Shown one piece after another: positions 1 through 64,000 of a stretch of DNA of 64,000 bases (positions are counted from its first letter, which is position 1; each line of letters opens with the position of its first letter). The notes beneath the pieces are model-generated. The model worked only from the letters and a program-made list of their open reading frames with translations. It was not told the DNA's origin and did no database searches. Location: the NCBI GenBank assembly GCA_902800525.1, contig CADCEV010000001.1:1-64000 (forward strand). Direction: 5' to 3'. The DNA comes from an uncultured Bacteroidales bacterium (GTDB taxonomy: Bacteria > Bacteroidota > Bacteroidia > Bacteroidales > Paludibacteraceae). The position numbers and the translations under genes were made by a program.

Positions 1-162
1 ACCGTAGCCGGTATGGTCAAGGCGCGTAAGAACGACCTCAGCCACATGTCCGAGGACCAAGTCAACTTCGCCGCACAGAAGGATCTTGCCGGCGGCTGCT
101 CCACCATGAAAAAGTACCTCTGGAAGATCTGTGGTGCTGAATATGACCAGCAGCACGGGTAA
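1..162 (+). CDS. C-terminal end of an unidentified protein (5' cut by window edge)
   Basis: An open frame runs from the first base of the window to a TAA at 160-162, giving 53 residues that end in KICGAEYDQQHG. The upstream part is outside the window. I do not recognise the family. The stretch is charged and contains two cysteines, with no obvious membrane segment. It is followed within 10 bases by a strong hairpin terminator, which supports a genuine gene end here. Codon use looks like that of the neighbouring core genes. Confidence 0.75.
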   Translation, partial: TVAGMVKARKNDLSHMSEDQVNFAAQKDLAGGCSTMKKYLWKICGAEYDQQHG

Positions 163-167
163 CAAGC

Positions 168-195
168 AAAAAGCGCATTTCGGTGCGCTTTTTTG
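168..195 (+). terminator. Rho-independent terminator, probably bidirectional
   Basis: Inverted repeat AAAAAGCGCA (168-177) and TGCGCTTTTT (184-193) with a six-base TTTCGG loop. T-runs follow on both strands, so it can serve both the truncated + gene and the convergent acyltransferase that ends at 197. Confidence 0.85.
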
Positions 196-196
196 T

Positions 197-841
197 TTAT
201 TTTTGATTGTACCAATCCTCTAATTTCTTGTTGAAATCTCTTCTCTCGAGGGTGTTCGCCCATGTGCGTAGATCGTCGGTGCGGTCCTCGAAGTGCATGG
301 TGACCGTTCGGCGGAACTTGCATTGTTTGGGCTTGAGTTTGGAGAACCGGCTCGTTTCCAAACCTCTCATTCTACATAGGATCACGCGTACACCCGCGGG
401 CAACTCCCGGCAGACCTCATACGCCATGCGGCGGTTTCCGATCACCTCTTTGTCAATCGTCTTGACATGCCCCGAGGGATAGAAACAGATCTCTTTGCCT
501 TCCGCCAGGCTGTCGATGGCAATGCGGCTGAGCTGCGAAGCGGCTGCAACACCTTCCTCACGGGTCATGGAGCTCTTGTTGAGATCCGGCACTTCGATCG
601 CATCGGCGAGTTTGAGCACGCGTCCGTAGAAAGGATGCCTCATGAAGAGTTCATCGGTCATCGGGCGGAGGGGCAACCACCATACTTCGCTGAAAAGGAG
701 TAGCGGATCTATATAGGCGGTATGGTTCGGCAAGACCAGATGCACCGCTCCGTCTCGGAGCAGTTCTTCGCCGGTCACGCGAATGTCATAGTGCCAATGA
801 AGAAAGAATCTGCATATTTTACCTAAACGAAATCTATTCAT
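197..841 (-). CDS. PlsC-type 1-acyl-glycerol-3-phosphate acyltransferase family protein
   Basis: This is a 214-residue lysophospholipid acyltransferase-like protein, expected at the inner membrane in phospholipid or lipid-A type acyl transfer. The catalytic block NHTAYID (residues 39-45) matches the family NHxxxxD motif. A later FYPSGHVKT resembles the FPEGT motif that binds the glycerol phosphate, but with Ser-Gly in place of Glu-Gly, so the substrate may differ from the classical one. An in-frame ATG nine codons upstream (868) overlaps the promoter's -7 box, so I place the start at 841, giving a leader of roughly 20 bases. It is transcribed alone, divergent from the efflux operon. The exact acceptor is unknown. 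Confidence 0.8.
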   Translation of the reverse strand: MNRFRLGKICRFFLHWHYDIRVTGEELLRDGAVHLVLPNHTAYIDPLLLFSEVWWLPLRPMTDELFMRHPFYGRVLKLADAIEVPDLNKSSMTREEGVAAASQLSRIAIDSLAEGKEICFYPSGHVKTIDKEVIGNRRMAYEVCRELPAGVRVILCRMRGLETSRFSKLKPKQCKFRRTVTMHFEDRTDDLRTWANTLERRDFNKKLEDWYNQK

Positions 842-864
842 TGTGTCATTTTTTGAAAAAGCGT

Positions 865-897
865 GCAAATTTACTACAATTTTTTGACATATACAAA
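865..897 (-). promoter_or_regulatory. Bacteroidota-type promoter of the acyltransferase gene
   Basis: Read on the minus strand: -33 element TTTGTATATG (TTTG at 897-894) and -7 element TAAATTTG (872-865). Its position excludes the ATG at 868 as the start codon. Confidence 0.8.
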
Positions 898-1012
898 TAA
901 AAATGTCATTTTATCGTAAAATAAGACATGACGTGTTATATCTGGCATGCTTTTTGTGGTATAAAAATGGCGAAAAATAACCGAAAAATGAATGCCAAAC
1001 ACAAACAATGTT

Positions 1013-2497
1013 ATGACACACAAGTATAAAATTTCATTATTTTTATTGGGATTATGTTCCTTTCTGATGTTGCAAGCGAGCGACACGACGTATTATTCGT
1101 TGCAGGCATGCCGTGATCTGGCACTGACGAAAGGCACATCTGCACAGTCGCACGAAGAGACCCGTCTGGCGGCGGAGTATAACCGCAAGGCGGCATTGGC
1201 AGCTATGTTCCCCCGTGTGAGCGCGAACGGCGGTTACATGTGGAACTCGCGCAATGCGCACCTGTTGGCTAACCAGACGCAGTTCTCATTCGGTACGGCA
1301 TCGGTTGCGCCTGACGGAACGGCGTCTTTCGAATGGAGCGGGGAGAGCAAGATCGGCAAGTTGGCGGCGGAGTTCGAAGGGACGCGTCTGGAGCAGCCGA
1401 TCTTGGACATCGAGACGGATGCCGGGCAGAAGATAGCCGAAGCGTACCAGGAGGTGTATAACAAAATGACAGTCGATCTGACGCATGTGGTGGTAGCCCA
1501 AGTAGGGGTGACGCAACCTATTTATACCGGCGGCCGTCTGACACAGCTATACAAGATCGCCAAAGCATCGGAGCATATTGCCGCCATTGAGGCGGATGCC
1601 AAGAAGGACGATATCATTTACGGCGTGGACGAAGCCTATTGGAGGGTCGTTTCCGTGAGCCGCAAGAAGCAGCTGGCGGAGCAGTATTACAAGCTGCTGT
1701 GTCAGTTGGAAAGCGATGTGAAAGAGGCGGTGACGGAAGGTGTGGCAACGCAATCGGATCTGCTCAAAGTGACGACCAAACGCGGTGAGGCGGAAGTGAA
1801 GAAACTGCAAGCGGAGAACGGTCTGACGCTGTCGAACATGGCGTTGGCGCAAGTGTGCGGTCTGCCGCTTTCTACGGCGTTCAAGTTAGACGAGAGCGGT
1901 CTGGGCGAGACCTCGCTGCCGGAGAACAACGACGTGGAGAACGCCGTTTCGCAACGGAGCGAGATGCAGTTGCTGCACGAGGCGGAGACGATCGCCAGAT
2001 CCAACGCCAAGCTGATGGCTGCGGGATTGCAGCCGAACATCGTGGCGACGGCAGGCTACATCTATACGAACCCGAACGTGGAAAACGGTATCAGCAGCAA
2101 ATGGGACGGCAAGGGATTCTTCTCCGCCGGCGTGATGGTCAATGTGCCGATCGTGCATGCGGACGACATCCTTCGTTACAAAGCCGCCAAACATGCGGCG
2201 AACGCCGTGGCGCTCAAAACGGAAGAGACCAAGGAACTGCTGACCTTGCAGACCACGCAGGCTAATCAGAAACTGACCGAGGCGCAGCAGAAGATCGTGC
2301 TGGCGCGTCTGACGCAGAACAACGCCGCCGAGGTGCTCCGTATGGCACAAGAGTCGTTCGAGGCAGGGATGATCACCGCTTCGGAACTGATGCAGGCGCA
2401 GACGGCTTGGCTCGCCGCGGCTACCGACCTCGTCGATGCCGAAGTAGAAGCCAAAACAACGGAAACACAATTACGCAAATATTTAGGCAAATTATAA
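1013..2497 (+). CDS. TolC-like outer membrane efflux protein
   Basis: This 494-residue protein begins with a signal peptide (MTHKYKISLFLLGLCSFLM, cleaved near LQAS) and continues with the long alpha-helical, Ala/Glu/Gln-rich repeats of the outer membrane efflux family, the trimeric exit duct of tripartite exporters. A start at 992 is possible, but 1013 gives a canonical signal peptide. It is the first gene of an operon with a HlyD adaptor and two ABC-2 permeases, and its stop is one base before the next start. I see no clear Bacteroidota promoter in the 140 bases upstream, so it may depend on another sigma factor. Substrate unknown. Confidence 0.9.
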   Translation: MTHKYKISLFLLGLCSFLMLQASDTTYYSLQACRDLALTKGTSAQSHEETRLAAEYNRKAALAAMFPRVSANGGYMWNSRNAHLLANQTQFSFGTASVAPDGTASFEWSGESKIGKLAAEFEGTRLEQPILDIETDAGQKIAEAYQEVYNKMTVDLTHVVVAQVGVTQPIYTGGRLTQLYKIAKASEHIAAIEADAKKDDIIYGVDEAYWRVVSVSRKKQLAEQYYKLLCQLESDVKEAVTEGVATQSDLLKVTTKRGEAEVKKLQAENGLTLSNMALAQVCGLPLSTAFKLDESGLGETSLPENNDVENAVSQRSEMQLLHEAETIARSNAKLMAAGLQPNIVATAGYIYTNPNVENGISSKWDGKGFFSAGVMVNVPIVHADDILRYKAAKHAANAVALKTEETKELLTLQTTQANQKLTEAQQKIVLARLTQNNAAEVLRMAQESFEAGMITASELMQAQTAWLAAATDLVDAEVEAKTTETQLRKYLGKL

Positions 2498-2498
2498 T

Positions 2499-3491
2499 AT
2501 GAAACATCAAAAAGAAGGAAGTCTGCTGTTGGGGTTGATTGCACTCCTCTCAGTAGTCGTTGTGGTAGCAGTAGTCGGTATTCTGGCACTTCGTCCGGAA
2601 AAGACGCTTATTCAGGGAGAAGCCGAGGCGGCAGAGTATCGTGTGTCCGGTAAAGTGCCGGGACGTATCGAGATGTACCTCTATGAGGAGGGCGAACAGG
2701 TCAAGAAAGGCGATACCTTGGTGGTGATCTATTCGCCGGAAGTGGAGGCGAAGAAAGCACAGGCGTTGGCAGCCCGCGAGATGGCGGAGGCAGTCAACCA
2801 AAAAGCCAAGAACGGTGCACGGAGCGAGCAGATCCAAGGTGCGTATGAGCTTTATCAGAAAGCGAAAGCGGGCGAAGAGATCTACCGCAAGTCCTATGAG
2901 CGCGTGCAGCGTCTGTATGACAAAGGAGTTGTCTCCGCGCAGAAACGCGATGAGGTGGAAGCGCAGTACAAAGCCGCCGAAGCGACCGTCAAAGCCGCTC
3001 GCAGCCAGTACCAGATGGCGCTTTCCGGCGCACGCGAAGAGGACAAAGCCGCTGCCGAAGCACAAGTGGCGAGAGTAGATGGTATATTGCAGGAAGTAGC
3101 CGCTGCCGAGGCGGAGAAATACCTCCTTTCGCCTTGTGACGGTGAGGTCTCGGAGCTCTTCCCGAAAGTAGGAGAGTTAGTAGGGCAGGGTAGTCCGGTC
3201 ATGTCCATCGTCGATCTGAGCGATGTGTGGTTCACTTTTGCCGTACGCGAAGACATGCTGCATCTGTTCCCCATGGGCAGTGTGGTGGAGGTCACTATCC
3301 CTGCGCTGGCGAACGACATCAAATATCCGCTGACGGTGACGCATATCAAGGCAATGGGTACATACGCGACCTGGCGTTCCACCAAACAGAACGGCGGCTA
3401 CGATGTCCGCACATTTGACGTCAAATGCCGTCCGCTGATGGCGATCCCGAACCTCCGTCCGGGCATGACGGCACTGGTAAGTGAGAATTGA
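2499..3491 (+). CDS. HlyD/EmrA-type membrane fusion protein
   Basis: This is a 330-residue periplasmic adaptor. It has an N-terminal membrane anchor (about residues 10-30), a biotinyl-lipoyl half motif near 45-75 (VSGKVPGRIEMYLYEEGEQV), a long coiled-coil hairpin (about 85-190), the second lipoyl half (LLSPCDGEVSELFPKVGE) and a beta-barrel domain. It resembles YbhG/YhiI adaptors, which link inner membrane ABC-2 permeases to TolC. It follows the TolC gene by one base and precedes the first permease by 17 bases, so the products very likely form one export machine. Confidence 0.9.
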   Translation: MKHQKEGSLLLGLIALLSVVVVVAVVGILALRPEKTLIQGEAEAAEYRVSGKVPGRIEMYLYEEGEQVKKGDTLVVIYSPEVEAKKAQALAAREMAEAVNQKAKNGARSEQIQGAYELYQKAKAGEEIYRKSYERVQRLYDKGVVSAQKRDEVEAQYKAAEATVKAARSQYQMALSGAREEDKAAAEAQVARVDGILQEVAAAEAEKYLLSPCDGEVSELFPKVGELVGQGSPVMSIVDLSDVWFTFAVREDMLHLFPMGSVVEVTIPALANDIKYPLTVTHIKAMGTYATWRSTKQNGGYDVRTFDVKCRPLMAIPNLRPGMTALVSEN

Positions 3492-3508
3492 TTCGTCAAT
3501 TAAAATAA

Positions 3509-4684
3509 ATGTTAATTATTTTTCAAAATATATGGCGTGTGCTGGTCCGCGAACTGCATATGATGTTCGCGCGGCCGCTGTACCTCTTTGCGTCCGTCGG
3601 GGTGATGTTGCTATCAACCTTCTTCTTCCTGACGCTGATGAAAGGCGGCGCGGCGGAGAAGATGCCGGTGGCGGTGGTCGATCTCGACCAGACCTCCATC
3701 TCGCGCCGTTTGGCACACGAGATGCAGGCAACGCCTTCGGTGGATATACAACTGATCACCAATTCGTACCCCGAAGCCCGGGCTGCTATGCAGGAAGGCA
3801 AGATCTACGGCATCTTTGTTATTCCGGACGGATTCTACCGGGATTTAGTCGATTTCAAACGTCCGCAGATGGATTTTTACGTCACGAACTCCTATACCGT
3901 CGGCGGCAATACGGCGTACAAACAGATGCTGACGATGGTGAACCTCACATCCGGCGCATTCCAGCGCGAGGTACTGCGCAAGAAAGGCATGACGGACGAT
4001 GTGATCATGCACCGTATTCAGCCGCTGACCATCGAGGGACACATGGTGGCAAACCCGTGGGGCAACTACTCCGTCTATCTGGTCAGCACGATCCTGCCGG
4101 GTATATTGGGGCTGATCTGCCTCATGCTGACGATCTTCGCCATCGGTTTTGAACTCAAGTCGCGCACTTCGCACGCATGGCTGCGAGCCGCAGGTGGCAA
4201 CTACACCGTCGCCATGATCGGCAAACTGATCCCTTACACCTTCATTTACATGGTGTTAGGCGTCGGCTGCCATGTGATCCTGTACCGCTTTGCCGGTTTT
4301 CCGGTGTATGGCAGTTACGGACGGCTGATGTTCGGTCTGCTGCTCTTCATCTTAGCCATGGAAGCGCTCGGGATCACGATGATCGGTCTGCTGCCGACGC
4401 TCCGTGACGCCCTTTCTATCGGTGCGCTCTATGCCATGCTGGGCTTTTCGCTCTCGGGCTTTACGTACCCGCAGATGGCGATGCTGCCGCCGGTGAGAGC
4501 ACTATCGTACATCGAGCCGCTGAGACATTACTACCTCATTTATGTGAACGAGGCGTTGATGGCAGCGCCTGTTGAGAACAGCCTGCCGAACATGCTGGCG
4601 CTTACGGGCTTTATGCTCGCGTCCCTCTTCGTCGCACCCCGTTTGCACAGAGCCCTTGTATATATGAACTATCCTTTGAAATAA
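3509..4684 (+). CDS. ABC-2 type permease (YbhS/YhhJ-like), first of pair
   Basis: This 391-residue inner membrane protein has an N-terminal membrane segment (about 19-40), a large extracytoplasmic domain with the family signature MPVAVVDLDQTSISRRL, and five to six C-terminal membrane helices. It belongs to the ABC-2 permease family used in multidrug and polymer export. A second, related permease follows, so the pair probably forms a heterodimer. No ATP-binding subunit is encoded in this operon or nearby, which is unusual for the group; the ATPase would have to be encoded elsewhere. Confidence 0.88.
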   Translation: MLIIFQNIWRVLVRELHMMFARPLYLFASVGVMLLSTFFFLTLMKGGAAEKMPVAVVDLDQTSISRRLAHEMQATPSVDIQLITNSYPEARAAMQEGKIYGIFVIPDGFYRDLVDFKRPQMDFYVTNSYTVGGNTAYKQMLTMVNLTSGAFQREVLRKKGMTDDVIMHRIQPLTIEGHMVANPWGNYSVYLVSTILPGILGLICLMLTIFAIGFELKSRTSHAWLRAAGGNYTVAMIGKLIPYTFIYMVLGVGCHVILYRFAGFPVYGSYGRLMFGLLLFILAMEALGITMIGLLPTLRDALSIGALYAMLGFSLSGFTYPQMAMLPPVRALSYIEPLRHYYLIYVNEALMAAPVENSLPNMLALTGFMLASLFVAPRLHRALVYMNYPLK

Positions 4685-4705
4685 TTCGTGCCCGTCAGGG
4701 CTAAG

Positions 4706-4748
4706 AATTGTAAATTGTGCATTGTGAATTGTAAATTGTGAATTGTCA
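4706..4748 (+). repeat. Heptamer spacer island (AATTGTR family) between the two permease genes
   Basis: Tandem near-identical seven-base units (AATTGTA, AATTGTG, AATTGTC) fill the gap and touch the ATG of the second permease. The same family recurs inside recQ (9386-9423), and related units occur at 56459 and 59360. Confidence 0.85.
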
Positions 4749-5912
4749 ATGTGGTATGATTTTGTAAATGAACTGAGGAGAATATTCCGGGATCCGGGAG
4801 TGACGGTCATTTTTATCGTCGCTACCTTGGCATACCCGCTGATTTACAAGGCAGTCTATTGGAACGAGCAGATCACGAACGTCCCCGTGGCGGTGGTGGA
4901 TCTGAGTAACAGCCCGCAGAGCCGTGAGTTCCTGCATCGCTGGAATGCCTCGCCGGATATTCGTCTGACGCATACCTGTACGTCCATGGCGGAGGCGGAG
5001 AAACTGCTGCGTGACCAGACGGTACACGGCATCATCTATTTCCCGCGCGATTTTGAACGCCAGTTAGCCGATCCGCTCGGACAGGCACATATCTCGCTGT
5101 ACTGCGACATGAGCTCGTTCCTCTACATGAAAGCGATTTACCTCTCTTGCAATCAGGTGATGCTCGAATCCATGCGTAACATCCAGATCGACCGCTATGA
5201 ACAGATGGGCATGGACAAAGAGTTCGCGTGGTCGCTTGTGCAGGACGCGCCTTATACCGAGACCGCGCTCTTTACGCCCACCGGCGGTTACGGCTCGTTC
5301 CTCATTCCGGCGGTGCTGATCCTGATTTTGCATCAGACCCTTCTTTTCGGTATCTGCATGCTCGGCGGCACGGCACGCGAGGAGAACTTGGACCAATATT
5401 CCCTCCGCAGCCTTCTCGGGCGCGCGTGTGCGTATTTCCTTATTTATTACGCCCTTGCGACGGTTTTGTTAGGGCTCCTGCCACGGCTCTTCGATATTCC
5501 GCATGTGGGCGATATTGGCGATGTGCTGCTTTTTATTGTGCCGTATTTGTTAGCGGTTATTTTCTTTGGCATGTGCGTTTCGGTCTTCATCCGCAACCGC
5601 GAATCGGGCTTGGTGCTCCTGATCTCCACCTCGCTTATCTTCCTCTTTATGGCAGGTATTTCGTGGCCGAAAGAGATGATTCCGGACGCATGGAAATACC
5701 TCTCCTACACGATCCCATATACCTGGGGCGCACATGGGTTTATCCACATCAATTCGATGGGTGCATCGCTTATCCATACCAACGGCTTCACTGCCTCTGC
5801 CTCGACCGAGTTCATCGCCCTTTGGATCCTTACCGGAGTATATTTTCTCATGGCTTGTATCCTCTTTAGCGTACGAAAATACCGTCTTTTGGAGCCAAAT
5901 TCGGAAAAATAA
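4749..5912 (+). CDS. ABC-2 type permease, second of pair
   Basis: This 387-residue permease has the same architecture as its neighbour: one N-terminal helix, a soluble domain with the matching VPVAVVDLSNSPQSREF signature, then about five helices. I start at the ATG 4749 (MWYDFVNELRR); an upstream in-frame TTG lies in repeat DNA. The strong similarity in layout suggests an old duplication and a heterodimeric channel. It ends the efflux operon. Confidence 0.88.
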   Translation: MWYDFVNELRRIFRDPGVTVIFIVATLAYPLIYKAVYWNEQITNVPVAVVDLSNSPQSREFLHRWNASPDIRLTHTCTSMAEAEKLLRDQTVHGIIYFPRDFERQLADPLGQAHISLYCDMSSFLYMKAIYLSCNQVMLESMRNIQIDRYEQMGMDKEFAWSLVQDAPYTETALFTPTGGYGSFLIPAVLILILHQTLLFGICMLGGTAREENLDQYSLRSLLGRACAYFLIYYALATVLLGLLPRLFDIPHVGDIGDVLLFIVPYLLAVIFFGMCVSVFIRNRESGLVLLISTSLIFLFMAGISWPKEMIPDAWKYLSYTIPYTWGAHGFIHINSMGASLIHTNGFTASASTEFIALWILTGVYFLMACILFSVRKYRLLEPNSEK

Positions 5913-5942
5913 TGCAATTTTTAGCATTTTTTATCAAAAAAA

Positions 5943-5974
5943 TTTGGTCATGTCAAAAAAAAGTTGTAATTTTG
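5943..5974 (+). promoter_or_regulatory. Promoter of rplM-rpsI
   Basis: TTTGGTCATGTC (-33 at 5943) and TAATTTTG (-7 at 5967-5974), spacing 24. It gives a leader of about 195 bases before rplM. Confidence 0.8.
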
Positions 5975-6065
5975 CAGGCTTTTTCTCGTGAACGTTATAA
6001 TACGTGTGCGGAAAGGCGCGTAAATAAATAATTATAAATCGCCAATTTGGGCAGTGAATCGGTGA

Positions 6066-6126
6066 ACGTAGTTTGCGTATTTTTTGTAGTTTACGTAAAT
6101 TACGAAGATTACGAAAAAAACGACGA
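6066..6126 (+). repeat. 9-mer spacer island in the rplM leader
   Basis: Units related to CGTAGTTTG (reverse orientation) are followed by ACGTAAATT/ACGAAGATT units (forward), so the two halves can pair into a long imperfect hairpin. The island lies inside the transcribed leader of rplM. Confidence 0.75.
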
Positions 6127-6176
6127 AGTCCGATCGTAAAGATGTCTGTCGGGTTGGCTTAAAACAAATTAAATTA

Positions 6177-6632
6177 ATGGAATACAATTCATTCAAAACA
6201 GCGAATGTAAACAAGGAAACCGCTCAGAAAGAGTGGATCGTTGTTGACGCTGAGGGCCAGATTCTTGGCCGCATGGCTTCCAAGGTAGCAAAATTGCTCC
6301 GCGGTAAGTACAAACCGAGCTACACTCCGAACGTGGACTGTGGCGACAATGTAATCATCGTGAACGCTGACAAAGTGCAGCTGACAGGTAACAAATGGAA
6401 CGACCGCGTTTATGTACGCTACACCGGTTTCCCGGGCGGCCAACGTGAGTTCACTCCGGCTGACCTGCTCAAGAAAGGTGCAGACAAGCTCGTTCGCAAA
6501 GTAGTAAAAGGAATGCTGCCGAAAAACCGCCTTGGCGCTCGTCAGATCACGAATCTGTACATCTTCGCCGGCGCAGAGCACAACATGCAGGCACAACAAC
6601 CGAAAGTAATTGATATTAACACCCTGAAATAA
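6177..6632 (+). CDS. rplM: 50S ribosomal protein L13
   Basis: This 151-residue protein has the L13 core: WIVVDAEGQILGRMASKVA near the N-terminus, then VNADKVQLTGNKW and KGMLPKNRLG. L13 assembles early on the 23S rRNA. It is followed ten bases later by rpsI, the standard L13-S9 pair. The start is fixed by homologous length. Expression runs from a Bacteroidota promoter about 200 bases upstream through an unusually long, repeat-bearing leader. Confidence 0.97.
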   Translation: MEYNSFKTANVNKETAQKEWIVVDAEGQILGRMASKVAKLLRGKYKPSYTPNVDCGDNVIIVNADKVQLTGNKWNDRVYVRYTGFPGGQREFTPADLLKKGADKLVRKVVKGMLPKNRLGARQITNLYIFAGAEHNMQAQQPKVIDINTLK

Positions 6633-6642
6633 TTAGAAGACA

Positions 6643-7029
6643 ATGGAACAAATTAATGCATTAGGTCGTCGTAAAGAAGCAGTAGCTCGCGTTTACGTAA
6701 ATGAAGGTGCCGGCAAGATCGTGATCAACGGTCGCGACATCGAGACATATTTCCCGTCTTCTATCCTGCGTTACATCGTTCTCCAGCCGCTGAACAAACT
6801 CGGTGTAGCTGAGAAATACGATATCAAGGTAACGCTTGACGGTGGTGGATTCAAGGGTCAGGCAGAGGCATTGCGTCTGGCAATCGCCCGCGCCCTGGTT
6901 AAAATCAATCCGGAAGACAAAGTAGCTCTGAAGGCAGAAGGCTTCATGACTCGTGACGCTCGTGAGGTAGAGCGTAAGAAACCGGGTCAGCCCAAAGCAC
7001 GTAAGCACTTCCAATTCAGCAAACGTTAA
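6643..7029 (+). CDS. rpsI: 30S ribosomal protein S9
   Basis: This 128-residue protein opens with INALGRRKEAVARVYV and closes with the basic S9 tail KPGQPKARKHFQFSKR, whose final Lys-Arg reaches the ribosomal P site. The GGGFKGQAEALRLAIARAL helix is typical of the family. It is co-transcribed with rplM and followed by a large stem-loop before rpsB. Confidence 0.97.
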   Translation: MEQINALGRRKEAVARVYVNEGAGKIVINGRDIETYFPSSILRYIVLQPLNKLGVAEKYDIKVTLDGGGFKGQAEALRLAIARALVKINPEDKVALKAEGFMTRDAREVERKKPGQPKARKHFQFSKR

Positions 7030-7037
7030 TCTTACAA

Positions 7038-7086
7038 CTCCAAATCGTGTGGACTCCTGCGGGATTACCACACGATTGTTTTGGAG
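7038..7086 (+). terminator. Large stem-loop between rpsI and rpsB (terminator or leader element)
   Basis: AATCGTGTGG (7043-7052) pairs perfectly with CCACACGATT (7068-7077), and CTCCA (7038-7042) pairs with TGGAG (7082-7086) across a small bulge. No clean T-run follows, so termination is uncertain; it could instead be a processing or autoregulatory structure for the S2 gene. Confidence 0.5.
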
Positions 7087-7183
7087 ACTCAAACGCGTAT
7101 GCGTGCGCGTATTATTAATAATGTGTTATGCGCGTGAACAAGTATTCCAAAATGAACGGAGATTTTTTAATTAATAATTAATG

Positions 7184-7232
7184 TTATTTGCGTAGCTTAC
7201 GTAAATTACGAAAACTACGAAAATAACGAAAA
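7184..7232 (+). repeat. 9-mer spacer island upstream of rpsB
   Basis: GCGTAGCTT (reverse type) followed by ACGTAAATT, ACGAAAACT, ACGAAAATA and ACGAAAACA units ends just before the rpsB start region. Confidence 0.8.
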
Positions 7233-7250
7233 CAACATTTATTAAAAACA

Positions 7251-8075
7251 ATGAGAACAAATTTTGATCAATTGCTCGAGGCTGGCGCACATTTCGGTCA
7301 CCTCAAACGCAAATGGAACCCGGCTATGGCTCCTTACATCTACATGGAGCGTAACGGAATCCACATCATCGACCTCAACAAGACTGCTATCAAAGTAGAA
7401 GAAGCAGCAGAGGCATTGAAGAACCTGGCTCGTAGCGGCCGCAAAGTACTCTTCGTTGGTACGAAAAAGCAAGCTCAGGAAGTAGTTGCTGCCCGTGCAC
7501 AAGAGGTAGGCATGCCGTACATCACAGAGCGTTGGGCAGGTGGTATGCTCACTAACTTCCCGACTATCCGCAAGGCTGTGAAGAAAATGGGTCTGATTGA
7601 CAAGATGATGACCGATGGTACGCTCGAGAACGTTTCCAAACGCGAGAAACTGCAAGTAACCCGTCAACGCGAGAAATTGGAGAAGAACCTCGGTTCTATC
7701 GCTGACATGACCCGTCTGCCGAGCGCAGTATTCGTAGTGGACGTGATGAAAGAGCACATTGCAGTAGCAGAGGCTAACCGTCTGGGAATTCCTGTATTCG
7801 GTATCGTAGATACGAACTCGAACCCGAACAACATTGACTTCGTTATCCCGGCAAACGACGATGCTACCAAAGCAATCGATGTAATCCTTGGCGCAGTATG
7901 CGAGGCTATCAAAGAGGGTCTCGAGGAGCGTAAGGTAGAGAAAGCAGACGAAGAGGCAGCAGCAGAGCAGGCAAACACCGAGGCTCCGCAGCCGAAAGAG
8001 CGTCGTCAACGCATCCGCAAAGCTGCTCCGAAAGGAGAGTCCGAGAAAGTAGCAGAGGCTAAAGAGGCTGAGTAA
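7251..8075 (+). CDS. rpsB: 30S ribosomal protein S2
   Basis: This 274-residue protein has the S2 hallmarks FGHLKRKWNPAMAPYIY, GTKKQAQE and ITERWAGGMLTNF. The last 45 residues form a charged Glu/Ala/Lys-rich extension, longer than in E. coli S2 but usual in Bacteroidales. It pairs with tsf, 38 bases downstream, as in most bacteria. There is no Shine-Dalgarno site before the ATG. The rpsI stem-loop and a 9-mer island lie upstream. Confidence 0.97.
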   Translation: MRTNFDQLLEAGAHFGHLKRKWNPAMAPYIYMERNGIHIIDLNKTAIKVEEAAEALKNLARSGRKVLFVGTKKQAQEVVAARAQEVGMPYITERWAGGMLTNFPTIRKAVKKMGLIDKMMTDGTLENVSKREKLQVTRQREKLEKNLGSIADMTRLPSAVFVVDVMKEHIAVAEANRLGIPVFGIVDTNSNPNNIDFVIPANDDATKAIDVILGAVCEAIKEGLEERKVEKADEEAAAEQANTEAPQPKERRQRIRKAAPKGESEKVAEAKEAE

Positions 8076-8076
8076 T

Positions 8077-8110
8077 CGTTAAATCGTAAATCGTTAAATC
8101 GTAAATTAAA
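8077..8110 (+). repeat. 7/8-mer spacer island between rpsB and tsf
   Basis: Alternating AATCGTTA and AATCGTA units, four copies, fill the whole gap. Confidence 0.8.
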
Positions 8111-8113
8111 TTT

Positions 8114-9106
8114 ATGGCTGTAACATTAGCAGATATTAAGAAACTGCGCGATATTACCGGCGCAGGAATGATGGACGTTAAGAAAGCCCTGGAAGAGGCA
8201 AACGGCGATTTCGAAGTAGCAAAGGACTTGCTCCGCAAGCGCGGACAGGCTATCGCAGCTAAACGTAGCGACCGCGAGGCTTCTGAAGGATGCGTGCTCG
8301 GTAAAGTAAAAGGCAACTTCGGCGCTATTGTGGGCGTTAAGTGCGAGACTGACTTCGTGGCTAAAAACGAGGACTTCGTAGGCATGGTTAAACTGATCCT
8401 TGACGCTGCTTTGGATAACAAAGTACAGAGCAAAGAGGATTTGGCAGCTCTCAAGATCGGCAACTTTACCGTTGCAGAGATCATCACCGAGCGTTCCGGC
8501 GTTACGGGTGAGAAGATGGAGTTGGCTGACTACGCTTGTCTGGAGGCTCCGGTAGTGGATGCTTACAACCACCTGGGTAACAAACTCAGCTCGCTCGTTG
8601 CAGCAGAGGCAACGGCTGAACTCGAGACCGTTCACGGCATCTCGATGCAGGTAGCAGCTATGAGCCCGATCGCGCTCGACGCAGATCACGTAGCTGAAGA
8701 GATTAAGAAGCATGAGCTCGAAGTAGCTATCGAGAAGACCAAACAGGACGAGATCAACAAAGCTGTTGAGAACGCTATCCGTAAAGCTGGTATCAACCCG
8801 GCTCACGTGGACAGCGACGATCACATCGAGTCTAACCAGGCTAAGGGCTGGATCACCGCTGAGCAGGCACAGCAGGCTCGCGAGATCAAGGCTACTGTGG
8901 CTAAAGAGGCAGAGGCTAACCTCGCTAATCAGGCTAAGAAGATCGAGATGATCGCACAAGGACGTCTTGGTAAATTCTTGAAAGAGAACACACTCGTTGA
9001 GCAGGCTTACATCATGAGCGAGTCGAAAGAACTCGTAAAAGATGTACTCAAAGCAAAAGGTGTGGTTATCAGCGACTTCCGTCGTATTACATTGGCTGCT
9101 GAATAA
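8114..9106 (+). CDS. tsf: Elongation factor Ts
   Basis: This 330-residue nucleotide exchange factor for EF-Tu has the N-terminal UBA-like motif KKLRDITGAGMMDVKKAL and the KCETDFVAKNEDF signature of the EF-Tu contact. The length is slightly above the E. coli protein (about 283), as usual in Bacteroidetes. It is the last gene of rpsB-tsf. Its final 20 bases overlap the 3' end of the convergent recQ gene, and the likely terminator lies inside recQ coding sequence. Confidence 0.97.
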   Translation: MAVTLADIKKLRDITGAGMMDVKKALEEANGDFEVAKDLLRKRGQAIAAKRSDREASEGCVLGKVKGNFGAIVGVKCETDFVAKNEDFVGMVKLILDAALDNKVQSKEDLAALKIGNFTVAEIITERSGVTGEKMELADYACLEAPVVDAYNHLGNKLSSLVAAEATAELETVHGISMQVAAMSPIALDADHVAEEIKKHELEVAIEKTKQDEINKAVENAIRKAGINPAHVDSDDHIESNQAKGWITAEQAQQAREIKATVAKEAEANLANQAKKIEMIAQGRLGKFLKENTLVEQAYIMSESKELVKDVLKAKGVVISDFRRITLAAE

Positions 9107-10850
9107 TTCGCTCCAATTCACGACAAACATCGCAGTGCCCGCAAGGCACTGCGTTTTTTTCTCCAAAATACGCTAACAGCACTTGCTCGCGGCAGAACTG
9201 ATTTTGGTCGGCATACTCTAACATGGATTGCAGCTTGGAAACAAACTGCTCCTGGCGCTTCTCAAAGATTTCGGGCGATAGATAGATCTCTGTCTGTCGC
9301 TCGTTTGTCATCGTCAAACTGCAACCCACTGAACGCGGAATATAGGTGATAATACCTCTTTGTGCCAGCGAGACTAAAATTTCGTGAACTGAGAATTGTG
9401 AATTGTGAATTGTAAATTGATTGTCATCCGCCTCGCGTACATACTGAAGATCGGTGTAAATGCCGGTATAAGAGCGCATTAATACATCTAATAATTCCGC
9501 TTGCTCAAAAGAAAGGTTATATTCTCCTAACAAATGCCGGGCTACAAGGATCTGCACGCGAGGCTGTGTCTCATGTTCTTCCTCAAAATCGATATACCCC
9601 GCCTGACTCAGAATATGCAGGGCAGAGTAGGTTTGTATCACCGGCAGTTTCATCACTTGGCAAAGCTGGTCGATATGCAGCGTGAACCGGTGACCCAAAC
9701 CGCTTCCGGCGCCTATCTGCAGAAAATCCATGGTCTTGTGATAAACCGCCTCCACAAACTCCTTCGGCGGATAGGTGTCCGTCGCACGTTTCTGCAACTT
9801 GGCTTTGTCCTCCTGCGGATTATAAAGCAACACGGCATAAGCCCTCTTGCCGTCTCGACCGGCTCGACCTGCCTCCTGATAATAACTCTCCAGATGCGAC
9901 GGCAGATCATAATGGATCACTACGCGCACGTCCGGCTTGTCAATACCCATACCGAATGCGTTCGTTGCCACAATAACGCGGGTTTTGCCTTCCGTCCATG
10001 CCTGTTGCCGCTCATTCCTCTCCTTCGTAGTCAGCCCCGCATGGTAATAATCAACAGACCTACCCCCGTCCCCTCCCTGAAAGGAGGGGAGGTGATTGAG
10101 CCATTCGGATAGTTCCTGAGCACGTTTGCGGTTGCGGACATAGACGATGGCAGAGCCCGGAACGCGCGAGAGGATGTGCGCCACTTGTTCCTCTTTTTGG
10201 TCGGTGCGCCGCACAACATACGTCAAGTTTTCGCGGTGGAAAGATTTGCGCAACACATGTTTCTCCTCAAAGCCCAATTTATCCTGAATATCATCGATAG
10301 TGTCCGGCGTCGCAGTTGCGGTTAGCGCCAACACGGGAACACCCGGAAGCACTTTGCGCACTTCCGCAATCTTCAAATAAGATGGTCGGAAGTCGTACCC
10401 CCATTGGGAAATACAATGCGCTTCATCCACGGCGATCAAGCAAATCGGCAGATCCGCCAGACGTTTCCTAAACTCCTCACTCTCAAGCCGTTCCGGCGAG
10501 CAATACAGAAAATGGTATGGCCCGTATAGACAATTATCCAGTGCCACACGCTGCTTATCCCATGTCATGCCGGTATAAACAGCCGCGGCGTGAATACCGC
10601 GCGCTTTCAGATTCTCCACTTGGTCACGCATCAAAGCTATCAGCGGCGTTACCACCAAACAAAGCCGTTTCTCCGGATTCTCATGGGCCATGACGAGGGT
10701 CGGTACTTGAAAACAGATACTCTTTCCTCCACCGGTCGGCATCAACGCCAAAGTGTCACGTCCTGCCAACACGGAAGTGATAATCTCCTCCTGCAACGGA
10801 CGGAAATTATCATACCCGAAATACGTATGTAGAGCCTCTCTTGGTGTCAT
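9087..10850 (-). CDS. recQ: ATP-dependent DNA helicase RecQ
   Basis: A 3'-5' superfamily 2 helicase of 587 residues for recombination and fork repair. Visible motifs: Walker A MPTGGGKSICFQVP, DEAH (VDEAHCISQWGYDFR), the TATATP motif and motif VI QEAGRAGRDGK. A cysteine site close to the C-terminus (CGHCDVC, with an earlier FCREQ) replaces the usual mid-protein zinc site and HRDC domain, a layout I recall for short Bacteroidetes RecQ proteins. I start at 10850 (MTPREALH); 10859 is possible, and anything further upstream precedes the promoter. Two segments look inserted: NHLPSFQGGDGGR between helicase motifs, and NQFTIHNSQFSVHE near the winged helix, both encoded by repeat-family DNA. Confidence 0.92.
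   Translation of the reverse strand: MTPREALHTYFGYDNFRPLQEEIITSVLAGRDTLALMPTGGGKSICFQVPTLVMAHENPEKRLCLVVTPLIALMRDQVENLKARGIHAAAVYTGMTWDKQRVALDNCLYGPYHFLYCSPERLESEEFRKRLADLPICLIAVDEAHCISQWGYDFRPSYLKIAEVRKVLPGVPVLALTATATPDTIDDIQDKLGFEEKHVLRKSFHRENLTYVVRRTDQKEEQVAHILSRVPGSAIVYVRNRKRAQELSEWLNHLPSFQGGDGGRSVDYYHAGLTTKERNERQQAWTEGKTRVIVATNAFGMGIDKPDVRVVIHYDLPSHLESYYQEAGRAGRDGKRAYAVLLYNPQEDKAKLQKRATDTYPPKEFVEAVYHKTMDFLQIGAGSGLGHRFTLHIDQLCQVMKLPVIQTYSALHILSQAGYIDFEEEHETQPRVQILVARHLLGEYNLSFEQAELLDVLMRSYTGIYTDLQYVREADDNQFTIHNSQFSVHEILVSLAQRGIITYIPRSVGCSLTMTNERQTEIYLSPEIFEKRQEQFVSKLQSMLEYADQNQFCREQVLLAYFGEKNAVPCGHCDVCRELERIIQQPM
9132..9161 (+). terminator. tsf terminator embedded in recQ coding sequence
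   Basis: GCAGTGCC (9132-9139) and GGCACTGC (9145-9152) form a perfect 8-bp stem followed by seven T's. On the opposite strand the same bases encode the RecQ zinc-site segment AVPCGHCD. Confidence 0.8.
9386..9423 (-). repeat. Heptamer array (AATTGTR family) inside recQ
   Basis: Units GAATTGT, GAATTGT, GAATTGT, AAATTGA at strict seven-base spacing encode FTIHNSQF-like residues in RecQ. It matches the intergenic island at 4706-4748. Confidence 0.85.
10057..10093 (+). repeat. C-rich palindromic element inside recQ
   Basis: CCTACCCCCGTCCCCTCCCT, then a short loop and AGGAGGGGAGG, can fold back on itself. A near copy in the same + orientation lies in ispE at 50919-50955. Here it is antisense to the gene and still in frame. 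Confidence 0.8.
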
Positions 10851-10867
10851 TTGCTGCATTTTGAGTG

Positions 10868-10899
10868 CAAAAATACAATTTTTTTTCCAAATATACAAA
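10868..10899 (-). promoter_or_regulatory. recQ promoter
   Basis: On the minus strand: TTTGTATATTTG (from 10899) and TATTTTTG (10875-10868). The ATG codons at 10859 and 10850 lie 9 and 18 bases after the box, implying a very short leader. Confidence 0.8.
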
Positions 10900-10914
10900 T
10901 TTTTATGCTTTTTA

Positions 10915-10946
10915 TTTGCATATTTCAAAAAATTATTGTACCTTTG
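10915..10946 (+). promoter_or_regulatory. Promoter of the 10991 lipoprotein gene
   Basis: TTTGCATATTTC (-33, 10915) and TACCTTTG (-7, 10939-10946). Confidence 0.85.
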
Positions 10947-10990
10947 CATCGTTTTTTAATGAATTTACTAATTTTAAAAATTATAAAATT

Positions 10991-11353
10991 ATGAAAAAGT
11001 ATCTTTTAATTCTCTTAGTAGCCCTTGTAGGCGTTGGTTTCACAAGTTGTAAGAAAAAAGCTGCTGGAACTATTGAAGTAACTGTTACAGATGCTGCAGG
11101 TGATCCTATGAAAGGCGCTGATGTTTGTGTTTTCTTTCAATCCACATGGGAGTCTCAAGTGCACTATCTGCAAAATGCTGATTTCAAAGAGACAACAAAC
11201 GCTGACGGCTTAGCTACCATTAAAATTAGCGGCTTCTGGCTTAGCGAAAATGGTACACCGTTCTACTGCGCAGTATGCGATGCTCAGGGTGCTGCTGTTG
11301 CTTATGAGCAAGTTATTGTTAAGCCCGGCGAGACTGTAGAAGTTGCTTTCTAA
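10991..11353 (+). CDS. Small lipoprotein with an Ig-like/carboxypeptidase-regulatory-like fold
   Basis: This 120-residue secreted lipoprotein has the signal peptide MKKYLLILLVALVGVGFTSC, with the lipobox Cys at residue 20. The mature part (GTIEVTVTDAAGDPMKGADV ... TTNADGLATIKI) has the pattern of a single beta-sandwich domain of the CarboxypepD_reg type: a conserved Gly-Asp-Pro turn and a T-x-A-D-G-x-A strand. It is monocistronic, with a strong promoter and terminator. Function unknown; probably anchored to the outer membrane. Confidence 0.8.
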   Translation: MKKYLLILLVALVGVGFTSCKKKAAGTIEVTVTDAAGDPMKGADVCVFFQSTWESQVHYLQNADFKETTNADGLATIKISGFWLSENGTPFYCAVCDAQGAAVAYEQVIVKPGETVEVAF

Positions 11354-11378
11354 TATTAATTTTGCTTGACAAACTAAT

Positions 11379-11408
11379 CCTCGGCTCTCTCAGCCGGGGA
11401 TTTTTGTT
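11379..11408 (+). terminator. Terminator of the lipoprotein gene
   Basis: CCTCGGCT (11379-11386) and AGCCGGGG (11392-11399), with one G-U pair, followed by ATTTTTGTTT. Confidence 0.8.
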
Positions 11409-11458
11409 TATCATCATACGTGGACCCAAGGATACAAAGAAATCCATGTTTCTTCCCA

Positions 11459-11490
11459 CAAAAAAAACGGTTGCCAGGACGGGCAACCGT
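11459..11490 (-). terminator. gltX terminator
   Basis: ACGGTTGCC (11467-11475) and GGCAACCGT (11482-11490); on the minus strand the hairpin is followed by eight T's. Confidence 0.85.
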
Positions 11491-11532
11491 TGGTGATAAT
11501 AAGCAGGAAGTTCGTTTGTCGTTTCCCTAACC

Positions 11533-13134
11533 TCATTGAATGGTTTTCAAGGCTTGACGAACACGTTTAAGCGTTTCCTCTTTGCCCAAAACATCCGTTA
11601 TGTTCCAGATATGCGGACCGCGTGCAGCGCCCACGAGACAGATACGGAACGCATTCATGACGATACCGACACCGTATTCTTTCTCCGCAATCCATGGCAT
11701 AACAACATCGTCCAAATGCCAGCGAATAACATTTTCGCCATTTTCATTCTTCTCTTCGCGATTGTCGTGCCACTTATCTTCACTTACGGTCTCCAACAAA
11801 GCAATCAGCTCTTCCATGTGTTTCGGGCTGTCCTCTTTCCAGCGTTTCTTGAGCGATTTCTCGTCATAGTCCGTCGGAGCAATAAAGAAGAAATTAACCT
11901 GCTCCCATAACTCCGGCACAAAGTTCACACGATCCTTGGTCAGACCGATAACCTTGGCTACCATCGCACGGTCAATCTTTAATTCTTTATTTTTTAATTG
12001 CTCTTCAAGAACCGGCATGAACATCTCTGCCAACTCTTCGTTGCTGCGTAACTGCAAATATTGGTGGTTGAACCATTTGCCCTTCTCGTAGTCAAACTTG
12101 GCTCCGGCTTTCGATACACGGTCGAGCGAGAAATCATGGATCAACTCCTCCATCGTGTACATCTCCTTGTCGCCGCTTCCGTGCCAGCCGAGCAATGCCA
12201 GGAAGTTGATAACCGCTTCCGGCAGATAACCGCTCTCGCGATAACCGCTGCTCACACTACCGTCTTTCTGATTATGGAACTCCAACGGGAAGACAGGGAA
12301 GCCCAAACGGTCGCCGTCACGCTTGCTCAACTTACCGTTTCCGTCCGGCTTGAGCAGCAGCGGCAGGTGCGCAAACTCAGGCATCGTGTCCTGCCAGCCG
12401 AACGCACGGTAAAGCAGCACGTGGAGTGGAGCGGAAGGCAACCATTCCTCACCGCGGATCACATGGCTCACTTCCATCAAATGGTCATCCACGATATTTG
12501 CCAAGTGATAAGTCGGCAGATCATCGGCGGACTTATACAGCACTTTGTCATCCAAGATATTGCTGTTGATCACCACTTCGCCGCGGATCAGATCATGCAC
12601 ATGTACATCCTCATCCGGCTCTACTTTGAAGCGAACCACATATTTCTCTCCCTTGTCCAAAAGTGCCTGCACTTCCTCTGCCGGCATCGTCAGCGAGTTA
12701 CGCATGCTCATACGCGTACGCGCGTCATATTGAAAATTAGGTGTCTCTGCGCGTTTCGCCTCCAGTTCTTCCGGCGTGTCAAATGCAATATAAGCATGTC
12801 CGCTGTCCAGCAACTGTTTTACGTACTTGTGATAAATCTCACGCCGCTCACTCTGTCTGTACGGACCGTGTGAACCCACAGCCTCGATCTCTTTGGTGCC
12901 TTTTTTCTGACGCAGACCCTCGTCTATCTCAATTCCAAGCCAATCCAAGGCTTCCAAAATATATTCCTCGGCGCCCGGCACAAAACGTGTACTGTCCGTA
13001 TCTTCGATACGAAGTAACATGTCTCCGCCGTGCTGACGAGCGAACAAATAGTTATACAATGCGGTGCGAACACCGCCGATGTGAAGCGCGCCGGTCGGGC
13101 TCGGCGCAAAACGTACGCGTACTCTTCTTTCCAT
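11533..13134 (-). CDS. gltX: Glutamyl-tRNA synthetase
   Basis: This 533-residue class I aminoacyl-tRNA synthetase charges tRNA-Glu. The HIGH motif is in [20 protein letters not shown] near the start and the KMSKS-type motif is KLSKRDG. I start at 13134 ([12 protein letters not shown]); longer frames run back through the promoter. The gene is monocistronic, with its own promoter and terminator, and divergent from the V-ATPase operon. A short stretch at 11976-11996 (encoding LKNKELKI) is built of TTAATT-type DNA like the nearby spacer islands and may be a small insertion. Confidence 0.96.
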
Positions 13135-13176
13135 ATTTTTGATGTGATATTTTACGTAAAATAACAAATTCGACTG

Positions 13177-13208
13177 CAAAGATACTACTTTTTTTGCACT
13201 TATGCAAA
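13177..13208 (-). promoter_or_regulatory. gltX promoter
   Basis: Minus strand: TTTGCATAAGTG (from 13208) and TATCTTTG (13184-13177). Confidence 0.85.
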
Positions 13209-13245
13209 TTTTTCTTCTTCTTTGGTGTAATAATTTGAATTTTTC

Positions 13246-13276
13246 TTGCATATGTCAAATTTTTTTTGTAACTTTG
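13246..13276 (+). promoter_or_regulatory. Promoter of the V-ATPase operon
   Basis: TTGCATATGTC (13246) and TAACTTTG (13269-13276), 23 bases apart, about 85 bases before ntpE. Confidence 0.85.
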
Positions 13277-13362
13277 CGCCAAATTTGGCGCGCCAAAAAA
13301 GAGAAACACCAAAATCGCCAAATAAATATCAATATTGCTAATGACTAAATTGAAATATTATT

Positions 13363-13947
13363 ATGAATCTTTCTGAATTAACCGACAAAATCTACGCGGA
13401 AGGCGTAGAAAAAGGAAACGCCGAAGCGCAACAGATTGTGGAGAAAGCGAACGCCAAGGCGGCCGACATCGTTGCAGAGGCTGAGAAAAAAGCAGCTGCT
13501 ATCATTGCTGATGCGGAAAGCAAATCTGCTGATCTCGACAAGAAAACACGTGCGGAACTCAAGCTCTATGCGGAGCAATCCGTTAACGCCGTTAAAACTG
13601 AAATCACCAACCTCCTTTCTGACCAAATCGCTGCAGACAGCGTGAAAGCAGCTACGGCTGATGCAAAATTCATGCAGGGCGTGATTGCTAAACTGGCAGA
13701 GCAGATGGCGAAAGATGGAGAAGTGCTCATCGAGGCGAAAGATGCAGAGGCATTGAAGAAATACTTCACCGCCAACGCCAAAGCACTCCTCGAGAAAGGC
13801 GTGAAGATTGCAGAAGTAAAAGGCATCAAGACGGACTTCACTATTCAGCCGGCAAAGGGCGGTTACAAACTCGCTTTCGGTGACGCTGAGTTCATCGCTT
13901 ACTTCAAAGAAATGCTGAGACCACAGTTGGTTGACCAACTGTTCTAA
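13363..13947 (+). CDS. ntpE: V-type ATPase subunit E (peripheral stalk)
   Basis: This 194-residue protein has a long N-terminal Ala/Lys/Glu-rich helix (about residues 10-75) of the kind that pairs with the G/H subunit, and a globular C-terminal domain. Its place at the head of the V-type operon (E, DUF2764, A, B, D, I, K) matches subunit E. It forms the stator linking the A3B3 head to the membrane sector. Confidence 0.88.
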   Translation: MNLSELTDKIYAEGVEKGNAEAQQIVEKANAKAADIVAEAEKKAAAIIADAESKSADLDKKTRAELKLYAEQSVNAVKTEITNLLSDQIAADSVKAATADAKFMQGVIAKLAEQMAKDGEVLIEAKDAEALKKYFTANAKALLEKGVKIAEVKGIKTDFTIQPAKGGYKLAFGDAEFIAYFKEMLRPQLVDQLF

Positions 13948-14072
13948 GTTGAAAGTTGAAAGTTGAGAGTTGAGAGAAGTCCAATAGTTGAAAGTTCATA
14001 GTTTATAAACTTTCCACTTTAAAACTCTCCAACTTCTTTAAACTTTAAACTCTAAACTCTAAACTTTTAAAA
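13946..14072 (+). repeat. Heptamer spacer island (AGTTGAA family), inverted halves
   Basis: Units of GTTGAAA/GTTGAGA run forward for about 45 bases, then reverse-complement units (AAACTTT, AAACTCT) fill the rest up to the next ATG. The whole gap between ntpE and the DUF2764 gene is repeat, and the halves can pair. Confidence 0.85.
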
Positions 14073-14074
14073 AA

Positions 14075-14689
14075 ATGACTTACGAATATTTACTTACCGG
14101 ACTTCCGGAACTCAAAGCAGGTTCAGATGCGCCTATCTCTATCGAAAAACTCGATGAGTTGTTCGACGAGCAGTTGCGTGCATCCGACAAGGCTTATCTG
14201 GACTTGTTGCGCGCGCCGATGAATGAAGAGACGCTCGCACAAGGCCTTAAAGCCAAGAATCGCTTTATTCGCGAGTGGTTCGGTTTTAATCAGGATATGA
14301 ACAACGTGCTCGTGGCGCAAATTTGTCGCAAGCACGGCTTCGATGTCAAGACCCAGATCGTCGGAGATGGAGAAGTAGCGGAGCAGTTACGCACGCACAC
14401 CTCTCAAAAGGACTTCGGTCTGAACGAACTGCCGGGAGACTACCAGCCGATTCTTGCACTCGCGCAGATTGAAGATCTCATGCAGCGTGAGAAAGCCCAA
14501 GACGCGATCCGTTTTGAGTGGTTGCAAGACCGCACGGAGTTTGATTTCTTCTCCCCCGAGATGGTCTTTGCCTATTACCTCGAAGCGCTCATGCTCCATC
14601 GCTGGTCTATCCTCACCATCGAAGAAGGCGAAAAAATCTTCCGCGACATGGTGGCTGATATGAAAAAAGGGGTAAAGCTGGACGCGTAG
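14075..14689 (+). CDS. DUF2764 family protein of the V-ATPase operon
   Basis: This 204-residue soluble, mostly helical acidic protein starts with MTYEYLLTGLPELKAG. It sits between subunits E and A, the place occupied in Bacteroides V-type operons by DUF2764 proteins, which resemble subunit C-like proteins. A role in assembly, or as a subunit C equivalent linking rotor and head, is plausible but inferred, since no separate subunit C or F is visible in this operon. No catalytic motif is evident. Confidence 0.75.
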   Translation: MTYEYLLTGLPELKAGSDAPISIEKLDELFDEQLRASDKAYLDLLRAPMNEETLAQGLKAKNRFIREWFGFNQDMNNVLVAQICRKHGFDVKTQIVGDGEVAEQLRTHTSQKDFGLNELPGDYQPILALAQIEDLMQREKAQDAIRFEWLQDRTEFDFFSPEMVFAYYLEALMLHRWSILTIEEGEKIFRDMVADMKKGVKLDA

Positions 14690-14758
14690 TTTACGTAGTT
14701 TGCGTAGGCTCCGTAGTTTACGTAAAATACGAAAACAACGAAAACAACGAAAATTACA
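14684..14758 (+). repeat. 9-mer spacer island upstream of ntpA
   Basis: CGTAGTTTA-type units (reverse) then ACGAAAACA-type units (forward). It overlaps the last codons of the DUF2764 gene. Confidence 0.85.
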
Positions 14759-14770
14759 GAATTTAAAGAT

Positions 14771-16528
14771 ATGACACAAGGAAAAGTTAAAGGAATTATT
14801 GCCAACTTGGTAACCGTCGCTGTTGATGGTCCGGTTGCGCAAAACGAAATTTGCTACATCTACGTCGGCGAGACCAAACTGATGGCAGAGGTCATCAAGG
14901 TCATCGGCGCCAACGTATATGCGCAGGTGTTCGAATCCACACGTGGCCTCAAAGTAGGCAACAAAGTGGAGTTCACGGGACACATGCTGGAGGTGACGCT
15001 CGGTCCGGGTCTGCTCAGCCGTAACTACGACGGTCTGCAGAACGACCTTGACAAACTCACAGGCGTGTTCCTCAAACGTGGTGAGTACAACTTCCCGCTC
15101 GACCAAGAGAAGAAATGGGCCTTCACTCCTATCGCCAAGATTGGCGATAAGGTAGAAGCCGCTTCTTGGCTTGGAGAAGTGGATGAAAATCACCAGCCGC
15201 ACAAGATCATGGTGCCTTTCGTTTTCGAAGGCACTTACACTGTCAAAGCTATCAAAGCTGCCGGTAATTACACCATCAACGAAGTGATTGCCGTTTTGAC
15301 TGACGCTGAGGGACAAGACCACGAAGTAACTATGGTTCAGAAATGGCCGGTAAAGAAAGCGATTCTTGCATATCGCGAGAAACCGCGTCCATTCAAACTG
15401 CTCGAAACAGGTGTGCGTACCATCGACACAGCAAACCCGCTTTGCGAGGGAGGAACAGGCTTCATTCCGGGTCCGTTCGGTACCGGTAAGACCGTTCTCC
15501 AGCACGCTATCTCCAAACAAGCCGAGGCAGACATCGTGATCATCGCAGCCTGCGGTGAGCGTGCCAACGAGGTCGTAGAGACCTTTACCGAGTTCCCCGA
15601 ACTCGATGACCCGCACACAGGCCGCAAGCTCATGGAGCGTACTATCATCATCGCGAACACCTCCAACATGCCGGTGGCATCTCGTGAGGCGTCTGTTTAT
15701 ACGTCCATGACCATCGCCGAGTACTATCGTTCGATGGGTCTGCGTGTTCTCCTCATGGCGGACTCCACTTCCCGTTGGGCACAAGCTCTCCGTGAGATGT
15801 CTAACCGTCTGGAGGAGCTTCCGGGACAGGATGCTTTCCCGATGGACCTCTCCGCAATCATCGGTGCGTTCTATGCGCGCGCAGGTTACGTGTACCTTAA
15901 TAATGGCGCTACGGGATCCGTTACGTTCCTCGGTACCGTTTCGCCTGCCGGTGGTAACCTCAAGGAGCCGGTTACCGAAGGAACGAAGAAAGTGGCACGT
16001 TGTTTCTACGCTTTGGAACAAGCTCGTGCCGACCGCAAACGTTACCCGGCTGTGAACCCCATCGACTCGTACTCCAAATATGTGGAATACCCTGAGTTTG
16101 AGGAATATATCTCTAATCTGATCGACAAAGAGTGGTTGCCGATGGTCAACGACATGAAGACGTACCTCCAGCGCGGTAAAGAGATTCAGGAGCAGATCAA
16201 CATCCTCGGTGATGACGGTGTGCCGGTAGATTACCACGAGGCGTTCTGGAAATCCGAGGTCATTGACTTTGTCATCCTTCAGCAGGATGCCTTCGATAAG
16301 ATCGACGCCGTTTGTCCGCTCGAGCGCCAGCAGTACATGCTTCACCTCGTCATGGACATCTGCAAACACGACTACGATTTCGATAACTTCCTCGATGTCA
16401 TCGATTACTTCAAACGCGTCATCAACCTCTGCAAGCAGATGAACTATTGTGAGTTCCACTCCGCAGAGTTCGAAGACTACCGCAAGAAACTCGATGACCT
16501 CTTGGCAGAAAAGCAGATCGCTGCGTAA
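14771..16528 (+). CDS. ntpA: V-type ATPase catalytic subunit A
   Basis: This 585-residue nucleotide-binding subunit has the P-loop GPFGTGKTVLQH, the ADSTSRWAQALREMS block of the catalytic site and the non-homologous bulge region typical of V/A-type A subunits. Three copies alternate with subunit B in the head. In gut Bacteroidales the enzyme may use the proton or sodium gradient for ATP synthesis or hydrolysis; the ion cannot be told from this subunit. It starts 12 bases after a 9-mer spacer island. Confidence 0.96.
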   Translation: MTQGKVKGIIANLVTVAVDGPVAQNEICYIYVGETKLMAEVIKVIGANVYAQVFESTRGLKVGNKVEFTGHMLEVTLGPGLLSRNYDGLQNDLDKLTGVFLKRGEYNFPLDQEKKWAFTPIAKIGDKVEAASWLGEVDENHQPHKIMVPFVFEGTYTVKAIKAAGNYTINEVIAVLTDAEGQDHEVTMVQKWPVKKAILAYREKPRPFKLLETGVRTIDTANPLCEGGTGFIPGPFGTGKTVLQHAISKQAEADIVIIAACGERANEVVETFTEFPELDDPHTGRKLMERTIIIANTSNMPVASREASVYTSMTIAEYYRSMGLRVLLMADSTSRWAQALREMSNRLEELPGQDAFPMDLSAIIGAFYARAGYVYLNNGATGSVTFLGTVSPAGGNLKEPVTEGTKKVARCFYALEQARADRKRYPAVNPIDSYSKYVEYPEFEEYISNLIDKEWLPMVNDMKTYLQRGKEIQEQINILGDDGVPVDYHEAFWKSEVIDFVILQQDAFDKIDAVCPLERQQYMLHLVMDICKHDYDFDNFLDVIDYFKRVINLCKQMNYCEFHSAEFEDYRKKLDDLLAEKQIAA

Positions 16529-16559
16529 TTCGTAATTTTTAATTTTTAATTTTTAATTA
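16529..16559 (+). repeat. Heptamer spacer island (TTTTTAA family)
   Basis: Three to four TAATTTT units at seven-base spacing fill the gap between ntpA and ntpB. Confidence 0.8.
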
Positions 16560-16561
16560 TT

Positions 16562-17884
16562 ATGGCTTTAGCATTTCAAAAGATATATACGCAGATTACT
16601 GCTATTACAAAAGCGACCTGTTCGCTGAAGGCCGAAGGAGTAGGTAACGACGAACTCGCTACCGTCAACGGCAAACTCGCACAGGTAGTAAAAATCATCG
16701 GTGACGAGGTGACGCTGCAGGTGTTCCAGGGTACCGAAGGTATTCCGACCAACGCCGAAGTAGTGTTCCTCGGCAAAGCACCGAGCCTCAAAGTGTCTGA
16801 CCAACTCGCAGGCCGTTTCTTTAATGCGTACGGCGACCCGATTGATGGCGGACCGGCTATCGAAGGCAAAGAGGTTGAGATCGGTGGTCCTTCTGTGAAC
16901 CCCGTTCGTCGTAAACAACCGTCAGAGCTCATCGCTACCGGTATTGCAGGTATTGACCTGAACAACACCCTCGTTTCCGGACAGAAGATCCCGTTTTTCG
17001 CAGACCCGGATCAGCCGTACAACCAAGTGATGGCAAACGTAGCACTCCGTGCAGAGGCAGATAAGATCATCCTCGGCGGTATGGGTCTGACCAACGATGA
17101 CTACCTCTATTTCAAGAACGTCTTCACTAACGCAGGTGTGCTCGACCACATCATTTCGTTCGTCAACACGACCGAGAACCCGCCTGTTGAGCGACTCCTT
17201 ATTCCGGATATGGCGCTTACTGCTGCAGAGTATTTCGCGGTGGAGAAACATGAGAAAGTGCTTGTCCTCTTGACCGACATGACGCTTTACGCCGACGCAT
17301 TGGCTATCGTGTCGAACCGTATGGATCAGATTCCTTCCAAGGACTCCATGCCGGGTTCGCTTTATTCCGACCTCGCGAAGATCTACGAGAAGGCAGTTCA
17401 GTTCCCGGAGCAGGCAGGTGGCGGTTCTATCACCATCATCGCCGTAACAACGCTTTCCGGAGGTGATATCACACACGCTATTCCGGATAACACCGGTTAC
17501 ATCACAGAGGGTCAGCTATATCTCCGTCGTGACTCCGAAATCGGTAAAGTCATCGTCGATCCGTTCCGCTCACTCTCGCGTCTGAAACAACTCGTAGCCG
17601 GCAAGAAGACCCGCGAAGACCATCCGCAGGTGATGAACGCCGCTGTTCGCTTGTATGCCGACGCTGCTAACGCAAAGACCAAGAAGGAAAACGGTTTCGA
17701 CTTGACCAACTACGATGAGCGCTGCTTGGACTTCGCACGCGACTACAGCCGCGAGATCCTCGCTATCGACGTGAACATCAATACCGTCCAGATGCTCGAC
17801 GTAGCATGGCAACTCTTCGGTAAGTACTTCAAACCCGAAGAGGTCAACATCAAAGCCGCATTAGTAGAAAAATATTGGAAATAA
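16562..17884 (+). CDS. ntpB: V-type ATPase regulatory subunit B
   Basis: This 440-residue non-catalytic head subunit shows PGSLYSDLAKIYEKA and the typical SLSRLKQL segment, while the A-type P-loop is absent, as expected for B. It alternates with A in the hexamer. It is followed not by subunit D, as in the usual order, but by a small unrelated gene inside a repeat island. Confidence 0.95.
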   Translation: MALAFQKIYTQITAITKATCSLKAEGVGNDELATVNGKLAQVVKIIGDEVTLQVFQGTEGIPTNAEVVFLGKAPSLKVSDQLAGRFFNAYGDPIDGGPAIEGKEVEIGGPSVNPVRRKQPSELIATGIAGIDLNNTLVSGQKIPFFADPDQPYNQVMANVALRAEADKIILGGMGLTNDDYLYFKNVFTNAGVLDHIISFVNTTENPPVERLLIPDMALTAAEYFAVEKHEKVLVLLTDMTLYADALAIVSNRMDQIPSKDSMPGSLYSDLAKIYEKAVQFPEQAGGGSITIIAVTTLSGGDITHAIPDNTGYITEGQLYLRRDSEIGKVIVDPFRSLSRLKQLVAGKKTREDHPQVMNAAVRLYADAANAKTKKENGFDLTNYDERCLDFARDYSREILAIDVNINTVQMLDVAWQLFGKYFKPEEVNIKAALVEKYWK

Positions 17885-17885
17885 T

Positions 17886-17963
17886 TTTTCGTAGTTTTCG
17901 TAATTACCGTAATTTCCGTATTTTTCGTAAACAACACAAACTACGTAAACAACGCAAACAACG
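17886..17963 (+). repeat. 9-mer spacer island, left flank of the four-helix-bundle gene
   Basis: Reverse-type units (CGTAGTTTT, CGTAATTAC, CGTATTTTT) then forward-type units (ACAAACT, ACGTAAACA, ACGCAAACA, ACGTTTACA). Confidence 0.85.
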
Positions 17964-17972
17964 TTTACAACT

Positions 17973-18332
17973 ATGCAAGTATATTCATTTGAAGATTTGG
18001 TAATTTGGAAAGAAGCACGGAAAATTATAAATGAAGTATATTCTTTATTAAAAGATAACCGTGATTTTGATTTTAAAAGTCAAATTAATCGTGCTGCCAT
18101 CTCCATTATGAATAACATAGCTGAAGGGTTTGAAAGAAATAGGAATAGTTCTGATAGTAAACAATTTAAGAACTTCTTAAATATTTCTTATGGCTCATGT
18201 GGCGAAGTTAGAAGCATGCTATATTTAGCAGAAGATCTGGAGTATATTAACTCTACAAACGCCAAAAAACTTCGTGATGATTGTTATAGTTTATCTTGCA
18301 AGATAGTAGCGTTTATGCAAGCATTACATTAA
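17973..18332 (+). CDS. Four-helix bundle protein (23S rRNA intervening-sequence / Avd-like family)
   Basis: This 119-residue protein carries the family signature: FEDLVIWKEARKIINEVY, then NIAEGFERN and FLNISYGSCGEVRSML. Members were first found in intervening sequences of 23S rRNA genes, and the fold is shared with the Avd accessory protein of diversity-generating retroelements. Their cellular role is not settled. It interrupts the V-ATPase operon between B and D, is far richer in A and T than its neighbours, and is bounded on both sides by 9-mer spacer DNA, which suggests a late insertion. No reverse transcriptase or template repeat is near. Confidence 0.88.
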   Translation: MQVYSFEDLVIWKEARKIINEVYSLLKDNRDFDFKSQINRAAISIMNNIAEGFERNRNSSDSKQFKNFLNISYGSCGEVRSMLYLAEDLEYINSTNAKKLRDDCYSLSCKIVAFMQALH

Positions 18333-18372
18333 CGTAAACTACGTAAACTACGAAAACTACGTAAACAACAAA
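18331..18372 (+). repeat. 9-mer spacer island, right flank of the four-helix-bundle gene
   Basis: Forward-only units ACGTAAACT, ACGTAAACT, ACGAAAACT, ACGTAAACA run up to the ntpD leader. Confidence 0.88.
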
Positions 18373-18376
18373 ATTT

Positions 18377-19003
18377 ATGGCAATAAATTTTCAATACAAC
18401 AAGACATCGTTGCAAACTTTGGAGAAAGATCTGAAGATGCGGCAACGAACTTTGCCCACTTTGCAAAGCAAAGAGACAGCTCTTCGTCTCGAAGTGAAGA
18501 AGGCAAAGAAAGAACTCGAAGACCTGGATAAGGAAGTCGAGCGCCGCATCAAAGATTACGACCAGATGATTGCACTTTGGGGCGAATTTGACACTTCGCT
18601 CATCCATGTGGACGACGTGCGCATGTCTATTAAAAAGATCGCAGGCGTGCGCGTACCTGTGTTGGATGAAGTCGTCTATTCCACCAAAGAGTTCTCACTC
18701 TTCTCCTCTCCCAAATGGTTTGCAGATGGTTTTGAGCAACTCAAAGCCATCGCCGATGTCGGTATCCGCCAGGAGTTCATACATCGCAAAGTGGAACTGC
18801 TCGAGTATGCGCGTAAGAAAACAACGCAGAAAGTGAACCTCTTTGAGAAAGTGCAAATACCTGGTTATCAGGATGCTATACGTAAAATCAAACGATTCAT
18901 GGAAGACGAAGAGAACCTCTCCAAGTCCAGCCAGAAGATCGTTAAGTCTAAACGCGAAGCCGAAGCACGCGCCGCGGAAGAACAGAAAGGAGGTAACGCA
19001 TGA
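18377..19003 (+). CDS. ntpD: V-type ATPase subunit D (central rotor shaft)
   Basis: This 208-residue protein consists of two long terminal coiled-coil helices with a short middle section, the layout of the rotor subunit D. The N-terminus has QYNKTSLQTLEKDLKMRQRT and the C-terminus ends in charged helices (RKIKRFMEDEENLSKSSQ). It transmits torque from the A3B3 head to the membrane ring. Its stop overlaps the ATG of ntpI by four bases (ATGA), implying translational coupling. Confidence 0.92.
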   Translation: MAINFQYNKTSLQTLEKDLKMRQRTLPTLQSKETALRLEVKKAKKELEDLDKEVERRIKDYDQMIALWGEFDTSLIHVDDVRMSIKKIAGVRVPVLDEVVYSTKEFSLFSSPKWFADGFEQLKAIADVGIRQEFIHRKVELLEYARKKTTQKVNLFEKVQIPGYQDAIRKIKRFMEDEENLSKSSQKIVKSKREAEARAAEEQKGGNA

Positions 19004-20748
19004 TTACGCAAATGAAGAAATACACCTTCTTGGTGTTCCATCGTGACTACGAACCGTTCCTGACGCAACTCCGCGACCTCGGTGTAGTACATATCACCCA
19101 GAAAGCCGCTGGTCTCATCGAAGATGATGAGCAACTTCAGGCATCCCTCCAACATGAGGACGAACTTCGTCGTTTGCTCAAACAAGGTGCGCCGGATCAA
19201 CTCCTCGCAGAACGTGCTAACATCGAACAAAGCATTGCGGATGCACAAACAGCAGCACAACAGGCTGCCGTTTGGGGTGAGTTCGATCCTGCACGTATTC
19301 AAGCGCTCAAGGAGGCCGGCTACACGCTTCGTTTCTTCGCTTGCAGCGCATCTGCATACCAAGAAAAGTGGGGTATAAAAGTCTCCGAGAAAGAGGGTAA
19401 AACCTATTTCGTAAACGTAAACAACGAAAACTACGCAGACTACGAAAACTACGCAACTTTGTTGCCTTCTCCTGAGAAATCCGCTGCACAGTATATGCAG
19501 GAAGTAGAGCGTCTCAAAGCGCAGCTCGCAGATGCCAATGCCCGCATCGAAGCATGGCAGAACGAGAATATCGACAAACTGCAAGCCGAACTCAAAGAAG
19601 CGCGTCAAAAGATTGATTGGCAGCGTGTTACGCTCTCGACTGACAAACTTGCAGAAGGTTCGCTCTGTCTCTTTGAGGGCTTCTGTCCGATTGACAAAGA
19701 ACCCGAACTGAACGCAATGCTTGCTGCTGCAGAAGTCTATTACGAGGAGACCGACCCGGTAGCCGAAGACGCAACACCTATTAAGTTACACAACAACCGG
19801 TTTGCCAAACTCTTTGAGGTATTCACGGGCATGTACGGTTGGCCCACTTATGGCGAGTTTGACCCGACTCCGATTCTCGCACCGTTCTATCTGCTCTTCT
19901 TTGCAATGTGTATGGGAGATGCCGGATACGGACTCGTGCTGATTGCTTTCGGTCTTCTCACTCACTATAAGAAAGTGAATATAGAGATGTTTGAAGGCCT
20001 CGGACCGATTATTGCCACCCTTGGTGTGGGTACAACGATCGTTGGCCTTTTCTTGGGCACATTCTTCGGAATGCCGCTCCTCGAAGCCTCATGGTATCCG
20101 GAAGCACTCAAACACTTGATAATATGCGGCAATGTGATGGGATTTGATGCGCAGATGGTTCTCGCTATCGGTATTGGTGTCTTCCATATCTGTTTGGCTA
20201 TGGTAGTCAAAGCGCTTTGCTTCACCAAGCGTTTCGGATTTGCAGAGGCGCTCTCTGTATGGGGATGGGTTCTGCTCATTGTGGGAGGCTTGATCGTACT
20301 CTCTGTTTCAGCTCTGCTGAATCTGCCTTCACAGGTGACCAAGTGGATCATCATTGCGATTGCTTCCGTCTCTGCGCTGGCAATTTATATCTTCAATAAA
20401 CCCGGTCGCAATCCGCTGCTTAACATTGGAGCCGGCTTGTGGGATACCTATAATATGGCTACCGGTTTGTTGGGAGACGTTCTCTCGTACGTCCGTCTGT
20501 ATGCACTCGGCTTAGCAGGTGGTATGCTCGGAGGTGCGTTCAACAGTATTGCCCTCATGGTGTTGGGTGAGAATCCGACATGGCAGTGGTTGCCTTTCTT
20601 GCTGATTCTCCTTTTCGGACATGTGCTGAATATACTCATGTCTGCCCTTGGAGCCTTTGTTCACCCCTTGCGTCTTACTTTCGTGGAGTATTTCAAAAAC
20701 TCGGGATACGAAGGTAAAGGACAAATCTATCAACCCTTTAAAAAATAA
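19000..20748 (+). CDS. ntpI: V-type ATPase subunit I (membrane stator, a-subunit)
   Basis: This 582-residue protein has a soluble N-terminal half with coiled coils and a C-terminal half of about seven to eight membrane helices (MCMGDAGYGLVLIAFGLL, GLLGDVLSYVRLYALGLAGG). The Arg in the YVRLYALGLA helix is the conserved residue for ion transfer. The start could be 19000 or the ATG at 19012 (MKKYTFLVF). Residues near 138-153 (VNVNNENYADYENYAT) are encoded by the 9-mer repeat family and look inserted in the cytosolic arm. The length is somewhat below typical a-subunits (600-660). Confidence 0.94.
   Translation: MITQMKKYTFLVFHRDYEPFLTQLRDLGVVHITQKAAGLIEDDEQLQASLQHEDELRRLLKQGAPDQLLAERANIEQSIADAQTAAQQAAVWGEFDPARIQALKEAGYTLRFFACSASAYQEKWGIKVSEKEGKTYFVNVNNENYADYENYATLLPSPEKSAAQYMQEVERLKAQLADANARIEAWQNENIDKLQAELKEARQKIDWQRVTLSTDKLAEGSLCLFEGFCPIDKEPELNAMLAAAEVYYEETDPVAEDATPIKLHNNRFAKLFEVFTGMYGWPTYGEFDPTPILAPFYLLFFAMCMGDAGYGLVLIAFGLLTHYKKVNIEMFEGLGPIIATLGVGTTIVGLFLGTFFGMPLLEASWYPEALKHLIICGNVMGFDAQMVLAIGIGVFHICLAMVVKALCFTKRFGFAEALSVWGWVLLIVGGLIVLSVSALLNLPSQVTKWIIIAIASVSALAIYIFNKPGRNPLLNIGAGLWDTYNMATGLLGDVLSYVRLYALGLAGGMLGGAFNSIALMVLGENPTWQWLPFLLILLFGHVLNILMSALGAFVHPLRLTFVEYFKNSGYEGKGQIYQPFKK
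19415..19459 (+). repeat. 9-mer array inside ntpI
   Basis: Five consecutive nine-base units (ACGTAAACA, ACGAAAACT, ACGCAGACT, ACGAAAACT, ACGCAACTT), each adding three residues (N/Y-rich) in frame. Confidence 0.9.
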
Positions 20749-20751
20749 TAA

Positions 20752-22145
<1,394 letters not shown>

Positions 22146-22193
22146 ATCATAAATACGAAAATGGGAAAATAAGAAAAATAGGGAAATAAGAAA
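22146..22193 (+). repeat. Purine-rich spacer between fabD and the SDR gene
   Basis: Loose repeats of GGGAAAATAAGAAA-type DNA fill the gap up to the ATG; the periodicity is less clean than in the other islands. Confidence 0.55.
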
Positions 22194-22967
22194 ATGAAAG
22201 ATATTTTTGATTTATCAGGCCGCGTAGCGTTGGTAACCGGTTGTTCGGGCGGTCTTGGAGTGCAGATGGCGAATGCCTTGGCTGCTCGTGGGGCGAACTT
22301 GGTGATTATTGCTCGTCGTTACGAGAAATTAGTAGAAGTACAGAAAGCCATCGAGGCTCAATACGGCGTGCAAGTGTTGCCGCTCCAATGCGACATCACT
22401 TCTACCGAAGCCGTGGATGCCATGGTCGATGAAGCGCTCAAACAAGTGGGACACATCGACATCGTGGTCAATAACGCCGGAACAGGAGCAGTTGCTCCCG
22501 CAGAGGACATCACCGACGCGCAGTTTGAGAACGAGATGCAGATCGATCTCTTTGGTACTTTCCGCGTAGCACGCGCTGTTGCCAAGAAATCGATGATCCC
22601 GAATAACTATGGCCGCGTGATCAATATTGCGTCTATGTACGGACTCGTGGGCAATAAGATTGCACCCGCATCACCTTATCATGCAGCGAAAGGCGGCGTT
22701 GTGAACTTGACTCGTGCCTTGGCGGCAGAGTGGGGTAAATACGGCATTACGGTCAATACCATCTGCCCGGGCTATTTCATCACACCGCTGACCAAAGAGA
22801 CATTGGAATCCGAGTATTTTGCCAACTACGCCAAGACGGTTATCCCGATGGAGCGTTATGGTCATGTGGGCGAACTGGACAGCGCTGTAGTCTTCCTCGC
22901 TTCCAATGCGTCAACTTATGTTACCGGTGTAGCACTGCCTGTTGATGGCGGTTATACATGCGTATAA
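22194..22967 (+). CDS. Short-chain dehydrogenase/reductase
   Basis: This 257-residue classical SDR binds NAD(P)H through TGCSGGLG (residues 16-23), with NNAGTG, the catalytic Ser in NIASMYG and YHAAK (Tyr/Lys). The C-terminal PVDGGYTCV is common in gluconate 5-dehydrogenase and FabG-like enzymes. It lies 48 bases after fabD and may share its transcript, which would favour a 3-oxoacyl reductase role. The opening IFDLSGRVALVTG also fits sugar-acid dehydrogenases; I cannot decide between the two. Confidence 0.85.
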   Translation: MKDIFDLSGRVALVTGCSGGLGVQMANALAARGANLVIIARRYEKLVEVQKAIEAQYGVQVLPLQCDITSTEAVDAMVDEALKQVGHIDIVVNNAGTGAVAPAEDITDAQFENEMQIDLFGTFRVARAVAKKSMIPNNYGRVINIASMYGLVGNKIAPASPYHAAKGGVVNLTRALAAEWGKYGITVNTICPGYFITPLTKETLESEYFANYAKTVIPMERYGHVGELDSAVVFLASNASTYVTGVALPVDGGYTCV

Positions 22968-22986
22968 AGATCCTTTTTATACATTC

Positions 22987-23015
22987 GAAAGGAGTCCTTC
23001 GGGACTCTTTTTTTT
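22987..23015 (+). terminator. Terminator after the SDR gene
   Basis: AAGGAGTCC, TTCG loop, GGACTCTTT, with a run of T's. Confidence 0.85.
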
Positions 23016-23087
23016 GATCCCCAAAAGAGTTTGGCACGATGTTTGTTCTTACCTTTGTGAATGTGTAACCCTTTAAATTTTATTGGT

Positions 23088-23630
23088 ATGAAAAAGATTG
23101 TAATTCTGGCAATTAGCGCCATTCTTGCGGTAAACATCAACGCGCAAGAGCAGAAGAAAGAACAGTTCGCAGGTAAGCAACTTAGTAAGGAAGAAAAGGT
23201 GGATTTTCAAATCAAACATCTGTCCCGAGAACTGATGTTGAGTGATCAACAAGCCGAGAAATTTGCTGTTACTTTCCGCGAGTACGCAGCGGAAAAAGAG
23301 AAACTCTTTTCTAAGAAGGCAAAGAAGAAGTTCGAGCAGGGTAAGGAGTTGACCGATGCTGAATTAGACCAACTGGCAAAGCAACGTTTTGAAGGTATGA
23401 AAAAGTTTGCCGACTTACAGGCCAAGTTCTATGATAAGTTCCGTAAAGACTTGAGCGCACGTCAAGTAGAGAAAATCCTTCAGTTCAAAGACTCTTTTGA
23501 CCACAAGCCCTGTTGCGCCAAACGTGGTGACAAACCCTGCAACCAACAAGGCTTCAAACCCGAATCTCGTCACAACGGCAAGCACGCAAAGCGTGACCAT
23601 GTACAAGCTCCGCAGCCAGTAACCGAATAA
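23088..23630 (+). CDS. Spy/CpxP-like periplasmic protein with a Cys/His tail
   Basis: This 180-residue exported protein has the signal peptide MKKIVILAISAILAVNINA and a helical, Lys-rich body with two LTxxQ-like motifs (LSDQQAEKF and LSARQVEKIL), the pattern of the Spy/CpxP envelope chaperone family. The tail contains PCCAKRGDKPC and several His/Lys residues, which could bind metal; that is inference. I start at 23088, downstream of a weak promoter (TACCTTTG at 23050-23057). It is monocistronic with its own terminator. Confidence 0.75.
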   Translation: MKKIVILAISAILAVNINAQEQKKEQFAGKQLSKEEKVDFQIKHLSRELMLSDQQAEKFAVTFREYAAEKEKLFSKKAKKKFEQGKELTDAELDQLAKQRFEGMKKFADLQAKFYDKFRKDLSARQVEKILQFKDSFDHKPCCAKRGDKPCNQQGFKPESRHNGKHAKRDHVQAPQPVTE

Positions 23631-23647
23631 TTCTTCATCACCCCATT

Positions 23648-23678
23648 AAATCCGCATCTCAATAATGCGGATTTTTTG
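23648..23678 (+). terminator. Terminator of the Spy-like gene
   Basis: AAATCCGCAT (23648-23657) and ATGCGGATTT (23665-23674) followed by TTTG. Confidence 0.85.
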
Positions 23679-23829
23679 ATGCCCTTAGCTATTCTGAAAA
23701 TGTTGTGTTTTGCTTTTTCTTGGGAGATGGTCCCGTGATGATCCTGTTCCAATGTCGTATTTTACATCACTTGCACATGTATAATAGTTTACACCAAAAG
23801 CTTAAATTTTCAAGAAAATTATAAATTTA

Positions 23830-23861
23830 TTTGCATATATCAGAAAAAAGTTGTATCTTTG
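23830..23861 (+). promoter_or_regulatory. Strong promoter of the candidate structured RNA
   Basis: TTTGCATATATC (23830) and TATCTTTG (23854-23861), a near-perfect match to the window's consensus, with no start codon of a credible gene for 400 bases downstream. Confidence 0.85.
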
Positions 23862-23865
23862 CACT

Positions 23866-24067
23866 CGCAAAGAAATTTGCAAGACATAGTTAAAGTAATT
23901 CGTTTGCTTTTTGTTCGTAACACGCCTTGGAACCTGAGAAACTTCATACGTGTAAATACCAGAACAATCCAAGCAAACGTCCTTGCAGTAGCATGGACGT
24001 TTCTTGTCGGTATTTACAGGTAATCTCAGGACCTCAAGGCATGGACAAGAATCGTTCGTGCTTTTTT
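23866..24067 (+). ncRNA. Candidate structured RNA, 6S-like (compare the Bacteroidales-1 motif)
   Basis: About 200 bases without a credible ORF between a strong promoter and a T6 run (24062-24067). They fold into one long interrupted rod: TTGTTC (23911) with GGACAA (24043), GCCTTG (23924) with CAAGGC (24035), CCTGAGA (23933) with TCTCAGG (24024), an asymmetric bubble of about 11 by 5 bases, TGTAAATACC (23951) with GGTATTTACA (24009), ACAA with TTGT, and AAACGTCC (23975) with GGACGTTT (23995) around a 12-base loop. Length, rod shape and central bubble are those of 6S RNA, which binds RNA polymerase. The 45 bases before the rod are unpaired except for a small GCAAA/TTTGC hairpin. The identity as 6S is inferred; the structure is seen. 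Confidence 0.6.
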
Positions 24068-24102
24068 GTGTTTTGCAAGGACGCTTGCTCGAAAAAGTTG
24101 TG

Positions 24103-24133
24103 CAAAAGTACAACAATTTATGCACATACACAA
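24103..24133 (-). promoter_or_regulatory. Possible minus-strand promoter facing the structured RNA
   Basis: On the minus strand, TTGTGTATGTGC (from 24133) and TACTTTTG (24110-24103) match the consensus. It would transcribe antisense to the ncRNA; no gene follows on that strand. Confidence 0.5.
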
Positions 24134-24262
24134 GCGTACGCGCGAAAAGGACCAAAAAGAACCATGATTATATCGCAAAAAAGTTGTAATTTTGCAAACG
24201 GAATAAAATGGAGAATGCCGAAAATCCGAAGAAGAGTAGGCAAAACTAAAAATTTAATAGCT

Positions 24263-24952
24263 ATGAGTAATCTATTACAAAGTGTCAAAAATGACATTAC
24301 AGATTTCCTCTCGAAGCAAAAAATGTTCTTCTTTAATGAGAGAGATTTACAAGTGAACCTTGCGTTGTATTTAAGTAATCTAAAAGACAAAGATTACAAA
24401 GTGCATTTAGAATATCACATCCCTTCATCGGAATTAAATAATTATCCATGGACGGAAAATAATATCTCCATTGATTTAGTGGTAGAGAAAGATGGAGAAT
24501 ATGTTCCTGTAGAACTAAAGTATAAAACCTGTTTTTTGCCGGAAGGCAGTAAAATTAATCGGTTTGGCGAGCCAATGTGCGCCAAAAGTATTGTTAAAAA
24601 TCAAAGCGCACAAGATTTAGGCCGTTATGGGTTCTGGAAAGATGTAAAACGCTTGGAGTTATTGAAGAAGAAATACGAGAAAAAGATTGCAGGTGGCATA
24701 GTCCTTTTTGTTACGAATGACAAGTCCTATACAATTCAACCACAAAAAGAAAGCGTGGGATATTATAATTTCAGAATGCTTGATGCTCAGCCTATTTCCG
24801 GCACGTTGAAATGGAAAGAAAAAGGAAAAGACTGTGTAACAAAAGATCAACCTTATGTGGATATAGCATTGGAGAAGATATATATACCTCAATGGAATCA
24901 CTATTCTTCTGAAATGGGTGAGGAAATGTATTTCGTACTCATGACCATTTAA
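24263..24952 (+). CDS. Putative PD-(D/E)XK nuclease-like protein
   Basis: This 229-residue, AT-rich protein has no signal peptide. I start at ATG 24263 (MSNLLQSVKND); upstream codons in the same frame run through the structured RNA. The segment NNISIDLVVEKDGEYVPVELKYK has the order Asp ... Glu-x-Lys after two strands, the arrangement of the PD-(D/E)XK nuclease core, preceded by an N-terminal helical part. No methyltransferase or toxin partner is adjacent. A degenerate promoter (TAATTTTG at 24187-24194) precedes it. The function is inferred from the motif only. Confidence 0.6.
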   Translation: MSNLLQSVKNDITDFLSKQKMFFFNERDLQVNLALYLSNLKDKDYKVHLEYHIPSSELNNYPWTENNISIDLVVEKDGEYVPVELKYKTCFLPEGSKINRFGEPMCAKSIVKNQSAQDLGRYGFWKDVKRLELLKKKYEKKIAGGIVLFVTNDKSYTIQPQKESVGYYNFRMLDAQPISGTLKWKEKGKDCVTKDQPYVDIALEKIYIPQWNHYSSEMGEEMYFVLMTI

Positions 24953-24994
24953 GATAATGATAAATTATTATAAATCACATAAAATTATACAATT

Positions 24995-27322
24995 ATGAAA
25001 AATCTATTGATTAATCGTGCCCTTGCGGCTAAGAAAAAGAAACTTTTTACCCTATTACTCGCTGTAGCAGCCAGTGCAGGAACAATTTTCGCTTGGGACT
25101 ATAAGCGCGTTCAAATCGACGATTTGTATTACAATCTCGATGTCACCAACCAAACGGCAGAGGTTACGTCACAAAATAGTGGTTTTCAGAGATGGTCAAC
25201 TACTATTACAACAGCCAATATCCCTTCCTCTGTGACCTACAATAGCAAAACCTATAGCGTCACAAGCATTGGAAATGATGCTTTCGATAATTGCAGAGGT
25301 TTGACCTCAGTGACGATTGGCAATAGCGTCACAAGCATTGGAAATTATGCTTTCGAGTATTGCACCGGTTTGACCTCTGTAACAATTCCCAATAGCGTCA
25401 CAAGTATTGGAAATTATGTTTTCAGTTATTGCAGCGGTTTGACATCTGTGACGATAGGCAATAGCGTAACAAGCATAGGAGAGGGTGCTTTCAAAGCTTG
25501 CGAAGGATTGACCTCTGTGACCATTCCCAATAGCGTCACCAGCATTGGAGAGGGTGCTTTCAATGGTTGCTACGGTTTGACATCTCCCGTATATAATGCA
25601 CATGTGTTTGCATTCATGCCTGATTTCTATTCTGGAGAATACACAATCCCAGAAGGTATTAAATCTATTGCAGGTTGGTCTTTCTCTAGTTGCGACGGTT
25701 TGACCTCTGTGACGATTCCCAATAGCGTCACCAGCATTGGAGAGAGGGCTTTCAGGGCTTGCACAGGTTTGACCTCTGTGACGATTCCCAATAGCGTCAC
25801 CAGCATTGGAGAGAGTGCTTTCTCTGATTGCAGCGGTTTGACCTCTGTGACGATTGGCAATAGCGTCACAAGCATTGGATGGTATGCTTTCTATGGTTGC
25901 ACCAGTTTGACCTCTGTGACCATTCCCAATAGCGTCACCAGCATTGGAGAGAGTGCTTTCTCTTATTGCAGCAGTTTGACCTCTGTGACGATTGGCAATA
26001 GTGTCACAAGCATTGGAGATTGGGCTTTCAGAGGTTGCACTGGTTTGACCTCTGTGACGATTGAAGCAGAAACACCTCCTACATTGGAAGAAAGATTGGG
26101 GAAGGCTGAGGAGGCTTTTGAGAATACAAATAATTGTCCAATTTATGTTCCCTGTAATGCAGTAAATGCATATAAAACAGAATGGTGGCCTTATGCAGAT
26201 CGAATTGTTGGAAATAATTGTGGCCAAAGCGGGACTGTTGTTAGCGGAACATATAAGATTGGCGACTTGTATTACAACCTCAAAGAGGACAAAACCGCTG
26301 AGGTGACGTATGAGTGGGAGTGGGACGAGAGCAACTACTATGGTCTTACCTCCGCCAACATACCTGCATCAGTAACGTATAGTGGCACAACCTATAGCGT
26401 CACAAGCATTGGAGTGGGTGCTTTCTGGCATTGCAGTAGTTTGGCCTCTGCAACGATACCTAATAGCATCACATACATTGGACAAAATGCTTTCTCTGGT
26501 TGCAGTTTGACCACTGTGACGATACCCAATAGCGTTACATATATAGGAGGTTGGGTTTTTGAGGACTGTGGTATAACTTCACCGGTATATAATTCACATG
26601 TTTTCGCATATATGCCTCCAACATATTCGGGAAGTTACAGTATTGCAAATGGCATAGAATTACTGTCAGATGGTGCATTCAAGAATTGCACTTATTTGAC
26701 ATCGGTGACGATTCCTGGTAGTGTCACGAACATAGGCCGGTGGACTTTTGAGTATTGCAGTGGTTTGACCTCAGTGACGATTCCTAATAACGTCACAAGC
26801 ATTGGAGAGGGAGCATTCAAGGATTGCTCCGGTTTGTCGCGCATAACTATAGAATCAATGACACCACCAACATGTGGTAGTGACGCCCTCTCAAGTACAA
26901 ATGCTTGCCCCATCTATGTTCCTTGTAATGCAGTAAATACATATAAAGCAGCATGGTCAAATTATGCCAATCGAATTCGTGGGAATTGTGCATCCTATAC
27001 CATTACCTTCAAAAACTGGGATGGTAGTATTCTGCAAAGCACGCAAGTAGAAGAAGGACAAATGCCGCAATACACCGGTGCTACGCCGACCAAGCCCAGT
27101 GACTCCCAGTATAGCTATACCTTCTCCGGCTGGACACCGCAAATTGTTGCGGCAACGGCTGATGCCACTTACACCGCAACCTATACCGATACACCAAGGG
27201 GCCTAGGCGTTGAAGATGTACTAAGTGAACAAGTACAATGTACCAAGGTTATTCGTGACGGTCAGATCTTCATCCTCCGCGGCGACAAGACCTATACTCT
27301 TCAAGGACAAGAGGTCAAGTAA
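24995..27322 (+). CDS. BspA-type leucine-rich repeat surface protein with a C-terminal sorting-like tail
   Basis: This 775-residue exported protein has a signal sequence (about residues 17-36), a first unit starting DLYYNLDVTNQTAEVT and then about ten LRR_5 repeats of 23 residues (GLTSVTIPNSVTSIGEGAF pattern). A Cys-containing cap (NCPIYVPCNAVNAYKTEW) follows, then a second, shorter set beginning GDLYYNLKEDKTAEV with a second cap, an InlB-type beta repeat (ITFKNWDGSILQSTQVEEGQ) and a tail CTKVIRDGQIFILRGDKTY. The tail recurs at 41267-42829 and resembles type IX secretion sorting domains. BspA proteins act in adhesion. The 69-base DNA repeats are nearly identical, so copy number may vary. Confidence 0.88.
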   Translation: MKNLLINRALAAKKKKLFTLLLAVAASAGTIFAWDYKRVQIDDLYYNLDVTNQTAEVTSQNSGFQRWSTTITTANIPSSVTYNSKTYSVTSIGNDAFDNCRGLTSVTIGNSVTSIGNYAFEYCTGLTSVTIPNSVTSIGNYVFSYCSGLTSVTIGNSVTSIGEGAFKACEGLTSVTIPNSVTSIGEGAFNGCYGLTSPVYNAHVFAFMPDFYSGEYTIPEGIKSIAGWSFSSCDGLTSVTIPNSVTSIGERAFRACTGLTSVTIPNSVTSIGESAFSDCSGLTSVTIGNSVTSIGWYAFYGCTSLTSVTIPNSVTSIGESAFSYCSSLTSVTIGNSVTSIGDWAFRGCTGLTSVTIEAETPPTLEERLGKAEEAFENTNNCPIYVPCNAVNAYKTEWWPYADRIVGNNCGQSGTVVSGTYKIGDLYYNLKEDKTAEVTYEWEWDESNYYGLTSANIPASVTYSGTTYSVTSIGVGAFWHCSSLASATIPNSITYIGQNAFSGCSLTTVTIPNSVTYIGGWVFEDCGITSPVYNSHVFAYMPPTYSGSYSIANGIELLSDGAFKNCTYLTSVTIPGSVTNIGRWTFEYCSGLTSVTIPNNVTSIGEGAFKDCSGLSRITIESMTPPTCGSDALSSTNACPIYVPCNAVNTYKAAWSNYANRIRGNCASYTITFKNWDGSILQSTQVEEGQMPQYTGATPTKPSDSQYSYTFSGWTPQIVAATADATYTATYTDTPRGLGVEDVLSEQVQCTKVIRDGQIFILRGDKTYTLQGQEVK
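25254..26062 (+). repeat. 69-bp tandem LRR repeats
   Basis: About ten in-frame copies of a 69-base unit containing TTTGACCTCTGTGACGATT and AATAGCGTCACAAGCATTGG, differing at few positions, with one interruption near 25570-25700. Confidence 0.9.
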
Positions 27323-27351
27323 AGCAACAAAGTACAATGTACATATCAATC

Positions 27352-27385
27352 AAGCGGGTGCTCTATGAGTTACCCGCTTATTTTG
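27352..27385 (+). terminator. Terminator of the LRR protein gene
   Basis: AAGCGGGT (27352-27359) and ACCCGCTT (27372-27379) followed by ATTTTG. A short GTACAAT-type repeat precedes it at 27326-27346. Confidence 0.75.
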
Positions 27386-27852
27386 TATATATATACAAAA
27401 AATACTTAAAGTCTTTAAATACTATTGCAAATATTCATTGAAAATTTTAGATTTAATCTATAATATTCGTTGAAAATTTTCTGCCACGATACTACAAATA
27501 ATCCGAATATGCAAGTTTTCATGCAAAAAAATGCAAAAAATCTCTCTATTTCTCTACAAATGCCTGCAATGCGTCCGTTCTAATCATATTATTTTTGTAA
27601 TGACCGTTTTGACCGTTTTGACCGTTTCATGCGCAAATGGTCAAAACGGTCAATATGGTCACATCATTTTTTTTTGCAATACCATTTTTAATACAATAGG
27701 TCTTTTTTCGAACGCCCTGTTCGAAAACTCAGCGTTAGTTGTTCTTAATGATTCTTAATGATTATTAGTCATTACCGAGGGTATTACGTACCTATTACGA
27801 ACCTGTTCCCTATCAGTTCCGCTCACATTTTATGAAAAGAATTAAAAAGTTC
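27386..27852. other. Gene-free, AT-rich region with direct and inverted repeats
   Basis: I see no credible gene. It holds two TTGAAAATTTT copies (27438 and 27470 regions), a large imperfect palindrome built of GACCGTTTT units (27600-27662), a perfect 9-bp inverted repeat TTTTCGAAC/GTTCGAAAA (27705-27727) and TTCTTAATGA direct repeats (27742-27760). It could be the remnant of a mobile element or a regulatory region; neither is shown. Confidence 0.6.
27600..27662. repeat. Palindrome of GACCGTTTT units
   Basis: Three direct TGACCGTTT copies face GGTCAAAACGGTC and ATGGTCA; a 17-bp stem with one mismatch can form around CATGCGC. Confidence 0.8.
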
Positions 27853-27883
27853 TTGCATATATCAAAAATTTATTGTATCTTTG
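27853..27883 (+). promoter_or_regulatory. Promoter of the three-gene kinase operon
   Basis: TTGCATATATC (27853) and TATCTTTG (27876-27883), 23 bases before the ATG at 27906. Confidence 0.85.
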
Positions 27884-27905
27884 CACCCAAAATACAAATA
27901 CCACT

Positions 27906-28181
27906 ATGACTTATACATTTGTTGCAAGCCGGATTTCCGGCAATGGGAATGCCATTTTCCCGGACAAACTGATCATCGATGACGACAAAGTGACCTATTA
28001 CAAAGGCAAAATCATCGGCTATGATCAATCGGTTATCATGCGTGAGCGCATCGGTTCTGTGAATATCTCTATGCACCTGCTCTTTGGTGACATCGTCATT
28101 GAAAGCAAAGGCAGCCAGACAATTCATGCAGAAGGATTCACACGCTCCGACGCCAAACAGATTCTCGCACTATTGTCGTAA
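27906..28181 (+). CDS. Small PH-like or beta-barrel protein of the kinase operon
   Basis: This 91-residue cytosolic protein starts MTYTFVASRISGNGN. Its alternation of short strands (LIIDDDKVTYYKGKIIG, GSVNISMHLLFGDIVIES) and a final helix (RSDAKQILALL) resembles small bacterial PH-like domains, but I do not recognise the exact family. First gene of a tight operon: its TAA is followed directly by the ATG of the next gene. With the other two products it probably forms a small signalling unit. Confidence 0.65.
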   Translation: MTYTFVASRISGNGNAIFPDKLIIDDDKVTYYKGKIIGYDQSVIMRERIGSVNISMHLLFGDIVIESKGSQTIHAEGFTRSDAKQILALLS

Positions 28182-28763
28182 ATGAATAAGCACGCACCGG
28201 AAATAGCAACCCTGCGGATAGATATTGAGCGCGAAGTGAAGCGCAAGATCCGCACGCCGTATGACTTCGAGTTCCTTGCCGGCGTCATTTGGGAGCGGCT
28301 CCACGAGAACCTTTCTCCAACAACCCTCAAGCGCCTCTGGGGCTACATCGACGGAGCAGACACCACGCGCAGAACAACGCTCTGCCTGCTCGCGCAGTTC
28401 CTCGGCTTTGCCGACTGGGAGACGTACCTTGCTTCGCTTGCCACGCGCACGGACATTGAGAGTGCCGCTTTTGAGGGCGAAGGCATTCATATTGACGACC
28501 TGCAAAAAGGCGACAGGGTAGAGGTGACGTGGCTTCCAAACCGCCGTTGTGTCTTCCGCTATGAAGGCGAAGCGCATTTCCTTGTCCTCGAATCCGAGAA
28601 CGCCAAACTGCATGTCGGAGATACCTTTGACACCGCCTTTTTCCTCATCGGCAAACCGATGTTCCTTGATAAGTTACAAAGGGACGAAGTTCCAAATACC
28701 AAGGAGGGATTTTCATACGTAGCCGGTTCCAAACATGGCCTGAATTCTGTCAAGAAAATTTAA
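28182..28763 (+). CDS. Conserved hypothetical protein of the kinase operon
   Basis: This 193-residue soluble protein has an N-terminal helical part (DIEREVKRKIRTPYDFEFLA ... LSPTTLKRLWGYID) that looks like a helix-turn-helix region of a type seen in several Bacteroidales proteins. The C-terminal half is rich in strands (GDRVEVTWLPNRRCVFRYEG). DNA binding is plausible because of the Thr-Leu-Lys-Arg-Leu-Trp helix, but unproven. It abuts the upstream gene and is one base from the kinase gene, suggesting joint function. Confidence 0.6.
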   Translation: MNKHAPEIATLRIDIEREVKRKIRTPYDFEFLAGVIWERLHENLSPTTLKRLWGYIDGADTTRRTTLCLLAQFLGFADWETYLASLATRTDIESAAFEGEGIHIDDLQKGDRVEVTWLPNRRCVFRYEGEAHFLVLESENAKLHVGDTFDTAFFLIGKPMFLDKLQRDEVPNTKEGFSYVAGSKHGLNSVKKI

Positions 28764-28764
28764 C

Positions 28765-29790
28765 ATGGAATCCTCCTCTGACTTTATAGTGCCCGCCGAT
28801 TTTTCGTCAGAATGGCGTAATATCACGCTCATTAAAAGCCATTCGCGGACGAATATATATACTGCCACACGTTATGGGAGGCGGTTTGTGCTCAAGGCAC
28901 TTGCGCCGGAAATAGCCTCTCTCACGGACTACAGACTGCAACAAGAGCAGGAGTTCCAACTCGGCATTCAGCTCGTTCATCCGAACATCGCCGCGACCTA
29001 TTCATTGGAAGAGATTGACGGAGTAGGGCGGTGCATCGTGCAGGAATGGATTGACGGACAGACACTCGCTGAATGGCTCCAAACGAACCCTTCCAAGGCA
29101 TTGAGGGAACGAGTCTTGAACCAACTCTTGGACGCGCTCGAATACATCCACAGTCTCCAACTCGTTCACCATGACCTCAAGGCGGATAACATCCTCATTA
29201 CCCGCCATGGAACTAACGCCAAACTGATTGATTTCGGGCTGTCAGTTGCGGACGCCTCTGTCTCGCCGGTCGCTAATGATCCGAGCAGAGACATCGAAGC
29301 ACTCCAACAACTCTTTCCGGATACTTGTCCCCAAGGAACTTTCTCCAACATCGCTGCTTTGCGCAAAGCCATCAACCGCCGCAAACAGTTTATCCGCTTG
29401 TTACCCATCACCCTCTCCGCACTCCTCTTAACCGCGGCAATAACGCTTTCCTACCTCTCTTGGCACGAGCGCCAAAAGGAACAACAACGTTTCGAAGCCA
29501 TGACCGAACAGGTCGATTCGTACATCGCCAATGAGCGTGCGCATTTATTGGAAATGATCAACTGCCATGACTCTTTTGACGCTAATAATCAAGCAGATAT
29601 GCAAGCCTATATAGCATGCCATGAAGAGTACAGCAACTATGTTCAATCTCAATGGATTATCCGCGATTCGCTCATGAACCTGTATCCCGAGAATGACCCT
29701 TTGCGTGAGCAGTTTTGGCAACTCTGGGTACACCGCGAAGCAGAGATGAACACCGAACTGATCCAACTGTTATCGGCTAAATTAAAATAA
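28765..29790 (+). CDS. Compact membrane Ser/Thr protein kinase
   Basis: This 341-residue protein has an N-terminal Hanks-type kinase domain, one membrane helix (about residues 212-237) and a helical outside domain. Seen: the ATP-binding Lys in FVLKAL (K44), the catalytic loop HHDLKADN (D137) and DFG (D156). The glycine-rich loop is poor (KSHSRTNIY). After DFG the domain is very short, with no APE motif and only about 55 residues before the membrane helix, so the activation segment and much of the C-lobe are missing. It may be a minimal kinase or a pseudokinase with intact catalytic residues. The outside domain could sense envelope signals (inference). Confidence 0.82.
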   Translation: MESSSDFIVPADFSSEWRNITLIKSHSRTNIYTATRYGRRFVLKALAPEIASLTDYRLQQEQEFQLGIQLVHPNIAATYSLEEIDGVGRCIVQEWIDGQTLAEWLQTNPSKALRERVLNQLLDALEYIHSLQLVHHDLKADNILITRHGTNAKLIDFGLSVADASVSPVANDPSRDIEALQQLFPDTCPQGTFSNIAALRKAINRRKQFIRLLPITLSALLLTAAITLSYLSWHERQKEQQRFEAMTEQVDSYIANERAHLLEMINCHDSFDANNQADMQAYIACHEEYSNYVQSQWIIRDSLMNLYPENDPLREQFWQLWVHREAEMNTELIQLLSAKLK

Positions 29791-29797
29791 CTAAATT

Positions 29798-29821
29798 CTG
29801 CACAAAAGTGCAGTTTTTTTT
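29798..29821 (+). terminator. Terminator of the kinase operon, fused to the ferritin promoter
   Basis: CTGCAC, AAAA loop, GTGCAG (29808-29813) and eight T's; the last T's are also the TTTG -33 element of the next promoter. Confidence 0.9.
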
Positions 29822-29850
29822 GCATATATCAGAAAAAAGTTGTACCTTTG
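29819..29850 (+). promoter_or_regulatory. Ferritin promoter
   Basis: TTTGCATATATC (29819) and TACCTTTG (29843-29850). Confidence 0.88.
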
Positions 29851-29894
29851 CACTCAGAAAAGTCGTAAACTAACATTCAAAAACTTATAAAACT

Positions 29895-30416
29895 ATGATT
29901 TCTAAACGTTTAGAAGAGGCTATCAACGCCCAAATCAATGCCGAAATGTGGTCGGCTTATCTCTATCTCAGTATGTCTGCTTATTGCCAGGACAAGGGTT
30001 ATACCGGCATGGCAAACTGGTTTGCGATCCAGTTCAAAGAGGAGCAAGACCACGCGCAGATTTTCTATAACTACCTCATCAGCCGCGGTGGACGTGTGCT
30101 CCTCAAAGCCATCGACGCCGTTCAGACAGAGTGGGAGTCTCCTTTAGCTGCTTTCGAGCACACCTACGAGCACGAACAACACGTCACTTCGCTCATTAAC
30201 AACCTCATGCACATCGCTGTGGAGGAGAAAGACTACGCTTCGCAAAGCCGTTTCCAATGGTTCATCGACGAGCAGGTAGAGGAAGAAGAGAACGCAGTTG
30301 AGATTATCAACAAACTCAAAATGCTCGACGGAAACAGCTACGGTCTCTATGTGCTGGACCAGGAACTCGCTGCACGCGTTTATGCTACGCCGTCACCTCT
30401 TGCCGCTAAAGCCTAA
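29895..30416 (+). CDS. ftnA: Bacterial non-heme ferritin
   Basis: This 173-residue iron storage protein has four-helix-bundle ferroxidase ligands in the usual places: Glu in NAEMWSAYLYLSMSAY, E-x-x-H in KEEQDHAQIFYNY and the Glu/Gln of IDEQVEEEENA. The length matches FtnA. It oxidises Fe(II) and stores it in a 24-mer shell. It stands at the head of a short gene run with the methionine sulfoxide reductase gene nine bases downstream, suggesting a shared oxidative-stress setting. Confidence 0.95.
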   Translation: MISKRLEEAINAQINAEMWSAYLYLSMSAYCQDKGYTGMANWFAIQFKEEQDHAQIFYNYLISRGGRVLLKAIDAVQTEWESPLAAFEHTYEHEQHVTSLINNLMHIAVEEKDYASQSRFQWFIDEQVEEEENAVEIINKLKMLDGNSYGLYVLDQELAARVYATPSPLAAKA

Positions 30417-30424
30417 GCCCCATA

Positions 30425-30889
30425 ATGACCAAAGAAGAACAATATCAATCCGTCCTGCCGCAGATTAAATCTCTCATCTCCGGCGAGACAGACCTGATAG
30501 CAAACATGGCGAACATGGTTGCTGTTCTGCATGAGACCTTTGGCTTTTGGTGGACGGGCTTTTACCGCGTTGTTCCGAACACTAACGACCCTGTGCAACC
30601 GGGGGAGTTAGTGCTCGGACCCTTCCAAGGCCCTATCGCGTGTACGCGTATTCCTTATAATAAAGGTGTTTGCGGAACAGCCTGGGCGAAGCAATCAACC
30701 GTCGTTGTGCCGGATGTACATCTGTTCCCTGGGCACATAGCTTGTTCAAGCCTCTCGAAAAGCGAGATCGTTGTGCCTTTCTTCAAGGACGGACAGGTCT
30801 TTGCGGTTCTCGACATTGATAGTGCCGAACTCAACACGTTCGACGAAATAGACCAAAAATACCTCGAACTCTTAGCTGATTCTCTCTAA
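30425..30889 (+). CDS. msrC: Free methionine-(R)-sulfoxide reductase (GAF domain)
   Basis: This 154-residue single GAF domain protein keeps the three Cys of the fRMsr family: ACTRIPYNKGVCG (two) and HIACSSLSKSE (one). The FGFWWTGFYRV and VLDIDS motifs match. It reduces free methionine-R-sulfoxide with thioredoxin. It directly follows ftnA and precedes a lipoprotein gene by two bases, so the three are probably co-transcribed. Confidence 0.92.
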   Translation: MTKEEQYQSVLPQIKSLISGETDLIANMANMVAVLHETFGFWWTGFYRVVPNTNDPVQPGELVLGPFQGPIACTRIPYNKGVCGTAWAKQSTVVVPDVHLFPGHIACSSLSKSEIVVPFFKDGQVFAVLDIDSAELNTFDEIDQKYLELLADSL

Positions 30890-30891
30890 CC

Positions 30892-31275
30892 ATGCGCCGA
30901 CTCCTGCCTCTCATAGCCCTTGCGCTCTGTGTCTCATGTGCGCATAAACAAACGCACACCTCACATCCCCAACAAGCGCTCGCTTTTCAATTGGTTTCGG
31001 ACACGCTTCGGCAGGGTGGGTTAGAGCTCCTGCACAACATCGCTATCCTCAATTCCGAAGGAACGATACTCTTCACCGACAGCATAGAGGACTACGAACC
31101 CGACCATTTCTCGATCCTCGTCCCGGACACCACAACGCCTGAGGTGCGCTATCTCTTGCTCATGGTCTTTGATCCCTGCGAAGAAAGAACGCTCGTCCTC
31201 CGTTCGGACGGTCAAACCCTTCATTCCCTCGGTATCATCCCCACAGATTCAATACAAACGATCGTGCATAATTGA
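30892..31275 (+). CDS. Small lipoprotein of unknown function
   Basis: This 127-residue protein has a type II signal peptide (MRRLLPLIALALCVSC, lipobox Cys 16). The mature region is soluble and mixed alpha/beta (LVSDTLRQGGLELLHNIAIL, VRYLLLMVFDPCEERTLVLR). No known motif. It is two bases after msrC and likely in the same transcript. Confidence 0.7.
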   Translation: MRRLLPLIALALCVSCAHKQTHTSHPQQALAFQLVSDTLRQGGLELLHNIAILNSEGTILFTDSIEDYEPDHFSILVPDTTTPEVRYLLLMVFDPCEERTLVLRSDGQTLHSLGIIPTDSIQTIVHN

Positions 31276-31325
31276 TTTGGCATGAAAATTGTACCTTACG
31301 GTCAAACACTAATCGCACTTACCCT

Positions 31326-31940
31326 ATGAAACGTTTTTATTCCTTTCTTGTAGCGCTGCTCATGTGTGCTGGCCTGTTCGCGCAGTACGTCGTGTCCGAC
31401 AAGTACGACCTTTGGTTTGAGGACTCCGGACATGAAGTGACAACCCGCAAAGCCGTTTCATGTACCGACAACTACCAGGACCTCTGGAACGGATGTTATG
31501 TTAAGACTTCCGGCCGCACAATCTACATCTACCGCGGTTCATCGTCCATTCTCTACGGCGATGAGATCAATCTCCTTTACAACGGTTACTACCGCGTAAA
31601 ACGGAGCGGCACATGGTACATTGCCGACGAGAACGGAGATCTCGTGGACGGCATATATGCCAAAACAATCTATTATTTCCCGTTTGGCTATGTAACACTC
31701 CAACGCAGTTCCGGTTATTGGGATATCTACCATTGTTCCGGTCGCAAAGTGGAGTGCTATTCATACGAATCGCCGTTTATGTTTTGGAACGGCTGTTTTC
31801 TCATCAAACAAGGCCGTTATTGGTATGCCGTGGATACCGATGGTAACAAACTCGATGGTGTCTATGGCGATGAGGTCCAGCTCCTCAATGACGGCCGTTG
31901 GAAATGTGTCCGAGGTTCCTATGTAACCTATATTGATTAA
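31326..31940 (+). CDS. Exported protein with WG-like beta repeats
   Basis: This 204-residue protein has a signal peptide (MKRFYSFLVALLMCAGLFA) and repeated strands with aromatic and Gly turns: YYRVKRSGTWYIADENGDLV, then ENG/DTDG turns followed by DGIY or DGVYG, the pattern of WG-type repeat proteins. Start at 31326; earlier in-frame codons lack support. It is probably periplasmic or surface exposed. Binding function unknown. Confidence 0.7.
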   Translation: MKRFYSFLVALLMCAGLFAQYVVSDKYDLWFEDSGHEVTTRKAVSCTDNYQDLWNGCYVKTSGRTIYIYRGSSSILYGDEINLLYNGYYRVKRSGTWYIADENGDLVDGIYAKTIYYFPFGYVTLQRSSGYWDIYHCSGRKVECYSYESPFMFWNGCFLIKQGRYWYAVDTDGNKLDGVYGDEVQLLNDGRWKCVRGSYVTYID

Positions 31941-31985
31941 ATTTAACTAAATTCGGTTTATTTATTTACATTTTTTATCAAACAT

Positions 31986-32017
31986 TTGCATATATCAAAT
32001 ATTTTTTGTACCTTTGC
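31986..32017 (+). promoter_or_regulatory. Promoter of the DUF4234 gene
   Basis: TTTGCATATATC (31986) and TACCTTTG (32010-32017). Confidence 0.88.
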
Positions 32018-32046
32018 ACCGTGTTTAACTTTTAACTCAAATTATT

Positions 32047-32469
32047 ATGGAAAATGCTACTAATTCACCGGCGCTACAGTTAAGAACTTCGCGCGGACTC
32101 CTGAAGATGGTTTTGTTGGGACTTGTCACGTTAGGCATCTATCCCTTGGTGGTCGAATCGCACATTGGCGAGGAGCTGAACTTGATCGCCAGCCCGCATG
32201 ACGGCAAACGAACCATGCACTTCTGTCTCATTTATTTTATTTTCTCGTGGCTGACTTTAGGCATTGTGTTCTTTGTTTGGTTCCACCGTACTTCGAATCG
32301 TATGGGCGACGAACTGAAGAGAAGAGGCATTGATTATTCTTTCAGCGCAACTGATTTCTGGCTTTGGGACATATTAGGTTCACTCATCATCATCGGTCCG
32401 TTCATTTACGTGGCAAAACGCATGAAAGCCATGAACCTCATCAACGAAGATTACAACCAAAAAGGTTAA
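32047..32469 (+). CDS. DUF4234 family membrane protein
   Basis: This 140-residue protein has about three membrane helices (LKMVLLGLVTLGIYPLVV, HFCLIYFIFSWLTLGIVFFV, LGSLIIIGPFIYVAKRM). The phrases LGIYPLVVESHIGEELN and the basic patch RTSNRMGDELKRR fit the DUF4234 family of small integral membrane proteins. No enzymatic motif. A short DUF1232-like membrane protein follows after 48 bases. Confidence 0.75.
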   Translation: MENATNSPALQLRTSRGLLKMVLLGLVTLGIYPLVVESHIGEELNLIASPHDGKRTMHFCLIYFIFSWLTLGIVFFVWFHRTSNRMGDELKRRGIDYSFSATDFWLWDILGSLIIIGPFIYVAKRMKAMNLINEDYNQKG

Positions 32470-32517
32470 TCTTTCCGTTTTAATCGACCTGAAATATTAA
32501 TTTCTGCCGTTCATTAT

Positions 32518-32709
32518 ATGCAGAAATCCACGAAATACAAACTGAATATCGGAATAGGGGCGTTGATTGCATTGATCTACGTCCTTATTCCGGTGGATGT
32601 TGCTCCGGACGCTGTTCCTGTCATTGGATGGATCGATGACCTCATCGCAATCCTTTTAGCCGTCACCAACGGCCTCGTCTTCGCCTCCAAACTCAAGAAA
32701 AACAAGTAA
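32518..32709 (+). CDS. DUF1232 (YkvA-like) small membrane protein
   Basis: This 63-residue protein carries the DUF1232 core YVLIPVDVAPDAVPVIGWID followed by DLIAILLAVTNG. Two short hydrophobic segments suggest membrane association. It may share the transcript of the DUF4234 gene. Function unknown in the family. Confidence 0.8.
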   Translation: MQKSTKYKLNIGIGALIALIYVLIPVDVAPDAVPVIGWIDDLIAILLAVTNGLVFASKLKKNK

Positions 32710-32712
32710 AAA

Positions 32713-32744
32713 TTTGCATATATCAAATATTTTTTGTACCTTTG
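32713..32744 (+). promoter_or_regulatory. Promoter of tRNA-Ala and the following gene
   Basis: TTTGCATATATC (32713) and TACCTTTG (32737-32744), about 18 bases before the tRNA. Confidence 0.88.
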
Positions 32745-32761
32745 CACCCGAATTAAGTATT

Positions 32762-32835
32762 GGGGTATTAGCTCATCTGGCTAGAGCGCGACACTGGCAG
32801 TGTCGAGGTGGGGAGTTCGAGTCTCCCATGCTCCA
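32762..32835 (+). tRNA. tRNA-Ala (anticodon GGC)
   Basis: A 74-nt cloverleaf: acceptor GGGGTAT/ATGCTCC with the G3-U70 pair that identifies alanine tRNA, D-stem GCTC/GAGC, anticodon stem CGACA/TGTCG with loop CTGGCAG, variable AGGTG, T-stem GGGAG/CTCCC with loop TTCGAGT. Discriminator A at 32835; CCA is not encoded (CAA follows). A protein gene begins 17 bases downstream with no promoter between. Confidence 0.93.
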
Positions 32836-32851
32836 CAAAACATCGAACCAC

Positions 32852-33607
32852 ATGGAAACACTAAAATTAAAAGAAAAATTAGAAGAGTTTGCAAACCATT
32901 CCAAAGAAAGTGTAGAACAACTTAATTATGAATTCAAAGCGCTCGCGCCTTATTTTCTTTCAGGTGGATATATAAAAGTTCGTGAAGATTATCGAGTTTA
33001 TCCCACGACTATAGAGTTTTATTTTCACAGCGAAAAGGAAGATGGGGTTAAAGACCCTATCGTATATCACCGTAACAATAATAAGGTAAAAGGCAAAATA
33101 CCATACTTCCCTATAATGACTTTACATGCTCACGATTCCGGCTATGATATTACGTTTGAAAATGAAAAGGAACAATATCGTGCTTCGGTGCTTATTCGTG
33201 AGTATCAAATTTGGGATGAACACAATACTTGTTGGTTAAAATGGGATGCAACATCTCAACAATTCTGCCCCATAATAAATGGACAAGATCCTAGAAACAC
33301 GCAGGTATTATATTTGAAATACATTCTTAATAGTTTTGCGATAGGAGGATATAGTTGTATTGATTGGATTAATGCTTCAAGTAAAGACGAAATCAATGAA
33401 GCAACATTCCGTCAGAACGTTCCTGAATTCAAAAAAGACACAAAAGGTAATTATATTATTGGAAAAGATTTGAAATATGAAAAAGAAGATCCTATTGAAA
33501 ACGCACCTCTTCCTTTAGATAAAAAGAAATTTTTCAGATATTCTAAAAAAATCTACAATCTATGTCAGCGAAAATGGAGTTTTTCTAGAAAAAATTTCAT
33601 TCAATAG
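32852..33607 (+). CDS. Conserved hypothetical protein co-transcribed with tRNA-Ala
   Basis: This 251-residue soluble, AT-rich protein starts METLKLKEKLEEFANHS. Notable blocks are YPTTIEFYFHSEKEDGVKDP, YFPIMTLHAHDSGYDITFE and ASVLIREYQI, recalling a Bacteroidales hypothetical family that may have a methyladenine-glycosylase-like fold; I am not sure of this. The start lies 17 bases after the tRNA, so its mRNA would be released by tRNA 3' processing. A strong terminator follows. Confidence 0.65.
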   Translation: METLKLKEKLEEFANHSKESVEQLNYEFKALAPYFLSGGYIKVREDYRVYPTTIEFYFHSEKEDGVKDPIVYHRNNNKVKGKIPYFPIMTLHAHDSGYDITFENEKEQYRASVLIREYQIWDEHNTCWLKWDATSQQFCPIINGQDPRNTQVLYLKYILNSFAIGGYSCIDWINASSKDEINEATFRQNVPEFKKDTKGNYIIGKDLKYEKEDPIENAPLPLDKKKFFRYSKKIYNLCQRKWSFSRKNFIQ

Positions 33608-33617
33608 TAATAATCTA

Positions 33618-33641
33618 AGAGGACTTAGTCCTCTTTTTTTA
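33618..33641 (+). terminator. Terminator after the tRNA-linked gene
   Basis: AGAGGAC (33618-33624), TTA loop, GTCCTCT (33628-33634), then a T-run. Confidence 0.9.
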
Positions 33642-33687
33642 TTCTTTTTAACTCCTCTTGTACTTTTAACAATTTTTAACAGAAATT

Positions 33688-33720
33688 TTTGGGAATTGCG
33701 CGAAAAAACATATACCTTTG
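33688..33720 (+). promoter_or_regulatory. Promoter of the peptidase-deiminase operon
   Basis: TTTGGGAATTGC (33688) and TACCTTTG (33713-33720). Confidence 0.75.
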
Positions 33721-33755
33721 CACCGAAAAGTTAATAACTAAAATTGCAAAGATAT

Positions 33756-34556
33756 ATGAATTTAAATCCGGTAATTATTCAGCGCAAGAATTTGCGGTTA
33801 AAATTGTGGGATGACATTCGTCCTATGAACGATGAACAGGTTAAAGCAGAGTTGATCTACATGAAGTATGGTTTCTTTGATGAAAGTGGTTTTAATCTTC
33901 CGATAGAGCCAGACACAACGCCCAAACTCTTTCATCTTTGTCAGACAGTCAGGGAACGGCTGAATGTACATGAAAAGGTCGTATTTCAACTGGACAACCG
34001 CGTACGTGTCCAAGGTGGCTGTATTGTTTCCGGCAACGACCAATATCCGAGTATTATTCACATGTCTTCCGGAGCTGTGAATACGCTGTCTGAAGATGAG
34101 TTGAATGTTCTTATTGGTCACGAATTAGGACATCTTATCAATAAAGATGGAATTGTAAGTTTCTATTTCAACTTGAAATATAAGAAAAGCGGAGCACCCA
34201 AGAAAATCGCTCATCAGTTTAATGTGTATCGTCTCCTTTCCGAATTGGAAGCAGATCGATATGCGTATCTCGCGTGTGGTAACTTGGATACTTGTATCTC
34301 GTATCAATATAAAAGAATTGGCGGCATAGACATCAAAAAGTTTGGAGCGCCTGCAAATCAATTTATTGAGGGGAATCACAAACGCGTGCAAATGTTTTTC
34401 GATGGGGGACAAATAGGAAGCAATACACATCCTTATGACGCAATTAGAACGGAGGCTTTGCATATTTTTGCTACTTCCAAGAACTCCCATGAACTAAGTT
34501 CGCGGATGTACCCGCTTGTGTATTACATTGATAAGTATGCAAACGAAATAATTTAG
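33756..34556 (+). CDS. M48-like zinc metallopeptidase, cytosolic
   Basis: This 266-residue protein has the zinc motif HELGH in LNVLIGHELGHLINKDG (about residues 119-135) and a downstream Glu in SELEADRYAYLACG, the third ligand arrangement of M48-type gluzincins. There are no signal peptide or membrane helices, unlike HtpX. I start at ATG 33756. AT-rich, in an operon with a deiminase-like gene whose AGGAGG ribosome site overlaps this gene's stop. Substrate unknown. Confidence 0.78.
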   Translation: MNLNPVIIQRKNLRLKLWDDIRPMNDEQVKAELIYMKYGFFDESGFNLPIEPDTTPKLFHLCQTVRERLNVHEKVVFQLDNRVRVQGGCIVSGNDQYPSIIHMSSGAVNTLSEDELNVLIGHELGHLINKDGIVSFYFNLKYKKSGAPKKIAHQFNVYRLLSELEADRYAYLACGNLDTCISYQYKRIGGIDIKKFGAPANQFIEGNHKRVQMFFDGGQIGSNTHPYDAIRTEALHIFATSKNSHELSSRMYPLVYYIDKYANEII

Positions 34557-34560
34557 GAGG
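34555..34560 (+). promoter_or_regulatory. AGGAGG ribosome binding site of the deiminase gene
   Basis: A full Shine-Dalgarno sequence, seven bases before ATG 34568 and overlapping the previous stop. Such sites are rare in this window. Confidence 0.75.
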
Positions 34561-34567
34561 ACACATT

Positions 34568-35383
34568 ATGACTAATATCGTTTGTTTTTCTAAATACCTG
34601 ACCGCATATAAATGTTGGTCAGAGCTGTCCGCTGCTCTCGCTCGGCAGCAAGTGGATTATACCCTTCTTCCAAATACCAAGGATATATAGATGCGGGACT
34701 TTATGCCCGTGCAATGTACACCGGATCATTTTGTGGCCTATCGTTATGAACCGGACTACCTTCGCGGACAATCACAGTACATCACAAACTGGAAGCATGT
34801 TATTGCGCCAAGTCGCCTTCCGTATGTCAATTCCGGGCTTATTCTCGATGGTGGAAATGTGATTATGTGCGGTAACAAAGTAATATTGACCGAGAAAGTG
34901 TTTCAAGAAAATCCTTCTTTGCTACCGATGCAACTTATTCCACGTTTGGACAGGGCATTTCGTGCAGAAACGGTAATTATTCCATGGGATCGCCATGAGC
35001 CATATGGTCATGCGGACGGCATGGTACGTTATATAGGAAACGGCAAAGTGTTAATTACCAATTATTACGACTTTGATAAAGGACTTCGCAAAAGACTACT
35101 TGACGCTTTGCTGCCTCATTTTGAAGTAGTGGAGCTGCACTATGACACACCAAGACCTCACAAATGGAACTGGGCATACATCAACTACCTGTTGACAGAC
35201 GGCAAACTATTTCTTCCGCGGCTTAATGTCCCCGAGGATGAACAGGCTTGCGCACAAATCGGTTCTGCTTTAGGTATTCCACGTGAACATATTGAATTAG
35301 TAGATATTAACGGCGTATTAAGAAACGGAGGTGGCTTAAATTGTATTTCATGGAATGTATCATTATACGATTCAATACTATGA
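34568..35383 (+). pseudogene. Agmatine deiminase/PAD-like gene interrupted by an in-frame amber codon
   Basis: Codons 1-40 (ending LLPNTKDI) and the frame from 34691 (MRDFMPVQ) are in the same frame, separated only by TAG at 34688-34690. The family has a Trp here (KDIWxRDxMPVQ), so TGG to TAG is the simplest reading. Downstream catalytic motifs are intact: LDGGN, GHADGM and the nucleophile Cys in GGGLNC. ATG directly follows TAG, so reinitiation could give a 230-residue protein that keeps the Arg-Asp substrate motif. The family hydrolyses agmatine or peptidyl-arginine guanidino groups. Pseudogene, reinitiating gene or sequence error cannot be separated here. Confidence 0.8.
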
Positions 35384-35559
35384 CCGATAATTTAACTGCC
35401 GATATGCACGCAGAGTTTACCATAGATCCCGCAACCGAACTCAAACACAAAGCCATGTGTGTTCTTCAACTCATCGGCTCTCACTATTCGCAAGAAGAAT
35501 TAGAGACCTATTCCGCTCTCTATGGCATTTCTCCCGAACAAGTTCTCAAATACATTTAG
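35380..35559 (+). CDS. Small protein coupled to the deiminase gene
   Basis: 59 residues starting MTDNLTADMHAEF, overlapping the deiminase stop as ATGA. Two predicted helices (KHKAMCVLQLIGSHY and EELETYSALYG) and an ending ISPEQVLKYI suggest a small helical domain. The family is not recognised. The overlap implies translational coupling with the deiminase. Confidence 0.6.
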   Translation: MTDNLTADMHAEFTIDPATELKHKAMCVLQLIGSHYSQEELETYSALYGISPEQVLKYI

Positions 35560-35586
35560 GGTGGGGTATAACCTCACCTTTTTTTG
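35559..35586 (+). terminator. Terminator of the peptidase-deiminase operon
   Basis: GGTGGGG (35560-35566) and CCTCACC (35572-35578), with one G-U pair, then seven T's. Confidence 0.8.
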
Positions 35587-35631
35587 AATCTTTTTTGGTG
35601 ATTTGGGATTTGGCGTATTGTAAAGATAATG

Positions 35632-36048
35632 TTATTCTTCTCCAAGAATTTGCAGCATTTGAGCCGGAGTTACCACTCGCGGATCAATCGGAAAATGTTT
35701 CAAGTTACCGGTAACAAGGAATGAATCTTCTTTTGAAAGTGCCACTTCATAGAAAACACGGTCATCCTCATCTATCAGCAACTTACCAAATGATGTCCGA
35801 TTAGTATAAACTCCGTTCTTTCGAATATGAGCCAATAACGTATCCCGTTCTACTGGGTTTATTCGAAGATGAGGACGTGAAAGAACATCTACATATTCAG
35901 CGATTATTTCGTCGTTATACAAAATGTTTATTTCACCTTTAAATAAAAGTTGAACGACTTTTGAAGTCGCAGATTTTAGATTGTGCGTCATGTACGCAGA
36001 CACAAACACGTTTGTGTCAATTACTGCATATACCATACACTTCGCCAT
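35632..36048 (-). CDS. PIN-domain toxin of a toxin-antitoxin pair
   Basis: This 138-residue putative RNase has the PIN acidic residues Asp in AVIDTNVFVSA, Glu in NDEIIAEYVDVLSRP and Asp in IDEDDRVFYEVAL; TGNLKHFP is also typical. Such toxins (TIGR00305-type) cleave RNA when free. It starts directly after the antitoxin TAA (TAAATG), so the pair is coupled. The start could also be the later Met of MVYAVIDTN. Confidence 0.88.
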   Translation of the reverse strand: MAKCMVYAVIDTNVFVSAYMTHNLKSATSKVVQLLFKGEINILYNDEIIAEYVDVLSRPHLRINPVERDTLLAHIRKNGVYTNRTSFGKLLIDEDDRVFYEVALSKEDSFLVTGNLKHFPIDPRVVTPAQMLQILGEE

Positions 36049-36357
36049 TTAGATTTTACCTTCTTTTGCTAAACGCTCTTTACGCTCTTGACGGGCTTTA
36101 CGAATCTCTTCGTTAATTTCATCCAATGTCATTTCCGGTCTGTCAGAACGGTCTGCAGAAAGAAAGGCTTCTAATGCGCGTTTACCTGTCTGATCCTCTT
36201 CGGCGCTAATCGTAAAAGGTATTGAGCGCGTACGAACAACGGCATTGATAAACACATTTACTGCCGCATTTACACTCATACCGAATTGCTCACAGAGTGC
36301 GTCAAATTGCCGCTTAATGTTATTGTCCACACGGACGGTCATTGCTGTTTGTGCCAT
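36049..36357 (-). CDS. RelB/DinJ-family antitoxin
   Basis: This 102-residue protein has an N-terminal ribbon-helix-helix (TAMTVRVDNNIKRQFDALCE ... MSVNAAVNVFINAVV) typical of RelB/DinJ, and a charged, probably disordered C-terminus (RKARQERKERLAKEGKI) that would wrap the toxin. It probably represses its own promoter, in whose spacer and leader operators would lie. A strong AGGAGGA ribosome site precedes the ATG. Confidence 0.9.
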   Translation of the reverse strand: MAQTAMTVRVDNNIKRQFDALCEQFGMSVNAAVNVFINAVVRTRSIPFTISAEEDQTGKRALEAFLSADRSDRPEMTLDEINEEIRKARQERKERLAKEGKI

Positions 36358-36411
36358 AATTATTCCTCCTGTTTGATGATTATTGATTTCAATATGATTT
36401 CATTTCGACTG

Positions 36412-36442
36412 CAAAGATACAACAAAAATTTGAAATAAACAA
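36412..36442 (-). promoter_or_regulatory. Toxin-antitoxin promoter
   Basis: Minus strand: CTTGTTTATTTC (from 36442) and TATCTTTG (36419-36412). Confidence 0.8.
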
Positions 36443-36548
36443 GAAATCGTAAAAAAAAATCAATTTTATTTGAATTTTGTTGCGTAAAGCCTTGTTATTC
36501 GCACAATTTTAACCCTTTAACGAAAAATCCCCGATTTTTCTATATTTA

Positions 36549-36580
36549 TTTGCACATGTCCAAAATTTTTTGTACCTTTG
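36549..36580 (+). promoter_or_regulatory. Promoter of the 36746 gene
   Basis: TTTGCACATGTC (36549) and TACCTTTG (36573-36580). The leader of about 160 bases holds a perfect hairpin, AACCACGTA/TACGTGGTT (36621-36643). Confidence 0.85.
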
Positions 36581-36673
36581 CACCGAAAATATAAAGTTCA
36601 TTACCACGAATACAAAGAATAACCACGTAGAAAATACGTGGTTAAATGTTACGGAAAGATAGGTTAAAGAACC

Positions 36674-36722
36674 AAATATGAACTAAATATTAACTAAAAA
36701 AGAACTAAAGAATAACTAAAGA
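36674..36722 (+). repeat. 11-mer spacer array (AACTAAAGAAT family)
   Basis: Four units at eleven-base spacing (AACTAAATATT, AACTAAAAAAG, AACTAAAGAAT, AACTAAAGAAT) in the leader, just before the start region. Confidence 0.8.
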
Positions 36723-36745
36723 ATTATGTAAAATAAGGAGATAAT

Positions 36746-37159
36746 ATGGCACAAGCAGAATTGAGTCCGGGTATAGAGAGTTTGCGAGGCAAACTGGCCG
36801 GTTATTCAGGATTTCAGGCTCGTTTTAAGAAATGGAAAGATGATAGCGGAAGAGTTATCAAAGTGGGGCCGCAGGAGATTTTCAAAAGACGGAGCAGGGA
36901 TTATAAGCGAAGTCCGCGGACAGAGGCGGAGCTGGCGCAGGCGAGGGTATGGCAGGAGGTTTGTCGAGAGGCAAGCAAGATCATCAAAGATAAGAATCAT
37001 CCGAGATACGCAGAGCTGAGGGCAAGATGGAACGCGCAGTTTAAAGGCGGAGGCGATCCGTATCTGAATAAAGATGAAGAGAAAGTAAAGATATACGGGA
37101 TGTTCCCGGTGTTCGTGCGAATGGTGATTATGAAGGAGAAAAAAGACGCGCAGGGATAA
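36746..37159 (+). CDS. Basic hypothetical protein
   Basis: This 137-residue, strongly basic protein starts MAQAELSPGIESLRGKLAG, with RRSRDYKRSPRTEAELAQAR and a helical middle. No known motif; nucleic acid or ribosome association is conceivable from the charge alone. It has a clear promoter, a hairpin leader and a GGAG ribosome site (aaggagataatATG). It lies between the toxin-antitoxin pair and the hairpin array before lon. Confidence 0.65.
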   Translation: MAQAELSPGIESLRGKLAGYSGFQARFKKWKDDSGRVIKVGPQEIFKRRSRDYKRSPRTEAELAQARVWQEVCREASKIIKDKNHPRYAELRARWNAQFKGGGDPYLNKDEEKVKIYGMFPVFVRMVIMKEKKDAQG

Positions 37160-37187
37160 AGGCTTAATCAAAAATGGGCAAACGCAG

Positions 37188-37207
37188 TTGTCCCAATGAT
37201 GGGACAA
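37188..37207 (+). repeat. Hairpin TTGTCCCA/TGGGACAA
   Basis: A perfect 8-bp stem with loop ATGA, 28 bases after the 36746 gene. No T-run follows, so it is a weak terminator at best. Confidence 0.6.
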
Positions 37208-37482
37208 AAGTGCATAATGAAAGACAGGATGACATCCGGCATAATGAACGACGCTAATATGTACACATGCAAAAGAACTGACATAATGGCAGAGGAAATG
37301 GCAGTATAGAAAAATGGCATAATTCTTGCACAATCATTCATGTGATGAAAAATATTGATACAAATCTAATCGCGATTATGTAAAATAGTACTTTGCGAGA
37401 ATCACTCCCTACTATAAATAAGGAAAGAGAAACCGGCATAAAATGCCGGACAAATAGACGAAGAATATAAACGCGAGACCAG

Positions 37483-37567
37483 ACTCAGCGCTTACGCACT
37501 GAGCAGAAAACGAAAACAGGATACGAGACAAACTCAGCGCTTACGCACTGAGCAGAAAACGAAAACA
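37483..37567 (+). repeat. 36-bp direct repeat, two copies
   Basis: Identical copies at 37483-37518 and 37532-37567 (period 49), each made of the CTCAGCGC hairpin plus CAGAAAACGAAAACA. Confidence 0.9.
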
Positions 37568-37701
37568 AGACAACCGGCATGAGATGCCGGGATAATGAAC
37601 GGAGACCGAAAATGAAAAGACGCGGAACTGAAGTCCCGCGAACAGAACGAAGAAAGACACGGAACGAAACGATAATAAAAAAGACGATAATACAAAAGAA
37701 T

Positions 37702-40086
37702 ATGGAAGATAATTATCAGATAGAACAAACGTTTTATGATGTACTGCCGATAAAGAACAATGTGGTCTTTCCGGGAGTATTGTTGCCTATTGCAGTATCC
37801 AAGAAAAGCAGCTTGAAGTTGATCAAAGCGGCGGAGAAAGACAACCGGCCTTTACTGCTGTTGACGCAGAAAGACGGCAAAGTGACTAAAGAGCCGAAGG
37901 AGTTATTGGCTGAAGATCAACTGTTTACGCTTGGTGTTTTGGCTCGAGTTATTCAGATCATCCCTGTTCCGGAAATGGGAAAAGACACGATGATGGCTGT
38001 TTTTGAGGGTCTTCAGCGTGTTCAAGCCGTGGATATGTACGAGGAAAACGGCATTCTCAAAGCGCACGCTTTGGAGGCAAAAGAAAACATGCCGCTCAAA
38101 AACGACAAGCAGTTCAAAGCCATGGCGGACAACATCAAAGAGACAGTTTTGAAGATTTTGGACGAGCAAGACGGCAACACGACCGGCTTGGAGAGCGCTA
38201 TTCGAACTATCAATAGTACCCCCACCCTTGTCAATTATGTGTGCGCCATCTACCACATGCCGACCGAAGCGAAGCAAGGACTGTTGGAGATTCATGCCTT
38301 GACCGAACGTGCAGAAGCTTTGCTGACGATCCTCCAGAAAGACCTGGACGAGCTGATTATCAAGGCAGATATTCGTCGTCGTACGGCGGAGAAGATCGAC
38401 CAGCGGCAAAGGGAGTATTTCCTGCAACAGGAGATGGAAACCATCAAAAAGGACTTGGGTGACGAAGATAGTAACGAACAGACAATCAAGGAGTTACGCG
38501 AGCGTGCAAAAGGCAAAGCATGGTCTGAGACGGTGGGAACACAGTTTGAGAAAGAACTCAAACGGCTTGAGCGCATGCACATGTTTTCGCCGGACTACTC
38601 TACCCAATTGGATTATTTAGAGACGATGTTGGAGTTGCCTTGGGGCGTTTATTCCGAGGATAACTATGACATGCAGCACGCGCAGGAGATTCTTAACAGA
38701 GACCATTTCGGCTTGGACAAGGTGAAAGAGCGTATTGTTGAGTATCTGGCCGTTCAGCGTCAGTTGTCGCTTCGCAGCAAGAAAGACAAGGATGCTAATC
38801 CTGTTAAGTCCCCTATTTTGTGTCTGTTTGGCCCTCCGGGTGTTGGCAAAACGAGTCTGGGAAAGAGCGTAGCAGAGGCGCTTGGACGCAAGTATGCCAG
38901 GATTTCTCTGGGCGGTTTGCACGACGAAGCGGAGATCCGCGGACACAGAAGAACGTATATCGGTGCGCTGCCCGGACGTATTGTCGATAGTATCAAGAAA
39001 TGCGGCACTTCGAACCCTGTTTTTGTGCTCGATGAGATAGATAAGATCGGAGCAGACTACAAAGGTGACCCGACAGCGGCGTTGCTCGAAGTGCTTGATC
39101 CTGAGCAGAATAGCACATTCCATGATAACTATCTGGATGTCGATTATGATTTGAGCAAAGTGCTGTTTATCGCGACGGCTAATAGTTTGGAAACCGTTCC
39201 GCGGCCGCTACTCGACCGAATGGAGTTGATCGAGATGACCGGATATCTGCAGGAAGAGAAAGAAGAAATCGCCAAACGGCATTTGATTCCGAAGGAACTG
39301 AAGAACCACGGTCTGAAGGCGACGCAGCTGAAGTTCAAGAAGGAGATTCTCGCGCATATAATAGATGATTACACGCGCGAGTCCGGTGTCCGGAGTTTGG
39401 AGAGACAGATTGCTACTATCTGCCGCAAGGTCGATACCAAATTGGCGCTCGACGAGGATTATAACGTGACCATAACATTGGAGGATCTCAGGAATTACCT
39501 TGGTCAGAAACGTTTCAGCCGCGATAGTTGGGAGACCAACAAGTATGTGGGCGTGGTAACAGGTCTTGCTTGGACACAAGTCGGCGGCGAGATATTGTTC
39601 ATCGAGACGAGCCTGAGTCAGAGCAAAGCGCCGACGCTTACGTTGACCGGAAACCTCGGCGATGTGATGAAAGAATCTGCCACTTTGGCACTCGGTTATG
39701 TGAAAGCGCACGCAAAGGAATTAGGTATCAAACCCGAAGTGTTTGAGAAGACAGCCGTTCATATCCATGTGCCGGAAGGCGCTATTCCAAAAGACGGTCC
39801 AAGTGCCGGTATTACAATGACAACCGCTCTCGTAAGTGCCTTTACCAAGCGTTTGGTTAAACCGCGTATTGCCATGACCGGAGAGATGACGCTTCGCGGC
39901 AAAGTGCTGCCGATCGGCGGTGTGAAGGAGAAGCTGCTCGCTGCCAAACGCGCCGGAATCACAGATATTATCTTGTGCGAGGACAATAGAAAAGATGTCG
40001 CTGAGATCAACGACATCTATCTGAAAGGGCTGAATCTGCACTATGTGCATGATATTAGCGAGGTATTAGAAAAAGCACTCCAGTAA
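37702..40086 (+). CDS. lon: ATP-dependent protease Lon
   Basis: This 794-residue AAA+ serine protease of the cytosol has an N-terminal substrate domain (about 1-200), a coiled linker, Walker A GPPGVGKTSLGKS, Walker B VFVLDEIDKI, the catalytic Ser in PKDGPSAGITM and the catalytic Lys in GKVLPIGGVKEKLLAAKRAG. It degrades misfolded and regulatory proteins. I start at 37702 (MEDNYQIEQ); upstream codons in the same frame run through hairpins and read as Arg/Lys-rich nonsense. The last codons form the 5' arm of its terminator. Confidence 0.97.
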   Translation: MEDNYQIEQTFYDVLPIKNNVVFPGVLLPIAVSKKSSLKLIKAAEKDNRPLLLLTQKDGKVTKEPKELLAEDQLFTLGVLARVIQIIPVPEMGKDTMMAVFEGLQRVQAVDMYEENGILKAHALEAKENMPLKNDKQFKAMADNIKETVLKILDEQDGNTTGLESAIRTINSTPTLVNYVCAIYHMPTEAKQGLLEIHALTERAEALLTILQKDLDELIIKADIRRRTAEKIDQRQREYFLQQEMETIKKDLGDEDSNEQTIKELRERAKGKAWSETVGTQFEKELKRLERMHMFSPDYSTQLDYLETMLELPWGVYSEDNYDMQHAQEILNRDHFGLDKVKERIVEYLAVQRQLSLRSKKDKDANPVKSPILCLFGPPGVGKTSLGKSVAEALGRKYARISLGGLHDEAEIRGHRRTYIGALPGRIVDSIKKCGTSNPVFVLDEIDKIGADYKGDPTAALLEVLDPEQNSTFHDNYLDVDYDLSKVLFIATANSLETVPRPLLDRMELIEMTGYLQEEKEEIAKRHLIPKELKNHGLKATQLKFKKEILAHIIDDYTRESGVRSLERQIATICRKVDTKLALDEDYNVTITLEDLRNYLGQKRFSRDSWETNKYVGVVTGLAWTQVGGEILFIETSLSQSKAPTLTLTGNLGDVMKESATLALGYVKAHAKELGIKPEVFEKTAVHIHVPEGAIPKDGPSAGITMTTALVSAFTKRLVKPRIAMTGEMTLRGKVLPIGGVKEKLLAAKRAGITDIILCEDNRKDVAEINDIYLKGLNLHYVHDISEVLEKALQ

Positions 40087-40099
40087 GAGTGCTTTTTTT
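40071..40099 (+). terminator. lon terminator overlapping its stop codon, bidirectional
   Basis: AAAAGCACTC (40071-40080) and GAGTGCTTTT (40087-40096), with TAA in the loop. T-runs on both strands also serve the convergent XRE gene. Confidence 0.9.
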
Positions 40100-40124
40100 A
40101 ATTAAAAATTAAAAATTAAAAATT
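40099..40124 (+). repeat. Heptamer spacer (ATTAAAA family)
   Basis: Three to four ATTAAAA units between the lon terminator and the end of the XRE gene. Confidence 0.75.
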
Positions 40125-40521
40125 ATTGACGATTATTGGTGTAGAATTCTTCAAAGGTATTATCGGTATAATAGACCACAATACGACTAATCTGTTTAGG
40201 AGGAGCTGCAGGAGTCTGCGGCTCTTCTTTTTGTACCGGGCGCGTTGCTCTCTCTTTGGGATCCGGCGGAAGAACATCAAAAAGCCCGGCTTCTTGCCCG
40301 GGCACACTCCGCCACATCTCACCAATACCCAAAATCAGCCATTCGGGATTCAAGGTCGGGTAACGCTCCATAATTCGTTTCATCACTTCGAGGCTGGGAT
40401 TATTGCGTCCAGCCATCATATTACTGATCGTTCCGGGCTGCACGCGGATCTCTACAGCGAACTGTCTTGCAGATAATCCCAGCGTTTCAATTAACTTTTC
40501 TATACGTTCACGCTCACTCAT
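40123..40521 (-). CDS. XRE-family helix-turn-helix regulator
   Basis: This 132-residue protein has an N-terminal Cro/CI-type HTH (residues 8-62: LGLSARQFAVEIRVQPGTIS, NMMAGRNNPSLEVMKRIM), then WLILGIGEMW, a Pro-rich linker and a short C-terminal strand region (ISRIVVYYTDNTFEEFY). It resembles phage-type repressors adapted as chromosomal regulators in Bacteroidales. Its promoter carries a TTTGTGAAT motif that recurs in the adjacent intergenic region, so it may regulate itself. Targets unknown. Confidence 0.85.
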   Translation of the reverse strand: MSERERIEKLIETLGLSARQFAVEIRVQPGTISNMMAGRNNPSLEVMKRIMERYPTLNPEWLILGIGEMWRSVPGQEAGLFDVLPPDPKERATRPVQKEEPQTPAAPPKQISRIVVYYTDNTFEEFYTNNRQ

Positions 40522-40568
40522 AGATAATATTTAGATTACCAAATAATAGTTATTTTCAAAATCGGGTG

Positions 40569-40600
40569 CAAAGTTACAAAAAATATTTGATATTCACAAA
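40569..40600 (-). promoter_or_regulatory. Promoter of the XRE gene
   Basis: Minus strand: TTTGTGAATATC (from 40600) and TAACTTTG (40576-40569). Confidence 0.82.
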
Positions 40601-41196
40601 TATATGCAGATATTTTTGTGATTTTATTTTGTTATTTGTGAACATAAGACTTTTAACTTTGTGAACAGCACTCTTTTATGAGCGACCGTGGAACAATTTT
40701 AAAGTCCTAATCTAAGGATTCGGTATCCTATGCAGTCACAGTGGAACAGAGGGTATAATATAGATAGTAATATTAGTGCATGTAAGCACATTAAAACGCA
40801 GAATTTAAGCGTTTTAGCATTGTTATTTAGCGTAAAAACGGGCATATTCTGGCTGTGTTGGATATTCCTTGCCATAATCTCAAAGCAACACTTTAAGTAA
40901 AAGCGATAATTGTTGATATTCTGCAAGTTATGAATTGTATCACATCATCAATGCCTTGTTAATCATGGTAAAAACAAGCGATGTTCTATTTTTCTACGCC
41001 ACATTCCGGGCAGTAAATGGGACTACTCTACCCTTTTTGTCACGGATGTGTATGGCGTTAAGAACAAGTGTGACTTGCTGTAGTTTGTGAATTGCATATT
41101 TGTGAACGAATATACACCAAAATGTGTTCACCTTTATTGCCCGCGTGCGCGCATATTTTTATAAAAGGTCTTTGAAAATTTCACAAATATTAGGGA
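40601..41196. other. Gene-free region between the XRE gene and the 41267 gene
   Basis: About 600 bases with no credible coding sequence. It contains TTTGTGAAC or near copies at 40635, 40658, 41084 and 41099 and an inverted GTTCAC at 41126, possible operators of the XRE protein, plus a possible promoter (TTTG at 40635, TAACTTTG at 40654). The rest shows no clear structure. A decayed gene cannot be excluded. Confidence 0.5.
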
Positions 41197-41227
41197 TTGT
41201 GGGTTTGGGAAAAATGTAGTAATTTTG
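41197..41227 (+). promoter_or_regulatory. Promoter of the 41267 gene
   Basis: TTGTGGGTTTGG (41197) and TAATTTTG (41220-41227). Confidence 0.7.
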
Positions 41228-41266
41228 CACTGTTTTTTAATCACACATTTTTAAACCAATTTACGT

Positions 41267-42829
41267 ATGAAAAAAATCTTCTTTTTTGCAGCGCTACTAA
41301 TCGGCGCACAGAGTTTTGCCCAGAATTATGAGGCAGGCTATTTGAAAACATTAGTGGATGAACAAGCAGATGCCTCGAAAGGTACGACACAATTGTACAA
41401 TTTGGAGTATGCCGCGGATGGTAGTTTGTATCTATTAAGTATGTATCAAACAGCCAGTTCCGCAGAGGTGGGGCTGAATTTTGATGGTAAGACCTACCAA
41501 GGTGCAACAGCCACCAAGTGGGGAAGCAAAGTCGGTGATTTCAACTACACCAACATGCGTAACTCGTTCCTCGCCAAGCTGGACGCAGAGGGCAATCTGC
41601 TTTGGGCGAAAGCGGACACGACGGGAGATTATGATTTGGCCTCTACAGCTTTGGCTGTCACGAATGACGGTGGTGTCATTTATGCCGATAAGTTCCGTAC
41701 GCGTAAAGCGGTGTATATGGGTTTTATCAATGTATATGACAAGAATGGTCAGTTGTTGGGATCCAACAGCATGTCGTTCACCAATAAAGACTCCGTGGAA
41801 GTAGACGGTAAGAAAGTATTTCGCAAAGAGGCATTTAACTGGGCTGGTGTAACAATGGACAAGGATAGTTTTATCTATTTGACCGGTGTTCAAACAGATA
41901 CCTTACTACCTGTTTGGAATGATTCGTTGGCTCCGCGTAAGGCATGGACGGAGAAGAGCGGTGGAATCAACACAAGCAAAGGAAACACGTTCGTGCTCAA
42001 ATACAAACTGCAACCGGGTTCATGGCCCGATGTCGCATATACCAAAGGCGTGATCAACAGCGATGAGCTGGATTATGATCGTCCGCTGGCTTTGCATCTT
42101 GAGGATGGCAAGCTCTATATCGTCGGAACGTACGGAAAGGGAGACGAGAAAGGTATCTATGCCGCTCGCTATAATACGAATCTGGAGCGCGAGTTCATTG
42201 TTTATCACCCGATCAACGCTACGCTGCAATTCCAGCAGACCAAGTTCGCAGATGGCAAGATCTATATCTGCGGTGGCGCCCAGAAAGGTAGCATCACTGT
42301 AGGCGAGAAAACGATTACTGCTGCAGGTACAATGAATAACGGCTTCGTTTATATCATCGATCAAGAGACAGGAAAAGCTTTGGATTTTGATATCCAGGGC
42401 AAAGAGAAAGAATTGCATATTACGGTAGCTGCACTCCCGACTGAAGAAGGCTTGGTAGCTTATCACTATGGTCCGATGGGCACAAACATAGCCATTAACT
42501 ACAACAATAAGTTAGAAGTAGTGAGTGTAGACACCTTGGCTACCGGAGGTGGTTCGTCCACGCTTACAGTTGTCGGACGTAGCGCGGATGGCAAACAGAC
42601 TGCAGTAGGTTTGCGTGCCGGTAAAAATAAAGATTTCAATGTATTAGGTGAGACATTCAGTTTCTCGACGACCAACTGGTATAGCGTGCTTGCAACGCTG
42701 AATGAGAAAGAGGAGACGACTGCAATCGAGGATGTACAAAAGGACAATGTACAAAGTACAAAGTTCATCCGCAACGGACAGTTGATTATCCGTCACAATG
42801 GACGTGAATACAATGTATTAGGATTCTAA
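41267..42829 (+). CDS. Secreted beta-repeat protein with C-terminal sorting-like tail
   Basis: This 520-residue exported protein has the signal peptide MKKIFFFAALLIGAQSFAQ. The body has repeated beta motifs with Asp/Gly turns (LAKLDAEGNLLWAKADTTGD, DKDSFIYLTGVQ, LEDGKLYIVGTYGKGD, FADGKIYICGGAQKG) like a beta-propeller of the SBBP/delta-60 type. The tail (AIEDV ... STKFIRNGQLIIRHNGREYN) matches that of the BspA-like protein at 24995-27322, and its linker is coded by GTACAAA repeat DNA. Probably surface exposed via a type IX-like route; function unknown. Confidence 0.78.
   Translation: MKKIFFFAALLIGAQSFAQNYEAGYLKTLVDEQADASKGTTQLYNLEYAADGSLYLLSMYQTASSAEVGLNFDGKTYQGATATKWGSKVGDFNYTNMRNSFLAKLDAEGNLLWAKADTTGDYDLASTALAVTNDGGVIYADKFRTRKAVYMGFINVYDKNGQLLGSNSMSFTNKDSVEVDGKKVFRKEAFNWAGVTMDKDSFIYLTGVQTDTLLPVWNDSLAPRKAWTEKSGGINTSKGNTFVLKYKLQPGSWPDVAYTKGVINSDELDYDRPLALHLEDGKLYIVGTYGKGDEKGIYAARYNTNLEREFIVYHPINATLQFQQTKFADGKIYICGGAQKGSITVGEKTITAAGTMNNGFVYIIDQETGKALDFDIQGKEKELHITVAALPTEEGLVAYHYGPMGTNIAINYNNKLEVVSVDTLATGGGSSTLTVVGRSADGKQTAVGLRAGKNKDFNVLGETFSFSTTNWYSVLATLNEKEETTAIEDVQKDNVQSTKFIRNGQLIIRHNGREYNVLGF
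42731..42765 (+). repeat. GTACAAA/GTACAAT repeat in the tail linker
   Basis: Seven-base units (TACAAAA, GACAATG, TACAAAG, TACAAAG) lie in frame just before the sorting-like tail. The same units precede the tail of the LRR gene (27230-27245) and follow its stop (27326-27346). Confidence 0.75.
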
Positions 42830-42850
42830 CAATCCATTCATGCCATAAGA

Positions 42851-42886
42851 AAAATACGGCTCGCAGGGATGCGGGCTGTATTTGTT
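42851..42886 (+). terminator. Bidirectional terminator
   Basis: AATACGGCTCGCA (42853-42865) and TGCGGGCTGTATT (42870-42882), with two G-U pairs; T-rich on both strands, serving the 41267 gene and the convergent cluster. Confidence 0.8.
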
Positions 42887-42907
42887 TAAAGATGGCTTGA
42901 GCGAGAA

Positions 42908-43354
42908 TTACTCAGCAACGATGATCTCATAGGAGAGGGCATCGAGGTAGTATTTCTTGACGGTCGAACAAACGCCACACACCTCTTCGCCTTCTTCATG
43001 TTGATGCTCTTCTGCTTTAGCCTCTTGAGGTTGCTGAACCGGCACTTCCATGGCGCGCAGAATACCACGAACACGTACTTCATTGTTCACGCACTCACCG
43101 GCAAAAGACTCGAACTCAACGGCGTTGGCACGGATAAACTCACCTTCTTCAGACGAACGAAGGAAAGCTTTTTTGCCACCATGTTTGCACAGATGCAGGC
43201 AGTTGCCTTCTACAAGGATCGTGTCCCCCACCAGGTTTTCGCCTTGAGCATACACCTCATCTACCGAATAAACGACTTCAGGCTGAGCCTGTTGTTTGTT
43301 GCAGGCAGTAAACGTCATCAACGATGCTGCCAAGATAAAAAGAATCTTTTTCAT
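42908..43354 (-). CDS. OB-fold-like lipoprotein with Cys/His motifs
   Basis: This 148-residue lipoprotein (lipobox in SLMTFTAC, start at 43354) has a domain with strands ENLVGDTILVEGNCLHLCKH, GGKKAFLRSS and VRVRGILRAM, the pattern of an OB-fold like that of periplasmic BOF/tRNA_anti-like proteins. It is followed by a His/Glu-rich segment (EEHQHEEGEEVCGVCS) with a CxxC pair that may bind metal. It is the last gene of the minus-strand TonB cluster, so metal handling may be the theme (inference). Confidence 0.7.
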   Translation of the reverse strand: MKKILFILAASLMTFTACNKQQAQPEVVYSVDEVYAQGENLVGDTILVEGNCLHLCKHGGKKAFLRSSEEGEFIRANAVEFESFAGECVNNEVRVRGILRAMEVPVQQPQEAKAEEHQHEEGEEVCGVCSTVKKYYLDALSYEIIVAE

Positions 43355-43371
43355 TGTTGTAAAAATTTTAT

Positions 43372-44514
43372 TTAAAATGTTAAACCTGTTTGTATCGTTA
43401 TTTGCCAAGCCTGCGCTTGGTCATATTGATGCAGCGAAGCCTGTGTGCCCACGAGCCAGGAGTATTTGCCTTTAAGCGGGAAAGTGTATTGCAGTTGGAC
43501 CGTTTCGCTCGTATGAGTTTGGAAGTTGTCATAATCAACCGTTCCCACAAAGAGCATATTTCCAATCGGAAGCGGCAAACGATAATCGCCGTACAGATGT
43601 GCCAAAAGGAAGTTCCGGCGGTAATTTGGCGCAATAAGCAGCAGTTGGTAGTAGTTATTGGCGTTATCGCCATAGAGGAACTGCTCGCCGCGTTTTAGTT
43701 CAAGCGCCGTAGAAGCCCACACGCGCCAACACGGTGCTACATAGCCTAATTGCGCCGTGAGTGTATGGGTGTTTAGCCGCGTTATGGGTACTTGGGTATT
43801 GATGGTCAGTTCTTTGGTGATTTTGATCCAATCGTAATGAAAACCTGCCATCCACCCTGTTGTGGGCAAGAGAGAGAGGCTGACACCCGCTCTGGAACCA
43901 CTGTAATAGGCGATCTTGTTATTTCCCGAAAAGCGCGCATAGGCGGTGGTGTCGTCTGCCATATGAAAGATCGTCGTTTCGCCTAATTCGGAATAGAAAC
44001 GGATCTCGTTATTCTGTTTGTATCGTCCTCCATAGGCCAGCAACGAAAGCGCATATCGGTTCCATTGATAACCGACAGACGCCTCAATACGCAGATCCGA
44101 CACCTTATTTTTCGCGCGCGGGTCACGCATGCGATAACTCTGCTCCGCCCGGAATGAGAGTGCTGCGTGCCAAAGAAGATGATTCTTCAACATCCGATAA
44201 CCGCCATAGAAAGCATATGTCTCACGCCGCAGATCGCCGCCAATAGTGTCTGTCGTCCAATACGGAGCTGTCAAACGATAATCGGCATTGTCCACACCGC
44301 GTGTTTGCTTGTTGTCCTGCCACTGATACGATGCTTCACCGAAGACGCGGCTGGTGGCATTGAAGTCATAGACCGAACGCGCTTGTACGGCGAAACCGCC
44401 TGTCTGTGTGCCCTCGAGGGTATAAGTCCCCTGCCCGAACTGCCCGGAGAGGGTTAAGTCCGTGCGAGCTGTGTCGGTGACCAAAGCTGTTAATATGGCG
44501 AGTAGTAGTTTCAT
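43372..44514 (-). CDS. DUF6850-type outer membrane beta-barrel protein
   Basis: This 380-residue protein has a short signal peptide (MKLLLAILTALVTDTA) followed by many amphipathic strands with aromatic girdles, ending in Phe (QITIQTGLTF), the mark of an outer membrane barrel. The sequence style and its place directly after a DUF4876 gene fit the DUF6850 family that co-occurs with TonB receptors. It overlaps the DUF4876 gene by four bases. Probable role: outer membrane partner of the receptor. Confidence 0.78.
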   Translation of the reverse strand: MKLLLAILTALVTDTARTDLTLSGQFGQGTYTLEGTQTGGFAVQARSVYDFNATSRVFGEASYQWQDNKQTRGVDNADYRLTAPYWTTDTIGGDLRRETYAFYGGYRMLKNHLLWHAALSFRAEQSYRMRDPRAKNKVSDLRIEASVGYQWNRYALSLLAYGGRYKQNNEIRFYSELGETTIFHMADDTTAYARFSGNNKIAYYSGSRAGVSLSLLPTTGWMAGFHYDWIKITKELTINTQVPITRLNTHTLTAQLGYVAPCWRVWASTALELKRGEQFLYGDNANNYYQLLLIAPNYRRNFLLAHLYGDYRLPLPIGNMLFVGTVDYDNFQTHTSETVQLQYTFPLKGKYSWLVGTQASLHQYDQAQAWQITIQTGLTF

Positions 44515-45692
44515 TTGAAATAGAACGGGTTGGCTTTCTGAGCCACCTCAAAATCATCGGTGGAATTATTGGTATCTTTTAATAACCGGCGACCATTCAG
44601 CGTAGCAATGGTCTTGCGTCTTACTGCCTTTCCAAACCGCGTTACATCGCTGCCTGTGGGCGCTACATAGGTGTATCCTGCATCCAGGCGATCACTGACC
44701 GGAAGCCACTGGAAAGTTTCCGAAGGGGCTAAGTTTACAGCGTCCACTATCCATTCGTTGGGCAAAACGTACGATTGTTTGGATTGCGAGAAAGTGCCGG
44801 CTGCCGTGACTAATTCATACTGATAGCGGATGTGAAATGAGTCCGTAGCAAAATAGAGTTCGGATGTCATACCTTCCGGGAAACGCGCCAAACCGAAGGA
44901 TTTATGCCCCTGGTTATGGGGTACCCAAATCGTATAAGTATAGCAGTAGAGCTTGTCCATATTCGTCACTGCCGGATTATCGACATCGGTTATTCCTGCG
45001 CTGGTAGAGACATCGTACCACTCGAAATCAGCATTGCTCAGGTCAAACGAATTGGGGTTCGCGGCGGTATGATCCATCGCGTTATCGACAATGAGGAGCG
45101 CGCCGCCGGGAGCTACACGATAGGTGTTGCCGTCTCCCGGAATGCGGTACATGGCATCCACGGCGAAATAACGATCCCGAAAATCATTGTCCATATTGTA
45201 TTTCTGCACGGAGTTGAGGTCCGACTCAATGAGAATCAGACCATCCGCGGAAAGCGTATCGGCGGAGTTATTAACAATGACGAAGTACTTATCGCCATTA
45301 TAACGCTTGCCTTCCGGCGTTTCTGTTCCGGTATAGAAAATCTCCGCCAACACAAAATGGTCATCTCCTGCCCTTACAAAATCCGCCACCAGCTCCACCG
45401 CGCAATCCTGCGAAAGACTCACTCCGCGTTTATAAGCCGTGATCGGCTGGCCATCGCCTTTGGCGGTAACTGCTAAATCGTAATAGCCCAGAGGAAGGGT
45501 CATGGTCAACGTGGTGTCTGTATAATCGCGGTTCATGTTGATATCATGCGCCGTGACAGACACATCCGATATACGTGAGATTCCTTCCGCTTTCAGCATC
45601 AACTTCAACTGCGCGGTATTTTCTATCGCCGGACGCTCACAAGAGACGAGCGCCAATGCGAAAAAGAGGTAATATAGTTTTTTATTCATCAT
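44511..45692 (-). CDS. DUF4876 family lipoprotein
   Basis: This 393-residue lipoprotein (MMNKKLYYLFFALALVSC) has an N-terminal beta-sandwich (LKLMLKAEGISRISDVSVTA) and a larger C-terminal part with FVLAEIFYTGTETPEGKRYN and YFVIVNNSADTLSADGL, features of the DUF4876 family (lamin-tail-like region). It overlaps both neighbours by four bases, so expression with the TonB receptor is tightly coupled. It is probably a surface or periplasmic substrate-binding partner; substrate unknown. Confidence 0.82.
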   Translation of the reverse strand: MMNKKLYYLFFALALVSCERPAIENTAQLKLMLKAEGISRISDVSVTAHDINMNRDYTDTTLTMTLPLGYYDLAVTAKGDGQPITAYKRGVSLSQDCAVELVADFVRAGDDHFVLAEIFYTGTETPEGKRYNGDKYFVIVNNSADTLSADGLILIESDLNSVQKYNMDNDFRDRYFAVDAMYRIPGDGNTYRVAPGGALLIVDNAMDHTAANPNSFDLSNADFEWYDVSTSAGITDVDNPAVTNMDKLYCYTYTIWVPHNQGHKSFGLARFPEGMTSELYFATDSFHIRYQYELVTAAGTFSQSKQSYVLPNEWIVDAVNLAPSETFQWLPVSDRLDAGYTYVAPTGSDVTRFGKAVRRKTIATLNGRRLLKDTNNSTDDFEVAQKANPFYFK

Positions 45693-48205
45693 ATATGTAA
45701 GTTTATTTCCATTCCAAAATAAGGACTTGCCGTGCGGTGTATAATGACCGGACTGCCTTCCGGGGAACTCACCGTATAATCCGGCAGAATATCCAATAAC
45801 CGGTTGACATAGAGCGCAATAGAGGCAAAACGCGTAATGTCTTTTTGCACTCGCAAGTTGAGATACCCTTCAAAAGGCACTGTGCGGCGGACGAACTGAC
45901 CGAGGTTGTAATCGAACGTCAGGGTCTTGAGTACAGGATCTTGCGCCGCCAAAGCATCATAGGGATGCAGCAAGCCGTCTGACGAGGCGATATACAAAAC
46001 CGGCGTGCCGTTCTTCTCCAGGGGTTGGGAGGCGGTGTAGATTGTAGCCTCCAACGTCGCACTAACCACCAAACCGATTTTCGGGATATAGACATCGGCT
46101 ACCAGATTACTATTCAGGCTCTCGCGGATGTAGCCTTCAGTCCAGTTATAGAGACCGATATAGTGGTCTTGCACATTGACACCGTTCACAATACCGGGTG
46201 TTTTCTCGGTGGAGAACATCTGTTCACTGTTGCTATAAGTCGTTCTAAGCCACGCCCCATTGATGGTAAAACGCGTACAGATGGCCTGAATTCGTGGCGA
46301 TTGGTATTGCCACTCGATACCCTGCTTGTGAATATGGCTGCCGTTACGGGTGGTGGAATAAGTCAGGAGCCGGTCATACTCACGGTTGTTAATCGTGTAT
46401 CGGAATGCATCCACTTGCATCAGATACCGAAACGCATCCTTCATATCCTCCTCGAAATAAGTGATTGAGAGCTTGTGTTTGTTAATGTCAAGTCCCGCAC
46501 GCACTTCCCATTTGAGGTTGCGTGCCGGCAATAAATCGTAGTTCGTGGGATTGATGATATGCGTAAAAATCTGCATGGTTTCGTCGGTCGGCGCGATAGG
46601 AACATCGGGCGCCTGCAAGTCCATATAAAGCAAATTGGGCGAGAGCTGCAAGAGGGTCGGCATTTTGGTATGTTGCCCTATTCCACCCGCCACGAACACC
46701 TTGCCTTTGGAGATCGGAAAATTGAGCGTTAAGTTCGCTCGCGGGTCCAAATAGCATTTTCCATCCATCGTATAGGCTTTTCCTAAACCAAGCATCGTAA
46801 CTCCGCGAAGACCTATATTCAAATCTGCCGATACGCGTTCGTGAATAGGAAAGCTAATATCATCCTGAATATACCAAGAGATTTGGTTCGTAGCCGGGAT
46901 GTCATAATAAGCGCGCGGACGAAGAGTAGATGAGTAGTTCAGAGGGCGGCTGAGATCGTATATCTGACCCCTGCCGAAGTTCTTGGAATACCGCCATTCA
47001 AGTCCTATATTGGCTTTGTGATTCAGACGCCAGGTATCAAAAAAGAATTCCGCTTTTGGGCGAATGAACACATTAAACGGCAGACCTTCCACCGTGTGTT
47101 TTGCCGTATATTTATAAGGAAGCAGCGAGACGGTCGCTTCGCCTTCCAGCATATTGTCTATCGCAGGGTTCTTGGGGGTTGTCAGTTGTACCAAGCGCGT
47201 CTGATCAATGCGATCCACTTCACCGGAAACATTCGCTTGCACGCTTAACTGATACCATTCAACGGCCGGTTGATGCAGATGAAGCGTATTGGACCAACTC
47301 CATTTATGGTACGTACTGCGATAACTGTCCTCACGGTTTTTATGGATATCGGGGTCTATCTTCTCATTGTCAATACTGCCGGTATAATCCCAGTTACTTT
47401 GCCATTTGAGTTTCCATTCCTCTGTCTGCCATTTCTGCTGCAAACGCACGGAAGCGGTAATACGCTGGTAATTCTCCAACGTGTTCGTGGGATCGGCTTT
47501 GGCGTTCAGATAATCGATACCAAAATTGAGAACGGTTTGATCATTCTTCCATCCCAAACCCTTACCAAAGAAGAGTAACTTACTGAATCCGTCTGCTTTG
47601 AATCGCGCGCGCCACGGGGTTGGTTTGGCTGTTCGCTCAATCTTCACCACGCCGGATGTCACATCGCCATACTCGGCGGAGGCTATACCGCGGATAATCT
47701 CCACTTTTTCAATATCATCGGTGGAGATGGTACGCATATCCACTCCGGCTCCGACGCTGTTTCGTTTCGCGTCCGCTCCGCTGATATCCGATTGAATATA
47801 CTGCATATTCGCATCGGTGCTCACCGGCGCGCCATCTACCACAAATGAGGTACCTAAAGCGGAAGCATCATAATCTCCGGAAGCCGCTCCGTTGGTCGCC
47901 TCGCGCAGACGGATCGTGTTGGAGTGCGTCAGATCCGGATCCTTTGTCGTACCGCCGGGCAAAGTCTGCAAGATATCGGTGAAAGAAGAGGGCTGAAGGT
48001 GTTGCATCGCCTCTTTGTTGATAACCGAAGCACTACTCTTCCCAGTAGATTCCTCGGCTGTCACCACCACTTCCTGCAACGTAAAGGACCTGGTAAGGCT
48101 GTCCAAAAGCGCCAATTGAGCACTGTCTAGGGCTAAAGAATCAACTCCCGATGCCTGTAAAAGCACCGGGATATTGACCAACATTATTATAACCCATTTT
48201 TTCAC
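45689..48205 (-). CDS. TonB-dependent outer membrane receptor
   Basis: This 838-residue receptor carries the TonB box region (FTLQEVVVTAEEST), a plug domain (KVEIIRGIASAEYGDVTSGV) and a 22-strand-type barrel ending in Phe-like YFGMEINLHI. It lacks the N-terminal SusC-type carboxypeptidase-like domain, so it belongs to the siderophore/metal/vitamin type rather than the glycan type. The best start is GTG 48205, which keeps the signal peptide MKKWVIIMLVNIPVLLQASG but lies only five bases after the -7 box, implying a leaderless mRNA. ATG 48184 would truncate the signal. It heads the cluster TonB-DUF4876-DUF6850-lipoprotein. Confidence 0.92.
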   Translation of the reverse strand: MKKWVIIMLVNIPVLLQASGVDSLALDSAQLALLDSLTRSFTLQEVVVTAEESTGKSSASVINKEAMQHLQPSSFTDILQTLPGGTTKDPDLTHSNTIRLREATNGAASGDYDASALGTSFVVDGAPVSTDANMQYIQSDISGADAKRNSVGAGVDMRTISTDDIEKVEIIRGIASAEYGDVTSGVVKIERTAKPTPWRARFKADGFSKLLFFGKGLGWKNDQTVLNFGIDYLNAKADPTNTLENYQRITASVRLQQKWQTEEWKLKWQSNWDYTGSIDNEKIDPDIHKNREDSYRSTYHKWSWSNTLHLHQPAVEWYQLSVQANVSGEVDRIDQTRLVQLTTPKNPAIDNMLEGEATVSLLPYKYTAKHTVEGLPFNVFIRPKAEFFFDTWRLNHKANIGLEWRYSKNFGRGQIYDLSRPLNYSSTLRPRAYYDIPATNQISWYIQDDISFPIHERVSADLNIGLRGVTMLGLGKAYTMDGKCYLDPRANLTLNFPISKGKVFVAGGIGQHTKMPTLLQLSPNLLYMDLQAPDVPIAPTDETMQIFTHIINPTNYDLLPARNLKWEVRAGLDINKHKLSITYFEEDMKDAFRYLMQVDAFRYTINNREYDRLLTYSTTRNGSHIHKQGIEWQYQSPRIQAICTRFTINGAWLRTTYSNSEQMFSTEKTPGIVNGVNVQDHYIGLYNWTEGYIRESLNSNLVADVYIPKIGLVVSATLEATIYTASQPLEKNGTPVLYIASSDGLLHPYDALAAQDPVLKTLTFDYNLGQFVRRTVPFEGYLNLRVQKDITRFASIALYVNRLLDILPDYTVSSPEGSPVIIHRTASPYFGMEINLHI

Positions 48206-48209
48206 GGTG

Positions 48210-48240
48210 CAAAAGTACTACAATTTTTGGACATACACAA
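48210..48240 (-). promoter_or_regulatory. Promoter of the TonB receptor cluster
   Basis: Minus strand: TTGTGTATGTCC (from 48240) and TACTTTTG (48217-48210). Confidence 0.82.
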
Positions 48241-48271
48241 TCCCTAAAAATTGGGAAATTGCATTTTTTAC

Positions 48272-48302
48272 TTGTATATGTGCAATATTTTTCGTACCTT
48301 TG
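48272..48302 (+). promoter_or_regulatory. Promoter of the divergent ABC cluster
   Basis: TTGTATATGTGC (48272) and TACCTTTG (48295-48302). The two divergent promoters are 32 bases apart, so one regulator could serve both. Confidence 0.85.
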
Positions 48303-48323
48303 CACTCGATTTTGAAATACACC

Positions 48324-49037
48324 ATGTTAACGAATCTAATCGAATATGATCATGTGACCCATTATTATGGGAAGAGGCTGATTTATCAGGACTTATCATT
48401 CTCTGTGCCCCGCGGCCGCATTTTAGGCTTGTTGGGAAAGAACGGAACGGGTAAGACCACCACCATCAATATCCTCTCCGGTTTCATACAGCCGCACGCG
48501 GGAACCTGCCGTTTGTTGGGCTACGATACTCGCACAATGCCCTCTAAAGAGCGCGCGCGTATAGGATTATTGTTGGAGGGGCATGTCCAATACCCGTTTA
48601 TGACCATCGCGCAAATCGAACGATTCTACGCGCCTTTCTTCCCCAAATGGAACAAAGAGGCGTACTACGAGCTGATGCGGTTACTGAAAGTAAAAGATTA
48701 TCAGATACTTAGCCAGATGTCCAATGGTCAGCGAAGCCAGGTGGCTTTGGGATTATTGATGGCGCAAGACCCGGAATTGCTAATTTTGGATGATTTTTCT
48801 TTAGGACTTGACCCTGGTTACAGACGCCTTTTTGTGGAGTATTTGCGGGATTTCTGCAAGCGTGGAGAGAAGACGGTTTTTCTCACTTCGCATATCATTC
48901 AAGACTTGGAAAGACTCGTAGATGATTGTATTATAATGGATTACGGTAAGATCTTGAAGCAATGCCCGGTGTCGGAACTCATTACGCCGGAGAAGACATT
49001 GGAGGACACCTTTATTGATTTAACCGGCAAATACTAA
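48324..49037 (+). CDS. ABC transporter ATP-binding protein
   Basis: This 237-residue ATPase has Walker A GLLGKNGTGKTTT, an unusual signature MSNGQRSQVA (for LSGGQ), Walker B LLILDDFSLGLDP and the H-loop LTSHIIQDL. The catalytic Glu after Walker B is Asp here (LDD), which usually lowers ATP turnover. It resembles the ATPases of ABC-2 exporters of the CcmA/NatA type. First gene of a + operon with a permease and a DUF4857 protein, divergent from the TonB cluster. Confidence 0.92.
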   Translation: MLTNLIEYDHVTHYYGKRLIYQDLSFSVPRGRILGLLGKNGTGKTTTINILSGFIQPHAGTCRLLGYDTRTMPSKERARIGLLLEGHVQYPFMTIAQIERFYAPFFPKWNKEAYYELMRLLKVKDYQILSQMSNGQRSQVALGLLMAQDPELLILDDFSLGLDPGYRRLFVEYLRDFCKRGEKTVFLTSHIIQDLERLVDDCIIMDYGKILKQCPVSELITPEKTLEDTFIDLTGKY

Positions 49038-49041
49038 GGAA

Positions 49042-49710
49042 ATGCTACGCGCAATATTTTATAAGGAATGGCTCAAACTGCGGCTCTTTTGGGGACTCGC
49101 AGTAGTGGTACATATAGCTCTTATCGGCTATCTGTTGTTATCGCTTCGTTCTACCCTGCTCGCCTCCGGTGTGGTGGAGACATGGGCTACAATGATCGGC
49201 CGCGATATACTGATGATCAATCAGTTAACGTACTTGCCACTCATAACCGGCGTGTGTCTGGCGCTCTGTCAATGGTTGCCGGAGATGCAAGCCAAACGTA
49301 TTCGTCTAACGCTTCATCTGCCCATTGACAATCAACTCAGCATCGGTGCAATGTTGGGATGCAGCATCATCGGACTTTGTTTGCTATTTGGATTAGATGC
49401 TGTTCTGTTAGCCGGCTTCGGACAAGTGTGGCTACCGCGTGAGTTAGTTTGGCGCACGTTCTTGACTTGCTTACCGTGGTATTTAGGTGGACTTATCGGC
49501 TATAACATCGTATCATGGTGGATTTTGGAGCCGCAATGGAAAATCCGATGCGTGGATATACTCATCGGTGCACCGTTGGTAGCACTCTGCTTTCTGACCA
49601 CACAACCGGCTTGCTATATACAGATGTTTCCTTGGCTCATCGGGCTACTTTTATGTACCGCCTGTCTGCCGCTCTATAGTATTTATCGTTTTAAACTCGG
49701 CAAACAATGA
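49042..49710 (+). CDS. ABC-2-like membrane permease
   Basis: This 222-residue protein has six predicted helices (LFWGLAVVVHIALIGYLLL, YLPLITGVCLALCQWL, IGAMLGCSIIGLCLLFGLDA and others) and little loop sequence, a typical small ABC-2 permease. It is four bases after the ATPase gene and overlaps the DUF4857 gene by four. The three likely form one inner membrane complex. Confidence 0.85.
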   Translation: MLRAIFYKEWLKLRLFWGLAVVVHIALIGYLLLSLRSTLLASGVVETWATMIGRDILMINQLTYLPLITGVCLALCQWLPEMQAKRIRLTLHLPIDNQLSIGAMLGCSIIGLCLLFGLDAVLLAGFGQVWLPRELVWRTFLTCLPWYLGGLIGYNIVSWWILEPQWKIRCVDILIGAPLVALCFLTTQPACYIQMFPWLIGLLLCTACLPLYSIYRFKLGKQ

Positions 49711-50789
49711 GAACTAAACAATCGAAAATACCAACTATCCAATACCTCATCATCGGTTTGGGAATCATCGTGTGCGTTTGGCTTCTGCCGGCGCTCTATC
49801 GTTTGGTAGCCCCCAACACCAGCCGCACACCATTTGTCGTTTACTCCTGTCTGGACAGTTCGTTCATTCAGTTTGAAACCATCAACAAGCAAGTTCAATA
49901 CACTGATTTTAAAGGAAATACATTTACCAAACATGAAGCAGACAGCCTCTTGCCGCTCTTTGCTTTTCGGCAATTAGTAGCCGAAGGACGGTTGCCCGAT
50001 TCGCTGTTTGGAGTGGCTTTAACCCCTAAACTGATTCAGCAGAATGCGTTCCATTTCAAGACCTCACCTAAACAGCTCAACAAGCCGGCAGTGGGGTTAT
50101 ATACGCTGTTAGAATCTGCTTCAGGACGTGTGGATTTGCAACTTCCGCCGGATGTCTTCCGTTTGACCGACAAAGGCATAGAATTTATTGATTGTGAAAC
50201 GAATACGGTCAATAAGGCGAAGTCACTCAGTTTCTCGCGAGAGTTGGAAAAGTACGGATTTGTTTTCCCCGTACAACTGATTTGGGGCAATGGTTCAACC
50301 CGCAAGGATTACGACAATGGTTTTCTTTTGACCGATAGCCAGAACCGGCTCTTTCAGTTGAAAATGGTTAAAGGCACACCCTGGGTAAGAGCCATAAAAA
50401 CGGATGGTTGTACAATCACCGGCTATAAGCAACTCTTCACCATTGAGCCTGCTAACCGACAGTTGGTCGGTTTGGTTGTGAGTGACGACAACCAGCTTTA
50501 TGCAGTTCGTGCGGATGGCTCCATGACGCATATAGGCATCGATTCCTATGATCCTCAAACCATGCAAATCACCATTATTGGGGATATGTTCCATTGGACC
50601 ATTACTGAATATACAGCCACGGACTCGCGCTATTATGCTGTGGATGCCCGGACTTTTGAGCAAGTAGCGCGCGCCATTATACCCGATCCTGCTCCCGCAA
50701 TCAAAGAACGCATTATGCGTTATGTATTGCCTGTTCGGCTGCGTTTTACGTCATGGGACACACAATTGATCGCTCCTAATTTTGAATAA
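49707..50789 (+). CDS. DUF4857 family membrane-anchored protein
   Basis: This 360-residue protein has one N-terminal helix (YLIIGLGIIVCVWLLPALY) and a large periplasmic domain rich in strands. The repeated motifs FFMLTD-like GFLLTDSQNRLFQLKM and ADGSMTHIGIDSYDP suggest a propeller-like fold. The family is known from Bacteroidales ABC operons of this shape; its function is not known. It may be the periplasmic link between the TonB cluster and the ABC permease. Its stop is one base from the ispE ATG. Confidence 0.78.
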   Translation: MRTKQSKIPTIQYLIIGLGIIVCVWLLPALYRLVAPNTSRTPFVVYSCLDSSFIQFETINKQVQYTDFKGNTFTKHEADSLLPLFAFRQLVAEGRLPDSLFGVALTPKLIQQNAFHFKTSPKQLNKPAVGLYTLLESASGRVDLQLPPDVFRLTDKGIEFIDCETNTVNKAKSLSFSRELEKYGFVFPVQLIWGNGSTRKDYDNGFLLTDSQNRLFQLKMVKGTPWVRAIKTDGCTITGYKQLFTIEPANRQLVGLVVSDDNQLYAVRADGSMTHIGIDSYDPQTMQITIIGDMFHWTITEYTATDSRYYAVDARTFEQVARAIIPDPAPAIKERIMRYVLPVRLRFTSWDTQLIAPNFE

Positions 50790-50790
50790 T

Positions 50791-51690
50791 ATGATACTCT
50801 ATCCAAATTGTAAAATTAACTTAGGTTTGCGCGTGATACGCAAACGCGAGGACGGCTACCACGATCTGGAAACAGTTTTTGTTCCGATATATGGGCTGCA
50901 CGATGAGCTGGAAGTGAGGCCTACCCCCACCCCTTCCCTCAAGGGAAGGGAGACTGATATTTTGTTTGAGCAAGAAGGCATTGCGGTGGATTGTCCGGCG
51001 GAAGATAATCTGATCGTGAAATGCTATCGACTGTTTAAGGCAAAATATCCGAAAGTGGGCAATGTAGCGGTACGTTTCAAGAAGAATATCCCCTTTGGCG
51101 CCGGTTTGGGAGGAGGAAGCAGCGATGCAGCGCATATGGCAATCGCGCTCAATGAGTTGTTCGAATTAGGTTTGACAAAAGAGGAACTGGCAGCAGCGGT
51201 AAAACCTTTAGGAGCCGATTGTCCGTTCTTCATCTACAACATCCCCTGTTACGCTGAAGGAATTGGCGAACAGTTAACGCCTATTGCGTTGGATTTGAAG
51301 GGATTACGAATTATTCTCATCAAACCGGAAGAGGGCGTTTCTACCCGCGAAGCCTATTCGGGAATCACCAAATATCCGGAAGTAGCCGGTCAAATTAAGT
51401 CTGTACTCGATCAGGCGAAGCCGGTCGATGTTCTATCAGGCGAAGCCGGTCCTTTTGTCAATGACTTTGAGGAAACGGTATTCCCTTTGCATCCGCAGAT
51501 TGCGGCAATAAAAAAGCGTCTGCTGGACGCAGGCGCCTTTTATGCGAGTATGAGCGGTAGTGGCTCAACTGTTTTCGGGCTTTTTGAGAACGATGCGGAA
51601 GGTCGTACCGACGCCAATCTGCGAACTCTTAAGCAGCAGTTTGCCACCATGGTATTGCTCGACGATACGTTTGGCAAGTGGAAGGCCTAA
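50791..51690 (+). CDS. ispE: 4-diphosphocytidyl-2-C-methyl-D-erythritol kinase
   Basis: This 299-residue GHMP kinase of the MEP isoprenoid pathway has the ATP loop PFGAGLGGGSSDAAHMA, the N-terminal PNCKINLGLRVIRKREDGYHD and the C-terminal GSGSTVFGLF. An extra RPTPTPSLKGRET between the early strands is encoded by a C-rich palindromic element also found in recQ. The last 126 bases overlap, antisense, the end of the histidine kinase gene, and both reading frames are conserved there. Start ATG 50791; it may be co-transcribed with the ABC operon. Confidence 0.94.
   Translation: MILYPNCKINLGLRVIRKREDGYHDLETVFVPIYGLHDELEVRPTPTPSLKGRETDILFEQEGIAVDCPAEDNLIVKCYRLFKAKYPKVGNVAVRFKKNIPFGAGLGGGSSDAAHMAIALNELFELGLTKEELAAAVKPLGADCPFFIYNIPCYAEGIGEQLTPIALDLKGLRIILIKPEEGVSTREAYSGITKYPEVAGQIKSVLDQAKPVDVLSGEAGPFVNDFEETVFPLHPQIAAIKKRLLDAGAFYASMSGSGSTVFGLFENDAEGRTDANLRTLKQQFATMVLLDDTFGKWKA
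50919..50955 (+). repeat. C-rich palindromic element inside ispE
   Basis: CCTACCCCCACCCCTTCCCT with CAAGGGAAGGGAG folds back; a near copy of the recQ element at 10057-10093, here sense to the gene. Confidence 0.85.
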
Positions 51691-52692
51691 ACCCCATCCT
51701 CTATCCTTGGAAGTAAAGCCCGGCTCGAAGATGCGACGCTGGGTTTTATTATCGATACCTTTGCCCGTATCGGTGATATCAAGCATTACTTCATGTTCGT
51801 TCTCATGAAGATAAAGCGTGATAGAGCCTTCTCCGGAAATAGCATCTACTGCGTTCTTCAGCAGGTTTTCAATCACCCATTTCAACAACGGACCATTGAG
51901 CATTACGTTACGTTGAACGCCTTGCAGGGCTTCATCATCAATCCTAATCCGGCTGCTGACACGACGTCGCATATAAGCAACGGCATCTTCCACAACAGGA
52001 ATCAAGTCTGCCTCCTGCAAATCCGGTTCAGAACCGATCTTCTGAAAACGATCGGCAATCATCTGCAAACGTTCAATATCCCGCTTCATCTGCGGCACAT
52101 ATTCATCCTCAGGATACTTATCCGCTAGAAGTTGTTGCCACGCATTGAGCGACGAAATCGGAGTACCGAGTTGGTGTGCTGTTTCCTTGGACAAGCCAAC
52201 CCAAAGCCGGTTCTCTTCACTCCTTTGCCCCGTTAGCATCGTGATCACAGCTACCGCAATGAAGATAAAAATCAACAGAAACTGCGCATAAGGCACATAT
52301 CTCAGACGAGTCAACAGGCTGCTGTCTTCCCAGTAAATATATTGCGTCATTTCCTCGTTGATCTTCAATTCAATAGGACCGTGAGGCTTGGCGTTCAGTT
52401 TCTTTGCCTTCAGTTTCTTCTCATCTACGTTTCTGGAGGCTAATATATTCCCTTCTGAATCGCAGATATAAACAGGGATCGTGGTATTCTTTTCGATGAT
52501 AGAGGACACAAAATCAATGTCTGCATCGTCTTCTGCGAAAATGAGTTGTCGCGTGGCGTCTGCCCAGATGGACATGTTCTTACGCTCTTCGTCTTGAAGC
52601 GCGCGAGCCAGATTATTGGTGAATAGTACGGAAATAGCCACGATAAACATGGCTATTACCAATACTATTGTTCCTATTTGTCGGTTGGACAT
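51565..52692 (-). CDS. Membrane sensor histidine kinase
   Basis: This 375-residue kinase has helix 1 (IGTIVLVIAMFIVAISVLF), a periplasmic sensor of about 105 residues, helix 2 (FLLIFIFIAVAVITML), the H-box HQLGTPISSL, the N-box ENLLKNAVDAI, DTGKGI, FTSKDRGWGLGL and the end GVGTTFRIVL. No HAMP domain or response regulator is adjacent. It follows the decarboxylase beta-subunit gene by 38 bases on the same strand and is probably the last gene of that operon. Its 3' end overlaps ispE by 126 bases. The signal is unknown. Confidence 0.93.
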   Translation of the reverse strand: MSNRQIGTIVLVIAMFIVAISVLFTNNLARALQDEERKNMSIWADATRQLIFAEDDADIDFVSSIIEKNTTIPVYICDSEGNILASRNVDEKKLKAKKLNAKPHGPIELKINEEMTQYIYWEDSSLLTRLRYVPYAQFLLIFIFIAVAVITMLTGQRSEENRLWVGLSKETAHQLGTPISSLNAWQQLLADKYPEDEYVPQMKRDIERLQMIADRFQKIGSEPDLQEADLIPVVEDAVAYMRRRVSSRIRIDDEALQGVQRNVMLNGPLLKWVIENLLKNAVDAISGEGSITLYLHENEHEVMLDITDTGKGIDNKTQRRIFEPGFTSKDRGWGLGLPLAKRIVEQYHGGKLLLKSSQIGVGTTFRIVLKKPENS

Positions 52693-52730
52693 AAATAATT
52701 TGAAAATTCAAGGATTTGAATATTCGAAGA

Positions 52731-53906
52731 TTATCCTAACATCGTCAGGAGAACACCGGCGGCAACGGCAGAACCGATCACTCCGGCAACGTTCGGACCC
52801 ATAGCGTGCATGAGCAGGAAGTTGGACGGATTTTCCTCTTGACCCACTGTCTGGCTCACACGCGCTGCCATAGGAACTGCGGAAACACCGGCAGATCCGA
52901 TCAGCGGATTGATCTTCTCTTTGAGGAAGAGATTCATAAACTTAGCCAAAAGCACACCGCCTGCGGAACCCATACCAAACGCTACAATACCCATCGAGAG
53001 AATCATAATGGTCTGCCAGTTCAGGAAACTGCCTGCAGTTGCGGTAGCGCCCACAGAGAGACCTAAGAAAATCACTACGATGTTCATCAACTCGTTCTGA
53101 GCGGTTTTGGATAGACGATCCACTACTCCACACTCCTTCATCAGGTTACCCAGCATCAGACAGCCGATCAGCGGAGCTGCGTCCGGCAGGATGAGTGCTA
53201 CGATAGCGGTGATGATGATCGGGAAAACAATCTTCTCGGTCTTGGATACCGGACGTAACTGACCCATTTTAATCGCGCGTTCTGCTTTTGTCGTGAGCGC
53301 ACGCATAATAGGCGGTTGAATCACCGGAACCAACGCCATGTAGCTATAAGCAGCAATAGCGATCGGTCCCAAGAGATGCGGAGCTAATTTCGAAGTCAGG
53401 AAGATAGACGTCGGACCATCTGCTCCACCGATAATACCAATTGAACCGGCCTCTGCCGGCGTAAAGCCCATCCAGTTAGCGCAGAGGAATGTAACGAAGA
53501 TACCGATCTGAGCAGCTGCTCCGAGGATCAACGACTTCGGATTCGCAATCAGCGGACCAAAATCTGTCATCGCTCCCACACCGATGAAAATCAGACACGG
53601 ATAGACGCCGGCTTTCACTCCGATATAGAGCACGTCGAGCAGGCCTCCTTCTTTGAGAATCGCGCCATAGGAGTGATAAGCAGGGCTTGTCGGATCAAGG
53701 AAAGCCGACCATAACTCGCTATGGAACATTCCGGCTCCAGGCAGGTTGGTCAGCAACATACCGAAAGCTATTGGAAGCAGCAAAAGCGGCTCATATTTCT
53801 TATGAATAGCAAGGTAAAGCAGGAAGAACGACACCAAGAGCATTACGCCCTGTTGCCAGGTCATCTGCATGAATCCCATGCCTTGAAAAAATTCCAAAAT
53901 ATCCAT
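52731..53906 (-). CDS. mmdB: Na+-transporting decarboxylase subunit beta
   Basis: This 391-residue membrane subunit of the OadB/GcdB/MmdB family couples decarboxylation of carboxybiotin to Na+ export. It has about ten helices and the conserved loop [17 protein letters not shown] with the Asp involved in Na+ and proton handling. The C-terminus ([20 protein letters not shown]) is typical. Its neighbours make methylmalonyl-CoA decarboxylase the likely enzyme, giving propionyl-CoA in the succinate-propionate route. Confidence 0.92.
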
Positions 53907-53917
53907 TTTGCAATTTT

Positions 53918-53943
53918 CTTAATTAAAAATTAAAAATTAAGAA
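53918..53943 (-). repeat. Heptamer spacer (ATTAAAA family) between mmdB and mmdC
   Basis: Three to four AATTAAA units, as at 40099 and 54872. Confidence 0.75.
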
Positions 53944-54393
53944 TTAACCCAAAACGATGAGCAGGTCATCCTGCATTACGTTTTGACCTGGGGTAACGGC
54001 AATCTGCTTAACGGTTCCATCTGCCTCTGCCATGATAGCGTTCTCCATCTTCATGGACTCAAGCGTCAGCAGCGTATCACCACGTTTAACAGCCTGACCT
54101 TCGCTTACTAACACTTTGATTACAGATCCGGGCAGCGGGCTCTTTACTTGCACGCCGGCGGCAGGAGCAGCTGCGGGTTTCGGAGCCTCTGCTTTCGGCG
54201 CAGGAGCTGCCGCAGGCTTCGGAGCGGGAGCAGGAGCCGGTTTGGCTACTGGTTTCGGAGCCGGAGTAGCGGGAACCTCGGTCTCTACGGTATATACTTT
54301 GCCGTTAACGGTTACGTTCGTCTTGCCGGCTTCAATTTCTTCTACTGCGCACTTGTACTCGGCGCCATTGATCTTAAATGTGAATTCTTTCAT
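53944..54393 (-). CDS. mmdC: Biotin carrier subunit of the decarboxylase
   Basis: This 149-residue protein has an N-terminal beta-strand domain, an Ala/Pro linker (about residues 42-82) and a C-terminal biotinyl domain with the target Lys in LESMKMENAI. It shuttles CO2 from the carboxyltransferase to the membrane beta subunit. It lies between mmdD and mmdB in the operon. Confidence 0.93.
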   Translation of the reverse strand: MKEFTFKINGAEYKCAVEEIEAGKTNVTVNGKVYTVETEVPATPAPKPVAKPAPAPAPKPAAAPAPKAEAPKPAAAPAAGVQVKSPLPGSVIKVLVSEGQAVKRGDTLLTLESMKMENAIMAEADGTVKQIAVTPGQNVMQDDLLIVLG

Positions 54394-54443
54394 TGTTTTT
54401 ATAAATTTTCTTTGTCAGCATTCATTAGAAACTGACATTGTTC

Positions 54444-54489
54444 TTAGCCCCTTTCGGGGCACGATTAATCAAGGTCAGAAACCTTGATT
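54444..54489 (-). other. Two hairpins between mmdD and mmdC
   Basis: GCCCC/GGGGC (54447-54460) and AATCAAGG/CCTTGATT (54467-54489). The second contains the mmdD stop in its loop. No T-run follows, so these may be processing or stability elements that adjust subunit ratios. Confidence 0.55.
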
Positions 54490-54867
54490 GTTCATACCAA
54501 TTGATTTTGTATTCCAGGCTGTCTCGTGTTGTTTAAGCGAGATCATCGCCGTTGGAACGTCATGTTTTGCGTCTCTTGCCAAATAAAGCGCGTACGCGAT
54601 AGCAGCGATGTCTTCATCCCCTGCTTGTGCCAGAGACATAGCGATTGCGGCTTTCGTTCCCTCGTCCGTCGGTTCCGCGGATGTCGCGGGAGCCTGCGGA
54701 GCGGGAGCCGGGTGTTCTGCTTTCGGAGCACGCGGGGCGGTGGCTTTCTGCATAATCCATCCAAAGAATTGGAGGACATAAACCAAACAGAAGAGCAACA
54801 TCAGCACGATTCCGAAACCTAAGCCGGTTACAATCCATGTATCTGCAGTTACTGCGAGTAATACCAT
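54475..54867 (-). CDS. mmdD: Decarboxylase small membrane subunit (OadG/MmdD-like)
   Basis: This 130-residue protein has one N-terminal helix (TGLGFGIVLMLLFCLVYVLQ), an Ala/Pro linker and a helical soluble tail (DEDIAAIAYALYLARDAKHD). It matches the gamma/delta subunits that hold the carboxyltransferase on the membrane. The position between mmdA and mmdC supports this. Confidence 0.82.
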   Translation of the reverse strand: MVLLAVTADTWIVTGLGFGIVLMLLFCLVYVLQFFGWIMQKATAPRAPKAEHPAPAPQAPATSAEPTDEGTKAAIAMSLAQAGDEDIAAIAYALYLARDAKHDVPTAMISLKQHETAWNTKSIGMNNQGF

Positions 54868-54871
54868 AAGT

Positions 54872-54901
54872 AATTACGAATTAAAAATTAAAAATTACGA
54901 A
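54872..54901 (-). repeat. Heptamer spacer (ATTAAAA family) between mmdA and mmdD
   Basis: AATTAAA-type units flanked by TTACGAATT copies. Confidence 0.75.
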
Positions 54902-56458
54902 TTACAAAGGAATATTCGAGTGTTTCTTGAGCGGGTTGGTCAGACGCTTGGTCTGTAACATCTCAAACGCACGGATGATGCGGCTGCGCGTGTAGCGCGG
55001 CTCGATCACATCATCAATATAACCGCGGTTGGCTGCCTGATACGGAGAAGCGAACAGGTCTTTGTACTCAGCCTCTTTCTCTGCGATGAAAGCTTTCTTC
55101 TCTGCGGGATCCTCGATAGCCTTGATAGCTTTGGCTTGAAGAACTCCCACAGCTCCACTCGCTCCCATTACAGCGATCTCGGCGTTCGGCCATGCGTAGC
55201 ACATATCGCCACGGAGTTGCTTACAGCTCATCACAATGTGCGATCCGCCGTAAGACTTACGGACAGTAATAGTAACCTTTGGAACAGTTGCTTCACCGTA
55301 AGCGAACATCAACTTAGCTCCGTGGTCAATGATACCTGCGTACTCTTGTCCGGTTCCGCAGAGGAAGCCCGGTACATCCACAAGCGTCAAGATTTGGATA
55401 TTGAAAGCGTCGCAGAAACGAACGAAACGCGCTGCTTTACGGCTGGCGTCACAATCAAGCACTCCAGCAAGCCAACTCGGCTGGTTAGCGATGATACCGG
55501 TCGAACGACCATTGAAACGAGCAAAACCGCAGATCACGTTCTTCGCGTAGTCCTTGTGAACCTCCATAAAATCACCATTATCAACAATCGTGTTGATGAT
55601 CTCGTGCATGTCATATGGCTTGTTCGGGTCTGCCGGAACGATGTCGTTCAGGTTGTCATCCACGCGGGTGATGTCATCGGTGCATGCTACGACAGGAGCC
55701 TCCTCCATATTGTTCTGCGGGATGAAGGAAACGAGACGACGAACTTCAGCAAGCGCCTCTTCCTCGGTTGCAGCCACGAAATGGGTTACACCGGATTTGG
55801 TAGCATGAATCTTTGCACCGCCGAGTTGCTCTACGGTCACATCCTCACCGGTTACGGACTTCACCACCTTCGGACCGGTAATGAACATATAACTGTTCTG
55901 CTCGGTCATCATGATGAAGTCGGTCAATGCCGGGCTATACACAGCTCCGCCGGCGCACGGACCGAAAATCACGCTGATCTGCGGTACAACGCCAGAAGCT
56001 AAGATGTTACGCTCAAAGATCTCTGCATATCCCGCGAGCGCGCAAGCTCCTTCCTGGATACGTGCTCCACCTGAGTCATTCAGACCGATGATCGGAGCTC
56101 CGAGTTTCATAGCCTGATCCATCACGTTGCATATCTTGAGGGCCATCGTCTCGCTCAACGAACCGCCGATTACAGTAGCGTCCTGCGCAAAGACAAACAC
56201 CAGACGACCGTCAATCGTACCCGATCCGACAGCTACGCCATCGCCTAAGAACACTTTCTTCTCCATGCCAAAATCATGGCAACGGTGCGTGAGGAACATA
56301 TTCACTTCCTCAAACGAACCCTCGTCAAGAAGCATGTTGATACGCTCGCGGCAGGTATAACTGCCCTTTGCGTGATGCTTCTCAATCGCTGCTTCACCGC
56401 CACCGGCCATCGCCTTCTCGCGGTTAGTAACCAATTTATCTAATTTTGCTTGATCCAT
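54902..56458 (-). CDS. mmdA: Methylmalonyl-CoA decarboxylase/carboxyltransferase alpha subunit
   Basis: This 518-residue protein of the acyl-CoA carboxylase beta family has two crotonase-like halves. GLNDSGGARIQEGACALAGY and GPCAGGAVYSPALTDF form the first active-site oxyanion regions; VPGFLCGTGQEYAGIIDHGA and the C-terminal SPYQAANRGYIDDVIEPRYT complete the second. It moves CO2 from methylmalonyl-CoA to biotin. I start at 56458 (MDQAKLDKL). Preceded by methylmalonyl-CoA epimerase, it fixes the substrate of the operon. Confidence 0.95.
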   Translation of the reverse strand: MDQAKLDKLVTNREKAMAGGGEAAIEKHHAKGSYTCRERINMLLDEGSFEEVNMFLTHRCHDFGMEKKVFLGDGVAVGSGTIDGRLVFVFAQDATVIGGSLSETMALKICNVMDQAMKLGAPIIGLNDSGGARIQEGACALAGYAEIFERNILASGVVPQISVIFGPCAGGAVYSPALTDFIMMTEQNSYMFITGPKVVKSVTGEDVTVEQLGGAKIHATKSGVTHFVAATEEEALAEVRRLVSFIPQNNMEEAPVVACTDDITRVDDNLNDIVPADPNKPYDMHEIINTIVDNGDFMEVHKDYAKNVICGFARFNGRSTGIIANQPSWLAGVLDCDASRKAARFVRFCDAFNIQILTLVDVPGFLCGTGQEYAGIIDHGAKLMFAYGEATVPKVTITVRKSYGGSHIVMSCKQLRGDMCYAWPNAEIAVMGASGAVGVLQAKAIKAIEDPAEKKAFIAEKEAEYKDLFASPYQAANRGYIDDVIEPRYTRSRIIRAFEMLQTKRLTNPLKKHSNIPL

Positions 56459-56491
56459 AATTTTCAATTATCAATTGTCAATTATCAATTA
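56459..56491 (-). repeat. Heptamer spacer (AATTATC/AATTGTC) between mce and mmdA
   Basis: Four to five alternating units; touches the stop of mce and the start of mmdA. Confidence 0.82.
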
Positions 56492-56902
56492 TTGGGGTTG
56501 TTGACAGAGCTCGGTCAAAACACCTTTCGTGCTCTTCGGGTGCAAGAATGCAATCATCAGGTTCTCTGCGCCTTTGCGCGGAGCTTTGTCGATCAGCTGG
56601 ATGCCTGCTGCCTCGCACTCTGCCAGCGCTTCTGCTACGTTCTCTACGTTGAATGCTACGTGGTGAACACCGCCGCGGCCACCGTTCTTCTCAATGAACT
56701 TGGCAATCGTGGACTCAGGGCTCGTCGGCTCCAAAAGCTCGATCTTTACCTCGCCGACTTTGAAGAAAGCGGTACGAACTTTCTGATCCTCAACTACTTC
56801 AATAGAATAACACTTGTTTCCCGAAAGAAACTCAAAGAATGGAGCAGCCTCTTCAATCGAAGTTACTGCAATACCCAAATGTTCAATGTGTGTGGGTTTC
56901 AT
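56489..56902 (-). CDS. mce: Methylmalonyl-CoA epimerase
   Basis: This 137-residue vicinal-oxygen-chelate protein interconverts (R)- and (S)-methylmalonyl-CoA. Metal ligands are visible in THIEHLGIAV (His), the GGVHHVAFNVENV segment and the C-terminal Glu region (TKGVLTELCQ). First gene of the decarboxylase operon, which serves succinate-to-propionate fermentation with Na+ export. Confidence 0.95.
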   Translation of the reverse strand: MKPTHIEHLGIAVTSIEEAAPFFEFLSGNKCYSIEVVEDQKVRTAFFKVGEVKIELLEPTSPESTIAKFIEKNGGRGGVHHVAFNVENVAEALAECEAAGIQLIDKAPRKGAENLMIAFLHPKSTKGVLTELCQQPQ

Positions 56903-56960
56903 AAAATGAAAATATTTAGTTGTTTTTATATGTTTTTCTCGTATAAGACGAAATCGGGTA

Positions 56961-56991
56961 CAAAATTACAAAAAAAAAATGACATACACAA
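56961..56991 (-). promoter_or_regulatory. Promoter of the mce-mmd operon, with overlapping palindrome
   Basis: Minus strand: TTGTGTATGTC (from 56991) and TAATTTTG (56968-56961). The palindrome CATACAC/GTGTATG (56983-57000) overlaps the -33 element and is a possible operator. Confidence 0.8.
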
Positions 56992-57015
56992 TAGTGTATG
57001 CCACTTTTCTTGAAT

Positions 57016-58245
57016 TTATTTGCTTTCTCGCACAATTTTTATCATTTTTACAAGCGCTTTGATGCAAGCTCGGTCTGTTATCTGCTCTCTGAGTTTGCCT
57101 AAATGGAAACATTCTGCATAAGTCTCTGTGGGAGTGGACCATCCTATCCAAACGGTTCCGACGGGCTTGGCTTCTGATCCTCCGGTTGGACCTGCAATTC
57201 CGCTTGTAGCAATTGCAAAATCCGCTCCGATTTGCTTACGAACGGTACTTGCCATTACCTTTACTACTTCTTCGCTAACCACACCGTGCGTTTGGATCAT
57301 TTCTTGTGGAACGGACAACAACTGCTCTTTCACACTGTTATCATAACTGACAATCGACCCGAAATAGAATGCCGAACTGCCGGGATGCTTACTCAGTAAG
57401 GATGCCAATTTGCCACCTGTGCAGGATTCGGCGGTGGCTATCGTTTGATGGCGTGCTGTCAAAAGCCTGCCTAAAACCATTTCAAGCGGCTCGTCCGTTT
57501 CAGCTACCAAGTAATCCGCCGTTAATTCCTTCAATCGCTCAAACCATTGTGCCATTTCAGCTTCCGAACAATCTCCATAAGCGGACAATCGAAGCCGGAT
57601 GATTCCGTCTTTCGGCAAGTACGCTAAATGCAAAGAAGAGGGCATGGAGTTCTCATATTCTTCCAATAATATAGCTAAGGCAGATTCGCTTATTCCGTTA
57701 ACTTGTAGCGTTTTATGAATGATACTTGCAGTAGTACGTCCGATGTAAGGAAGAATCTGTTCCTCCATTGCAATCTTCATTTCATACGGCACGCCGGGCA
57801 TGGAAGCCAGTATTTTTCCGTCCTTATGAAACACCATCAGAGGAGCACTACCAACTCTGTTTTCCAATATCTCCGCACGCTCCGGAACCATCCATTGTGT
57901 AGCAGTTAATCGGTTCAGTACATCCGGACGGTCGGCATACAAACGCTCCACATGTGCACGCACGCGCGCATCTTCAATAAGGTGTGTTCCGAAATACTCG
58001 CAAAGCACATGCTTGGTGATGTCGTCTTTTGTCGGACCCAAACCGCCTGTTGTCAATACCACATCCACTCGCCCGAAAGCCTCGTCCAAGGCGGCGATAA
58101 TATGCTCTCGCGAATCATGAACGGAAGTGATTTGGTATAATTCTATCCCTTGTTCGTTCAGTTTCTGTGCGATCCAGGCGGAATTGGTATCTACTACCTG
58201 CCCGATCAGCAGCTCATCTCCTATCGTTATTACTTCTGCGCGCAT
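57016..58245 (-). CDS. cinA: CinA family protein (nicotinamide-nucleotide amidase / pyrophosphatase)
   Basis: This 409-residue two-domain protein has an N-terminal MoCF/COG1058 domain (ITIGDELLIGQVVDTNSAWI, TTGGLGPTKDD) and a C-terminal amidohydrolase domain (ATAESCTGGKLASLLSKHPG, TSGIAGPTGGSEAKPVGTVW). It recycles pyridine nucleotides from NMN. I start at 58245 (MRAEVITIGDE); it overlaps the DUF3109 stop by 16 bases, and a start at 58257 is possible. Last gene of the gyrA-led series. Confidence 0.93.
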   Translation of the reverse strand: MRAEVITIGDELLIGQVVDTNSAWIAQKLNEQGIELYQITSVHDSREHIIAALDEAFGRVDVVLTTGGLGPTKDDITKHVLCEYFGTHLIEDARVRAHVERLYADRPDVLNRLTATQWMVPERAEILENRVGSAPLMVFHKDGKILASMPGVPYEMKIAMEEQILPYIGRTTASIIHKTLQVNGISESALAILLEEYENSMPSSLHLAYLPKDGIIRLRLSAYGDCSEAEMAQWFERLKELTADYLVAETDEPLEMVLGRLLTARHQTIATAESCTGGKLASLLSKHPGSSAFYFGSIVSYDNSVKEQLLSVPQEMIQTHGVVSEEVVKVMASTVRKQIGADFAIATSGIAGPTGGSEAKPVGTVWIGWSTPTETYAECFHLGKLREQITDRACIKALVKMIKIVRESK

Positions 58246-58814
58246 TGTTTTTTCCATTCTGTTGCAGTCAATTCCAATTCATTATACCAACTCTCCCCAA
58301 AACGCCGGATCAGTGGCTCTTTCAAGAACTGATACAAAGGTACATGTTTCTTCTTTCCCAATATCCGGGCGCAATGACAAATGTCCCAGCGGTGGTATTC
58401 CAAACCCGTATATTCGCCCACTTGCGTCAGACGAATTGGATATAAATAACAGGAAATAGGTTTCTTGAAATCTATTTTTCCTGCATTGAAAGCCTTCTCT
58501 ATCAAGCAATAACACCATCCGTTGTGATCCGTTCTGGCAAAAACGCAATCCTTGTCATTCACAATGGAAGTAACACGCTCCCCGGAAGGATCATTATACG
58601 CTATACCCTGCTCTTCTACAACCGCTTTTGCCTCTTTGGTCATCTCCGGCAGCAAAATCGGCAGGATACTTTGTATCTTTTTCTCCTCTTCGTCGGTCAA
58701 TGGAGCGCCGGCATCACCCTCTATGCAGCAACATCCGCGGCATGTGTCCAGATCGCAGCAGAACTCCTTCTCGAGCACGTCCAACGATACTAATGTGTTC
58801 TGAATCAAAAACAT
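58230..58814 (-). CDS. DUF3109 family cysteine-rich protein
   Basis: This 194-residue protein is rich in Cys: CCDLDTCRGCCCIEGDAG near the N-terminus, then DCVFARTDHNGWCYCLIEKA, ISCYLYPIRL and ICHCARI. The spacing fits metal or Fe-S binding, as in the related YkgJ group. Function unknown. It overlaps mntP by 10 bases upstream and cinA downstream, so the three are translated together. Confidence 0.85.
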   Translation of the reverse strand: MFLIQNTLVSLDVLEKEFCCDLDTCRGCCCIEGDAGAPLTDEEEKKIQSILPILLPEMTKEAKAVVEEQGIAYNDPSGERVTSIVNDKDCVFARTDHNGWCYCLIEKAFNAGKIDFKKPISCYLYPIRLTQVGEYTGLEYHRWDICHCARILGKKKHVPLYQFLKEPLIRRFGESWYNELELTATEWKKQCAQK

Positions 58815-59359
58815 AGACCTTCAATACAGATTTTTATACCTAAAGCGATCAGCACTAATCCGCCCACTAACTCCATGTTGAGTTTCAGTTTGCCGAAAAG
58901 CATGCCGATTAAGTAACCGCCTAAAGAGAACACCGCCGTGATGCAACCTATTGTTACGATTGAAGGATAGAGCCATTCGGGATAAGGAACAAAAAGCAGA
59001 CCCGTTGCTAACACATCTATACTGGTTGCCACCGCTAACAGCAGCAAATGACTTATATCCCAGTTGGCAGATTTCTCTTTCTCATGCTCGTCGTGTAAAG
59101 ACTCATAAATCATCTTCACACCCAAGAATCCCAACAATACCAAAGCGATCCATGGCGCGTAAGTCTCCATAAATGACACAAACAAACTGCCTGCATAATA
59201 GCCCACTATCGGCATTCCCATGTGGAAGCAACCGAAGATAAGCGCCATCAGCATTGCTTTGGGATGCCATTTGCCTTGACTCATGCCCTGAACCGTCGAA
59301 ATCGCACAGCAGTCCATCGCCAAACCAATTCCCATTATGATAACATTCAGCCAATCCAT
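58805..59359 (-). CDS. mntP: Manganese efflux pump MntP
   Basis: This 184-residue protein has six helices and two repeated DUF204 halves. The conserved Asp of GLAMDCCAIS and of VATSIDVLATGLLF lie in the paired first helices; GCFHMGMPIVGYYAG also matches. It exports Mn(II). I start at ATG 59359 (MDWLNVII). Confidence 0.92.
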   Translation of the reverse strand: MDWLNVIIMGIGLAMDCCAISTVQGMSQGKWHPKAMLMALIFGCFHMGMPIVGYYAGSLFVSFMETYAPWIALVLLGFLGVKMIYESLHDEHEKEKSANWDISHLLLLAVATSIDVLATGLLFVPYPEWLYPSIVTIGCITAVFSLGGYLIGMLFGKLKLNMELVGGLVLIALGIKICIEGLCF

Positions 59360-59390
59360 AATTATCAATTGTCAATTATCAATTGTCAAT
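59360..59390 (-). repeat. Heptamer spacer (AATTATC/AATTGTC) between def and mntP
   Basis: Four alternating seven-base units; overlaps the def stop codon. Confidence 0.85.
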
Positions 59391-59934
59391 TTCTCCTGTA
59401 CTTATACCTCGCTCCCACTTTGCCTTTCGCGATGGCTTGCAGCTTCTTTTGCGTAAAAGTCTTTCGGATCGGCGATATGCGGTCGGTGAACACATGCCCC
59501 TCCAAATGGTCATATTCGTGCTGTACAATACGTGCCTGAAAATCCGTGAACACCTCTTCGTGCTCCACAAAATTCTCGTCCAAATAACGCATCTTGATGG
59601 TCTTCGGACGAACTACATTTTCGCTAATTCCGGGCAGCGAAAGGCATCCCTCGGAATATGTACACGTATCTTCGCTGGTTTCCAAAAGTTCAGGATTAAT
59701 AAATGCACGCTTGAAATCTTTGCATTCCGGGTAGTCCTCTGCCAACTCCGATCCATCTACCACAAACAGCCGCCAGGGCTTGCCCACTTGCGGAGCTGCC
59801 AAACCGCAACCCTCGGCTTGCGTCAACGTCTCATACATGTCCGCGATGAACTGTTTCAACTCCGGCGTGTTTTCTATCTCTTCAGCCTGTTTGCGTAGTA
59901 CCGGCTGTCCGTACAAATATATTGGTAAAATCAT
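59386..59934 (-). CDS. def: Peptide deformylase
   Basis: This 182-residue metalloenzyme removes the N-formyl group from nascent proteins. All three motifs are present: GCGLAAPQVG, EGCLSLP and QHEYDHLEG. The length is normal for type I. It lies between ruvX and mntP in a long minus-strand series. Confidence 0.97.
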   Translation of the reverse strand: MILPIYLYGQPVLRKQAEEIENTPELKQFIADMYETLTQAEGCGLAAPQVGKPWRLFVVDGSELAEDYPECKDFKRAFINPELLETSEDTCTYSEGCLSLPGISENVVRPKTIKMRYLDENFVEHEEVFTDFQARIVQHEYDHLEGHVFTDRISPIRKTFTQKKLQAIAKGKVGARYKYRRN

Positions 59935-59940
59935 AAACGA

Positions 59941-60001
59941 TTTATTGGTTTAACAACTTAACGGTTTAACAACTTAACAGTTTAACAGTTTAACGTTTAA
60001 C
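59941..60001 (-). repeat. 8-mer spacer island (GTTTAACA/ACTTAACA) between ruvX and def
   Basis: Six units at eight-base spacing (GGTTTAAC, AACTTAAC, GGTTTAAC, AACTTAAC, AGTTTAAC, AGTTTAAC), touching the ruvX stop. Confidence 0.88.
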
Positions 60002-60410
60002 GAATGCTATCCAAATAGCCTTCCAAAATAATACATGCCGCAATCTTATCCACCACGGCTTTGTTTTGCCGGTCTTTTTTCTTCATGCCGCCGGCGAGCA
60101 TAGCCTGATGCGCCAACACGGATGTGAAGCGCTCGTCATACATAGTTATCGGTTTGTCGGGAAAGGTTTTCTTGAAATTCCCCATGAACGGACGGATATA
60201 ATTCATGCTCTCCGACTCCTCGCCGTTCATTTGTGTCGGATGGCCGATGACCACTTCATCTACTTTTTCCTTTGCAAAATATGCCTTCAGCCATTCCATC
60301 AAATCTTTCGTTTCAATCGTAAGCAACGGATTAGCCGTTATGCGGAGTACATCCGTAACGGCTAATCCTGTGCGTTTACGACCGTAATCTATCGCGAGAA
60401 TGCGTCCCAT
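59997..60410 (-). CDS. ruvX: Putative Holliday junction resolvase / pre-16S rRNA nuclease
   Basis: This 137-residue YqgF/RuvX protein has an RNase H-like fold with Asp in ILAIDYGRKRTGLAVTD, EVVIGHPTQMNGEES and DERFTSVLAHQAM. It is linked to 16S rRNA 5' maturation and possibly junction resolution. Its ATG overlaps the TAA of the TPR gene by one base (TAATG). Confidence 0.93.
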   Translation of the reverse strand: MGRILAIDYGRKRTGLAVTDVLRITANPLLTIETKDLMEWLKAYFAKEKVDEVVIGHPTQMNGEESESMNYIRPFMGNFKKTFPDKPITMYDERFTSVLAHQAMLAGGMKKKDRQNKAVVDKIAACIILEGYLDSIR

Positions 60411-61651
60411 TAGAGATTATTCAGTTTCTCGCTGATTGCTTCATATTCGGCATCCATGCCGAAGCGGTAGTACAGACCTTTCAGAACCTGCATATATGTG
60501 CGGTCCTCAGGAGCCATCTCATGAGCTTTCTCAAAGAACGGCAGGGACTTTTTGAACACTTCGTTCATCTCGTCCAGAGCTTTCTTATACTCCTTGTTGT
60601 CCGTAATCATAGCAGCAGCCTCGTTCAGCTTGACAGCCTGATTGTAATATACACGGCCCTTGCCTGCCATAGCATCTGCCATCGTCGGATCGATTGCTAA
60701 TGCGTGATCGAAGTCCTCAAGAGCTGCCTCGTAGTGACCCTGATTCTCATCCAAATTACCCTTGATCAAGTGATATTGAGCTACATTCGGCTCGCGCTCG
60801 ATGGCTTGTGCCAGGTAGTCGATTGCTGTCTGCTCCTGACCGGAGAAGATGTAGTAGTTGATCAAGTTCTGCAGGAACCAAGGCTCGCCCGGGAAACGGT
60901 TGATTGCATTTTGCAGCGTTGCCACGAAATTAGCGGTATCTTTTACGGCTACATATTCCTGATACAGGAACTGGTTTACGGAAATACCTTCGTAATTGCC
61001 GTTTTTCATCTCTTCCAGCAACTGGATTGCTTCTTCGTGCATTTCCGATTGTACAGCAAAGATGGCTGCATAGTACTTGTACTGCTCGTACGTCGTGTCG
61101 CGCGGCATGTCTTTCTGGAGTTTCGGATCTTGCATCATAGCTAACTCAGGAATGTCGATATGCATCTTGAATGCCTGGTATGCACCTGCAAAATCGCGTT
61201 GCTCGTTCAAATAAATACCGTATTTAACCAACTCCTGCTGTTTGTAGTACTCTAACATTTTCTTCGATACGTTACCACGCATCTTCGGGTCGGTCGGTAC
61301 TTCCACACCTTTCTTGTTCAGAACCGGCACTTGTGCCAGCTCGTCGGCTTTAAGCCAGTACTTGTAACTCTCCTCAACTGCCAAACCGACTTTTGCTTGG
61401 TCAATACTCTGACCCAGCATCTGGTTGTAGTTGCTTTGTGTCATTTCCTGATAACCGATCATACCTGCCCAGTAGTAAGCTTCTGCGGTCGGCTCGGCTG
61501 CGATGGCCTCTTCGATAGCGGCGCGAGCAGCTCCGAAGTCGGCGTTCTCAGACATGGCGATGCTTTTCGCTTTCTTTACCAGCGGGTTTTTCTGTGCAAA
61601 GCAGCCTGCACTCATCAGCACAAGGGCTGCTAAAATCAAACTCTTCTTCAT
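60410..61651 (-). CDS. Exported tetratricopeptide repeat protein
   Basis: This 413-residue protein has the signal peptide MKKSLILAALVLMSAGCFAQ, which may be a type I or lipoprotein signal (Cys 17). TPR helices are scattered, with the clearest at EPNVAQYHLIKGNLDENQGH, EAALEDFDHALAIDPTMADA and the final HEMAPEDRTYMQVLKGLYYR. It probably acts as a periplasmic scaffold. I start at 61651, one base after the gyrA stop; 61669 is a second option. It lies between gyrA and ruvX. Confidence 0.85.
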   Translation of the reverse strand: MKKSLILAALVLMSAGCFAQKNPLVKKAKSIAMSENADFGAARAAIEEAIAAEPTAEAYYWAGMIGYQEMTQSNYNQMLGQSIDQAKVGLAVEESYKYWLKADELAQVPVLNKKGVEVPTDPKMRGNVSKKMLEYYKQQELVKYGIYLNEQRDFAGAYQAFKMHIDIPELAMMQDPKLQKDMPRDTTYEQYKYYAAIFAVQSEMHEEAIQLLEEMKNGNYEGISVNQFLYQEYVAVKDTANFVATLQNAINRFPGEPWFLQNLINYYIFSGQEQTAIDYLAQAIEREPNVAQYHLIKGNLDENQGHYEAALEDFDHALAIDPTMADAMAGKGRVYYNQAVKLNEAAAMITDNKEYKKALDEMNEVFKKSLPFFEKAHEMAPEDRTYMQVLKGLYYRFGMDAEYEAISEKLNNL

Positions 61652-61652
61652 A

Positions 61653-64000
61653 TTATTCTTGTTTTTCATTGTTGTTTTCTTCTGTTTCTTCGTTTACGGC
61701 GCTTATTTCTTCCGCTTCTTCGTCTTTTGGTACGATGCAACCGCTCATCAAACTGTCGTTACGTTTCTGTAAATCAATCAGTTTAACGCCTTGTGCAGCG
61801 CGGCCGGTCTGACGAATGGTCGAGATATCCATGCGGATTGCCGTTCCGGATTTGGTCATCAGCATCAGATCGACATCGTCGGTAACTGCCTCAATACCAA
61901 CCAAGTGACCGGTCTTCTCCGTGATCTCGATGGTCTTGACACCCTTACCGCCACGGTTTGTGATGCGGTAGATCGGCTCGCCGTTCTCGTCGTCAACCGG
62001 AGTACGTTTGCCGAAGCCCTTCTCCGAAATCACGAGAATATTCTTCTCTGTTCCTTTCTCTACACAAACCATGCCAATTACGCGATCTTGGCCGTCTTCT
62101 TCCAAAGTTATTGCTTTCACGCCGGTTGCGCCACGACCCATCGGACGCACGCCGCCTTCGTTGAAACGTACCACTTTGCCGTTGTAAGAAGCCACCATCA
62201 TCTCGCTCTGACCGTCCGTCAGTTCTACACCGATCAGTTCATCGCCTTCACGCAGACCAAGTGCGATAATTCCGTTCGCACGAGGACGAGAATATGCTTC
62301 CAGCGTCGTTTTTTTCATCAAACCGTTCTTGGTAATGAAAATCAGGTAGTGGTTCTCCACGTATTCCTGGTCGTTCAAGCCTTTCACGTTGATGCAGGTG
62401 CGTACTTTGTCGCCCTTTTGCAGGTTGATCATGTTCTGAATTGCACGGCCTTTGGACTGCTTGTTGCCTTCCGGCAGGTCATACACTTTCTGCCAGTACA
62501 GACGACCCATTTCCGTAAAGAACATCATCGTCGAGTGCATCGATGCCTGATATACATACTCGATAAAGTCCTGATCACGAGCCGTTCCGGCTTTCGATCC
62601 CACACCGCCGCGTGTCTGCTGGCGGAAGTCTGCCAACGGAGTACGCTTGATATATCCGAGGTGAGAAATGGTAATCACCATGTCATCATCGGCGTACATA
62701 TCTTCCGGATTGAACTCGGTAGCCATCTTCACGATCTGGGTACGACGCTCGTCGCCGTATTTCTCTTTGATCTCAATGAGCTCGGTATTGATCACGTCAT
62801 AACGCATCTCCTCGCTTGCGAGTAACTCGTTCAAATGAGCAATTAACTTCTCAATCTCCTCATATTCAGCCTTTAATTCGTCAATACGCAGACCTGTCAG
62901 CGCGCTCAGACGCATATCTACGATCGCCTTCGATTGCAAGTTATCCAAGTTGAAACGTTTCTCCAAGTTCGCCTGAGCATCAGCCGGAGTACGGCTTGCG
63001 CGGATAATACGTACTACTTCGTCGATATTATCTACGGCGATGATCAAGCCTTCCAAAATGTGAGCTTTCTCCTCAGCCTTGCGCAACTCAAAACGCGTAC
63101 GACGGGTCACTACATCCATTCGGTGCTCAATGAAATTGCCGATTAACTGCTTCAGGTTCAGCAACATCGGACGACCTTTCACCAGCGCGATATTATTTAC
63201 CGCAAAACTCGATTGAAGCGCCGTGAATTTATACAACTTATTGAGTACAACCTGTGCGTTTGCATCGCGTTTCACGTCAATTACGATACGGATATCGCGT
63301 TTCGAGTGATCGTTGATATCGGCAATACCTTCAATCTTCTTGTCGTTCACCAATTCGGCGATGTACTTCACCAGATCGCTCTTCACAACGCCGTAAGGCA
63401 ACTCGGTAATGATGATTTTCTCACGACCGTTGTCCTCGGTCTCGATGTCTGCGTTGGAACGGATGATGATACGTCCGCGGCCGGTCTCAAATGCGTCTTT
63501 GACGCCCTGATAACCGTAAATAGTACCGCCCGTCGGGAAATCCGGAGCTTTTACATACTCCATCAGATCCTCTACCGTAATATCCTCCACGCTCGCGTCA
63601 TGCATGCGCGCCTTAATATTATTGATATACGCGCAACAGCCGTCAATCACTTCCGCCAAGTTGTGTGTCGGCATGTTCGTTGCCATTCCGACAGCAATAC
63701 CGCTTGCGCCGTTTACCAACAAGTTCGGGAAACGGCAAGGAAGAACGGTCGGCTCCTTCAACGAATCGTCGAAGTTGTTCTGCATATCTACCGTGTCTTT
63801 CTCGATGTCACGCAACATCTCTTCTGCCAACTTGCTCAGACGCGCCTCCGTATAACGCATAGCAGCTGCGCCATCACCATCAACAGAACCGAAGTTACCT
63901 TGACCATCTACCAGACAATAACGCATAGCCCAAGGCTGAGCCATACGGACTAAGGTTCCATAAATTGAACTGTCACCATGCGGGTGGTACTTACCCATTA
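61653..64000 (-). CDS. gyrA: DNA gyrase subunit A (5' end beyond window)
   Basis: About 782 residues of the subunit are present, beginning inside the breakage-reunion domain at [20 protein letters not shown]; the first 80 or so residues lie beyond base 64000. The catalytic Tyr is in [11 protein letters not shown]. The C-terminal propeller holds the GyrA box [11 protein letters not shown], which marks gyrase rather than topoisomerase IV, and the end is acidic (EENNNEKQE). It introduces negative supercoils with GyrB. It leads the transcript gyrA-TPR-ruvX-def-mntP-DUF3109-cinA. Confidence 0.96.

Follow-up and report, generated by a model that had tools for sequence, protein, structure and literature searches.

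Dispersed and replaceable short-unit tandem arrays between and within genes of a Paludibacteraceae bacterium, and their link to IVP-family genes

The window, as the whole stretch of 64,000 nucleotides analysed here is called, comes from an uncultured Bacteroidales bacterium of the Paludibacteraceae (assembly GCA_902800525.1, contig CADCEV010000001.1, positions 1 to 64,000). The arrays of short tandem units between its genes were delimited by TRF. An AATTGTR array lies between two ABC-2 permease-like genes (4705–4750). Arrays of ACGTAAACT-type 9-mers stand upstream of the gene at 6177 (6091–6117, TTACGAAAA) and upstream of the ribosomal protein S2 gene (7197–7233), and a AATCGTTA/AATCGTA array separates the S2 and EF-Ts genes (8074–8106). 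The GTTGAAA array at 13946–14067 is built of two halves in opposite orientation, with a hairpin z of -2.98; seven congeners have 4 nt at the orthologous gap, and the arm composite of this array was found again at other loci. Inverted halves are also present at 14685–14753, where CGTAGTTTA is followed by ACGAAAACA, both ACGTAAACT-type 9-mers, in an array that overlaps a stop codon. A TAATTTT array of the TAATTTT/AATTAAA family is located between V-ATPase subunits A and B (16533–16562). The gap from fabD to a short-chain dehydrogenase gene contains a AAAATAGGAAAATAAGA array (22151–22195), and an array of the 11-mer AACTAAAGAAT lies at 36669–36724. The convergent gap with an AATTAAA array at 40100–40125 holds CGTAGTTTA 9-mers in L045. 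The ATTTGAAAATTCAAAG array at 52698–52732 is kept in L195, and the closer L192 has AATTAAA in its place. The AATTAAA array at 53921–53947 is conserved in L192, L195 and L198, and the other congeners carry other sequences. An AATTAAA/AATTACG array at 54879–54908 is followed by two AATTATC/AATTGTC arrays. At the first (56459–56492), the same gap in L195 contains an IVP gene with inverted TTTGAAAA arrays on its two sides; at the second (59352–59391), the gap is 2 nt long in five congeners. The GGTTTAAC/AACTTAAC array at 59947–60001 occupies a gap in which six array families occur among ten species. Dispersed matches at 48208–48321 and 56951–57029 resemble what we take to be Bacteroidota promoters and were set aside.

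One gene of the window is itself framed by arrays. The gene at 17973–18332 (+ strand) belongs to the 23S_rRNA_IVP family of four-helix bundles (PF05635, 102.2 bits; TIGR02436; PDB 2gsc). Its left array, CGTAGTTTT... (17886–17964), is made of ACGTAAACT-type 9-mers and contains an orientation switch, and its right array of ACGTAAACT (18332–18366) is inverted to one part of the left array and direct to another. The half-way switches described from sequence alone were thus verified at 13946–14067, 14685–14753 and 17886–17964, and TRF recovered the unit families that had been named. The restriction of the islands to spacers was not borne out, as four arrays of the named families sit within genes. 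All four are in frame: an AATTGTG-family array in recQ (9384–9419, - strand), read as QFTIHNSQFSVH; a 9-mer array in V-ATPase subunit I (19415–19453, + strand; NVNNENYADYENYA), at a loop that is different in L041 and in L039; and two 9-mer arrays in fabD on the + strand. The first of the fabD arrays (21649–21684) encodes 13 residues at a loop where congeners have other families or nothing. The second (22029–22063) encodes 12 residues, and among the relatives aligned a similar insert is present only in L010 and L046.

The periodicity was quantified in a 464-kb sample, made up of the window and a further 400 kb of this genome. Of its spacers, 232 measure 20 nt or more; 82 of these carry tandem arrays at a TRF score of at least 40, and 51 at a score of at least 50. 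When the gaps were dinucleotide-shuffled in twenty rounds, only 1–10 contained an array at the lower score and 0–3 at the higher. Tandem units of 5–11 nt therefore exceed chance, as is characteristic of the dispersed heptamer-type simple repeats known as LSSR or STRR; a shuffled control of this kind had been proposed in the sequence-only reading. The commonest period is 7.

Could such arrays arise simply by local replication slippage, with heptamer-like units growing from chance seeds in AT-rich spacers and no dispersal, as proposed for heptanucleotide repeats elsewhere? The prevalence of period 7 is compatible with this explanation, as is the idea, reported in PMC4679880, that 7 nt corresponds to the polymerase contact length; seed-like spacers also exist, for example TAAATCGTAAATGTC in L062. 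However, 107 of 178 arrays were linked to others by family, with the largest family comprising 51, as opposed to 15–29 linked arrays and largest families of 3–9 in unit-permuted controls. AATTGTGAATTGTGAATTGT alone has 72 matches at 38 places in this genome; it is absent from 93 of 100 congeners and present in 7, one of which has 35 matches. This family is a species-specific burst, and slippage as the sole process could not have brought a single family of units to 38 distinct sites. A composite of a GTTGARA array and a AGAAGTCTTCTAG-like motif is likewise present at several loci. The pattern fits dispersal and replacement rather than slippage alone, and we regard local slippage as an unlikely explanation.

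Comparison with congeners revealed turnover of the arrays. In relatives with similar flanking proteins, the corresponding spacer or loop is frequently minimal or taken up by an unrelated array family. At 19 gaps, chosen after four gaps with a promoter, terminator or ORF had been set aside beforehand, together with gaps covered by fewer than four species or with nothing of 20 nt, 208 gap-species combinations were scored: 90 contained arrays, 88 were at most 18 nt long, 24 held other sequence and 6 exceeded 300 nt. The 90 array-filled cases represent 54 gap-family combinations, a count in which gap 48 appears as a single family solely through the inclusion of conserved coding sequence in the gap, and in which the near-identical L059 and L060 were both counted at gap 38. 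Even where flanking proteins of the window and a relative are at least 95% identical, gap sequence was shared in 8 of 41 comparisons, differed in 19 and was present on one side only in 14. Turnover is not uniform, as some arrays are conserved across about 13% DNA divergence (gap 49). The sequence-only reading had named the same non-repetitive sequence in relatives as its refutation; in congeners we observed the opposite outcome. The active genome-wide process it proposed is supported by the family switches at orthologous gaps, the vocabularies common to many loci and the species-specific burst.

Turnover of this kind might instead reflect interspecies homologous recombination, in which spacers are imported with exchanged pieces of neighbouring genes. 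V-ATPase subunit I shares 94% identity with that of L041 and 72% with that of L039, and for subunits B and D the identity to both is 98–100%, so exchange does occur; in addition, several species carry the same array at gap 52. Nevertheless, at gap 48 the array is replaced in L192 (flanking proteins 86% and 98% identical) and the window's array is kept in L195 (80% and 95%). Import, moreover, creates no unit families, nor does it spread them to many loci of one genome, and it is quite improbable as the general cause.

The arrays have also invaded coding sequence in frame, in FabD, RecQ, CysS, MurB, MurF, QueA and others. Of 61 coding arrays, 25 share their family with another array, 21 of them with spacer arrays. 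The same protein loop carries different array-coded peptides across species in FabD, TatD, QueA and RlmL, where the fabD comparison counts rows rather than species, since some relatives are seemingly the same genome twice (e.g. L014/L051, L016/L062, L017/L053). L059 and L060 form a close pair with 97.5% identity over 6.7 kb. The one array compared between them, in fabD, differs by one base and is equal in length; much of the remaining alignment is gene-content difference.

The arrays could alternatively be selected regulatory or structural elements, such as intercistronic hairpins, stop-codon insulators or ribosome-binding spacers. They adjoin stop and start codons, some form hairpins, and in co-directional gaps stop-bearing frames were commoner in sense than in antisense for 37 arrays and rarer for 21. 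The contact with stop and start codons pointed out earlier is largely expected, because many compared spacers are only 0–18 nt long when empty. The suggested pairing of array halves holds for a subset of arrays and not for array gaps as a class, whose mean RNA-structure z was -1.33 (n=53) against -1.69 (n=109) for other gaps. Hairpins therefore concern a subset only, and an RNA-hairpin function was rejected as the general explanation. With orthologous gaps so often of only 0–18 nt, unrelated families substituting for each other and arrays also residing within proteins, selection for such elements is very unlikely to account for the islands. A pattern search for variable GACC-stem-loop palindromes gave stems of at least 3 in 16 of 128 distinct inserts, with about 6 expected in shuffles; this test was noisy, its regular expression took in unrelated sequence, and no claim is made from it.

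The whole genome yielded three IVP genes, one of them in the window, and all three lie between inverted arrays and between protein-coding frames, not in the 23S rRNA gene. The other two proteins score 117.5 and 96.5 bits to PF05635 (cut-off 33.8), and one of the three matches bAvd PF22296 at 42.8 bits (cut-off 40). No IVP gene was present at the gap of the window's IVP gene in the 16 congeners compared. Within the genus, the IVP loci were those of the best-scoring matches, for the most part one from each genome. After removal of identical proteins, 40 distinct frames of 60 were left, 39 of them with flanks and a few orthologous (L173/L178, L135/L179). Left and right flanks were complementary at a score of at least 18 for 18 of these 39 IVP genes and for 2 of 333 control genes of their own genomes; 21 of 39 fell below the threshold. 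Within the same loci the ratio was 10 of 24 IVP genes to 1 of 97 control genes, and mismatched flank pairs were complementary in 10 of 237. Direct repeats of the same score occurred at 6 of 39 IVP genes and 10 of 333 controls. In other Bacteroidota, 11 of 30 IVP genes had complementary flanks and the remainder were below threshold. The mismatched pairs of this phylum set (13 of 120 at a score of at least 18) appear by eye to be inflated by seemingly orthologous loci (L224, L227, L242, L246); the phylum set has no control genes, and we therefore rely on those of the genus.

Arrays also travel with the gene to unrelated sites. Flank arrays were shared by 27 of 38 pairs of IVP genes with different neighbours at an IVP identity of at least 60%, and by 46 of 182, 17 of 262 and finally 1 of 145 (below 35%) as identity decreased; these pairs are not independent, and the outer flank of L147, L151 and L173 is too short for the neighbour check on that side. 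Between L185 and L188, similarity covers the ORF and the 3' array and ends there. Numbers count against an IVP origin of the arrays: the 464-kb sample, which contains all three IVP genes of the genome, has 118 gap arrays. For one family no reliance on a resident IVP gene was seen, as G003 (75% complete) has one match of this family and no IVP match. Among the three options offered earlier, a small mobile unit is thus the best supported, on the strength of the IVP units though not for each solitary array, and part of the islands are, in our reading, the putative ends or the footprints of small mobile units of the form array-IVP-array.

Taken together, we lean towards the view that the islands are dispersed, replaceable short-unit arrays copied from locus to locus, some as ends of IVP units. 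A copying process would move array sequence between loci of one genome in species-specific bursts, the new array would take the place of the little that was previously in the spacer or protein loop, and selection would retain inserts only between genes or in frame. Solitary arrays, and inverted arrays enclosing no gene, would be single ends or empty versions of IVP units and would thus stem from the same process; slippage may then lengthen or trim them. The copying itself could be the work of host replication or repair, through template switching or ectopic gene conversion, and the IVP protein perhaps assists in it. We know of no nuclease or recombinase activity of IVP proteins. Neither a target-site duplication nor an exact junction was found at the compared inserts, whose junctions are undefined because the inserts replace spacer or loop. 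Addition of arrays as templated ends by a reverse transcriptase or a Y1 (REP-type) transposase is highly improbable: although the IVP proteins resemble the Avd of diversity-generating retroelements (PMC10053308), and one matches bAvd, nothing resident exceeded the cut-off in this genome, an absence that is not certain at 92.7% completeness. PF00078 has no match here and matches in 24 of 100 congeners; PF01797 has one match below cut-off here and exceeds it in 24 of 100 congeners. Templated extension by a resident reverse transcriptase, suggested earlier, is accordingly unsupported. More speculatively, and doubtful in our judgement, the array-IVP-array units may be a mobile-element class of their own common in Bacteroidota, in which an Avd-like IVP promotes transposase-free copying of array ends, solitary arrays are footprints and the 23S intervening sequence (IVS) is the rRNA branch.

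Repeat insertion and replacement in this group of gut bacteria, along with the IVP framing, point to an undescribed spreading route for small DNA units. Since repeat DNA rewrites loops of housekeeping enzymes between close species, it is relevant to protein evolution and gene annotation. A genome with arrays in about one third of its sampled spacers, with IVP genes set between arrays and with arrays that accompany the gene, offers a testable system for questions raised by both IVS and heptamer repeats. The 23S rRNA IVS with an S23/IVP ORF is known, for example, in Coxiella and Leptospira, and in the account given in PMC4990558 its function and origin are termed unclear. As in many of the units here, an IVP-family ORF lies within terminal inverted repeats, and occurrence is sporadic and presumed horizontal, with the mechanism of mobility left open in that account (PMC4990558). 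Unlike the rRNA IVS, the units described here reside in protein operons and spacers, their ends are tandem arrays of many families, and they move with their arrays. Rickettsia palindromic elements (RPEs) and intragenic MITEs similarly place repetitive DNA of several families in frame in unrelated genes, as outlined in PMC10969869; the Rickettsia elements measure about 150 bp there, and the inserts here are mostly arrays of 7–11 nt units, with families that vary between species at any one loop and with a gene-bearing partner form. Where a MITE has a transposase-bearing parent, the parent-like form here has an IVP gene, not a known transposase (Y1_Tnp being the only transposase searched). The Avd protein of diversity-generating retroelements is a four-helix-bundle relative of the IVP proteins, and unlike such retroelements this 92.7% complete genome has no PF00078 reverse transcriptase. 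Long simple sequence or heptamer repeats come close in form: PMC4679880 describes them as direct repeats, for the most part of heptamers, in intergenic DNA close to start codons, patchy by species and common to several phyla with no evident mechanism, and TAACTGA repeats occur in Beggiatoaceae, Cyanobacteria and five Bacteroidetes. In contrast to the heptamer repeats as described there, the arrays reported here combine many families in one genome, replace each other at orthologous gaps, have inverted halves in some cases, invade coding loops and are linked to IVP genes.

The genome from which the window derives (2.39 Mb, 33 contigs) has, by FabD, Bacteroidales and Paludibacteraceae metagenome assemblies as its closest named relatives, several of them rumen-derived going by their titles. 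Both in the sequence and by TRF, the islands claimed in the sequence-only reading were found in place. The array sample comprised the window plus 20 other stretches of its genome, each 20 kb long (464 kb in total, one stretch picked for its 23S_rRNA_IVP family gene, hereafter IVP gene), with gaps defined by a simple hexamer-based gene caller that missed the IVP gene of the window. This gave 232 gaps of 20 nt or longer, 41.5 kb in all, of which 82 held a TRF array at a score of at least 40 and 51 at a score of at least 50, against 1-10 and 0-3, respectively, in 20 dinucleotide shuffles, placing the periodicity above the shuffled-sequence control. The most frequent period was 7, followed by 11. 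The density of arrays of period 6-11 and score at least 50 was 11.0 per 100 kb in the own genome, 8.1 in congeners and 0-0.3 in block-shuffled controls. Around fabD in other groups, where each value rests on 0-4 arrays, it was 0 for other Paludibacteraceae (67 kb), 0.4 per 100 kb in Bacteroides and relatives, 0.7 in Marinilabiliales, 2.1 in Rikenellaceae and 3.5 in Parabacteroides/Tannerella/Porphyromonas. The arrays are enriched in the genus of the window genome.

Orthologous gaps are minimal (0-18 nt) in some congeners and carry unrelated array families in others. Across 19 gaps and 208 gap-species, arrays accounted for 90 cases, falling into 54 gap-family combinations; the remainder were 88 minimal states, 24 other states and 6 gaps over 300 nt. 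At gap 57 (window 59935-59996), ten species yielded six different array families, plus three minimal states. At gap 48, AATTAAA occupies the site in L192, a close relative, and ATTTGAA in both the window and L195, which is more distant; at gap 49, one array is kept in the window, L192, L195 and L198. At flanking protein identities of at least 95%, window and relative shared the gap sequence in 8 of 41 comparisons. The V-ATPase A/B gap holds a 2.3-kb insertion with a secreted-looking ORF in congener loci L053 and L060 and spans 0-211 nt in the 12 further congeners examined. L060 also has, 3' of fabD, an island unaligned in the near-identical L059, which opens with a Cas9-like start (by eye) followed by CRISPR-like repeats.

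The arrays are not confined to spacers; genes are invaded in frame. In the 464-kb sample, gaps contained 118 arrays of period up to 30, a density of 2.74 per kb, and genes contained 62, or 0.147 per kb. In-frame array peptides include QFTIHNSQF in RecQ, QISNLNSQISNLKS in PrmC, KLKIKNYELK in TatD and a 14-residue peptide in CysS. The names FabD, MurB, MurF, CysS, PrmC, QueA and TatD rest on matches above NCBIfam cut-offs, the RecD2-, AmiC-, TtcA- and RlmL-like names on matches below them, and RecQ on Pfam domains. For one FabD loop, the search pattern matched at 28 of 39 loci, giving 23 distinct forms, of which 15 have loops of 18-24 nt and eight of 39-66 nt. Most long loops contain AATGACC, CCAACAG, AATCACC, ACGAAAACT or CTTCAAAC units, or a CCCTCCC...GGGAGGG palindrome, and there are additional forms (e.g., peptide HSQFSTLNSQ). 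TatD, QueA and the RlmL-like protein showed the same loop turnover in 9-10 congeners each. In its 5' part, the queA gene of the own genome contains a 48-nt stretch (own-genome locus L167:6694-6741) that is absent at the site in QueA of nine aligned congeners and has ~90-100% identical matches elsewhere in several congeners. The large gene at window 24995-27322 has internal 69-nt and 138-nt repeats by TRF; by eye, we take its product to be a leucine-rich-repeat (BspA-like) surface protein. A DUF805b cis-regulatory RNA (Rfam, 40.5 bits) lies at 24208-24242.

Unit families are dispersed. At least three 11-mers were common to another array in 107 of 178 arrays, in families of 51, 17, 11, 7 and fewer members; permuting unit letters within each array left 15-29 linked. 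Against this chance linkage, which refers to all 178 arrays, 25 of 61 coding arrays with a period of 25 or less had a family in common with another array and 21 with a spacer array. The 20-mer AATTGTGAATTGTGAATTGT occurs 72 times in the own genome, at 38 separate places (overlapping matches merged by hand) on 14 contigs. Among 100 congeners, G034 has 35 occurrences, six have 1-7 each and 93 have none, and the letter-reversed control gave 6 matches in 3 of 101 genomes. In other genomes drawn from Bacteroidota, AATTGTGAATTGTGAATTGT was found in 9 of 295 and the reversed control in 2. This distribution looks like a burst. Slippage shapes the arrays; it does not spread them. At window 27601-27661, a TGACCGTTT array lies opposite its own inverted copy 8 nt off, with a gene downstream at 27906. 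Three sequences (56951-57029, 48208-48321 and L167:4575-4660) match many places in the congeners searched; by eye they are of a Bacteroidota promoter type rather than an element.

The gene at 17973-18332 (+) belongs to the 23S_rRNA_IVP family (PF05635), is related to PDB 2gsc and lies inside the V-ATPase operon, flanked by the genes of subunits B and D. No IVP gene was seen in this gap in the 16 congeners compared: ten have 12-22 nt there, five have 34-141 nt that carry arrays or other sequence, and one has 364 nt that include a different ORF. All three IVP genes found in the own genome sit between arrays (inverted match 22-27). Taking 150-nt flanks as inverted when left and right were complementary at a score of at least 18, we found such flanks in 18 of 39 IVP genes of the genus versus 2 of 333 own-genome genes (Fisher p 5.5e-18). 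In a comparison within loci, 10 of 24 IVP genes had them versus 1 of 97 other genes (p 1.5e-7); mismatched flank pairs were complementary in 10 of 237. The family is present in 153 of 198 Bacteroidota genomes searched. Elsewhere in the phylum, 11 of 30 IVP genes had inverted flanks, with their own array words; four of these 30 resemble one orthologous locus, and the mismatched control was 13 of 120. In L195, an IVP gene (107.9 bits with our profile) stands between inverted TTTGAAAA arrays, and the orthologous window gap holds AATTATC. The IVP flanks of L132, L179, L174, L187 and L190 hold arrays of higher G+C content, built from a constant linker in alternation with small palindromes. Both palindrome arms appear to change together, the count across inserts being noisy.

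Flank arrays were compared between IVP pairs without a detected common neighbour gene, at least six 9-mers counting as shared; for L147, L151 and L173, one outer flank is short. Sharing was seen in 27 of 38 pairs at IVP identities of at least 60%, 46 of 182 at 45-60%, 17 of 262 at 35-45% and 1 of 145 below 35%, for which a Fisher value overstates the strength because IVP pairs are not independent. Loci L185 and L188, in unrelated surroundings, have 84.6% DNA similarity over 501 nt comprising the gene and its 3' array; the similarity stops within a few bases of that array, and the 5' flanks are unlike. Mean G+C is 37% for IVP genes and 47% for the window. In these comparisons, the arrays travel jointly with the gene.

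Then, what copies the arrays? The sequence-only reading had proposed an active process on spacers. Its island observation holds more widely than claimed, and its interpretation is partly supported: we observe dispersal, replacement, in-frame invasion, inverted framing and joint movement. A Y1 transposase, above cut-off in 24 of 100 congeners, has one sub-cut-off match in the own genome; a reverse transcriptase, present in 24 of 100 congeners, has none. Neither is a general generator, and we therefore favour host copying with an IVP-assisted mobile subset. Host replication or repair would copy arrays by template switching or ectopic conversion, IVP would assist a mobile subset of units, and gene-less arrays with inverted halves, such as 13946-14067, whose arm composite recurs, may be empty units.

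The titles and abstract openings listed in searches of the open PMC library yielded no description of tandem arrays on both sides of IVP genes, nor of array turnover at orthologous sites. The arrays combine features of the 23S rRNA intervening sequence (IVS; PMC4990558), the Rickettsia palindromic element (RPE; PMC10969869) and heptamer repeats (PMC4679880); PMC11270868 and PMC10053308 were also consulted. They are best filed as IVS-like, RPE-like and heptamer-repeat traits joined in one system.
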